Assembly: GCA_017547205.1 (NCBI GenBank)
Contig: JAFYQH010000038.1
Coordinates: 1 to 39,866 of the forward strand
DNA length: 39,866 nt
Direction of reading: 5' to 3'
DNA from: Bacteroidaceae bacterium
GTDB taxonomy: Bacteria > Bacteroidota > Bacteroidia > Bacteroidales > Bacteroidaceae
Shown in pieces: positions 1-39,866 of the stretch. Position 1 is the stretch's first letter. Every line of letters starts with the position of its first letter. The notes under the pieces were generated by a model. The model was not told the origin of the DNA and ran no database searches. It was given only the letters and a program-made list of their open reading frames with translations. Made by a program: the position numbers and the translations under genes.

Positions 1-1
1 T

Positions 2-199
2 GCAGTAAAGTGGTTCAAATTCCACCCTGCCATTGCACTTGGCTGCTGCGCAGGAGCAAGAACAACTACTGCAGCAATAGGCGCACTCCAGGAAAGTCTC
101 GGTAGTGAGACTCCTGCACTTGGCTACACCGTCACATATGCAGTAGGAAATACTCTGCTTATACTATGGGGAGTATTCATAGTGCTGATGATAGGATAA
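2..199 (+). CDS. aspT: Aspartate:alanine antiporter AspT, C-terminal fragment (5' end outside window)
   Basis: An open frame enters at the left edge and stops at 197-199, giving the last 65 residues. It reads through [20 protein letters not shown] and ends in a hydrophobic helix ([17 protein letters not shown]). This is the pattern of the C-terminal membrane domain of the AspT/YidE-type exchangers. AspT is an inner-membrane protein that exchanges external aspartate for internal alanine. Together with cytoplasmic decarboxylation this consumes a proton and builds proton motive force. The next gene on the same strand is the matching decarboxylase, which supports the call. The gap of 225 nt is large for a co-transcribed pair and contains short tandem repeats. 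Confidence 0.85.
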
Positions 200-202
200 G
201 GG

Positions 203-269
203 AAGAGCAAAGAGCAAAGATGAAAGATGAAAGAGCAAAGAGCAAAGATGAAAGAGCAAAGATGAAAGC
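203..269. repeat. Short tandem repeat array between aspT and asdA
   Basis: The segment is built from alternating short units AGAGCAAAG and ATGAAAG, with longer blocks repeated about 26 nt apart. It begins four bases after the aspT stop. It looks like a slippage-prone minisatellite and has no coding or CRISPR character. Confidence 0.7.
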
Positions 270-311
270 TGAGCCGTAGGCGAAGTTTAGACAGCACTTG
301 CAGCGATAGGT

Positions 312-343
312 CACGCGTAGCACCGCAACCGTGGTGCCGCGTG
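312..343. repeat. GC-rich palindrome in aspT-asdA spacer
   Basis: CACGCG (312-317) and GCACC (320-324) pair with GGTGC (333-337) and CGCGTG (338-343) around an 8-nt loop, giving a strong hairpin. It has no T-tract on the + strand, so it is more likely a REP-like or mRNA-stabilising element than an intrinsic terminator. Confidence 0.5.
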
Positions 344-424
344 GGTCGCGGAAAGCAAGAGGGGTCAAAGAGTACAGAGTATAGGGACAATGTTACTTAT
401 GTTTTAATCTTATAAACCGATTAT

Positions 425-2083
425 ATGAATAATTTACTTAACGACCACAGCGAAGTGGTTTCCTTCGAGAAGGATATGGAAAAGATTAGCCCTTTTGAAC
501 TGAAGGACCGTCTTATACAGCTTGCCGACGAGAGTATTCGAAAGATGACACGTACCATGCTCAACGCCGGACGTGGCAACCCTAACTGGGTAGCAACAGT
601 ACCCCGCGAGGCATTCTTTGCATTGGGGCGCTTTGCACTTGACGAGTGCCGCCTCGACTGGGAGAGCAGCGAAGGGCTTGCCGGCATTCCGCATAAGGAA
701 GGTATTGCAGCCCGTCTTGAATCGTACATGAATGCGCACCGCAAAGAACCGGGCGTAGAATTCATAGGCAAATGCTACAGCTACATGCAAAAGGAACACA
801 AGTGCAATGCCGACGAGCTTGTACACGAGTGGGCCGAAGCTGTAATAGGCAACCAGTACCCGGTTCCCGACAGAGTGTTGCAATACACCGAAACGACAAT
901 GCGTGATTACATAGCGCAGGAACTGTGCAACGGCAGGCCACCACAGGGAGAAATAGACATTTTCGCCACCGAAGGCGGTACTGCAGCCATGTGCTATATA
1001 TTCGATTCGCTACAGCAGAACAGGCTTCTTGAACGCGGCGACAGAATTGCGCTGATGACACCGGTATTCACCCCTTACATAGAGATTCCCAAGCTCTATC
1101 GCTACAACTACAAGGTTACGGAGATTCCGGCGAACAAGATGAGCAGCGACGGGCTGCATCTTTGGCAGTACGACGAGAAGGACTTGAACAAGCTACGCAA
1201 TCCCGAATACAAGGCATTGTTCATCGTAAACCCCAGTAACCCGCCTAGCTATATGATGGCCGCAGAGACAGTCGACATGATTGTTGAGATTGTAGAGAAA
1301 TGGAACCCGGGACTAATGATAGTAACCGACGATGTGTATGCCACTTATGTACCGGGATTCCAGTCACTCATGGCACGGTTGCCACATAACACTATATGCG
1401 TCTACTCTTTCTCAAAGTACTTCGGTGCCACGGGATGGAGAGCGGCATTCATAGCCTTGCACCGCGATAATATTTTTGACGAGCTATTGACACGCTTGCC
1501 ACGCAAGCGTAAAGGTGAACTGCAACAACGGTACGGAAGTTTGAGGAGCGATGTCGAGAACATGCGTTTCATTGACCGCATGGTTGCCGACAGCCGACAG
1601 GTTGCACTTAACCACACTGCGGGCCTGTCGTTGCCGCAGCAGATGCAGATGACGCTGTTCGCCCTCTACTCCATCATCGACAAACGCGAGGGCGACATGT
1701 TTCGCCAGAAGATGCACGATATAATACAGGAAAGGCTCAATGCCCTGTGGACGAGCATGGGATTCACCCTGCATCCCGACCCGTTGCGCGCAGGTTATTA
1801 CTCCGAGATTGACATGCTAGTATGGGCTAATAAATTCTATGGCAAAGACTTCTGTGAATGGCTGAAGCTGAACTACAGTCCGCTGGACATTGTGTTCCGC
1901 CTTGCAACGGAGACCTCATTGGTCGTACTCAACGGAGGTGGTTTCGACGGCCCGGAATGGAGCATACGCGTATCGCTTGCAAACCTAAAGACAAAGGACT
2001 ACAATATAATTGGTCGCAGTGTCAGGAAGATTCTTGACTCGTACGCCGACCGCTGGAAAAATAGCCTGCCTATGGTGGAGTAA
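425..2083 (+). CDS. asdA: Aspartate 4-decarboxylase
   Basis: The 552-aa PLP enzyme converts L-aspartate to L-alanine and CO2 in the cytoplasm. The fold-type I aminotransferase signature is visible: the PLP-binding lysine lies in SFSKYFGATGWR (Lys331), and NPSNPPS precedes the VTDDVYATYVPGF segment carrying the cofactor-contacting Asp and Tyr. The length fits AsdA/AspD, which is longer than ordinary aspartate aminotransferases because of extra N-terminal and internal segments. The upstream aspT fragment is its functional partner. The ATG at 425 leads directly into a typical N-terminus (MNNLLNDHSE). A large palindrome that probably terminates transcription follows at 2086-2193. Confidence 0.92.
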   Translation: MNNLLNDHSEVVSFEKDMEKISPFELKDRLIQLADESIRKMTRTMLNAGRGNPNWVATVPREAFFALGRFALDECRLDWESSEGLAGIPHKEGIAARLESYMNAHRKEPGVEFIGKCYSYMQKEHKCNADELVHEWAEAVIGNQYPVPDRVLQYTETTMRDYIAQELCNGRPPQGEIDIFATEGGTAAMCYIFDSLQQNRLLERGDRIALMTPVFTPYIEIPKLYRYNYKVTEIPANKMSSDGLHLWQYDEKDLNKLRNPEYKALFIVNPSNPPSYMMAAETVDMIVEIVEKWNPGLMIVTDDVYATYVPGFQSLMARLPHNTICVYSFSKYFGATGWRAAFIALHRDNIFDELLTRLPRKRKGELQQRYGSLRSDVENMRFIDRMVADSRQVALNHTAGLSLPQQMQMTLFALYSIIDKREGDMFRQKMHDIIQERLNALWTSMGFTLHPDPLRAGYYSEIDMLVWANKFYGKDFCEWLKLNYSPLDIVFRLATETSLVVLNGGGFDGPEWSIRVSLANLKTKDYNIIGRSVRKILDSYADRWKNSLPMVE

Positions 2084-2085
2084 GA

Positions 2086-2193
2086 AAATGGGGCTGACCC
2101 AAAAGTGATTTTACAAAGAGAACACCCCTTGTCAGAATACACTCTGACAGGGGGTACTTGTTCTAAAAACGGGCTTTTGAGTCAGCCTCATTT
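2086..2193. terminator. Three-tier palindrome between convergent asdA and maeB
   Basis: Outer arms at 2086-2105 and 2174-2193 are 20 bp with two mismatches. Middle arms are AGAACA (2119-2124) and TGTTCT (2159-2164). Inner arms are 2125-2136 and 2143-2154, 12 bp with one wobble, around a 6-nt loop. The element fills almost the whole space between two convergent genes, so bidirectional termination is the simplest role. Its nested architecture with long terminal inverted repeats is also compatible with a MITE-like insertion. Confidence 0.6.
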
Positions 2194-2212
2194 GTTATAT
2201 TGATTAACAATA

Positions 2213-4492
2213 TCACTTTCTCTTGTTCACTATCGCATCAATGGCCGCTACGGCGGTAACATTGAGGATTTCCTGTACCGAGCTCTCGAAATCGATGAAG
2301 TGGATAGGCTTGTTCAATCCCATCTGTATAGGACCGATAATCTCAACGTCGGGGCTGAGGGCCTGCAACATCTTGTAGGACGATGTCGCAGAGTTCAGGT
2401 TAGGGAACACCAATGTATTGACATCCTTGCCATGCAATTTAGTGAACGGGTATTTCTTGTCACGCAGTTCCTTGTTCATTGCGACATTGACCTGTATCTC
2501 ACCGTCTACAGCCCAGTCGGGGTAGTTCTCGTGCAGATAGGCTATTGCATTCTTTACACGCTCGGCACTGCCGCCCTGGTCACTGCCGAAGTTGGAATAC
2601 GATGTCATGGCTATTACCGGTTCCTGGTTGAAGAAGCGTACCGACTTTTCGGCAAGACGTGTAATATCAATCAATGTATGGAGCTCAGGAGCACGGTTGA
2701 TAAGCGTATCGGCAACAAAGTATGTTCCCTTCTTTGAGTTGAGGATATGCATTGTAGCGAATGTGCTGAAACCCTCCTGCATGCCTATCACCTCTTTCGC
2801 AACCTTGATAGTATTAGAGTATTTTGTATATAATCCTGTAATGAATGCATCGGCATCACCTGTCTCGACCATCATCATACCGAAGTAATTGCGCTCGAAC
2901 ATCTTGTCGTTGGCCTCTTCAAATGTATAGCCGTCACGCTCACGCTTGCCGGCAAGAATCCTGGCATAACGTTCACGACGCTCACGCTCATTGGGGTGAC
3001 GGAGGTTCACGACCTCAATTCCTTCGAGGTTCAAGCCATTTTCGGCCGCCACCTTGGCAATAATCTCGTCGTTACCGAGAAGAACGGGCTGGCATAGCCC
3101 CTCTTCCTTTGCCTGTACGGCAGCCTTCATCATTGAAGGGTGTGCGCCCTCGGCAAAGACAACACGCTTTGTCTCGGTACGTGCCATGTCGTATATCTGC
3201 TGGGTGAGCTTCGAGCTGCGCCCCATGAACTCAAGCAACTGCTCCTTGTAGGCATCCCAGTCGGTTATTGTCTTGCGGGCCACACCGCTTTCTATAGCCG
3301 CCTTTGCTACCGCTGTAGAGACTTCCACAAGCAAACGTGGGTCTACAGGCTTCGGGATAAAGTAGTCACGGCCGAAAGAGAGATTACCGACCTTGTAGAC
3401 CTTGTTGACAACCTCGGGAACAGGCTGTTTTGCCAAGTCGGCAATGGCATGTACGGCAGCAAGCTTCATATCCTCGTTGATGGCTGTTGCTGCGACATCG
3501 AGTGCGCCACGGAAGATATAAGGGAAACCGATGACGTTGTTTATCTGGTTGGGATAGTCACTGCGGCCCGTGCTCATCAGCACATCGGGGCGGCTTTCCA
3601 TGGCATCCTCGTATGTAATCTCAGGTTCCGGGTTGGCAAGGGCAAAGACAATGGGGTCCTTTGCCATTGAGCGTACCATATCCTTTGAAAGTACATTACC
3701 CTTTGACAATCCAAGGAACACATCGGCATCCACGATAGCCTCCTTAAGCGTGTGTATGTCGGTACGCGAGGTGGCAAACTCAAGTTTCTCGGGAGTGAGG
3801 TTGGTACGCTCGGTGCTTATCACGCCACGGCTGTCGAGCATTACTACATTCTCTTTCCTAACACCAAGCGCGATATAGAGTTTGGTACATGAAATGGCAG
3901 CCGCGCCTGCACCGTTGACAACCACCTTTACGTCACTTATGTTCTTGCCGTTCACCTCAAGTGCATTCAACAGACCGGCTGCAGAAATAATTGCCGTTCC
4001 GTGCTGGTCATCATGCATCACCGGAATATCGAGTTCCTCTTTGAGACGGCGTTCTATCTCAAAGCATTCGGGAGCCTTAATGTCCTCAAGGTTGATACCG
4101 CCGAAAGTCGGGGCAATTGCCTTAACGGCTTCTATAAACTTGTCGGGGTTCTCTTCATCGACCTCAATATCAAAAACGTCAATACCGGCATATATCTTGA
4201 ATAGCAGGCCCTTACCCTCCATTACCGGCTTGCCGGCAACGGCGCCGATGTTTCCAAGACCAAGCACTGCTGTACCGTTTGATATTACAGCAACGAGATT
4301 ACCCTTGTCGGTGTATTTGTATGCGTTCTGCGGGTCACTCTGTATCTCAAGACACGGCTCGGCAACTCCGGGGGAGTATGCGAGCGAAAGGTCGGTCTGT
4401 GTAAAATATGGTTTTGTAGGAACTACCTCAATCTTTCCGGGACGTCGCCCTGCATGGTAGTTCAAAGCATCTTCTTTTGTAATCTTTGCCAT
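2213..4492 (-). CDS. maeB: NADP-dependent malic enzyme, MaeB type (malic enzyme + phosphotransacetylase-like domain)
   Basis: The protein of about 759 aa decarboxylates malate to pyruvate with reduction of NAD(P). The N-terminal malic domain shows DLSLAYSPGVAEPCLEI and the metal-site segment HDDQHGTAI. The nucleotide-binding fold follows (VVVNGAGAAAIS). From about residue 430 the C-terminal half is a phosphate acetyl/butyryl-transferase-like domain (FAEGAHPSMMKAA), which in this family is usually regulatory. The total length matches the two-domain family. I start at MAKITKEDALNYH (4492) because it matches the usual family N-terminus. An in-frame ATG at 4504 would add four residues. It lies 36 nt after the DUF2400 gene and may be co-transcribed with it. 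Confidence 0.93.
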   Translation of the reverse strand: MAKITKEDALNYHAGRRPGKIEVVPTKPYFTQTDLSLAYSPGVAEPCLEIQSDPQNAYKYTDKGNLVAVISNGTAVLGLGNIGAVAGKPVMEGKGLLFKIYAGIDVFDIEVDEENPDKFIEAVKAIAPTFGGINLEDIKAPECFEIERRLKEELDIPVMHDDQHGTAIISAAGLLNALEVNGKNISDVKVVVNGAGAAAISCTKLYIALGVRKENVVMLDSRGVISTERTNLTPEKLEFATSRTDIHTLKEAIVDADVFLGLSKGNVLSKDMVRSMAKDPIVFALANPEPEITYEDAMESRPDVLMSTGRSDYPNQINNVIGFPYIFRGALDVAATAINEDMKLAAVHAIADLAKQPVPEVVNKVYKVGNLSFGRDYFIPKPVDPRLLVEVSTAVAKAAIESGVARKTITDWDAYKEQLLEFMGRSSKLTQQIYDMARTETKRVVFAEGAHPSMMKAAVQAKEEGLCQPVLLGNDEIIAKVAAENGLNLEGIEVVNLRHPNERERRERYARILAGKRERDGYTFEEANDKMFERNYFGMMMVETGDADAFITGLYTKYSNTIKVAKEVIGMQEGFSTFATMHILNSKKGTYFVADTLINRAPELHTLIDITRLAEKSVRFFNQEPVIAMTSYSNFGSDQGGSAERVKNAIAYLHENYPDWAVDGEIQVNVAMNKELRDKKYPFTKLHGKDVNTLVFPNLNSATSSYKMLQALSPDVEIIGPIQMGLNKPIHFIDFESSVQEILNVTAVAAIDAIVNKRK

Positions 4493-4528
4493 TATATAAT
4501 ACATTGCTGCGCACTGTGGCGCGTTATA

Positions 4529-5296
4529 CTACTGTTCATTGAATGTGTCGCCGGCCTCTCCCACTCCAAAGAGTGCGAAATCGTAGCGCACGGGGTCCTC
4601 GGGGGAAAGTTCACGGAGTTTTGCTGTCAGTTCCTCTACAGTGCGACGGTCGTTCTGCTTGCGCGACACAAGTCCCAGGGCACGTGCAGTACGTGCGACA
4701 TGCACGTCTATCGGTATCATGAGCCTTGAAGGAGGAATCTCTTTCCATATGCCGATATCAACTATACCGTCGTTACGGCACAGCCAGCGCAGCATCATGT
4801 GGATTCTCTTGCATGCCGAGGCTGGCTTTCCCTTTGCCGGGACAGGATTGCTTATATGACGCGTGAATTCCCCGCCATTGGCAACTGCCATCTCACGACG
4901 GAAACTCTCTATGCCCTCCCAGATGTCACCGCATGCGAACAAGGGTTCCATGGAACCATATTCCATGAATATACGCCTGAGACCGCGACATATATATTTG
5001 AAATCACGCGCAAAGAACGTACGGTGTATATTGAGTTTGTCATCGAGTTGCTCCCAGCCGCCGCTCATTACATAGTTATATGGAGTGCCGCCCATGATTT
5101 CGTGGAACATTCTGTTTCCCGAACGGAGAATCATCCTGCGGTTGCCCCATGCAATTATGGATGCAAGGAGTGCCACTACCTCCACATCCTCTCTCTTGCT
5201 GAAAGAGTGCGGAAAACTTATAGGGTCGTTCTCTATGAAACTGGGGATGTTGTATTGTGCAGCCTTTTCGTCAAGCAGTGATTTCAGCTGTTCCAT
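4529..5296 (-). CDS. TIGR02757 / DUF2400 family protein
   Basis: A 255-aa soluble protein starting MEQLKSLLDEKAAQYN. The sequence VVALLASIIAWGNRRMILRSGNRMF, the central HIRMMLRWLCRNDGIVDIGIWKEI region, and the C-terminal PEDPVRYDFALFGVGE are characteristic of the TIGR02757 (DUF2400) family. These proteins are widespread in Bacteroidetes, and their biochemical function is not established as far as I know. It lies seven bases after dapA on the same strand, so it is probably expressed from the dapA promoter. An upstream extension to 5377 would overlap dapA and lacks family character, so I reject that start. Confidence 0.85.
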   Translation of the reverse strand: MEQLKSLLDEKAAQYNIPSFIENDPISFPHSFSKREDVEVVALLASIIAWGNRRMILRSGNRMFHEIMGGTPYNYVMSGGWEQLDDKLNIHRTFFARDFKYICRGLRRIFMEYGSMEPLFACGDIWEGIESFRREMAVANGGEFTRHISNPVPAKGKPASACKRIHMMLRWLCRNDGIVDIGIWKEIPPSRLMIPIDVHVARTARALGLVSRKQNDRRTVEELTAKLRELSPEDPVRYDFALFGVGEAGDTFNEQ

Positions 5297-5303
5297 ATGA
5301 CAA

Positions 5304-6182
5304 TCAGAACAACAAAGCCTGCTGAAGGTCACTGTAAGTATCGTCGCATGCGGGGACAAGCGGCAGACGAAGTACATTCTCCAGTCGTCCCTGGATATTC
5401 ATCAACGCCTTTACGCCAGACGGGTTGCCGTCTACGAATATCAACTGGAACAATTCGTGCAATCTGGCATGCTGGTTACGGGCGTCACCTACACGGCCTT
5501 CCTCCATCGCCTTTACGAGCTTGGTCATTTCAAGAGGATATGCGTTGCCGAAAACCGATATGACACCTACACCACCGGCTTCCATGATATCTACTGTAAG
5601 GCCATCGTCACCCGACAGGACATCGAAGTGCGGAGGCACGGATGCTATCAGTTCCTTCACCTGCGCAAGGTTGCCCGATGCTGCCTTGTAACCAACGATA
5701 TTGGGACAATCCTTTGCCACACGTACAACGGTTGACGGCAGGATATTCACACCTGTACGTCCGGGGACATTGTACATGTAGATGGGAAGTTCTGTTGCCT
5801 GCGCGACAGCCTTGTAGTGCTGATAGATACCCTCCTGTATCGGCTTGTTGTAATAAGGTGCGACCGAAAGTATCGCATCAACGCCCGTAAGGTCCTCGTT
5901 CTGGAGTTCCTCGACCACGGCACGAGTGCAGTTGCCGCCGATGCCAACCATTATGGGCATACGTCCGTCGACCTGTTTTATGACGCGCTTTCGGATTTCA
6001 CGTTTTTCTTCGATTGTCAACGTGGGAGTCTCGGCAGTAGTTCCAAGGACACAGAGGAAAGATGTACCGCAGTCGATATGCATCTGTACAAGTTTCTCCA
6101 AAGTCACGAAATCCACTTCACCGGTTTTTGTAAACGGCGTAACAAGTGCAACGCCCATTCCTGTAAATCTTTTTCGCATCAT
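5304..6182 (-). CDS. dapA: 4-hydroxy-tetrahydrodipicolinate synthase
   Basis: A 292-aa TIM-barrel enzyme condensing pyruvate with aspartate semialdehyde in lysine and meso-diaminopimelate synthesis. The Schiff-base lysine is in VGYKAASGN. The catalytic tyrosine is in MYNVPGRTGVN, and the N-terminal GTTAETPTL loop holds the conserved TT motif. Length and motifs are standard. Two adjacent ATGs (6182 and 6179) are both plausible. A Bacteroides-type -7 box lies about 27 nt upstream. It is the first gene of a unit with the DUF2400 gene and possibly maeB. Confidence 0.95.
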   Translation of the reverse strand: MMRKRFTGMGVALVTPFTKTGEVDFVTLEKLVQMHIDCGTSFLCVLGTTAETPTLTIEEKREIRKRVIKQVDGRMPIMVGIGGNCTRAVVEELQNEDLTGVDAILSVAPYYNKPIQEGIYQHYKAVAQATELPIYMYNVPGRTGVNILPSTVVRVAKDCPNIVGYKAASGNLAQVKELIASVPPHFDVLSGDDGLTVDIMEAGGVGVISVFGNAYPLEMTKLVKAMEEGRVGDARNQHARLHELFQLIFVDGNPSGVKALMNIQGRLENVLRLPLVPACDDTYSDLQQALLF

Positions 6183-6208
6183 ATTTGTCTATTTTTCATT
6201 TCGGAGTG

Positions 6209-6216
6209 CAAAATTA
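6209..6216 (-). promoter_or_regulatory. Putative -7 box of dapA promoter
   Basis: The minus strand reads TAATTTTG, a match to the Bacteroides TAnnTTTG element, 27 nt before the dapA start. I see no clear -33 TTG at the usual distance. Confidence 0.5.
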
Positions 6217-6280
6217 CATCAAATTTTGCTATTTATTGTAATAATAACAATAAATAATGCATGTACAACGGTTATTTGGG

Positions 6281-8317
<2,037 letters not shown>

Positions 8318-8322
8318 TTATG

Positions 8323-8364
8323 ATGAAAAAAGAGAGGTGAAACTTCGCAAATTCACCTCTCTTT
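8323..8364 (-). terminator. Intrinsic terminator of phage-type operon A
   Basis: Perfect 13-bp arms (8329-8341 and 8352-8364) around a 10-nt loop are followed, in the minus direction, by a run of T. The hairpin begins five bases after the portal stop codon. Confidence 0.88.
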
Positions 8365-8368
8365 GAAT

Positions 8369-10357
8369 TTAACTTTCATTGGATGTGACTGCTTGCGCAA
8401 TGTCACTGCCACCATTCTTTTCCTTTCGTAGTTGCTCAATTAGTTCATGAGATATACCCTCCATGGGCCGGCCTGCCGCAGCCTGCTCCCCATTGCGTTT
8501 GAGGCTCTCGAGAATTCTTGCCGCGAACGGGAACGAACTGTTCTCGAGCATTGTCCTGACATCGAGCGCATTGGCACGGAACAGTTCCATGAGGAAGTCG
8601 TTCGCGAGCATCTGGTACGATGGTGTGTTGTAACCGTCGGATACCGTGACATCAATTTCGCAACCCTGCACCTTCTCGGGAGTGTACCACTTTGCCTCCT
8701 CGCTGTATTGCCTGCCGGCAAGGTCTATATAGCGTTTCTCCTTGTAGAACTGCTGTATGGTCTTCATCAGCTTGGTGTCGCGGCGACGGCGGAATGTCCT
8801 GAAACCATCGAACAACCCTTTCAGATTCAAGGAGGAGTTCTGAACCTGCTGGGCATAGAGCGAGGCGGGAGTGCCGCTGCGCGGAACCTGCCCCTGCATG
8901 GCCGAATTCACGCCTGATATTTCGTTTATGAGACGCAGCTGAAGGTTAAGCAGTTCAAAATCACCGGCGACAGCCGCACCGCTGTTGTACTGGCGCACCA
9001 CCCCGTCAATGCTCTGCCCGGGCTTGAGTTTGACAAACAAGACACCATTGTAGCGGACATACTCATCGATGACCTCCTCGCGCGACATGCTCTCGAAAGC
9101 CTCATCATCGACAACAAGGACACCTTTTGATGATGTACCACGGATAAAATCGATGAGAGTGGCAGTGCGGTTTATCGCACGCTGCTGGTCTATGAACTGC
9201 TCCACGAAGTTCCCGAGCTTGCCCTGAACAAGCGGATAGAGATGCAGCACATAGTTGTGTTCGCCATGCCAATAGGGGCTACGACCCTCCTGAAGCACGT
9301 CACCATATGGTGTCATGTAACGGTAGTACCAGAACCTTTCGGTTGCGAACGAGTATTCGACAAGCAACGATGAAGCATCGTCCGTTCCATTCTGGCGGGC
9401 CTCATCGCGGCGTCGGGCATTCTCGGCATCAAGCATGGCACGCGACTCTTCGTTATAGGGCAGATACCCCCACGTACCGCGCAGTTCATCGTTCCAGCAA
9501 TAGGCATCGCGCGATTCGAGTTTCCACCCCAGTATGACACGGCACAGGTCACTGCGCGATGGCGAGTGGAATGAGAGGTTGCGCGCTTCGTCGCCCTGCA
9601 TCGACCTTGAAGTGCCCGGCACGTTGGAAGAGACCGAACCGTATATATTCCTTATGCGTTCCTTCTCTTCAGGGGTGTGCCCGAAGTGGGCCAGTACCGC
9701 ATCGAGCGGTATATCGAAGAGTTCGCCTATGCACGTCACATCCCACATGCGCACATCCTCGACGTTCGTATTGAAGAACAGGCGTGACGGATTAACAGAG
9801 TATACCCAAACATCACGTTTCTCCTTTGCAGGGTTTACACCGTACTCAATCCTCTGCGCTGTCATACCGCCGTTGAGAAGCATGCGCATGGAGTCGGCAT
9901 CGAGTTCCTCCATTTCATTAAGGTCATGAACATACTCAATGGCGACCGACATCATCTCGCCCAGTTCACTCTCGTCCCTGTCGCGTGCGACACATACAGG
10001 GCGCATGAGGTTCTGTCTCAGCTGCCCGTCGATATTGCTGAGAATAGGGGCAATCATATTGTTCTTCAAAGGCACCTTCCCATTCTTCTTTATGAGTTCA
10101 CCCTCGGTTATCTGTGCAAGGGTGTCGGGGTCGGTCACATAATCGCCCCACTGGTCACCGTAACTGTACATGAGGCTCCGCCGCATCTTGCGGCGGGCCT
10201 CTTCAAGGGTATTCCAGCATGCTGCACATTCGTTAAGGAAATCAAGGGCAGCTCCCGGCTCAACCCTTTTCACCGGCTTCTCTCGAATAACGGCAGCCTT
10301 CACTCTATTGTTTAAGAATCTGTTCATTGAATCAGGTTTGTTTAATGGTAAAATCAT
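8369..10357 (-). CDS. Phage portal protein, P22-like
   Basis: A 662-aa protein, close to the size of podoviral portals. The N-terminal region contains WGDYVTDPDTLAQITEG and PLKNNMIAPILSNIDGQLRQN, the 'replace, then untouched intermediate' layout seen in P22-type portals. Later parts have the long helix and tunnel region (QRAINRTATLIDFIRGTSSKG) and INEISGVNSAMQGQVPRSGT, common in portals of Bacteroidales podovirus-like phages. A portal is the dodecameric ring at one capsid vertex through which DNA is packaged and released. The start at 10357 overlaps the previous stop as ATGA, indicating translational coupling. MNRFLNNRV (10327) is an alternative. It is unusual that the portal is last in an operon of ejection proteins, far from the terminase at 36604-38610. 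Confidence 0.8.
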   Translation of the reverse strand: MILPLNKPDSMNRFLNNRVKAAVIREKPVKRVEPGAALDFLNECAACWNTLEEARRKMRRSLMYSYGDQWGDYVTDPDTLAQITEGELIKKNGKVPLKNNMIAPILSNIDGQLRQNLMRPVCVARDRDESELGEMMSVAIEYVHDLNEMEELDADSMRMLLNGGMTAQRIEYGVNPAKEKRDVWVYSVNPSRLFFNTNVEDVRMWDVTCIGELFDIPLDAVLAHFGHTPEEKERIRNIYGSVSSNVPGTSRSMQGDEARNLSFHSPSRSDLCRVILGWKLESRDAYCWNDELRGTWGYLPYNEESRAMLDAENARRRDEARQNGTDDASSLLVEYSFATERFWYYRYMTPYGDVLQEGRSPYWHGEHNYVLHLYPLVQGKLGNFVEQFIDQQRAINRTATLIDFIRGTSSKGVLVVDDEAFESMSREEVIDEYVRYNGVLFVKLKPGQSIDGVVRQYNSGAAVAGDFELLNLQLRLINEISGVNSAMQGQVPRSGTPASLYAQQVQNSSLNLKGLFDGFRTFRRRRDTKLMKTIQQFYKEKRYIDLAGRQYSEEAKWYTPEKVQGCEIDVTVSDGYNTPSYQMLANDFLMELFRANALDVRTMLENSSFPFAARILESLKRNGEQAAAGRPMEGISHELIEQLRKEKNGGSDIAQAVTSNES

Positions 10358-13300
10358 ACATACGTTCCATTCACATGCCCGGACACTGAAGCTGTCGGAG
10401 ACGGGGAGATATTCCCGGCCTTCCTTTTCTTCAGCAGATGCGCCGTGTAGGCTTCAAGTTCATCCTCGATGTCGGCACGTTCGGCAATAGACAACCCTGC
10501 ATCCATGAGTTGCCTCCCCACTCTCCCGAGCATGGTATTGCCTGCAGCACTGCTCCTTGAGAGGATATCCAACGGACCGTAAAGGCGACGCTTAATATCG
10601 GCGAGGCTCATTTCACGTACTCTGTAGTCTCCATCCGAGATTCCGGCAATCCCATTGCCGGTTCCCTGCTCCCCTGCAGCATTATGGAAAGGAGCGCCAT
10701 TTTCAACAAGACGATAATAGATATACTCGTCCTCTGTAGGGAATTTATTCTTGAAATCATCGACCTGAATACCATACTTGTTCAGGAATGCCTTGCCTGC
10801 TACGGAATCGCTGCCAAGCATACGGGTACCTTTTCTCACGGCCACAACGAAATCAGCATCGTGCTTGACAGCCTTGTATTCATCCCTTATCATTTCCATT
10901 AGAGTGGCATAACCGGAAGATGTGTCATTTTCATGCTTTCCGTAATCCGATGCATCTGACACGCCCACACTCACCGGTTCATCGTCACTACTGCCGAATT
11001 CTCCGTTCTTAATATTATTAAGAAAAGAATATTTTGTTTCCTGTTCTTTTGGCACTATATTTGCATCATCATTAGAATGCGCAAGTGGATTACGGCTTAG
11101 GTGCTCGCTGCCTTTCTTTTGTAGTCCCTTGGATGATGGGTTGTCAGAATCAGCACCGCCCCTCTCGCCAAGGGATGTTTTTTTGTCTCGAGCGCGATAC
11201 ATTTCATTTTCTGACGGTAAGCGGTAGCGCAAGATACCATTGTCCCAATATGGATATTCCATTTTCCTGGCCTTGCCGGTTTCATCAATGAACTTACCAT
11301 TATCAATGAGATTCACAACCCCTTTCAGGATTGAGTTTGCAGCATTTTCCAATGAAACTTCACTCGGATAATAAACATATTCCGTATATCCGCCATGTTC
11401 TTTATGGCTTACGTGTTCCCCATTTTTATAAATGACTACACTTATCCTGTCATCAGCCGGGTGATTACCCATGCGTTCACCGGTTGCAGGATGAGTAGAT
11501 ATACGCAGATGGACAGACTTGCCGTCCACTACGATATCGCCTTCGTAAAAATTGCCATAATAAGACTGAGAACTTCTTGATTTTATCAACTTGAGACTTT
11601 CACCTATTTTTCTTACAGCATCTTCAGTACTTTGCAAACCTGAGAATCCACCTTCGTTGATTCTTTTTACAGCCGAAGACTTTGTAATCAGATTATTTTT
11701 CATTAATTTTGTCACATCTTCATGTGTAGCAAGTGAATAACGGCTTAGGTGTCCGCTGCTACCATAAAGTAGTCCCTTGGATGACGGGTTGCCTGGGATC
11801 ACACCGCCCCTCTCGCCAAGGGATGTTTTTTTATCCCCATTGCCAGAATTACGGTATTTGCGGTCCTTCAAGACCTCGTACACCTGTTCCTCACTTAAAT
11901 GGCTATTGTCCTTGAGGAACTTTTCCTTGTATTCTGCCGGTAAACGGTCGTAGTTCATCATAGCCTTGAAGCCACGAAGATAATCGGGAGTCGAACGGAA
12001 AAATACACCATCTGCAATCCTGCTCTTGACATCATCGATGTAGGCATCATGATTGTAATATCCTTCCTTTGGTTTATGAGATGACCCGAACCGGCCGAAC
12101 ACCTCTTTCCTGTGCCTCTCCGGGGCGACCTTGCGGCGCACATAACGGCAGTGAAGAGCCATAATTTGCTCTATCTCCCCGATTGAGATTTCACCTGCAG
12201 AACCGGTATATATACCCATGCGCCTTAACATATCCTTTATAAAGTCCTTGAAACGTTGCATCACCGTACGCTCCTTTTCGTTCAGCCACGCCTTTTCGGC
12301 AAGATGCGCCAGATACTCCTCGACAACGAGAAAATGATTGGCTCCGCGATACTGACCCTTGCCCATCTGTTCCATTTCGGCACGCAGTCTATCATCGGCA
12401 CCCTTGTAGACATCCTCAAGAAAATCATACAGGTGGTAACCGAAGACTTTTTCAAGGCCGTAGTGTCCTACAACCTCATGAACTATGGTACTCTCTATTG
12501 CTTCGGGAGTAGGACAGTTGGGCAAGTTGATATACACCTTGCCGTTCTGGATCCACCCGTAGGAACGTACCTGATTATTGTATTCCCGAACCTCTTCCCT
12601 ATTGGCCGGATCGGGACGTTCCAGTTCCCGTTCATCGGCTATTATATTTATCTCGACACCAAGTTTTCTTGACATCTTCCTTACAAGCCGTTTGTGGCTA
12701 TCGAACTGCTCTTTGGTAAAATCGTTGCCATAGACATTCCATACAACGCCGCGTGCAGGTGCCTTGAACACGTCCAAAGGTTTTTCACTCATGAGATCGG
12801 CATCCATGGTTCCAAGGATATTCTCACGGGTCACCTTTTCGTCACGTTCCCTGAACTCGGTCTCGGCACTCTTTACACTGCCATCCCCGTTCGCCAAAGC
12901 TGACATTTCGGCTACACGCCCGGCATCGGCACCTTTCTTAAGCTGCTCAACCTCGCTATAGAGCAACTCCTCATATTCACGTATTGCCGCAATTTCATTC
13001 TCACGTAGCATATAGTATGGCTCGGCGGCCTTATAGACAAGAGAGTTCTCTTCAAGCCCATGCTTCTGCTCTATACCGCGTCTTGCATCATACAGATATT
13101 TTACCATACCTTCATTGTCGAATGAGGAGCGTGCAAGAACCTCATCGACCATGCGCTGCTGCCGTGGAGCGAGTTCCTTGCCCTGGGACCTGTCATAAAC
13201 GGCATCAACGAATTCATTGACATCGGTTCCGCTCTCGCGCAAATACTCACTCGCATGACGATAGAAATTCTGTGACTGCAGGCCTGCGGTAAGTTCCCTG

Positions 13301-15183
13301 TCGAACAGTTCTATCCTGTTCTTGCGCAGCTTTCCCTGCTGCACGAACATGTAGCTCCTGATACCGTCCATGCTGTCAAAGAGATTCTTCTCTATAAGAT
13401 TACCCTCAAAGTCGAACAGTTTAACCTCGTAGTTCCCGTCCTCAACCCTGTCGACTGCATAGTCGAACGGAACCGGAGGTGTCGAGGTAACCTTGTTCTC
13501 GACAAGCAGCATAAGTTTTGACTTTGCCGAAGCTGACAGGTTCTTGTCGGTCATGAGACGCGAATATACCTCCTTCACCATGTCGGCATTTTCACTGCCA
13601 CCATAAGAAGGTATTTTCAATTCACGTTCTATGGCCGCGACAAATTCGTTAGGATTGAAACCGGCATTCTCGACCTCTTTCATTTCGGACGGAGAAAGCT
13701 TGAAATGTTTCTTTAGGCGCCCATTGTAATCGAGTTTGTACTCGCGGCCCTTTGGTCTCCAGTGAGCAAGCCTCATGGCAAGTATTGTTGCCGCACTGCC
13801 TGTAAAATCATAGAACAGGTCTACAGGTTCAACCTCTATACCTTGGGCAATTTTCCCGATTTCACTACCGGCAGTAAACACTGCCGATTCACTGCTGAGT
13901 ACACCTGCCGAATAAAACAATCTCTTTGCCCCCTTGGCACCTTTGGACATTACGCGCAAAGGGGCTGCAGCGGCAGCAGACCCGCCGCCCAGCAGAAAGC
14001 CTTTACCGAAAGAAGCTGCTCCTGCGCTCCAGTCAACACCTTCGCCCGACAGCAAATCGCCGACGACACTGTTCGATGCATCGTAGTTTCCAAGCGTCAG
14101 CCCCTGTGACAACACACCACCCGTGAGTCTGTACTTAAGGTTCTGCTTTATGGCACGTTCGGCAACCCTTGTGGCAAATTCCGGGTTCATACGCGGATTA
14201 AGGGACCCCGACATAATCTTGCCTGCAATGCGCTTGGCAACAACGGGTGTGGCCCTACGGCCAACCGCGGAGACGGCAAGCGAAGATACCTTTCCCAACT
14301 TGCTGAAAAGCGGCAGGTCCACTACAAGTGAACCCAGACCTGCCGCAAAGTCTTCCAAGCGGCCGGCTTTATATCCGGCAAGGGCCTCCTTGTCTACAGC
14401 CATCCTGTCGGCAACCCCTTTCTCCTTTGCAACGGGAAGAGAGACAATTTTTCCCATAAGCGAATTGTCAATGGCAGAGCGTATGATATATTCCCCACTG
14501 CTCTTAGGCTTGCTTCCCTTTACATATTCACCAACCATCTTCTCGCGCAATGATGGCTTTACGAACTTTTCTATATAATCATCCTTATCGAACCTGCCTT
14601 GTGAAGCAAGTGGAGAAACAAGTTCCCTGAGCTTGCTATCATCTATGCCTTTCATGGTTTCGTCCATGACACCGGAGAGGTCCTCGACTTCGGCAGCGCG
14701 CGCATACGCCTGCATAGGATTGTCCCTCAAAACGGCCGCCTCCTTCTCCAGGACATTGCGGGCTTTGGCTGCTGCATCTTTCCTTCTGCTGTCGAACGTT
14801 GTTTTCAACTCTTTGTCATAATATTCGTTCACCACATCGTCAAGAGCCTCCTGTGACAGGGAATAGACCCTACGGCGACGTTCAGGGGTATCCCTAGGCA
14901 CCATATACTCCTTGAATGAGTCGATAAAACGCGTGTTTGAGGAACCTCCCGGAATCCTGCTGCCGGCAACCTTCCCCAAAGAGAGCGGAGCAGACGTGGC
15001 CGGTTCTGCACTGGCAGGCACATTCTTTTTCTTTTCCTTTTCCGCCTGTTGAGCGGTATTTGCCGGCTGAATTGCACTCATGGAGCCGGAATTGCCAATT
15101 TCATTTTCTGCACGATTATCGGCCTTTGCGAAGAGATTCTCTTCAAACAATCCGGCTGTACTGTATTTTCTGTTTGTTGACAT
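10354..15183 (-). CDS. Giant polyvalent phage-type protein with HExxGH zinc-peptidase motif
   Basis: A 1609-aa protein, the largest in the window. Residues 1-70 are low-complexity. A helical region with glycine/alanine-rich hydrophobic stretches (about 280-440) could interact with membranes. HEVVGH at 902-907 is a zinc metallopeptidase signature, with further acidic residues in FLVVEEYLAHLAEK about 60 residues later. Two near-identical segments of about 39 residues (DKKTSLGERGG...NPSSKGL...HLSR, about 1117-1155 and 1333-1371) flank a domain of about 177 residues. Another domain follows to about 1600. This architecture fits the large 'polyvalent' proteins of phages and mobile elements, thought to enter the recipient cell with DNA. 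Position between ejection-type proteins and portal supports that role. The peptidase call rests on the motif only. Confidence 0.7.
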   Translation of the reverse strand: MSTNRKYSTAGLFEENLFAKADNRAENEIGNSGSMSAIQPANTAQQAEKEKKKNVPASAEPATSAPLSLGKVAGSRIPGGSSNTRFIDSFKEYMVPRDTPERRRRVYSLSQEALDDVVNEYYDKELKTTFDSRRKDAAAKARNVLEKEAAVLRDNPMQAYARAAEVEDLSGVMDETMKGIDDSKLRELVSPLASQGRFDKDDYIEKFVKPSLREKMVGEYVKGSKPKSSGEYIIRSAIDNSLMGKIVSLPVAKEKGVADRMAVDKEALAGYKAGRLEDFAAGLGSLVVDLPLFSKLGKVSSLAVSAVGRRATPVVAKRIAGKIMSGSLNPRMNPEFATRVAERAIKQNLKYRLTGGVLSQGLTLGNYDASNSVVGDLLSGEGVDWSAGAASFGKGFLLGGGSAAAAAPLRVMSKGAKGAKRLFYSAGVLSSESAVFTAGSEIGKIAQGIEVEPVDLFYDFTGSAATILAMRLAHWRPKGREYKLDYNGRLKKHFKLSPSEMKEVENAGFNPNEFVAAIERELKIPSYGGSENADMVKEVYSRLMTDKNLSASAKSKLMLLVENKVTSTPPVPFDYAVDRVEDGNYEVKLFDFEGNLIEKNLFDSMDGIRSYMFVQQGKLRKNRIELFDRELTAGLQSQNFYRHASEYLRESGTDVNEFVDAVYDRSQGKELAPRQQRMVDEVLARSSFDNEGMVKYLYDARRGIEQKHGLEENSLVYKAAEPYYMLRENEIAAIREYEELLYSEVEQLKKGADAGRVAEMSALANGDGSVKSAETEFRERDEKVTRENILGTMDADLMSEKPLDVFKAPARGVVWNVYGNDFTKEQFDSHKRLVRKMSRKLGVEINIIADERELERPDPANREEVREYNNQVRSYGWIQNGKVYINLPNCPTPEAIESTIVHEVVGHYGLEKVFGYHLYDFLEDVYKGADDRLRAEMEQMGKGQYRGANHFLVVEEYLAHLAEKAWLNEKERTVMQRFKDFIKDMLRRMGIYTGSAGEISIGEIEQIMALHCRYVRRKVAPERHRKEVFGRFGSSHKPKEGYYNHDAYIDDVKSRIADGVFFRSTPDYLRGFKAMMNYDRLPAEYKEKFLKDNSHLSEEQVYEVLKDRKYRNSGNGDKKTSLGERGGVIPGNPSSKGLLYGSSGHLSRYSLATHEDVTKLMKNNLITKSSAVKRINEGGFSGLQSTEDAVRKIGESLKLIKSRSSQSYYGNFYEGDIVVDGKSVHLRISTHPATGERMGNHPADDRISVVIYKNGEHVSHKEHGGYTEYVYYPSEVSLENAANSILKGVVNLIDNGKFIDETGKARKMEYPYWDNGILRYRLPSENEMYRARDKKTSLGERGGADSDNPSSKGLQKKGSEHLSRNPLAHSNDDANIVPKEQETKYSFLNNIKNGEFGSSDDEPVSVGVSDASDYGKHENDTSSGYATLMEMIRDEYKAVKHDADFVVAVRKGTRMLGSDSVAGKAFLNKYGIQVDDFKNKFPTEDEYIYYRLVENGAPFHNAAGEQGTGNGIAGISDGDYRVREMSLADIKRRLYGPLDILSRSSAAGNTMLGRVGRQLMDAGLSIAERADIEDELEAYTAHLLKKRKAGNISPSPTASVSGHVNGTYV
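11079..11190. repeat. Direct repeat copy 2 inside the 1609-aa gene
   Basis: About 110 bp closely matching 11726-11836 at DNA level, including long identical blocks such as ACCGCCCCTCTCGCCAAGGG. It encodes the second DKKTSLGERGG...HLSR segment. Confidence 0.8.
11726..11836. repeat. Direct repeat copy 1 inside the 1609-aa gene
   Basis: It matches 11079-11190, with repeat starts 648 bp apart (exactly 216 codons). Recombination between copies would therefore remove or swap the enclosed domain in frame. Confidence 0.8.
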
Positions 15184-15185
15184 AA

Positions 15186-15602
15186 TCAGAACATTTTATT
15201 GAAACCACTCGACCTATCAAAACTCTCCAAAGCCCTCTTGAAACTTCCAGACGACAGTCGTAGAGAACCGGACGTGGTCACATCCGTTTTTTCCGCCCCT
15301 TTACCTGTCAACGGATTCCAGACCCTGGCACGCGCTACCCGACCACTGAAGTCCCGCATATGCTTGCCCAGCCTCTCACTGGCATTACGATATTCATTCT
15401 CGTATTTAGGGAACTGTTGCTTAGCGTATGTAATACCAACTCCTTTGGAATTGCCTGCCGTAACAAGAAGATTGGATGCAAAATCCACCAGCGCAGCGAT
15501 ATTACGTTTGCGACGTTTCTCCTTGAGGATATTACGGCTACGCTGCACGACCCTGTCAACCAGAGCACTCATATCCTTGTAATCCTCAATTCCCATAACC
15601 AT
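15186..15602 (-). CDS. Small phage-type internal virion/ejection protein candidate
   Basis: A basic protein of about 138 aa, MVMGIEDYKDMSALVDRVVQ onward, rich in Arg and Lys, with a central helical segment. I recognise no domain. It overlaps the end of the preceding 15586-16122 gene by 17 nt and its stop is two nt before the start of the 1609-aa gene, so it is tightly coupled inside operon A. By position (short basic protein between a gp14-like protein and a giant polyvalent protein), it is probably an ejected internal protein, comparable in place to P22 gp20 or T7 gp15 components. That comparison is positional. MGIEDYKD at 15596 is an alternative start. Confidence 0.55.
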   Translation of the reverse strand: MVMGIEDYKDMSALVDRVVQRSRNILKEKRRKRNIAALVDFASNLLVTAGNSKGVGITYAKQQFPKYENEYRNASERLGKHMRDFSGRVARARVWNPLTGKGAEKTDVTTSGSLRLSSGSFKRALESFDRSSGFNKMF

Positions 15603-16122
15603 GGTCCTCCTTGCCCCAGTTGACACCCATCAAGGCATTCTGAAGAAGATTCAAGCCATTACCGGCCAACTGCGCCGAAAAAGTTCTCTCATTGGCAGCA
15701 TTTGTTGCCTGCGCACCCAACAACGCATTACGGTTCTGCCTATGCTGTGCATCGACGCTTCTCTTACGGTCACTTTCCATGGCCGCTGCATTTGTCATAA
15801 CATTCTCCATTGCCTGCAATCCCTGCCTGTTCCTTGCCAATGCATATTCGGGTGTTCCTCCCACTATGCGGGCATGAGCACGTTCCTGCTGGCTTTTACG
15901 GCGCAATGTATTCTCAACCCTTTTGATTGCAGCGCGTGTGGCCGTACTGTTCATATGGTCAGTGAAATAGTTTCTCCTGTACCATCCGTCCTCCTCGGCA
16001 TAAGCCCTGTCCATGAGTTTTCTCTGTTCCTTCTTCGCTTTTGAAGAGTCAAAAATTCCCTTTATGCCGGAATAGAGCCCCAACGCACCGTTGAGCCCGG
16101 CAAAAACCATTGATATTCCCAT
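15586..16122 (-). CDS. Internal virion (DNA ejection) protein candidate, T7 gp14/P22 gp7-like layout
   Basis: A 178-aa protein beginning MGISMVFAGLNGALGLYSGI. A glycine-rich hydrophobic N-terminus able to enter a membrane is followed by a long charged, Ala/Arg/Gln-rich helical body. This layout is typical of small podoviral ejection proteins that extend the tail channel across the envelope. I see no sequence identity I could claim. It is the first gene of operon A. The ATG at 16122 is preferred to an upstream TTG at 16140, because the shared -7 box lies only 15 nt upstream of 16122 and would overlap 16140. Confidence 0.6.
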   Translation of the reverse strand: MGISMVFAGLNGALGLYSGIKGIFDSSKAKKEQRKLMDRAYAEEDGWYRRNYFTDHMNSTATRAAIKRVENTLRRKSQQERAHARIVGGTPEYALARNRQGLQAMENVMTNAAAMESDRKRSVDAQHRQNRNALLGAQATNAANERTFSAQLAGNGLNLLQNALMGVNWGKEDHGYGN

Positions 16123-16137
16123 ACTGTTTTTTTGATG

Positions 16138-16181
16138 CAAAAGAAATGGGAAAAACGGGCAAGCAGGTTGCTATAATGACA
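16138..16181 (-). promoter_or_regulatory. Shared-type promoter of operon A
   Basis: On the minus strand, TGTCATTATAGCAACC (16181-16166) is followed by exactly 20 nt, then TTCTTTTG (16145-16138) as a -7-like box, then 15 nt to the ATG at 16122. The same element, spacing and box occur before the 81-aa gene, operon B and the terminase operon. Confidence 0.72.
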
Positions 16182-16231
16182 AAAGTATATGCCAGCTGCA
16201 TCTGCAGACGCATTCTGTCATTACAGCAACC
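16166..16231. repeat. 16-bp inverted repeat (operator pair) in the divergent promoter region
   Basis: GGTTGCTATAATGACA (16166-16181) is an inverted copy, with one mismatch, of TGTCATTACAGCAACC (16216-16231), with 34 nt between. Each arm is the upstream element of one divergent promoter, so the pair controls both directions. Confidence 0.8.
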
Positions 16232-16259
16232 ATGCCGCTACATTGATGGATTATATTTG
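16216..16259 (+). promoter_or_regulatory. Shared-type promoter of the 81-aa gene
   Basis: TGTCATTACAGCAACC (16216-16231), 20 nt, TATATTTG (16252-16259, a perfect TAnnTTTG), then 17 nt to the ATG at 16277. Confidence 0.75.
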
Positions 16260-16276
16260 CCGGCAAAGATCTGTTT

Positions 16277-16522
16277 ATGGCCAAGAAGAACAAAAGCGAT
16301 GTAACGATAGACGATGTACACAACGAGACTCTCGCACTCTTTCATCGTCTTATCCAGAGACTGGAAAAACTGACTTCGGACTGCGAGGACCCGGGTACTA
16401 TAAACCAGGCGTTGAAAACAACTGCCGATTTCCTTGTGAAGCTGAACAAGGAACGGGAGCAGGGAGATGATGGAATAGGAGCATTGCTGCAACAGACGCT
16501 GCACGGAATTGAAAGGGTGTAA
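16277..16522 (+). CDS. Small acidic protein of unknown function, co-regulated with phage-type operons
   Basis: An 81-aa, predominantly helical, charged protein (MAKKNKSDVTIDDVHNETLA onward). It has no membrane segment and no domain I recognise. It is transcribed divergently from operon A, through one half of an inverted-repeat operator, and ends at a bidirectional terminator before atpG. The promoter spacing is identical to that of the capsid and terminase operons, so it very probably belongs to the same system. Its size and helical character would allow a small terminase-like, chaperone or regulatory role, but the sequence does not decide between these. Confidence 0.65.
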   Translation: MAKKNKSDVTIDDVHNETLALFHRLIQRLEKLTSDCEDPGTINQALKTTADFLVKLNKEREQGDDGIGALLQQTLHGIERV

Positions 16523-16540
16523 CTCCAAAGTAAAAACGAT

Positions 16541-16580
16541 ATGAAGCCTGAAAGTTTTTTATCTGACTTTCGGGCTTCAT
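16541..16580. terminator. Bidirectional terminator between the 81-aa gene and atpG
   Basis: Arms ATGAAGCCTGAAAG (16541-16554) and CTTTCGGGCTTCAT (16567-16580) pair with one wobble. The loop contains a T-run. It separates the + unit from the convergent end of the atp operon. Confidence 0.8.
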
Positions 16581-16614
16581 GTCTTGCTTTCCTGCCGAGC
16601 TTTTTATGGAAGTT

Positions 16615-17475
16615 TCATTTTGCACTGCCCGACACGATATCAAGCAGTTCATTGGTAATTGCCTGTTGACGGCCTTTGTTGTACTCGAGCGTGAGTTCTG
16701 CAATAAGATCATCTGCATTGTCGGTAGCAATCTGCATGGCTATCATACGCGCAGCATGTTCGGCAGCTGTGGAATCGAGCAACGCTGTAAATAGCCGCAG
16801 CGATATGACCTTGGGCAAGAGTGCTGCAACAAGTTCGGCCTTGCCAGGCTCTACTATGAAATCGGTTGAAGGAGCCGCAATACCGGACACCGCATGGCCT
16901 GTATCCACGGGAAGGAACAGTTCGCGTACCGGCTCCTGCTTCGATGCTGAATGGAAGTGGGTGTACACAAGTTCCACCCTGTCTACCCTGCCGGCAATGA
17001 ATTCATGCATAAGCTCATTTGCGACAGTTGCGATTGGTGTATACTTGGGGGATGCGCAATACTCCATCAGTTTATCGTCTGAAGGGAAAGCTGTCTTCCT
17101 CATTGCATCCCACATCTTGCGACCTACCGGCATTACTGTAACTGCAGCCCCTTGTGATGCATATTCATCCACAACCTCTTTGGCTAGACGTATGACATTA
17201 CTGTTAAAACCGCCACAAAGGCTCGAATCGGATGATACAGGAATAACCACCACGTGCTTTGCATCCCTGGATTCGGTATAGGGCGAAGCTGACAAGGAGA
17301 GAGTCGAAAGGAAAGCCGACAGCATACCGTCGAGTTTCTGCTGGTATGGGCGCATATTCTCTATTGCGCCCTGAGCCCTGCGCAGTTTCGCGGCAGAAAC
17401 GAGCTTCATGGCCGAAGTTATCTTCTGCGTTCCCTTCACCGAAAGGATTCTCTGTTTTACCTCCTTCAGATTCAT
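16615..17475 (-). CDS. atpG: F1F0 ATP synthase gamma subunit
   Basis: 286 aa, the central rotor shaft of F1. The N-terminus is the typical MNLKEVKQRILSVKGTQKIT and the C-terminus contains MQIATDNADDLIAELTLEYN followed by KGRQQAITNELLDIVSGS, the paired helices that contact alpha and beta. It is the last gene of the atp operon, six nt after atpA. This is the standard end of the Bacteroidetes operon. Confidence 0.96.
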   Translation of the reverse strand: MNLKEVKQRILSVKGTQKITSAMKLVSAAKLRRAQGAIENMRPYQQKLDGMLSAFLSTLSLSASPYTESRDAKHVVVIPVSSDSSLCGGFNSNVIRLAKEVVDEYASQGAAVTVMPVGRKMWDAMRKTAFPSDDKLMEYCASPKYTPIATVANELMHEFIAGRVDRVELVYTHFHSASKQEPVRELFLPVDTGHAVSGIAAPSTDFIVEPGKAELVAALLPKVISLRLFTALLDSTAAEHAARMIAMQIATDNADDLIAELTLEYNKGRQQAITNELLDIVSGSAK

Positions 17476-17481
17476 TTGCTA

Positions 17482-19059
17482 TCAGTTTAGTGTTGAGGTT
17501 ATCTCCTTCGCAACACGTTCCATTATTCCTGTCACGGTTTCATTTATCACACCTTGTGCAAGCACGTCGAGAACATCCTCTTTGTGACGTGTACGCATGA
17601 CATCGAGGAACATCGTCTCGAACTCCACAACCCGCTCTACCGGAACTTCACGCAACAGGTTGTTCGTTCCGCAATAAAGTACAGCTATCTGCTCGGCAAC
17701 AGGCATTGGCGTGTACTGGGGCTGTACTAGCAGCCTGTTGTTGCGTCTGCCGCGTTCTATGACCATCATGGTCACCGGATCCATGTCGCTGCCGAACTTT
17801 GCGAATGCCTCCAGCTCGCGGAACTGCGCCTGGTCAATCTTGAGTGTACCGGCAACCTTCTTCATGGATTTTATCTGTGCGTTTCCACCGACACGGGACA
17901 CAGAGATTCCCACATTCACTGCCGGACGGAATCCCTGGTTGAAGAGGTCGCTCTCAAGGTATATCTGTCCATCGGTAATGGAAATCACATTTGTCGGTAT
18001 GTATGCCGACACGTCACCTGCCTGCGTTTCAATGATAGGCAACGCTGTGAGCGAACCACCACCCCTCACCTTGCCTGCAAGACTCGGTGGCAGGTCATTC
18101 ATTCTTTCGGCCACCTCCTGCTGGTTGATAATCCTGGCAGCACGTTCAAGCAGCCTTGAATGAAGATAGAACACGTCACCGGGATATGCCTCACGCCCTG
18201 AAGGACGGCGCAGAATCAAAGAGACCTCGCGGTATGCGACAGCCTGTTTCGAAAGGTCGTCATACACGACAAGGGCATGACGGCCCGTATCGCGGAAGTA
18301 CTCGCCTATGGCTGCACCGGCCATAGGCGCATAATACTGCAATGCAGCAGTATCGGCTGCAGTAGCAGCCACAACTATTGTATAGTCCATTGCACCATGG
18401 ACACGCAGGGTGTTCACAATCGATGCAACTGTTGAACCCTTCTGTCCAATCGCCACGTATATGCAATACACCGGATTTCCGGCTTCATAAGCTGCACGCT
18501 GGTTTATTATGGTATCTATCGCTATAGCGGTCTTTCCTGTCTGCCTGTCACCGATTATGAGCTCACGCTGTCCGCGTCCTATGGGAATCATTGAGTCTAT
18601 GGACTTGAGGCCTGTCTGCAAAGGCTCGTTCACCGGTTGGCGGAATATGACACCCGGTGCCTTGCGGTCAAGAGGCATCTCGCACATCTCGCCCGCTATG
18701 TCGCCCTTGCCGTCAAGAGGCTCGCCCAACGGTGTTATCACTCGCCCGAGCATTGCGTCACACACATCTATCGATGCGATGCGTCCTGTACGTTTCACCG
18801 TCATGCCTTCCTTTATCTTGTCGGTAGGTCCCAGAAGGATTGCTCCGACATTGTCCTCCTCGAGATTCATGACAATGGCCTTTATGCCATTGTCGAACTC
18901 AAGCAGCTCCTCGGCTTCGGCATTATACAGGCCATATATGCGCACTACGCCATCGCTGACCTGCAGAACGGTGCCCACCTCCTCGTACTTGGCACTGTTC
19001 TCCAGTCCTTTCAACTTTTCGAGCAGAACGCCCGACACTTCGCTTGGTTTTATATTCAT
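17482..19059 (-). CDS. atpA: F1F0 ATP synthase alpha subunit
   Basis: 525 aa, the non-catalytic nucleotide-binding subunit of F1. The Walker A motif is GDRQTGKT. The alpha signature [19 protein letters not shown] is present, followed by [20 protein letters not shown]. Its start shares one base with the atpH stop (TGATG arrangement), which indicates translational coupling. Confidence 0.98.
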
Positions 19060-19607
19060 CAGACAAGTTTCCTGTTTTGTTTAACCAAATGTTTCCTTAT
19101 ATCACGCAGTTGACCGGCAACACTTGCATCGAGACGCTTTGAAGCGCTCTCGCATACAAAGCCACCGATTATTGACGGGTCTACAATATTGTCCAGTTCA
19201 ACAGCATTGTAGCTACCTGAGAACATACCGGTAACTTTTTCCCTTAGCCTGTCGTCGATGGGCACTGCAGTCGTAAGCTCCACTGCAAGTATGTTCTTCT
19301 TTTCCCTGTACAGCGACACGAATGCATGGGCAATGAAGAGCAGGAGTTCCTCACGTTCCTCTTTCACAACAAGGCGGGCAAATTTACCGAAAAGGGGTGA
19401 TGACCCTTTTGCAGCCTCGCATATAATCGATACACGCTCGTCCTGAGAGAGCGAGGGATCCTGCAATACAGTCGGCAAATGCCTAATCTCATGAAGTGTA
19501 TGCAACAATTGCGACATATTGCAATATATCACATCCTCCTCACCATGTTCCATTGCATAGGCGAGCATAGCCTTGGCATACCTTGTGGATATAACACCTA
19601 CATTCAT
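19059..19607 (-). CDS. atpH: F1F0 ATP synthase delta subunit
   Basis: 182 aa, the peripheral-stalk connector joining F1 to the b subunits. The N-terminus [19 protein letters not shown] and the C-terminal [20 protein letters not shown] segment are typical. It overlaps atpF by four nt (ATGA) and atpA by one nt. Confidence 0.94.
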
Positions 19608-20113
19608 TGCCTGTTCTCTCTTTCAGTAATGGCCTCATCGAGCAACTTCCCGGCATATTCACGCTGTGACTCATCGCCGGCAAGTTCCTTCCTTACGATT
19701 TTCTCTGCTATGCCTAACGAAAGTTCCGCTACCTGCGCACGTATATCATCAAGAGCCTCTTTCTTCTCCTGCTCAATAATGCGCCTGGTCTCTGCAAGCA
19801 TCTTTCCGGTCTCTATTTCTGCCCTGGCATGCGCCTCCTTAATGAGCTGTTCGCGTGTAGCGGCAGCTTCACGTAGAATACGCGTCTGCTCCTCCCTGGC
19901 ATTGTCGAGAATAGCCCTGCCCTGCTCCTCAATAGCCGCAAGTTTTTCGTTGGCCTCCTTGGCACTGCGTAGTGCATCGTCAATGAATTTCCTGCGTTCA
20001 TCAATCATGGACGTTATCGCTGGAAAACCATACTTACGGAGTATAAGGAATACTATTCCGAATGCTATGAGCATCCAGAACACAAGACCTGCTTCGGGCA
20101 ATAATAGTGACAT
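19604..20113 (-). CDS. atpF: F1F0 ATP synthase subunit b
   Basis: 169 aa with one N-terminal membrane helix (LVFWMLIAFGIVFLILRKYG), then a long charged helical stalk rich in Ala, Glu, Lys and Arg. It forms the stator dimer. It follows atpE by 18 nt and overlaps atpH as ATGA. Confidence 0.95.
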   Translation of the reverse strand: MSLLLPEAGLVFWMLIAFGIVFLILRKYGFPAITSMIDERRKFIDDALRSAKEANEKLAAIEEQGRAILDNAREEQTRILREAAATREQLIKEAHARAEIETGKMLAETRRIIEQEKKEALDDIRAQVAELSLGIAEKIVRKELAGDESQREYAGKLLDEAITERENRQ

Positions 20114-20131
20114 CTGAGGTTACTTTTACAA

Positions 20132-20386
20132 TTAAACGAAAAGCACAAGAAGACAGACAATCACAGCGAACATTGCCACACCCTCGATAAGAGCTGCAGC
20201 CAGCAACATTCCCGAACGTATATCAGCAGCAGCCTCTGGCTGGCGTGCGATTGACTCGAGAGCTGTTGAACCGATGCGGCTAATTCCAAAAGCTGCACCA
20301 ACAACCACTATACTCGCCGCAAATGCCGCACCCATTTTTGCAAAAGCAGTACCGGCTACTGCCTGTAGAAGAATTGTCAAAAACAT
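20132..20386 (-). CDS. atpE: F1F0 ATP synthase subunit c
   Basis: 84 aa in two membrane helices joined by the polar loop ARQPEAA (the conserved R-Q-P). The ion-carrying carboxylate is the glutamate in AAALIEGVAMF. The residue after it is glycine, not the serine/threonine of well-studied sodium-type rings, so proton use is more likely, but this is an inference. Confidence 0.96.
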   Translation of the reverse strand: MFLTILLQAVAGTAFAKMGAAFAASIVVVGAAFGISRIGSTALESIARQPEAAADIRSGMLLAAALIEGVAMFAVIVCLLVLFV

Positions 20387-20423
20387 AATTTATAATTTTA
20401 GGTTAATACTTGTTCAAATATTA

Positions 20424-21491
20424 TCAACTCCCATGATGTTCGGGTTGAGACAACCCTATGAACACTGCCGAGAGCATCGTGAACACGAATGCCTGAATGA
20501 AGGCCACAAGCAGTTCCAGGAAATTCATGAACACTGTAAACATCACCGAAACAACTGTCATGGCACTGCCAATATACTCATTCACTGCCATGGTAATAAA
20601 TATGAGGCTCACGAATGCCAACAGCACGGCATGACCAGCAAGTATGTTGGCAAACAGACGTATGGTCAAAGCAAAAGGTTTTACAAAGACTCCGAAAAGT
20701 TCAATTACCGGCATCAGCGGCAACGGGAACTTGAGCCATGTCGGTACATCGGGCCAGAACACCTCCTTATAATACTCCCGGTTGCCGAACACATTCACGG
20801 CAATGAAGGTGCAGAATGCAAGTACAAAGGTAACGGCTATATTGCCTGTCACGTTGGCACCTCCCGGGAATATCGGCACAAGCCCCATAAGGTTGCTCAG
20901 GAATATGAAGAAGAAAGCCGTGAGAAGATAAGGTACATATCTCCTGTAGTTCTTTCCGATGTTCGGTTTTATAAGGTCGTCGACAACCATAGTTATTATC
21001 ATTTCCATAACACCGACAAAACCTCCAGGTGCAGCATCACCCGGTTTGCGTCTCCTGTACCACCTCGCAGTGCAAAGGACTATTGCAACAAGCAGAATGC
21101 AGTTCAGGAACACCGACAGGACCGTCTTTGTTATGGAGATGTCGAGTATGGGACGCTTCTCATTTCCCATAGCATCGGACTCGACCAACTTGCCTTCGTA
21201 GTCACCGGTACGGGATATTCTGAATCCTTTGTACTCGTCCTGTTCATGAAATACGGCAGATGAAAATACCTCCCACCCGGTACGTTCCGAATACACAATC
21301 AAAGGCAACGGTATGGAAACATGAGTTCCACCAACCGTAGCGATGTGCCACTCGTACGAGTCCTTCACATGCTCGAAAATTATCTTCTTCACGTCGACAC
21401 TGCCACCGGACTGCCCATGCGATGCAGCCATGGCTGTATTGCCATGGAAAAGCAGCATCAAGGAGCAAAGTATGGTCAGAAGGCACTTCAT
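20424..21491 (-). CDS. atpB: F1F0 ATP synthase subunit a
   Basis: 355 aa, longer than the usual 240-270 because of an N-terminal signal-peptide-like region (MKCLLTILCSLMLLFHGNTA) and an extra-membrane extension of about 100 residues, both usual in Bacteroidetes AtpB. The essential arginine is in FALTIRLFANILAGH. It overlaps the preceding AtpI-like gene as ATGA. Confidence 0.95.
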   Translation of the reverse strand: MKCLLTILCSLMLLFHGNTAMAASHGQSGGSVDVKKIIFEHVKDSYEWHIATVGGTHVSIPLPLIVYSERTGWEVFSSAVFHEQDEYKGFRISRTGDYEGKLVESDAMGNEKRPILDISITKTVLSVFLNCILLVAIVLCTARWYRRRKPGDAAPGGFVGVMEMIITMVVDDLIKPNIGKNYRRYVPYLLTAFFFIFLSNLMGLVPIFPGGANVTGNIAVTFVLAFCTFIAVNVFGNREYYKEVFWPDVPTWLKFPLPLMPVIELFGVFVKPFALTIRLFANILAGHAVLLAFVSLIFITMAVNEYIGSAMTVVSVMFTVFMNFLELLVAFIQAFVFTMLSAVFIGLSQPEHHGS

Positions 21492-21871
21492 TTATTTATC
21501 CTGTATTTTTTCTTGAGATTAAGGAGCAGCAGACTTTCCGCCACAAGCATTATTGTATAGAAAGCAAAAAAGCTGAACATGACAACTATGGCATTCCCTT
21601 TCATGAGAAACGCCATTGCCGTAACGGCAACGAGCGACAGGAACATTTTTGCAGCCTTGAAGCCCATCATGAACTTGGCGAATCCCTTTGCATCAGAAGG
21701 AAGCTTAACTATAGCCAATGCCGAAGCATAGAGGAGCCAAAAGAAAAGCGGGATTGCAAAAAGCCCCGACACGCTGCTGGACTGCAATATACCGCGCAGC
21801 AACAAATAGCCCGCAACGGACACCAGTGATATGAATGCTGTCAAATATGAGAGTAACTTAATCTTGTCCAT
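21488..21871 (-). CDS. Small membrane protein of the atp operon (AtpI-like position)
   Basis: 127 aa with four predicted membrane helices and a basic C-terminus (LNLKKKYRINK). It sits between atpC and atpB, where Bacteroidetes atp operons carry a short membrane gene. By analogy with AtpI of other phyla it may help c-ring assembly or ion homeostasis. I call it on position and topology only. Overlap with atpB (ATGA) indicates co-translation. Confidence 0.7.
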   Translation of the reverse strand: MDKIKLLSYLTAFISLVSVAGYLLLRGILQSSSVSGLFAIPLFFWLLYASALAIVKLPSDAKGFAKFMMGFKAAKMFLSLVAVTAMAFLMKGNAIVVMFSFFAFYTIMLVAESLLLLNLKKKYRINK

Positions 21872-21877
21872 CGTTTC

Positions 21878-22126
21878 CTATTCAGGCAGTTCAACAGATA
21901 CTGTTATACAATTGTCCTTCACCTCGGCAAAGCCTCCTGCAATCTCAATCCTCTGTTCGTCATCTCCTGCAAGCCACGCAACCGCACCTGCAGAAAGTAC
22001 CGACATTATCGGCGCATGGTTTTGCAACACCACAAACGGGGCCATGCTTCCAGGCAGCGATACACGAGTGACTGCGCCATTAAAGAGGGCCTTTTCGGGA
22101 GATAGTATTTCGAGATGCATCGTCAT
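21878..22126 (-). CDS. atpC: F1F0 ATP synthase epsilon subunit
   Basis: 82 aa, covering only the N-terminal beta-barrel domain (LEILSPEKALFNGAVTRVSL, then PFVVLQNHAPIMSVLSAG). The C-terminal helical hairpin of E. coli epsilon is absent, as is common in Bacteroidetes. That domain inhibits ATP hydrolysis in other species, so regulation may differ here. It directly follows atpD. Confidence 0.92.
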   Translation of the reverse strand: MTMHLEILSPEKALFNGAVTRVSLPGSMAPFVVLQNHAPIMSVLSAGAVAWLAGDDEQRIEIAGGFAEVKDNCITVSVELPE

Positions 22127-22132
22127 ACAGCG

Positions 22133-23668
<1,536 letters not shown>

Positions 23669-23705
23669 TTACTACAAAATACACACAAAAAAGAAGTGTG
23701 CTTTG

Positions 23706-23713
23706 CAAAGATA
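23706..23713 (-). promoter_or_regulatory. -7 box of the atp operon promoter
   Basis: The minus strand reads TATCTTTG followed by C, a perfect Bacteroides TAnnTTTG, about 50 nt before atpD. It lacks the TGTC-N7-CAACC element at the corresponding upstream position. Confidence 0.65.
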
Positions 23714-23811
23714 ACATCATTTCCGAGAATTCCTAATATTCAGGCATAAAATATGGAGCATAAAGCACTTGCAGTATAAATATAAATAGGAGTAATTCAA
23801 CTGCCGACACT

Positions 23812-23856
23812 GCTTGAAAAAAAATGTCCATGGTAACAGAAGTAGCCATGGACATT
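23812..23856 (-). terminator. Terminator of the S24 repressor gene
   Basis: Arms AATGTCCATGG (23823-23833) and CCATGGACATT (23846-23856) are perfect. In the minus direction a run of eight T follows. It insulates the atp promoter from the repressor gene. Confidence 0.85.
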
Positions 23857-23879
23857 GGACAAGAATATTCAAAAAACAA

Positions 23880-24503
23880 TCAATAATAGGTAACTATCCT
23901 GTTCACGACACGATAAAGGGCCGTAATGTCACACTTGTTTATAGGAAACGACGGATAGTTGGGCGACACGCACCACATCACCCCGTCATTCTCATTGTCG
24001 GGGTAACACTGCTTTATCATACGCGAATCATTGGTCAGTATAAGATATATGCTTCCGGGAGATATTTCGTTCAGCGAATCGACGCGCACCACTCCAACTA
24101 TATCACCTTCGTGGATTTCGGGTTCCATTGATGTCCCCACCACAGGGAAATAGCATTCAGCCCTTTGCGACGGCAAGGATATGTATCCGGTCGGTTTCTC
24201 CGCGGCAGGGTTGTATGCATCCCTAACACCGGCCGACACCGGCAGGTCGCTATAGAACGGCACGTTCGGCAAGGCAGCCATTTCATCACGCAACATCTCC
24301 CCTTCGCCAAGGAGGAGCCAGGCAGGGGAGATCTCCGGGAAATAGTCCATAATCGCATAAAGCAGTTCCATACCAATCTTTCCGTCCTCGTTAACCTGAC
24401 GGTTAAGCGTTCTTTGCGGAATACCGAACATCTTGCTTGCCCTGTTCACACTCAATTTCTTTGACATCAACAAAGAAACCACACGTTCTTTTATATCATT
24501 CAT
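23880..24503 (-). CDS. HTH / S24 (LexA-like) phage-type repressor
   Basis: 207 aa. The N-terminal helix-turn-helix (KLSVNRASKMFGIPQRTLNR, about residues 16-35) binds DNA. The C-terminal S24 domain has Ser125 in VVGTSMEPEIHEGD and Lys164 in DSRMIKQCYP, the catalytic dyad. Ala91-Gly92 in LPVSAGVRD is a plausible self-cleavage site. This is the architecture of RecA-responsive prophage repressors, so DNA damage would be a natural inducing signal. It is divergent from two small genes and lies next to the start of the atp operon. It is a candidate regulator for the dispersed phage operons, although the shared promoter element is not palindromic as a lambda-type operator would be. Confidence 0.88.
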   Translation of the reverse strand: MNDIKERVVSLLMSKKLSVNRASKMFGIPQRTLNRQVNEDGKIGMELLYAIMDYFPEISPAWLLLGEGEMLRDEMAALPNVPFYSDLPVSAGVRDAYNPAAEKPTGYISLPSQRAECYFPVVGTSMEPEIHEGDIVGVVRVDSLNEISPGSIYLILTNDSRMIKQCYPDNENDGVMWCVSPNYPSFPINKCDITALYRVVNRIVTYY

Positions 24504-24567
24504 GACAATATTTTTTTAACAACAAAAACAACCACTTTTATATAGACTTGTTCCAAATAGCACTTTT

Positions 24568-24611
24568 TGACTAATACAACAACTCGTTTTACCGAATTTG
24601 AATTATATTTG
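24568..24611 (+). promoter_or_regulatory. Promoter divergent from the repressor, degenerate shared-type element
   Basis: TATATTTG at 24604-24611 is a perfect -7 box. TGAC begins exactly 36 nt before it, as TGTC does in the strong sites, followed by CAACAAC. The match is partial, and the leader to the ATG at 24738 is long (126 nt). Confidence 0.4.
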
Positions 24612-24627
24612 TAGCCACAAAAGGCTA
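24612..24627. promoter_or_regulatory. Candidate operator (inverted repeat TAGCC-N6-GGCTA)
   Basis: A perfect 5-bp inverted repeat lies immediately after the -7 box, over the expected transcription start. It could be the binding site of the neighbouring repressor. I see no second copy. Confidence 0.35.
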
Positions 24628-24737
24628 TTTTTGTCAAACACGCATAAAAAACACTCTAAAAGGACAAAAAATCAAGCCTATAGCGCAAACTTAATACATT
24701 TTTCAGAAACTAAAAAATAGCAGAAACCGATTTAACC

Positions 24738-25118
24738 ATGAGAAGTAGAATTTTAAGCAAAAGCAGGCATCTGCTCGACTCCGTGACAGAAAGTATATTG
24801 GAGTGGATGGAACATCTTTACCGCTCCATAGTTAGAAATTACAGCAAGTGCAGTAACCTCACTGAGACCTACACAATAAGAGATTCGGTAAGCGGGAGCA
24901 CTTATGTGCAGAACTTCATAAAGGAAAGAGCACGCATCATAGGAATGAACCATTACAGAATTGCGATAAACATAGAGCATGAATATAAATGTAAATACCC
25001 TAACGAGATTGGCAAGGTGACCCTTCATAGAAAGAATAGGGTCATAGACGAAGCCCGGCTGGTCACAAAAGAGAATGAAAACGAAGAAAGGAAACTTATA
25101 TATTGGAAATTCAATTAA
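24738..25118 (+). CDS. Basic protein of unknown function, divergent from the repressor
   Basis: 126 aa, strongly basic, no membrane segment and no domain I recognise (MRSRILSKSRHLLDSVTESI onward). It is first in a two-gene unit transcribed away from the S24 repressor, the place where phages carry cro-like or early regulatory genes. I see no helix-turn-helix. An antisense ORF of 229 codons over this region is cysteine- and phenylalanine-rich and runs through the terminator, so I treat it as a shadow. Confidence 0.5.
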   Translation: MRSRILSKSRHLLDSVTESILEWMEHLYRSIVRNYSKCSNLTETYTIRDSVSGSTYVQNFIKERARIIGMNHYRIAINIEHEYKCKYPNEIGKVTLHRKNRVIDEARLVTKENENEERKLIYWKFN

Positions 25119-25134
25119 ACAACACAATAGAGAG

Positions 25135-25341
25135 ATGACACCACAGGTACTGCTTCTTGCACAATTGGCAATGTTCCTTACCATGCTGGGAACCGCCGAA
25201 TCACTTTTCACTTCGAGAATGGCAACCATCGTATTCTTCATTTCATTCTTCATTTTTGTACGGTGCAGCATATACATCGGCAAGAATGAGAAATGGCTTG
25301 TAAGGGAAGAAGAAAACAACAGAAGCCACACTTTTAAATAA
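25135..25341 (+). CDS. Small membrane protein
   Basis: 68 aa beginning MTPQVLLLAQLAMFLTMLGT with two hydrophobic segments and a charged C-terminus (GKNEKWLVREEENNRSH). I start at the ATG at 25135, because the longer frame from 25075 overlaps the previous gene and lacks hydrophobic character. It could be a holin-like or accessory membrane protein. Nothing more specific can be seen. Confidence 0.45.
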   Translation: MTPQVLLLAQLAMFLTMLGTAESLFTSRMATIVFFISFFIFVRCSIYIGKNEKWLVREEENNRSHTFK

Positions 25342-25382
25342 CAATGGGCGACATTTTGTCGCCCATTGTTATTTAAAAGTGT
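25328..25382. terminator. Bidirectional terminator with perfect 26-bp arms
   Basis: Arms 25328-25353 and 25357-25382 are perfectly complementary around a 3-nt loop, with an A-rich stretch at one end and a T-rich stretch at the other. It lies between the + small genes and the convergent end of operon B. Confidence 0.92.
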
Positions 25383-25420
25383 ACATAAAATGTTTGATTC
25401 GCGAAAGCACAGCGGCACAC

Positions 25421-28285
25421 CTATCCCATACGGTTGTTCCATGCCTGCGACACATCTGCATCCAGTCCGGTAATCATGCTCGACACACCCATATTTCCGG
25501 CTACGGCAAACATAAAATACCTGTATGCCCGAGTGGGGAAAAACGGGAACCGCAGATCCTGAACCTCACCGTTGCATTCCTTTCCGTCAACTATTCTGAA
25601 ATGCACACCATCGTTGCTGCATAACATATAGCACGCAAGCACCGGGGCTTTCGTCGTATTCGTGACAGGAGGTGAAGCGTAGGCACGGAGCACAAGCTGC
25701 GCAATACGTTTATACTGTTTGGAGCCGAACAGTTGGGGCCGTGTAACAAGCAGCACATTGTTCGAAGAGACCTGCTCACTACCCTGCACCAGCACACTCG
25801 TGCCGTTACCGCTATTGACAAGCATCTTGAGTGAGACATCCCCTGACACGAACCCCGACACGCGGCACGAGATACGGCTCCAAACAGCGCCCGACAAGGA
25901 ATACACATAACAGTTGTCGCTCAGTTCATTCGAAACAACGATCTCTCCATGTCTTGCGTCATACGCAATGCGGCACTTTCCTATGTAATCATGGAAATCC
26001 TCTACATCTATATTCTTTTGAAGCCCCACACGGGAAGCTATGCGTACGAAAAAGTCATTTTCTTGATGGAAGGAAGAGAGGTTGTTTTCCGGCAGCAGGG
26101 CCGAAGATATATTTTTCAGCCGGTTGCCAGACACAAGCATCACACCCTGCTGCCCAACAAAGACAAGTCCCGAATCTATACAACATACTGCACGTACATT
26201 GCGGCATACCTCACGCGAGAAGGGATAACTGCCAGAATAGGCTACCCGCCCTGAAGCATCGATGGACATTGCCCATATACCGTCTTCACAGAAAACAAAC
26301 AACGGATGTTCACCGAAGCGTCCTTGCGACAGCTCCATATTATTGCTTGCCATCGCCACCACTCTGGCCTGCGAAGGAGCGTACGTGCACTCCGCCGGAA
26401 AAAGGAACGGATTATCCGTAGCCGACACCTTTATGGCATTCGGTCTTTCCTCCGAAGAACGTGAACTCTCCGGCATAGCACCTCCAAGAACCGTCCAGGT
26501 ACTGTCCACCGGTATATTGCATATATCTGCTTTTCCCTCACTGCCTTCTTCCGTCTCTATTGTAAATACAATCCTGTCACCATCGGTGACATCCCTTGGA
26601 ATCGCAAATATTCTCAGATGACCGAATTCGGCCGGAGGAAAATCGCGTCCCTCATACTTCCAGCACCCGTCCGCTGCGGAATATACGACCTCGTGCACAC
26701 CCGGCTCGTACGAAAACAGTTTGAGAACATCGTCATCATTAACGTCCGCCGCCACGAATCCCGACCGGAACACCGACTCCACCGCCACCGTAAACGAGTT
26801 GGCGCCTTTATGCAGATACTGCGCGCAGTCGAGATACTTGTGCGGCAACAGCACAAAGTTCTTGCAGAATAGTTCCGTATCGACATAGACATACACGGTC
26901 ATCTCAAACGCCCGTGAATCGGGATAGGAAAGAAGTGGAGTAAGTTCAAACACACCATTTCCCCAATAGACATCTGTGCTTCCATAATTCCTCACGACAG
27001 TGGCCACTCCGCCGCTTGTCCTAATTTTAGTTTCAACAGCAATACCCTCTATGTTAGCCTTCGCTCGGCCTACAGGAGCTACCATAGAAGCATCATAGCC
27101 TGCAAATAGCGTCTCCTTCAATGAAGCCACATGAAGCCTGTTGTTCAGGACACAACTGCAACCGCCCGATACCGATGAGTACGATGCCGGAAGCGAAGAG
27201 GAGACAAGGCTCTGTTGCAGTTGCAGATTGGTCGGTGACACATCCTTTACGTTGAACGTGCAGTTTCCATGAATGTCAAATTCGGCTATCTTGTAGAAAA
27301 GTGACGCAGAGAGCACCTCATCGCCAAGTTCATCAACAGTCTTCAACGAATAGCCCTCGAAACTCTTGCGTATGACACCGCCCGTGTCGCTGTCGTGCAG
27401 CCGTGCTACAAGGGTCTCGGCCTTATGTCCCATTATGGAACCGGTCGTAAATACATCAATCCCCACGACAACATCATTCCAGGGCTCAAGATTAAGAGAA
27501 GAAAAAGAGAACAGCGGCCTGAATCCCTTTACCCTTACCGTATAAGGTGCATATTCCCCGGCAGTTGCCTTTTCGGTGTAGAAGTTGTCCGAGTCACGTC
27601 CCACATAGTCCATCATCTCATCGTCACTCGCATATATCACATGCGAGCAATAAATATACGAGCCATCGTAAAGCCTCAGAGCAAACCGGAACAATGCCCT
27701 GTCGATATAATAGCCATCAATATTAAGGTAATATATACACTCGTCGATGAACCCCTTCTTGTTGCAGCGCCACGAACTTTCAAAGTCCTCAATGTTGGAA
27801 CCGCCGGCAAAAGACTCCTCCGTCGTCAGCGTGTAAAGCTTCGACTCCAATGAGATATCGAGCCTTGGTACAGCCGGAGATTCACCCAACCAATGGTAAC
27901 GTCCCTCGCCGAAAAGCAGATAACGCATTCCGTCATCGGTCAGGCAGCACACGACATATCCCAGGACCTCTACTCCTGTGACACCGGCAAGTTCCTCAAA
28001 GAGAAGTTCCTTGCCATCATCACCTGCAAGCCTGTTCCAATCCTTGTCATAGAAATGCAGCGTACGCCTGTCGTCATCGGTCAGGCAAATGTAATATCCT
28101 GCCATCCCATGCCACATGACCGACAAGTAACGCACGGGAAGCGAGGCAATGCTCACCGGCGTTGGAACCGGCTTGAACGAGCCGTTGCACGAACGTAGGT
28201 TCATCATCTCCATGCATTCGCCATCGGCTGCCATCAACGGGTCATTGCTGCGCGTTATTCCCTTGAACGAAAAAGATTTTTGCAT
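25421..28285 (-). CDS. Large phage virion protein, possibly a tail hub (P22 gp10-like)
   Basis: 954 aa, mainly beta-structured with repeated blocks of the kind FVFCEDGIWAMSID and VFVGQQGVMLVSGNRLK, as in beta-propellers. The N-terminus MQKSFSFKGITRSNDPLMAA is of a type I associate with structural proteins of Bacteroidales phages. In P22 the DNA-stabilisation protein gp10 is a propeller that caps the portal-gp4 channel. This protein is twice that size and could combine hub and other tail functions. It is the last gene of operon B, four nt after the spanin. Its identity as a virion protein is likely, its exact role is inference. Confidence 0.6.
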   Translation of the reverse strand: MQKSFSFKGITRSNDPLMAADGECMEMMNLRSCNGSFKPVPTPVSIASLPVRYLSVMWHGMAGYYICLTDDDRRTLHFYDKDWNRLAGDDGKELLFEELAGVTGVEVLGYVVCCLTDDGMRYLLFGEGRYHWLGESPAVPRLDISLESKLYTLTTEESFAGGSNIEDFESSWRCNKKGFIDECIYYLNIDGYYIDRALFRFALRLYDGSYIYCSHVIYASDDEMMDYVGRDSDNFYTEKATAGEYAPYTVRVKGFRPLFSFSSLNLEPWNDVVVGIDVFTTGSIMGHKAETLVARLHDSDTGGVIRKSFEGYSLKTVDELGDEVLSASLFYKIAEFDIHGNCTFNVKDVSPTNLQLQQSLVSSSLPASYSSVSGGCSCVLNNRLHVASLKETLFAGYDASMVAPVGRAKANIEGIAVETKIRTSGGVATVVRNYGSTDVYWGNGVFELTPLLSYPDSRAFEMTVYVYVDTELFCKNFVLLPHKYLDCAQYLHKGANSFTVAVESVFRSGFVAADVNDDDVLKLFSYEPGVHEVVYSAADGCWKYEGRDFPPAEFGHLRIFAIPRDVTDGDRIVFTIETEEGSEGKADICNIPVDSTWTVLGGAMPESSRSSEERPNAIKVSATDNPFLFPAECTYAPSQARVVAMASNNMELSQGRFGEHPLFVFCEDGIWAMSIDASGRVAYSGSYPFSREVCRNVRAVCCIDSGLVFVGQQGVMLVSGNRLKNISSALLPENNLSSFHQENDFFVRIASRVGLQKNIDVEDFHDYIGKCRIAYDARHGEIVVSNELSDNCYVYSLSGAVWSRISCRVSGFVSGDVSLKMLVNSGNGTSVLVQGSEQVSSNNVLLVTRPQLFGSKQYKRIAQLVLRAYASPPVTNTTKAPVLACYMLCSNDGVHFRIVDGKECNGEVQDLRFPFFPTRAYRYFMFAVAGNMGVSSMITGLDADVSQAWNNRMG

Positions 28286-28289
28286 ATCG

Positions 28290-28688
28290 TTATTTTATAT
28301 TAAAGAAATTCCACATGAACCTGAACAGGCCGGAGCGCCAGAGCAGCAGCAACATAGCCGCTAATGGCACAAACGCCCACCACGAGAACCGCCGGCTTTT
28401 ATTGACAGCATTACCGCCGGTGACAGTACGTTCAATATAGACAGTGTCGCACCTTACTATCGTGTCGTGCCGCAGCTTCTCTTTGTAGAGAGTCCTGTAT
28501 TTTGTAAAGAAAACCGTATCGGTCCTTGCAAGTATGACCACACTGTCATGCAGCGCAACACTGTCGCTCACCACCCTCTCCACGATATTGCTGTGCGAGA
28601 AAGTCTCGGCCACACTCCTCTCATTAGTGCGGCACGACACCAGCACAAGAAAAAAAAGGCTAAAGCATATTCTTGCTACGTTTCTCAT
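28290..28688 (-). CDS. Unimolecular spanin candidate (lysis lipoprotein with C-terminal membrane anchor)
   Basis: 132 aa. The N-terminus MRNVARICFSLFFLVLVSC is a lipoprotein signal with the lipobox LVSC (cysteine 19), predicting outer-membrane attachment. A charged periplasmic region follows. Near the C-terminus WWAFVPLAAMLLLLW is an inner-membrane helix. A protein tethered at one end to each membrane is the definition of a u-spanin, which fuses inner and outer membranes in the final step of phage lysis. It overlaps the holin-type gene by 29 nt, as lysis genes often do. The start at 28688 is chosen because it begins the signal peptide directly. Confidence 0.7.
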   Translation of the reverse strand: MRNVARICFSLFFLVLVSCRTNERSVAETFSHSNIVERVVSDSVALHDSVVILARTDTVFFTKYRTLYKEKLRHDTIVRCDTVYIERTVTGGNAVNKSRRFSWWAFVPLAAMLLLLWRSGLFRFMWNFFNIK

Positions 28689-29127
28689 ACTCCAGATACT
28701 CTTTAAGGTAACCGAACCGTTCAAGTACACGCAAGCTCATCACATAATACAGGAAGTCGAGTATTCTGAAAAGAGTACTCTTCTCACTTGTTATTATCCT
28801 CGCATTCCGCAGTATGTTCGTACCATAGAAATATATGGCTATATATATCATGAACGAGACACAGTGTACAGCCGCCTGCTCTTCACCCTTTAGGTGACCG
28901 AGAATGTATATAGACGCAACCATAACGAAATATATCGCTGCATCCCTGAAGAAACATAACGCCTTTCTGAAACTCCAGTCACGGTGATTGCATACATCTG
29001 CCAACATTCCAATGAGAAAGTTCACTCCGAACAGAAGCACCAATCCGAATATATCGTTCCTTATCGGGAACAAAAGGCCTGCGATGTTGGCGAACAAGGA
29101 GGCCACAACCAGCTTAAGGCTATCCAT
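28660..29127 (-). CDS. Holin-family membrane protein
   Basis: 155 aa, MDSLKLVVASLFANIAGLLF onward, with about four hydrophobic segments (IFGLVLLFGVNFLIGML, AAIYFVMVASIYILGHL, AVHCVSFMIYIAIYFYG) and a charged C-terminus (EYLEYEKRSKN). Topology, size and its place directly before a spanin fit phage holins of the phi29/Phage_holin_4 type common in Bacteroides phages. Holins permeabilise the inner membrane to time lysis. No endolysin is recognisable in this operon. An upstream TTG at 29133 is not needed. Confidence 0.7.
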   Translation of the reverse strand: MDSLKLVVASLFANIAGLLFPIRNDIFGLVLLFGVNFLIGMLADVCNHRDWSFRKALCFFRDAAIYFVMVASIYILGHLKGEEQAAVHCVSFMIYIAIYFYGTNILRNARIITSEKSTLFRILDFLYYVMSLRVLERFGYLKEYLEYEKRSKNML

Positions 29128-29133
29128 AGGCAA

Positions 29134-29415
29134 CTACATTTCAAGGCACTTCACAAGTGTCAGTTCACTACGTGATACCAGTTTCACGAACTGCCCCCGC
29201 ATTGGTCCTTCGAGAGTGACCTCGCTGCGCGTCTCGTCAAGCCCGAAATCATCGTACTTTATATACTCCTCAATGCCGTCTATACTCACAAGCACATCTA
29301 CAGGATAAGGACCGGTTTTGTGTACCCTCACCCTTATGTCACCGCCGCCACATACTATGGGTTCACACTCCCAGCAGTTGTCGCATTTGGCAAAAACAAT
29401 ATTCCTTACAGCCAT
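29134..29415 (-). CDS. Small phage-type protein of unknown function
   Basis: 93 aa (MAVRNIVFAKCDNCWECEPI onward), predicted beta-rich. It has a cysteine cluster C-x2-C-x2-C... near the N-terminus that could bind a metal. It lies four nt after the connector-type gene and directly before the holin gene, inside operon B. It could be a small virion decoration or tail component. I recognise no family. Confidence 0.5.
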   Translation of the reverse strand: MAVRNIVFAKCDNCWECEPIVCGGGDIRVRVHKTGPYPVDVLVSIDGIEEYIKYDDFGLDETRSEVTLEGPMRGQFVKLVSRSELTLVKCLEM

Positions 29416-29419
29416 CGTT

Positions 29420-30070
29420 CTATTTATTTATTGTAATACTACCGTTACACAAGGCCAACGCGTGTGAGAGGAACGCACTTGCAGCATCATACTTCTCGAA
29501 CATGTTGTACAGCAATGCCGCGCACTGGTACGCTACAGCATCGTCCATTCCGCTGTCATAACCGTCAAGACCAGCCTTGGCATCGAATGACGCCTCGTAG
29601 ACAAAACGTTCCAGTACCACCTCGCCCTTAAAAGGATAAAGATTTACAACCCTGTTCCCCGCGCTGTCCGTACCCTCCACACATACAGGCCTGCAAGCTC
29701 CGGCACGGGTATGTGGCGATGCCTGGCATGCAGCCTGGCGTGAAATTACAGGATAAAGGATTGTACACTCCCGTTCCCAGCAATCGAGCTTAAGCGACAA
29801 CACCGATACAAAGTCACGCGGCACAGCCATATATCCGCTGCCGTCACCATTGTCGTGAAGCTCCGCATTCCCGGGCGACACACACCTCGCATTCACGCGT
29901 TTCCCCTGGGCCTTGTTTTTCTGCACCAGGCTGACCGCCTGCGGCAGAAGAGCCTCTATGCTTTTGTCAAAGGAGCGCGCATCGTCGCTCAGCAGGGAAA
30001 CGGACACGTCATCCCCCACCTCGTTCACAAGCACGCGCACCCTCTTGACAAGTTCTTCGGTTGCAATCAT
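29420..30070 (-). CDS. Head-tail connector/adaptor candidate
   Basis: 216 aa, MIATEELVKRVRVLVNEVGD onward. The C-terminal part DDAVAYQCAALLYNMFEKYD, then AASAFLSHALALC, is a helical segment of a kind seen in phage adaptor proteins that sit below the portal. The position after the capsid gene and before lysis genes supports this. It begins at an ATG overlapping the previous stop (ATGA). No catalytic motif is visible. The adaptor call is mostly from context. Confidence 0.5.
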   Translation of the reverse strand: MIATEELVKRVRVLVNEVGDDVSVSLLSDDARSFDKSIEALLPQAVSLVQKNKAQGKRVNARCVSPGNAELHDNGDGSGYMAVPRDFVSVLSLKLDCWERECTILYPVISRQAACQASPHTRAGACRPVCVEGTDSAGNRVVNLYPFKGEVVLERFVYEASFDAKAGLDGYDSGMDDAVAYQCAALLYNMFEKYDAASAFLSHALALCNGSITINK

Positions 30071-30492
30071 GGCCAATCGGGGAATGACAAACCTTTAGAC
30101 CCGGCCACAGCTTTCACGGCAGCCTTGTTCTGCAATTCGCCCAAGGCGCAACCGTACGGTTCGGCCATGAGGTAAGCCCTTGCCTGCTGCAGGTTCGTCA
30201 CGCCGGTAACCGCAACCGTTGCTGCTGTAGCCCCCTCATCAGCGGGAACATCGCCATGCCCATCGCCTATAACCTCGGAATGGCCCACCCTTATCTCGCC
30301 TCTTCTGAATGCATCGCTATTCTCTATTGCACGCTGGAACAACGCATTGTCTGTTGTATACTGCGCAGGATAGACACCGGTGGAATTCACCGCACCCCCT
30401 GTAAACTCAATTCTCACGAGCGCCTTGCCAATCCTGAAATAGCTGTTGCGCTCAATCTGTCCATGTATCTCGTATGTAACTCTCTTCTTCAT
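30067..30492 (-). CDS. Phage structural protein candidate following the capsid gene
   Basis: 141 aa, MKKRVTYEIHGQIERNSYFR onward, predicted beta strands, then an Ala/Val/Thr-rich stretch (TAATVAVTGVTNLQQARAYL). It lies 77 nt after the capsid gene and is coupled by ATGA to the connector-type gene. A capsid-decoration or head-completion role fits the place. I recognise no domain. Confidence 0.5.
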   Translation of the reverse strand: MKKRVTYEIHGQIERNSYFRIGKALVRIEFTGGAVNSTGVYPAQYTTDNALFQRAIENSDAFRRGEIRVGHSEVIGDGHGDVPADEGATAATVAVTGVTNLQQARAYLMAEPYGCALGELQNKAAVKAVAGSKGLSFPDWP

Positions 30493-30569
30493 GATAATAA
30501 CAGTTGTTTTTTAAGAAGTACCGGTGCGGGATTGCCATCCGGCAGCACCGGTACTCCCGCTTTCACACA

Positions 30570-32189
30570 TCAGACGAGTATCTCACCCGTATATTCAACC
30601 CAAGTAGTACCATTGTATGTCACTACAGTACCGGCACTGAACCACAGTTTTGAAGTACCGTTGACGATATGGTTCACGTCGGCCGACAGAATCACCACAT
30701 CGTTCAGGTTAGGCGAATCGGGCAACGAAGCCGCGCTTGTCACACGTGAAGCACCCGGAATGTCGCTTTCCTCGGCCGACCCGTTGACCCAGATGTGAGA
30801 GTACCCCTTGAGACAGAGGCAGTCGATTGTCATCACCACCTCGCGCTTGGCCTCCTCGCCGTCCACGTTCTCGGTCTTTGCATCCTCATTCTTCATGTAG
30901 TAGCGCACCAGTCCGTTCTCGTCGATGAGACCACCGCAATGTGCATAGCCCAAGGCATCGAGTGTCGGGTCGTGGATAAGGTCAATGTCACCGAACACGG
31001 TATGTATCTTCGTGCATTCAATACCGAACACCTTGTCGCCAGTCACGCTGATATTCTTGTGCAGAGTAAGGTCAATCTTCTGGATATCATTGAGCAGCTG
31101 CTTGCCCAAGAGCCAGATAGCCCTCTTTGTACAATTGAATCCCGTGAACTTCACCATAGAAAGGTTTATAAGATCGGCAAATGTAATCCTGGACGAAAGA
31201 TCATACTGGCGCTTGAACTGCCAGCGTATACCCTTTGAGAAATAATCCCACTGGTATCCCATGGCATTGTCCATTGCCTGCACCTTGAACTTGCCCGGCT
31301 GCCCTACCCACGCTGTGCGACAGCTCTCAAGACGGAACTGGCGCAGTACAGCCTCGGCAATCTGTGCCTCGCTGAACTGTATGCGTTTCTTCTGTGCGGC
31401 AAAGTAGTCGCTGACGATACTGTTGCAGAGCTGTTTCTGCAGATACATGCGCTCTGGTACCGGCACGATGGTAGACGGAGCGATGAATTTCTGTGTCTCG
31501 TACGCAGCCGAAGAGAGAAGAATAACCTCTGTACCGGCCGGTATGGTAGGAACCACACAATACTCGTCGGTGGCATTCACCTTGGGGCCGTTCACCGCCA
31601 TGGCGATAGGAGCCTCTGTAGTATTGTTCTTGTCCACGAAGAAGAGCATGAGATCGACACCCGGGAGTTCTATCTGCCCGGTAGCGTCATAGCCGTTCAC
31701 CCCCTTGCATATTGCAGTATAGTACTCCTGGAAAATCTTTCTCTCGCCGGTAGTAGAGAAAGGAATCTCGGCACGCGTGGCATTGATACCCGTGTATACG
31801 GTATTCGTAAATGCCTTCGAACGTTTGTCGTCGATAAGGTAATGGTCGACCTCGAAGGAGTTCACGCGCACCTGGCGGCGTATCCTGCGCTTTATTGTAT
31901 CGATGACACTCTCGTCACTCGCGATGCTGATTATCTGGTCATCGACATCGGCATCAATGAAGTCCGTACCCAACTCGCTCCCGTTTGAAACCGTCGTAGC
32001 ATCACCGCTGCCCTGCGTCGCAAGGCCACCGATACCGTTTGACGGCTTGGGCGAGCCTGCAGGCACCACATTCACTGTCGCAAGTGCAAGCCCTGCCATC
32101 TCATCCCCGAAAAGACAAAGAATCACGGCCAGCAGCGACACAAACACAAAAAGAGGGTTCTCCCTCAGGAAAGAAAAAATTCTTTTCAT
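30570..32189 (-). CDS. Major capsid protein
   Basis: 539 aa. After an N-terminal arm, the region IRRQVRVNSFEVDHYLIDDK, then IPFSTTGERKIFQEYY, and later segments fit an HK97-fold capsid protein of the kind found in Bacteroidales podovirus-like phages. The C-terminus (VVTYNGTTWVEYTGEILV) could be a small surface domain. It directly follows the scaffold gene, the usual pairing. Odd feature: residues 12-28 (PLFVFVSLLAVILCLFG) form a strong hydrophobic segment preceded by KR, like a signal peptide or membrane anchor, which is unexpected in a capsid subunit. Confidence 0.75.
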   Translation of the reverse strand: MKRIFSFLRENPLFVFVSLLAVILCLFGDEMAGLALATVNVVPAGSPKPSNGIGGLATQGSGDATTVSNGSELGTDFIDADVDDQIISIASDESVIDTIKRRIRRQVRVNSFEVDHYLIDDKRSKAFTNTVYTGINATRAEIPFSTTGERKIFQEYYTAICKGVNGYDATGQIELPGVDLMLFFVDKNNTTEAPIAMAVNGPKVNATDEYCVVPTIPAGTEVILLSSAAYETQKFIAPSTIVPVPERMYLQKQLCNSIVSDYFAAQKKRIQFSEAQIAEAVLRQFRLESCRTAWVGQPGKFKVQAMDNAMGYQWDYFSKGIRWQFKRQYDLSSRITFADLINLSMVKFTGFNCTKRAIWLLGKQLLNDIQKIDLTLHKNISVTGDKVFGIECTKIHTVFGDIDLIHDPTLDALGYAHCGGLIDENGLVRYYMKNEDAKTENVDGEEAKREVVMTIDCLCLKGYSHIWVNGSAEESDIPGASRVTSAASLPDSPNLNDVVILSADVNHIVNGTSKLWFSAGTVVTYNGTTWVEYTGEILV

Positions 32190-32225
32190 AAATAAAACAT
32201 TATTGGTTGATTAAGAAAAAAGAAA

Positions 32226-33005
32226 TCATGCATTCAGAGCCTTATCTATCAGCGAGTTCTTCCTGCGTACAGGCTCATTCACCGGAGCAACGCTGCTCAT
32301 GCCCTTCGGGAGCCCGTCGCCATACTCCTCCTTCATGCGCTGGATATTGGTATTGCGCCCTTTTATATCACCCGCGACAAAAGCATCTTCGACATCCTTA
32401 TCATATGTAAGTGCATGGTCAAGAGCAAGACACACCTCCTTGGAATATTTTCCTGTAAGGATCGGGAACACCAGACGCTCCCAAACATCGTCCATGAAAG
32501 CCTGCATGTCATAACCGCGTTCCTCACAGAATGCCACTATCACAGGCATGCTCTCCTGCAGGTTCGCTTCATACTCACGACGGTCCTCGGCTACACGTGC
32601 GGCCTCGGCCATCCGTTCCTCATCGGCAAGAAGCATATCCCTGTACTCCGGGCTGTTCTCATCCATTTCAACGAACTGGCGTCCGAAATAACGCGCCACT
32701 GCACTTTGGGCATTACGTTTGCCCTCTATCATGTCCATTAGCATCTGCGCCAGACGCGGATCCCGTTCAAGAGCATCGGCGAGTCTCCTGTTCTGTTCCC
32801 TGTTGATGTAGAGATGATGCATCAGCATCTCCTGTGAAAGAGCGTCACACAACTCAAAATCATTACCGAAGAACTCCTTCAATCCCTCCTCGAGTTCCAT
32901 ATAAGGATTATGGCCAGCCTGTTCGGGCTGCGTCGGGACATCACTTGCGGAACCCTGCCTTGCAGGCACATCCGCCCTGTTAACATACTTGTTGTACTGT
33001 TCCAT
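32226..33005 (-). CDS. Capsid scaffolding protein candidate
   Basis: 259 aa starting MEQYNKYVNRADVPARQGSA, with a disordered N-terminus, a long acidic helical body rich in Glu, Arg and Met (DERMAEAARVAEDRREYEAN) and a short basic C-terminus (PVRRKNSLIDKAL). This is the typical layout of scaffolds, whose basic tail binds the capsid protein during procapsid assembly. It is the first gene of operon B, immediately before the capsid gene. The ATG at 33005 is chosen; the frame extends to 33056, but that part overlaps the promoter. Confidence 0.72.
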   Translation of the reverse strand: MEQYNKYVNRADVPARQGSASDVPTQPEQAGHNPYMELEEGLKEFFGNDFELCDALSQEMLMHHLYINREQNRRLADALERDPRLAQMLMDMIEGKRNAQSAVARYFGRQFVEMDENSPEYRDMLLADEERMAEAARVAEDRREYEANLQESMPVIVAFCEERGYDMQAFMDDVWERLVFPILTGKYSKEVCLALDHALTYDKDVEDAFVAGDIKGRNTNIQRMKEEYGDGLPKGMSSVAPVNEPVRRKNSLIDKALNA

Positions 33006-33028
33006 AAATAATCTGTTTTTTACGACAG

Positions 33029-33072
33029 CAAAGGAACAACAGGAAGCAGGGAACAAGGTTGCGGAATTGACA
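33029..33072 (-). promoter_or_regulatory. Shared-type promoter of operon B
   Basis: On the minus strand, TGTCAATTCCGCAACC (33072-33057) is followed by exactly 20 nt, then TTCCTTTG (33036-33029), then 23 nt to the ATG at 33005. Element and box match those of operon A 17 kb away. Confidence 0.75.
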
Positions 33073-33083
33073 ATATACGAAAA

Positions 33084-33123
33084 GGGGGGATGACCCTTTA
33101 TTGATTTTTTTGGTCACCCCCCC
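33084..33123 (-). terminator. Terminator of the sigma-factor operon
   Basis: GGGGGG-A-TGACC (33084-33095) pairs with GGTCA-C-CCCCCC (33112-33123), one mismatch. A short T-run follows in the minus direction. It lies just upstream of the operon B promoter and insulates it. Confidence 0.65.
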
Positions 33124-33186
33124 TCTAGTAGGTTGAATACAAAGAGCCTCACCAATGAAACCCTTTGCCCTACAAGCAATTTATGG

Positions 33187-33552
33187 CTACATCATCTCCT
33201 TGCCTAAATTATAGGTCTCTACAACACCCAGTAGGGCAAGCATATAATAAGGCAGGTTAGAGAGAAGAAACCCGTCGGGAAACGGTTGCGCTGCAACAAA
33301 ATAGCTGTATAGCGTCAAGATGGATGCAACCACATCCTGGTGGAAGAAGAATACCCCCACTATAGCCATGCTCCAGATTGCAAGCACAAGTACAAGCCGC
33401 ATTGTTATCAATGGCGAACGTACCCCACGCGGCAACTCGCACATTATTCGCCTGCGTTCCATCTCCATGGCCTTTGACTGTCGACTCTCCATGGATGCAC
33501 CATATACTCTGCCGAACAGTTCACCAATTCTTTTGTCATAATCATTTGTCAT
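33187..33552 (-). CDS. Small membrane protein following the ECF sigma factor
   Basis: 121 aa with a cytoplasmic basic N-terminus and two membrane regions (LVLVLAIWSMAIVGVFFF and LPYYMLALLGVVETY). It overlaps the sigma gene by four nt (ATGA). Genes in this place often encode anti-sigma factors, but the zinc anti-sigma motif (HxxxCxxC) is absent. The anti-sigma role is therefore only a suggestion from context. Confidence 0.6.
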   Translation of the reverse strand: MTNDYDKRIGELFGRVYGASMESRQSKAMEMERRRIMCELPRGVRSPLITMRLVLVLAIWSMAIVGVFFFHQDVVASILTLYSYFVAAQPFPDGFLLSNLPYYMLALLGVVETYNLGKEMM

Positions 33553-34076
33553 AGCCTTTCATCCTCTATAAGTTCCTTCATTCTTTTCCTGCCACGGCTC
33601 AAGTGCGACCTTACCGTTGCCTCGTTTATAGCAGTTATCTCCGCAATCTGCCTCGTCGGCATACCTTCAAGATAAAACAACGTCATGCACGCCCTGCAGG
33701 GCGGCGAAAGTTCGGCAAGAGCACCATGAAGCCGTTCCGCATCATCGTCATACTCCTCGACCGCCACATCTGTAGCAGAAGAGAGATGTTCTGTCGGTCT
33801 GCGGCAACGGCAATAGTCAATGAACACATTGTATGCAATACGGTAGAGCCATGTCGAGAAACGGCTTCTCAAACTGAAGCTCCTTATGTTCAGCCACACC
33901 TTTATAAAAACCTCCTGCGTCAAGTCATCGCTCAAAGCATCGTCACCACCCGTCTGCGCCATCATCATCCTGCGCACCTGTGCATGATACCTGTCAAGCA
34001 ATTTGCCGAAAGCACGTTCATCGTCAAAAAGAACAATCCGCGAAATCCAAGCTATCTCCTCGATAGTGTTTTTCAT
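33549..34076 (-). CDS. ECF-type RNA polymerase sigma factor
   Basis: 175 aa. Region 2 is clear (DDLTQEVFIKVWLNIRSF, then RFSTWLYRIAYNVFIDYCR). Region 4 carries the helix-turn-helix (MPTRQIAEITAINEATVRSH, then LSRGRKRMKELI). Region 1.1 and region 3 are absent, as in ECF sigma factors. It is in the middle of a three-gene unit with membrane proteins on both sides. It lies between the capsid and terminase operons, whose promoters have a vegetative -7 box, so direct control of those by this sigma is not indicated. Confidence 0.93.
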   Translation of the reverse strand: MKNTIEEIAWISRIVLFDDERAFGKLLDRYHAQVRRMMMAQTGGDDALSDDLTQEVFIKVWLNIRSFSLRSRFSTWLYRIAYNVFIDYCRCRRPTEHLSSATDVAVEEYDDDAERLHGALAELSPPCRACMTLFYLEGMPTRQIAEITAINEATVRSHLSRGRKRMKELIEDERL

Positions 34077-34088
34077 GCAATAAATTGA

Positions 34089-34877
34089 CTATTTCGTATC
34101 CTCCACAACATTCTCCGCAACCTTTTCCACATCAGTTTCCTCCTCACCGGAATCATGTGACACCCTGCCATTCCTCTTTATCCTGAACTCGAAACGCGGC
34201 ATATTGTATATCCTGTCGAGTTTAACAATGGAATAGAACAGAATGAAAGCACCAGGAAGGTACGACAGGAAAAAGGCATCACCGAAATCATGGAAGAACA
34301 ACATTCCTGAAATAATAATCGACAGGCCCAACAGCGCATTTACGCAGGTAAGCGACCCTATATTGTTCTGTATAAACCTGGCATTCCTCATATCCATAAT
34401 AGCATATACCACCAGATACATCGCAACACACCCGAAGAACTTTGAGCTGTCGCTGTGATTATCCAATGCAAAGAAGAACAGCACCACACCAATCAACAAC
34501 AGCAACACCTTGGCCATGGAGAAATCAACCCTTTTCCGTACCACCATTCTCCCTTCATTGTCAATGGCAACCTTGCCGTCGACCACTCTGCGCTGCATAA
34601 CCTGTTCCGATGTAGGCACCATTCCCTGCCGCACCATCTCCGTAAGCAGTTCAAGATGCATCTTCTCGCGCTTGGTCCTGTGCCTTATTGAAAAAAATAT
34701 GACCGCAAAAAGCAGCAATATGAACATAACCCCAATACCCAAGCCACAATACGCAAGCCGTTCTTCATACGAATACAAATACACACCATTACTGTAGTTG
34801 CAGAATCCTTCGGCCGGAACAAGCACCATAGCTATTGCAACAAGCACCGTTTTCATTACTTTTTTCAAATTTTCCAT
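34089..34877 (-). CDS. Membrane protein preceding the ECF sigma factor (DUF6249-like)
   Basis: 262 aa with an N-terminal signal-like segment (VLVAIAMVLVPAEGFC), then about five to six membrane helices, a cytoplasmic loop with EMVRQGMVPTSEQVMQRR, and an acidic C-terminal tail. The pattern (short TM, 'E...G..P...', TM pairs) resembles DUF6249-type proteins encoded beside Bacteroidetes ECF sigma factors. It is first in the operon, 12 nt before the sigma gene. A sensory or sigma-sequestering role is possible but not shown. Confidence 0.6.
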   Translation of the reverse strand: MENLKKVMKTVLVAIAMVLVPAEGFCNYSNGVYLYSYEERLAYCGLGIGVMFILLLFAVIFFSIRHRTKREKMHLELLTEMVRQGMVPTSEQVMQRRVVDGKVAIDNEGRMVVRKRVDFSMAKVLLLLIGVVLFFFALDNHSDSSKFFGCVAMYLVVYAIMDMRNARFIQNNIGSLTCVNALLGLSIIISGMLFFHDFGDAFFLSYLPGAFILFYSIVKLDRIYNMPRFEFRIKRNGRVSHDSGEEETDVEKVAENVVEDTK

Positions 34878-34904
34878 ATTTTATAAAATGTCAGTTTACC
34901 ATTA

Positions 34905-34931
34905 GACGATAACAGCAATACAAATGTTGCA
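34905..34931 (-). promoter_or_regulatory. Candidate ECF-type promoter of the sigma operon
   Basis: The minus strand reads TGCAAC (34931-34926), 17 nt, CGTC (34908-34905), similar to the AAC...CGTC form of many ECF promoters, 27 nt before the operon start. This would fit autoregulation. Confidence 0.45.
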
Positions 34932-35013
34932 TTCACATACGATTTTTTTGCACCTGTGAAACATGCAGGAATCCACGCCGGGCAAGGTCGGAACAGAACT
35001 GTTGATAACTAAT

Positions 35014-35056
35014 TGGCAAAACCGCATGTTTTTAGCCGTTTTCGACTATATTTTTG
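35014..35056 (+). promoter_or_regulatory. Promoter of the 144-aa gene with degenerate shared-type element
   Basis: TATTTTTG at 35049-35056 is a perfect -7 box, 16 nt before the ATG. TGGCA-N5-GCA at 35014-35026 resembles the TGTCA-N5-GCA core of the strong sites, at a distance one base shorter. A GACTA-N8-TAGTC inverted repeat (35044-35061) covers the box. Confidence 0.45.
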
Positions 35057-35072
35057 TAGTCAAAAAAGCAGT

Positions 35073-35507
35073 ATGGAAAACACATTGAACTGTTCTGTTC
35101 GCGAGATGCGCAAGCAGGACGTTATCGACAGCTTCTTTGACTCATTGAAGGAGCTCAGGCAAACCAAGCCCTTTGCCACACAGAACGAAGTCATAGAACA
35201 TGCAGTAAAGAAAGGAGCTCCAAGGTTCTATGTAACGTTCGAGAACGCCAGACGATTCATTTCGCTCCTCGCCCGCAAGAAGAAACTGCCGCTCATCAAC
35301 AGCAACAAGCTCGAGATGTACAAGGAGATATACCGTCGCTACATGAAACAGGTCAAGGACTGCAGCAAACGCTACAAATACCTTATACTCGAAAGAATCA
35401 TCGAAGAGCCGGCACCGTCGTTCTACCTCGACGAAGAGACCTTCCGCGGCATCATCTACAAGACCCTGCGCGACAGGAAGAATGCGCGCACACATAACCG
35501 CGCATGA
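35073..35507 (+). CDS. 144-aa basic protein with duplicated motif, possible DNA-binding regulator
   Basis: The protein contains two copies of a module of about 32 residues: residues 39-69 (VIEHAVKKGAPRFYVTFENA and on) and 104-135 (ILERIIEEPAPSFYLDEETF and on). Common pattern: hydrophobic-x-E, then AP-x-FY-[VL]-x-x-E-x-x-R, then a basic tail. A linker rich in Lys, Arg and Tyr joins them. The charge and the repeated helical unit suggest nucleic-acid binding, but I know no assigned function. It has its own promoter and terminator and precedes the terminase operon. It is a candidate for a regulator or small terminase-like protein. The ATG at 35073 fits the -7 box. Confidence 0.6.
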   Translation: MENTLNCSVREMRKQDVIDSFFDSLKELRQTKPFATQNEVIEHAVKKGAPRFYVTFENARRFISLLARKKKLPLINSNKLEMYKEIYRRYMKQVKDCSKRYKYLILERIIEEPAPSFYLDEETFRGIIYKTLRDRKNARTHNRA

Positions 35508-35516
35508 AAACAACCA

Positions 35517-35543
35517 CATCACTCGCCTTTTTGGTGAGTGATG
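35517..35543 (+). terminator. Terminator after the 144-aa gene
   Basis: CATCACTCGCC (35517-35527) and GGTGAGTGATG (35533-35543) pair with one wobble around a T5 loop. A T-rich stretch follows. It separates the 144-aa gene from the terminase operon. Confidence 0.7.
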
Positions 35544-35560
35544 TTCTTCTACTTCAGTTC

Positions 35561-35604
35561 TGTCGAAACAACAACCTTGACAGGAGCGTCACACATTATT
35601 TTTG
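35561..35604 (+). promoter_or_regulatory. Shared-type promoter of the terminase operon
   Basis: TGTCGAAACAACAACC (35561-35576), matching TGTC-N7-CAACC, then exactly 20 nt, then TATTTTTG (35597-35604), then 18 nt to the ATG at 35623. A conventional -33 TTG at 35577-35579 also exists. Confidence 0.72.
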
Positions 35605-35622
35605 CACCATACAAACAATACT

Positions 35623-36129
35623 ATGGAAAAGATAACACTGCAAGTCGATTTGGATGCCGTCTATAAGCGACTATTCAAGGAGAGCGGCTATGTTGCGCGC
35701 TCACGCTCGGCAATGGGATTGTCCGACCAGTTGGCCGACAGCATAACATTGACCGGAGACGAAAGGCCTGTCATCGAGAAATGGATAACAAGCTGTGTGA
35801 ACGAGATTGTGCATAGCATGAACCGTTACCTGGGACCATGTTCGGCAACACACTGCAGAACCGGCGAAAACGATGCCGGGCAGTATACAATATCGGTCAT
35901 TGTGCCACACAACTACCCTGACGGACTGGCCATGCCCATTAAAGAATGTATAATAGACTTTATTTTCTACAATACAATGCAACATTGGTACACCATTATT
36001 AAACCCGACGAGGCAAACATTATGGCAGTACATCTCCAGGAGAGCGCAGCCCGCCTGCGTGAACTTCTTACACAGCGCAAACGCCCGGCAAAGGGATACG
36101 GAAAAAATGAAAACGTCATAGAACTATGA
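35623..36129 (+). CDS. Phage-type protein, first of a paralogous pair upstream of the terminase
   Basis: 168 aa, MEKITLQVDLDAVYKRLFKE onward. It shares a layout with the next gene: a helical N-terminal half with VNEIVHSMNRYL, a central beta segment (YTISVIVPHNY), then IKECIIDFIFYNTMQHWYTI and a KPDEAN segment, and a basic tail. I recognise no family. The place in front of the large terminase and the particle-type promoter suggest a head-completion or packaging-linked role. The ATG at 35623 is chosen over a TTG at 35602, which lies inside the -7 box. Confidence 0.55.
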   Translation: MEKITLQVDLDAVYKRLFKESGYVARSRSAMGLSDQLADSITLTGDERPVIEKWITSCVNEIVHSMNRYLGPCSATHCRTGENDAGQYTISVIVPHNYPDGLAMPIKECIIDFIFYNTMQHWYTIIKPDEANIMAVHLQESAARLRELLTQRKRPAKGYGKNENVIEL

Positions 36130-36602
36130 AAAACACTATACTCATCACGTGGAACGAACTGCAACAGCAGATTGATTTAAGAAACTTCTACATGGGAGAG
36201 TCGGCCAAACGTAAGGAACCCGATGCCGACACCATACAAAGCAGCAAAGACGATGAAGAACTGCTCATAATATTCGCACGGCAGGCGTGCAATGAGCTTG
36301 TTACTGCTGTTGCCCTTCGTTTCCCGTCAATATCCGTCACCGTAGACAACAAGTACATTTCATTGGAATTCGAGACCATCAGCACATGCCGCAAAGATTT
36401 GCTTCCTATGCTGAAACAAGCCATAGCCGACTATATCAGCAATGAAGTGACAATGCAATGGTTGCTTGTACGTCAGCCACAAATGGCAAACACAAATATA
36501 TCCCTCAAGAATAGCCTGTACAACAACGTACAGCAGATGTTCGCAAAATTCTATGACTCGACAAGAACAAGACGACGTGCAACCGACCTTGCAGGAATAT
36601 GA
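36126..36602 (+). CDS. Phage-type protein, second of the paralogous pair
   Basis: 158 aa, coupled to the previous gene by ATGA. Segments align in order with its neighbour: QACNELVTAVALRF with VNEIVHSMNRYL, then ISLEFETI with YTISVIVP, then LKQAIADYISNEVTMQWLLV with IKECIIDFIFYNTMQHWYTI, then RQPQMAN with KPDEAN. An old duplication is likely, giving two subunits that might pair with each other. The function is unknown. Confidence 0.55.
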   Translation: MKNTILITWNELQQQIDLRNFYMGESAKRKEPDADTIQSSKDDEELLIIFARQACNELVTAVALRFPSISVTVDNKYISLEFETISTCRKDLLPMLKQAIADYISNEVTMQWLLVRQPQMANTNISLKNSLYNNVQQMFAKFYDSTRTRRRATDLAGI

Positions 36603-36603
36603 T

Positions 36604-38610
36604 ATGGACAAGGAACTGATGATTGAAGAAAACATTAGACGGCTGGGAGAAATCTCGGCCGTCTACAATCCTATAACAGGCGAAGGCTCCACGAGCGTCA
36701 AACGCCGTTGGATTGACATCGATGGGTTCCCCATAACACATATGAACCTGCCGGAACAGATGTGCAGCACCACACAAGTGGAACAGCTTGCCGAAATGGG
36801 AGCCGGAGGCTACCTGCGTAATGTAAAGGGGCTTGAGGATAGCAACAGCAACATTATAAGGCTATGGCTGGAGTTCTGCCTCATACGCATAAGACACGAT
36901 TTTGAGTATTGGGCGCGTACCATGACTACAATTGCCGACAAGGGAAAAGGACGTGACTGCGCGTTTACCCTTAACCGTCCGCAACGCATATATTTGGGCG
37001 CAATGGAGAAACTGCGCATGGAGAACAGGCCCATAGACATAATACTTCTCAAGGCACGCCAATGGGGAGGCAGCACACTCACGCAGCTTTACATGCTATG
37101 GATTCAGCTTGTACACAGGCGCAACTGGAACAGTGTCATATGCGGCGACATAGAAAAACAGTCCTCAATTGTAGCAGGAATGCTCGCAAAAGTAATATCG
37201 CGCTATCCTTCATGGGCAACCGGAGGCAACAGGCTTACTACAACACCATATCAGGGAGCACAAAAGACACGAGTCATTAGCTGGAGCAACAGCCGCTACT
37301 CACTGGGCTCGGCACAGAAACCCGACTCGCTGCGCAGCGAGGATATAAGCATGGCCCACCTTACCGAGGTTGGTTTATGGAAAGCCACTGCAGGCAGAAA
37401 ACCCGAAGACCTGGTACAGTCAATCTTCGGCTCTATAGCCAGCGGGCCATACACTATGAAAGTGATAGAATCCACGGCAAAAGGTGTAGGCAACTTCTTT
37501 CACCGCACCTGGACCGACGCATCCGAATTAAGAAATAACTTTACACCTGTATTTATTCCATGGTTCATCATCGATCTCTATAGCAAGCATATCAGCCAAG
37601 CCGATTATGGCTCATTCATCGAAAGCATGGACGAATATGAGTATCACCTGTTCGAGCTTGGAGCTACTCTCGAAGCCATAGCATGGTACCGAGACAAGCG
37701 ACGCGAGCTACCCGACGAATGGCGACTGTTCAGCGAATTCCCCTCCACCCCTGGCGAAGCATTCCAAAGTACCGGGCGCAGAGTCTTCAAGATAAGCTAC
37801 GTTAACGAAATGCGGAAGAACTGCGTACCACCGGCATTCATAGGAGACATCGTAACGGGCAAGGATAAAGCTAGCGGCAAGGAAGAGTGTCATTTCATTC
37901 CGGCAGCAACATGTGAAAAAAGTGGAGAATGCTTGCTCTGGGTATGGCTTATGCCAGAAAAAGAACATAACATCCGCGACAGATACATAGTCACTGTCGA
38001 TGTCGGAGGCACAGGCAGCAAAGCCGACTACTCATGCATAGTCGTTGCCGACCGTGCCGCAATGATTGACGGCGGTGTACCCGAAATTGCTGCCTGCTGG
38101 CATGGGCACATTGAACATGACAGGCTCGCATGGAAAGCCGTAGAGATTGCCAAAGCATACAACAATGCACTGCTGGTAATTGAATCGAACACCCTCGAGA
38201 CCGAAGGGACCGAGGGTAACAATTTCGAATATATACTCAACGAAATTGCAGGTAAATACACCAATCTCTACTGCCGCACATCACAGATCGAGATAAAACA
38301 GGGACGGCCGCGACGCTGGGGATTCCACACCAACAGTTCGACCAAGCCAATGGTCATAAACTTCCTGAACAAGGCACTGCGCGATGGGCTTTACATTGAA
38401 AGATGTTTACAAACAACACATGAGCTCGACCTGTACGAATTCAAGGAGAACGGTAAGGAGATGGGAGCTGTCGAGGGCAACCACGACGATCGTGTAATGG
38501 CCACAGCAATACTTGTATGGGTGTGCTACAACCACCCGCTTCCCACGCACATTGCTGTTGACAAGAACAACTGCAGACGTACACGGATAATAAGCGAAGC
38601 CAGTATCTGA
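36604..38610 (+). CDS. terL: Phage terminase large subunit
   Basis: 668 aa, the DNA-packaging motor and headful nuclease. The Walker A variant KARQWGGST is at residues 150-158. A Walker B-like segment ISMAHLTEV carries Glu255. The coupling motif is in VIESTAKGVGNFFHRTW. The RNase H-like nuclease domain has Asp466 (IVTVDVGGTG), a glutamate in LVIESNTLE and Asp628/629 in NHDDRVMA. All key residues are present, so the enzyme looks functional. The start at MDKELMIEENIRRLGE lies one nt after the previous stop; MTRQEQDD at 36553 is an alternative that overlaps it. No small terminase subunit is recognisable beside it. Confidence 0.93.
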   Translation: MDKELMIEENIRRLGEISAVYNPITGEGSTSVKRRWIDIDGFPITHMNLPEQMCSTTQVEQLAEMGAGGYLRNVKGLEDSNSNIIRLWLEFCLIRIRHDFEYWARTMTTIADKGKGRDCAFTLNRPQRIYLGAMEKLRMENRPIDIILLKARQWGGSTLTQLYMLWIQLVHRRNWNSVICGDIEKQSSIVAGMLAKVISRYPSWATGGNRLTTTPYQGAQKTRVISWSNSRYSLGSAQKPDSLRSEDISMAHLTEVGLWKATAGRKPEDLVQSIFGSIASGPYTMKVIESTAKGVGNFFHRTWTDASELRNNFTPVFIPWFIIDLYSKHISQADYGSFIESMDEYEYHLFELGATLEAIAWYRDKRRELPDEWRLFSEFPSTPGEAFQSTGRRVFKISYVNEMRKNCVPPAFIGDIVTGKDKASGKEECHFIPAATCEKSGECLLWVWLMPEKEHNIRDRYIVTVDVGGTGSKADYSCIVVADRAAMIDGGVPEIAACWHGHIEHDRLAWKAVEIAKAYNNALLVIESNTLETEGTEGNNFEYILNEIAGKYTNLYCRTSQIEIKQGRPRRWGFHTNSSTKPMVINFLNKALRDGLYIERCLQTTHELDLYEFKENGKEMGAVEGNHDDRVMATAILVWVCYNHPLPTHIAVDKNNCRRTRIISEASI

Positions 38611-38662
38611 AACGATATTGGTTTCGCCTATATATAATAAGGTATAGCACCGTTATCCAAAA

Positions 38663-38693
38663 TTGCAAAATCTAAAATAACAGACTATATTTG
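38663..38693 (+). promoter_or_regulatory. Promoter of the CatA-like gene
   Basis: TTG (38663-38665), 20 nt, TATATTTG (38686-38693), 14 nt to the ATG. It is a normal Bacteroides promoter without the TGTC-N7-CAACC element, so this gene is not in the shared regulon. Confidence 0.65.
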
Positions 38694-38707
38694 TAAAAAA
38701 TATAGCA

Positions 38708-39325
38708 ATGAAGCAGGAAATAGCCCCAAAGGAAAGCAATCGTGAAGAAGCATTCAATCTATGGATGACATCACCAATGCCAATGGTGACGCTGACCAAG
38801 ACATTCGACATAACCAGGATCTGCCGAAAAAGCAAGCAGCAAGGACTTAAACCCAACATGCTTCTTTGCTGGTGCATCGTGAAGGCTGCCAGCCAGATAA
38901 AAGAGTTCTATACCCTACCCGAGAACGGCAAGCTCTTCAAATATGACAGCCTCGCCGTGAATGTAATTGTAAACAACATCAAAGGTGGCATCAATTCATG
39001 CGACATTCCATATACCGATGAATTGCAACAGTTCAACACCGACTACATAAAATTAACAGAAGAGGTAAAGAGATCGTGCAGAAGCATTTTTAATGAAGAG
39101 CACATGATTGTAGGCACATCTGCCATGGCAGCAACAGAACTCGACTGCATAGTAAACCAATATACCGACAAGTTCTGCAACCCCATGGTCATGTGGGGAA
39201 AATACCGAAAGGGATGGTTCGGGACAACGCTGCCCATTTCATTCCAGTTCCACCATGTACAGATGGACGGCGGCCATGCAGCACGATTCCTTGAGATACT
39301 GCAGAAAACCATAAATTCAATATGA
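38708..39325 (+). CDS. CatA-like (chloramphenicol acetyltransferase family) protein
   Basis: 205 aa, slightly shorter than classical CAT (about 215-220). The acetyl-transfer motif HHxxxDG is present as FHHVQMDGGHAARFL (histidines 182 and 183). The N-terminal PMPMVTLTKTFDITRICRKS and the YRKGWFGTTLPISFQFHH segment fit the trimeric CAT fold. Many Bacteroidales have chromosomal members of this family that are not proven resistance genes, so chloramphenicol is only a possible substrate. It has its own promoter. Confidence 0.8.
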   Translation: MKQEIAPKESNREEAFNLWMTSPMPMVTLTKTFDITRICRKSKQQGLKPNMLLCWCIVKAASQIKEFYTLPENGKLFKYDSLAVNVIVNNIKGGINSCDIPYTDELQQFNTDYIKLTEEVKRSCRSIFNEEHMIVGTSAMAATELDCIVNQYTDKFCNPMVMWGKYRKGWFGTTLPISFQFHHVQMDGGHAARFLEILQKTINSI

Positions 39326-39352
39326 TTTTCTGCAGTTCGTAAACCTCACGAG

Positions 39353-39535
39353 AATCGGATATTTGAAGTAGCATCTGGAGTAATGCCCGAATATGCGAAT
39401 ATGGAAGAGTTCAAAATGAAGTCTTTTGCAACTTCTCTCCATTTTAATGCTAAAATCAAAGCATTCAGAGCACAACTCAGAGGTGTTACTGATTTGAAAT
39501 TTTTCTTCTATAGATTGACTAAACTTTTTGCATAG
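39353..39535 (+). pseudogene. Remnant of an IS transposase (C-terminal end)
   Basis: The frame ending at the TAG 39533-39535 encodes FNAKIKAFRAQLRGVTDLKF, then FLYRLTKLFA, the C-terminal end of DDE transposases common in Bacteroidales (ISAon1/ISL3-type, from memory). The upstream part of the frame is not recognisable, and no catalytic domain is present. An IS-end-like sequence follows directly. Confidence 0.65.
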
Positions 39536-39559
39536 CCCCCCAACTTTTGCAGGTGAGCC
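39536..39559. mobile_element. IS-end-like sequence, copy 1
   Basis: C6 followed by AACTTTTGCAGGTGAGCC, directly after the transposase remnant stop. It is repeated 97 nt later, as expected for the terminal inverted repeat of an IS. Confidence 0.55.
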
Positions 39560-39586
39560 CTAATTCCAGTAGTATTTTTTCGTCCT

Positions 39587-39613
39587 GCATAGTACTTATT
39601 TTAACTATGCGAA
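39587..39613. repeat. Small palindrome between the two IS-end copies
   Basis: GCATAGT and ACTATGC pair around about ten A/T-rich bases. It may be an old terminator. No gene is visible here. Confidence 0.3.
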
Positions 39614-39632
39614 GATAATATTTTTATATCAG

Positions 39633-39658
39633 CCCCCCCCAACTTTTGCAGGTGAGCC
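39633..39658. mobile_element. IS-end-like sequence, copy 2
   Basis: C8 followed by the same AACTTTTGCAGGTGAGCC as copy 1 and in the same orientation. It suggests a second insertion or a tandem duplication of the IS end. Confidence 0.55.
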
Positions 39659-39704
39659 GTTACCATCGGCCCAAGCTGAATGAGTGGGATTAACGGCCGG
39701 GAAC

Positions 39705-39743
39705 AAAAAAAGAGAAGAACCTCAATTGCTTGAAGTTCTTCTC
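39705..39743 (-). terminator. Terminator of the rRNA operon
   Basis: GAGAAGAAC (39712-39720) pairs with GTTCTTCTC (39735-39743), with further pairing TCAA/TTGA inside. A T-run follows in the minus direction, just downstream of 5S rRNA. Confidence 0.85.
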
Positions 39744-39750
39744 AGTAAAA

Positions 39751-39861
39751 GTGGCGATGACCTACTCTCCCACAAATCTTTGCAGTACCATCGGCGCTGT
39801 TGGGCTTAACTTCTCTGTTCGGGATGGGAAGAGGTGGATCCCCAACGCTATCAATCGCCTT
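39751..39861 (-). rRNA. rrf: 5S ribosomal RNA
   Basis: The minus strand contains the highly conserved 5S core GGGGATCCACCTCTTCCCAT, then CCCGAACAGAGAAGTTAAGC, the GCGCCGATGGTACTGC loop and GTGGGAGAGTAGGTCATCGC at the 3' end. The first bases (about AAGGCGATTG) and the last (CAATCGCC-pairing CGATGAC region) form the terminal stem. The rest of the rRNA operon (23S, 16S) would lie to the right of the window. Ends are accurate to a few bases. Confidence 0.93.
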
Positions 39862-39866
39862 AATAA

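Follow-up and report, generated by a model that had tools for sequence, protein, structure and literature searches.

The gene transfer agent of Rhodobacter capsulatus (RcGTA) is described as a set of genes distributed over five loci and inherited vertically (PMC9662315), and gene transfer agents (GTAs) in general as encoded at multiple loci lying hundreds of kb apart (PMC11841831). In the human gut, GTA-like packaging is reported for Faecalibacterium/Oscillospiraceae, and lateral transduction by a prophage for Bacteroides (PMC12946183). Bacteroidota are abundant in animal guts, yet no GTA of this phylum is described in open-access titles and abstracts, among the matches listed.

Here we analysed a stretch of 39,866 nucleotides (hereafter the window; contig JAFYQH010000038.1 of a Bacteroidaceae bacterium) from a genus of ruminant gut bacteria that carries dispersed podovirus particle genes. 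The initial annotation had read the set as a candidate gene transfer agent or a domesticated phage, a reading that the arrangement in relatives and dN/dS support, GTA function itself being a prediction. We consider it likely, judging from the genes, that the set is a host-owned, gene-transfer-agent-like system descended from a temperate podovirus.

Particle genes and their neighbours

The genes for head, packaging and injection, together with some of those for lysis, are intact and split into separately placed operons (Table 1); every frame listed in the initial annotation is present and intact. Among them are head and packaging families of tailed phages, namely portal, capsid, large terminase (TerL) and a scaffold-type protein. 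Module A, with the portal and the trimmed injection protein, adjoins ligA, and module B, with the hub, holin, spanin, capsid, scaffold and terminase, lies away from it, often on another contig.

Table 1. Positions of particle genes, promoter elements and a candidate regulator in the window
Feature	Position	Strand	Remarks
Portal protein (P22-like), 662 aa	8369..10357	-	PHROG 156 and Pfam P22_portal; beside ligA in the genus where the contig allows, unless other genes intervene
Trimmed large injection/polyvalent-type protein, 1609 aa	10354..15183	-	4,176 and 4,053 aa in two related prophages
Small module A protein, putatively ejection-type (by position)	15186..15626	-	
p184, first gene of module A operon, putatively ejection-type (by position)	15586..16122	-	Homologues in phages and second clade
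Promoter element, p184-portal operon	16164..16181	+	Reads leftwards
Promoter element, p81	16216..16233	-	
p81, small conserved protein	16277..16522	+	Divergent from module A; 62-90% identity, 30 genomes
CI/LexA-like HTH-S24 protein, candidate regulator	23880..24503	-	Near modules in 19 genus genomes
Hub/tail-type protein, 954 aa	25421..28285	-	
Spanin-like protein q146	28290..28730	-	Lipobox and C-terminal membrane segment
Holin-like membrane protein q157	28660..29133	-	2-3 membrane segments
q93, small conserved protein of virion cluster	29134..29415	-	
q218, putative head-completion/adaptor-type protein (by position)	29420..30076	-	
q141, virion-cluster protein	30067..30492	-	Kept in phages too
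Major capsid protein, 539 aa	30570..32189	-	
Scaffold-type protein	32226..33005	-	Position and phage homologues
Promoter element, scaffold-capsid-hub operon	33055..33072	+	
r164, possible small terminase or regulator	35073..35507	+	Adjoins terL in phages too
Promoter element before r175-r158-terL	35561..35578	-	Weaker copy (15 bits)
r175, putative small structural-type protein	35623..36129	+	Paralogue of r158
r158	36126..36602	+	Paralogue of r175
Large terminase TerL, ~668 aa	36604..38610	+	

Profile searches matched the portal to PHROG 156 (E = 8.6e-57) and Pfam P22_portal (9e-36), and TerL to a PHROG terminase family (1e-20). TerL columns that we take to be the Walker and nuclease motifs are conserved across 29 sequences of the genus and 9 others; the protein probably starts near position 36604, the N-terminus of a 714-aa call being spurious. 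The capsid matched phrog_26635 (function unknown) and weakly SU10_MCP in Pfam (0.0038), and a 39-row capsid profile matched PDB entry 9in6, 'major capsid of VP1', at 5.7e-5. Topology of q146 is spanin-like, with a lipobox in 20 of 29 genomes and a C-terminal membrane segment in 28. The protein r164, kept in 34 of 37 genus genomes, is no more than a candidate small terminase. Pfam searches with most of the hub, adaptor and ejection proteins gave no informative match, and a search of solved structures with an 81-aa protein returned only designed Pizza propellers, which we did not trust. The polyvalent protein of the initial annotation was borne out in type, but it is a trimmed version of the phage polyvalent-type protein from which most of the length is gone; dispersed versions measure 1,107-1,887 aa. 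Two candidate genes were discarded: the c0 cluster, considered as an endolysin, is a paralogue of r175 and r158, and the ORF at 24753-25442 (x229) looks spurious, with a median dN/dS of 0.55.

The atp operon (16615-23656), ligA and the sigma operon (33187-34877) lie where the initial annotation had placed them. In the other 36 genomes of the genus, no fetched cluster contained the sigma operon; therefore, it is probably a recent insertion outside the system, and we rejected it as a component. Furthermore, the modules of G019 and G031 are contiguous around the S24 gene with no atp genes between them, and separation by atp thus varies within the genus. As this arrangement differs by species, we rejected the idea of a prophage split by host DNA.

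Neither the window, as initially annotated, nor the syntenic clusters showed genes for integration or replication in a profile scan that covered a portion of the flanking ORFs. The lack of an endolysin and of tail fibres in the window was likewise confirmed, and candidates for both sit elsewhere behind the same promoter element (see below). In 4 of 37 genomes, a tyrosine recombinase of another family lies beside or near a module end.

Distribution, selection and inheritance

The dispersed genes are nearly ubiquitous in the genus, as portal was found in 34, capsid in 35 and TerL in 35 of 37 genomes. Intactness was counted as stop-free frames rather than mere frame lengths. By this count, 32 of 34 portals are intact, the other two being cut by contig ends, as are all 35 capsids, and TerL is intact at full length in 33 of 35; of the remaining TerL genes, one is cut by a contig end (G034) and one stops at residue 569 of ~668 (G018). 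The scaffold is short in one genome (G005). In a family-wide draw of 201 genomes, TerL matches occurred in 23, comprising 13 in the genus (70-100%) and 10 in seven other genera (29-44%).

Particle genes are under strong purifying selection. In the pair G004-G020, dN/dS was 0.012 for capsid, 0.020 for portal and 0.061 for TerL, compared with 0.030 for maeB and 0.047 for ligA; portal reached 0.215 in the pair G021-G029, and fast evolution was seen in r175 and the spanin-like gene. Between the trees of modules A and B, 23 of 29 splits agree (label shuffles, at most 3); the agreement is 10 of 13 between host genes and module B, and 8 of 13 between host genes and the particle genes combined. Congruence with rpoB is weaker (r = 0.74 for capsid, 0.46 for portal, 0.23 for TerL and 0.17 for hub) and is limited by the rpoB contig of G010, which is probably misbinned; without this genome, r was 0.87, 0.65, 0.33 and 0.70, respectively. 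Taken together, these comparisons indicate that the particle genes are inherited vertically with the host chromosome, the agreement with rpoB being the weaker part. Two of the checks that the initial annotation had suggested, the position of the clusters relative to ligA and atp in relatives and the dN/dS of particle genes, came out in favour of its reading.

The same genus and lineage also includes a prophage, G009:C6, with homologous portal (57%), TerL (60%) and capsid (74%) genes. In contrast to the dispersed set, its genes from q218 to portal lie within ~16 kb, and it keeps an integrase, a replication initiator, a helicase/methylase, a tail-fibre-like gene and a 4,176-aa large protein. Whereas a temperate prophage has a contiguous genome with an integrase, the dispersed set forms none. 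The cultured Bacteroides phages BKO1-TP3, BS-TP4 and BF1-TP2 are more distant (portal 33-35%, TerL 39-41%, capsid 23-24%); phages of this kind are roughly 60 kb in size. The best matches among the IMG/VR contigs found were 61% for portal and 65% for capsid, and none of these contigs was placed inside the genus clade.

A second clade spans six family codes and includes cultured Barnesiella isolates such as An22 and An55; 25 of its genomes were tested, and all carry capsid and terminase. Here the genes occupy distinct islands, with as much as 338 kb between them, and dispersal is seen in genomes assembled as single contigs (G521 and G488). Of 63 IMG/VR contigs, 22 were placed, none inside this clade.

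A shared promoter element and competing explanations

The particle operons carry a common 18-bp element at a fixed spacing of 18 nt to a -7-like box. It gave 83 matches of 19 bits or more in 1.47 Mb, with 0 in a reversed control. The genome-wide count was 110 against 1 in the control, and 13 of the 44 genus genomes lacked a match at that stringency. In 1.26 Mb of related phage loci, a single match reached 19 bits, and prophage G009:C6 had none of at least 16 bits. In the second clade, no common promoter motif was found, with a k-mer test little above shuffles except for a shared portal-hub intergenic region. The element also stands before unlinked genes. One of these, in the genome of the window itself, is tail-fibre-like, and another, in a relative, encodes a phage-type endolysin (GH108, PHROG 5.4e-37); among 19 outlying loci read, two gave a tail-fibre candidate and one an endolysin candidate. 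The shared element suggests that several loci are under common control, presumably by a single regulator.

Some outlying loci resemble cassettes for toxin/immunity or for cell-wall enzymes, and a role in DNA transfer alone leaves these unexplained.

In the proposed mechanism, an activator or dedicated sigma factor would switch on the promoter-element set in a few cells, which holin, spanin and endolysin would then lyse. TerL would load chromosomal DNA into the heads by the headful mechanism, as no phage genome is left to package, and the particle would inject this DNA into kin. A domesticated particle with another job, lysis-released and either antibacterial or effector-delivering, seems unlikely to us. 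Its payload and immunity would be the co-regulated peptidoglycan-enzyme-like proteins and downstream lipoproteins, consistent with several outlying loci that encode GH108, DUF6973, DUF5675 or similar, in most cases ahead of lipoprotein-like or secreted proteins, and with differing genes filling the same chromosomal place across species. However, a DNA-free particle would not need the terminase motifs, portal and scaffold that are conserved here, and GH108 is also a normal phage endolysin. Less probable still is a set kept to serve, or interfere with, related prophages or a small packaged mobile element: related compact, divergent copies do coexist in G009, G016, G251 and G258, but almost every genus genome and all 25 second-clade genomes tested have the dispersed set, a second compact copy was seen in only a few, and the promoter element is nearly absent from phages.

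The initial annotation had itself raised inversion, insertion of host DNA into a live prophage, two partial prophages and a chimeric assembly as alternatives, all very unlikely given that the same modules recur in 37 genus genomes and in single-contig genomes of the second clade. A prophage decayed or broken by inversion or host-DNA insertion would fit the contiguous modules of G019 and G031, the recombinase that adjoins portal in G019 and the interrupted TerL of G018. Yet synteny holds across the genus, dN/dS is at housekeeping level, and the recombinases share 24-29% identity with the two prophage integrases and lie at differing module ends; dN/dS, tree comparisons and stop-free frames contradict decay for the genus, and we give this explanation very little credence. 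An assembly or binning artefact, for which the fragmented genus genomes and the G010 rpoB contig might speak, is negligibly probable, as the gene order is repeated in dozens of assemblies and dispersal is seen in G521 and G488.

Comparison with known gene transfer agents

We lean towards the view, drawn from sequence comparison, that the same podovirus lineage was domesticated at least twice in Bacteroidales into chromosome-owned DNA-transfer particles. In the window genus, a dedicated promoter would have drawn unlinked genes for tail fibres, endolysin and surface modification into one regulon; in an ancient lineage of at least six families, including cultured Barnesiella, portal, capsid and terminase would have drifted to separate places among housekeeping genes. 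If true, these parallel domestications offer a natural replicate for asking which parts a GTA must retain and which it must shed, and the Barnesiella isolates make the idea testable. The promoter element, pointing to further particle genes, provides a practical handle on scattered systems that prophage finders would miss.

Compared by description, the set resembles RcGTA and the Rhodogtaviriformidae in consisting mostly of structural and packaging genes, in its scattered loci and in its vertical inheritance. Unlike these alphaproteobacterial agents, it belongs to a P22-portal podovirus lineage in Bacteroidota and has its own promoter element, and its particle production and transfer are predicted. 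BaGTA of Bartonella and BhGTA/VSH-1 of Brachyspira, also compared by description, are likewise phages independently domesticated into host-kept particle genes; they belong to other hosts and derive from other phage ancestors, and BaGTA keeps a phage-derived replication origin. The GTA-like packaging of Faecalibacterium/Oscillospiraceae shares with the present system its occurrence in gut bacteria but differs in belonging to Bacillota.

Particle-gene modules and a related prophage

The window is one complete 39.9-kb contig of a 2.2-Mb genome (83% complete). Its close relatives, titled for example 'Bacteroidaceae bacterium RGIG...', were mostly sampled from the ruminant hindgut. All reading frames named in the initial annotation were present and intact. 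Family searches identified the portal as P22-like and backed the identity of the large terminase (TerL), while the capsid gave a weak Pfam match and a PDB profile match to 'major capsid of VP1' (5.7e-5). The remaining particle proteins mostly fell into PHROG families of unknown function or had no match, and most were recognised through gene order in related phages. In many IMG/VR and prophage loci, this order is compact: the large injection/polyvalent-type protein and portal; terL and r164 on the opposite strand; scaffold, capsid, q141 and q218. Genomes of the genus carry the same genes, but arranged in two modules.

Separation of the clusters by the atp operon held in the window and several relatives. 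Comparison of gene order showed the modules of G019 and G031 to be contiguous, flanking a gene for an S24-type regulator. The modules lie about 100 kb apart on a single contig in G002 and on separate contigs in further genomes. The sigma-factor operon reported between the clusters is present in the window but was not found in the other fetched genus clusters; it encodes a sigma factor flanked by two small proteins and forms an insertion between the promoters of scaffold and r164. A PF00302 gene follows terL in 3 of the 37 genus genomes, in the clusters as fetched. In one subclade (G002, G012, G021, G025, G029), q93 occurs without adjoining hub, holin-like and spanin-like genes. Tyrosine recombinases near or beside a module end (G003:C116, G019:C16, G022:C56, G032:C22) share 62-76% mutual identity and 24-29% identity with two prophage integrases.

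Module composition and coordinates of individual features
Feature	Genome or contig	Position (nt)	Description
Module A	genus		portal, large protein, p146 and p184, with p81 in divergent orientation; next to ligA-dapA in many genomes
Module B	genus		hub, spanin-like, holin-like, q93, q218, q141, capsid, scaffold; r164-r175-r158-terL divergent
S24 gene	window	23880..24503 (-)	CI/LexA-like HTH-S24
ORF x229	window	24753-25442	looks spurious
Sigma-factor operon	window	33187-34877
PF00302 gene	window	38708-39325	chloramphenicol-acetyltransferase family (1.1e-14), immediately 3' of terL
terL	G018:C12	7393-9405	one in-frame stop
Second-clade set	G521 (single contig)	starts: portal 1,148,879; capsid 1,395,348; TerL 1,427,279
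Second-clade set	G488	starts: portal 2,772,606; capsid 2,725,701; TerL 2,758,786

One genome, G009, bears both the dispersed set and a prophage (C6, within 15-75 kb) encoding an integrase, a replication initiator, a helicase/methylase and a tail-fibre-like protein. The large protein of this prophage has 4,176 aa, and a 4,053-aa homologue in G016:C128 contains polyvalent-protein, nuclease, helicase and methylase domains. Its dispersed counterpart measures 1,107-1,887 aa in 32 genomes (one more is truncated at a contig end), and the window version aligns with the two phage versions mainly over ~120-170 residues. We read the short form as a protein that would have lost the phage's infection cargo. 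The prophage locus (L106) is 74% identical to the dispersed set for capsid, 57% for portal and 60% for TerL, and the closer capsid hints at capsid exchange between the prophage and the domesticated set.

Conservation, selection and inheritance

The dispersed portal was found in 34 of the 37 genus genomes (the other three are 67-82% complete), and capsid and TerL in 35 each, both missing from G006 (63% complete) and G016 (380 contigs). In G016, a divergent prophage copy is the only capsid or TerL copy seen. A draw of 201 genomes from the family gave a TerL match in 23, 13 from the genus (70-100% identity) and 10 from seven other genera (29-44%); no genus member was among the 20 listed of the 178 genomes lacking a match.

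Frames in sister genomes were mostly stop-free, as shown by capsid (35/35), p81 (30/30), portal (32/34), hub (25/29) and scaffold (34/35); the remaining two portals and four hubs are truncated at contig ends. The exceptions are a short scaffold in G005 and the TerL of G018. TerL was full-length in 33 of 35 genomes, truncated at a contig end in G034 and ending at 569 of ~668 aa in G018, a length that passes the 85% threshold used to count stop-free frames. The G018 stop may be a sequencing error or a real loss.

Nei-Gojobori dN/dS values for the closest pair, G004-G020, were 0.012 for capsid, 0.020 for portal, 0.031 for the holin-like gene, 0.052 for scaffold, 0.061 for TerL and 0.128 for hub, compared with 0.030 (maeB), 0.047 (ligA) and 0.108 (DUF2400) for host genes. 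Purifying selection on terL, portal and capsid is strong in this pair, at a housekeeping level. The pair G021-G029 gave 0.016 for capsid and 0.028 for TerL, yet 0.215 for portal. Constraint was weaker for r175 (median 0.50) and the spanin-like gene (0.46); the median for the spurious ORF x229 was 0.55. Module G+C is 0.48-0.51 versus 0.50 for host genes.

Trees of modules A and B (32 genomes) had 23 of 29 splits in common, against at most 3 in 1000 label shuffles. Comparison with a tree built from four neighbouring genes of the host gave 10 of 13 splits in common for module B (16 genomes), 10 of 15 for module A (18 genomes) and 8 of 13 for the joined set of all particle genes. Distance correlations with rpoB (13-14 genomes; 10 for hub) were 0.74 for capsid, 0.46 for portal, 0.23 for TerL and 0.17 for hub, and 0.87, 0.65, 0.33 and 0.70, respectively, with G010 left out. 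The rpoB of G010 is placed with species other than those of its particle genes, likely through a binning error. The genus clade was monophyletic for portal and, after exclusion of sequences with inner stops or too short, for TerL (support 0.98), capsid (0.98), scaffold (0.82), hub (1.0) and q141 (0.38). This clade is nested among compact phages at ~60% portal identity, and the viral contigs found all fall outside it (best portal identity 61%, best capsid identity 65%).

A shared promoter element and the genes behind it

Two intergenic regions, p184|p81 (in 27 genomes) and scaffold|r164 (in 30), share far more exact words than shuffles do; one 9-mer occurs in 11 and 14 genomes, respectively, versus at most 3 in shuffles. 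On the coding strand, the 18-bp element reads TGTCATTTCAGCAACCTT; 18 nt further on stands a box, for example TTCCTTTGC or TATCTTTGC, that resembles the Bacteroidetes -7 box TAnnTTTG. Among 82 aligned instances, the four best box columns are kept in 76-80, and 31 have strict TAnnTTyG at this spacing. Where two elements are paired on opposite strands, the distance between them is 41-42 bp in 19 of 23 pairs. A weight matrix applied to 1.47 Mb of genus contigs gave 83 matches scoring 19 bits or more, nearly all upstream of particle operons and two within terL, versus 0 in the reversed control; 1.26 Mb of related phage loci gave one. Because the matrix was itself derived from regions within these 1.47 Mb, the genome-wide scan is the fairer test: 44 genus genomes contained 110 matches versus 1 for the reversed pattern, with 13 genomes lacking any match at that stringency.

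Particle clusters already fetched account for 49 of the 110 matches. Of the 61 elsewhere, 19, identified by the element match, were examined; at least 16 of them have an open frame behind the element on the expected strand. The reported lack of endolysin and tail fibres stands for the window, but candidates lie behind the element elsewhere. Two places, G000:C38 in the window's own genome and G030:C30, encode proteins matching the tail-fibre-like protein of the G009 prophage (E 1e-8 and 1.7e-31), and the product at G036:C16 is a GH108 endolysin (Pfam 9.9e-18, PHROG endolysin 5.4e-37). At six places (L396, L400, L405, L407, L408, L411), including one from the window's own genome, the element stands before an 81-aa protein and/or a family-2 glycosyltransferase; these products might act by altering the surface of the cell or the receptor. 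At L404, L412, L402, L399, L409 and L414, the element precedes varying peptidoglycan-enzyme-like or DUF6973/DUF5675 proteins; several of these loci have lipoprotein-like genes downstream, and the encoded proteins may act in lysis as enzymes or form toxin/immunity pairs. G004:C46, G003:C3 and G036:C7 have common chromosomal neighbours and a different gene behind the element. At least two of the 19 places (G036:C94, G026:C51) had no convincing target. One candidate regulator is the S24 gene, most copies of which have a CI/LexA-like serine motif, although it does not always lie beside the modules.

A second clade and comparison with known gene transfer agents

Portals 39-43% identical to the window's occur in Barnesiella, Coprobacter, Candidatus Gallibacteroides, Candidatus Caccoplasma and other relatives, solitary or divergent from hub, with neighbours such as the suf operon, miaA, pyrophosphatase and aldehyde dehydrogenase. 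Twenty-four such sequences form one clade (support 0.999-1.0), which includes none of the 22 viral contigs placed out of 63 found. Among 393 genomes drawn from across the order, portals at least 58% identical to that of G057 were found in 25 genomes, representing six family codes; some members of these families may lack it. TerL and capsid were present in 25/25 second-clade genomes tested. All 9 genomes tested from G057's family gave matches for TerL, capsid and portal, the G257 portal match being partial (53%). The genes form small islands in which scaffold and q141 accompany capsid, and hub in some cases accompanies portal; portal and capsid lie 338 kb apart in G583, and G251 has a compact second copy alongside the dispersed set. 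No promoter element common to the second-clade loci was found.

In the genus, the gene set, its integrity, selection, inheritance, dispersal and common promoter element are established, and phage-only functions are absent at the dispersed particle loci. Genus-wide synteny, intact frames and low dN/dS agree with the initial annotation's reading as a candidate gene transfer agent (GTA) or domesticated phage. Judged by its genes, the dispersed set would work like a GTA: particle genes would be activated in a subset of cells, these cells would lyse, and chromosomal DNA would be packaged by headful and injected into kin. PMC7947584 ties the TerL of the Rhodobacter capsulatus GTA to P22-like headful phages, and PMC12946183 describes packaging of a GTA-like type for Bacillota and, for Bacteroides, lateral transduction. 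The word stem 'bacteroid' is absent from the excerpts of the GTA papers PMC9662315 and PMC11841831. Since no Bacteroidota GTA appeared among the titles and abstracts listed from the open-access literature, we count the system of the window as a candidate new form within the known GTA kind.
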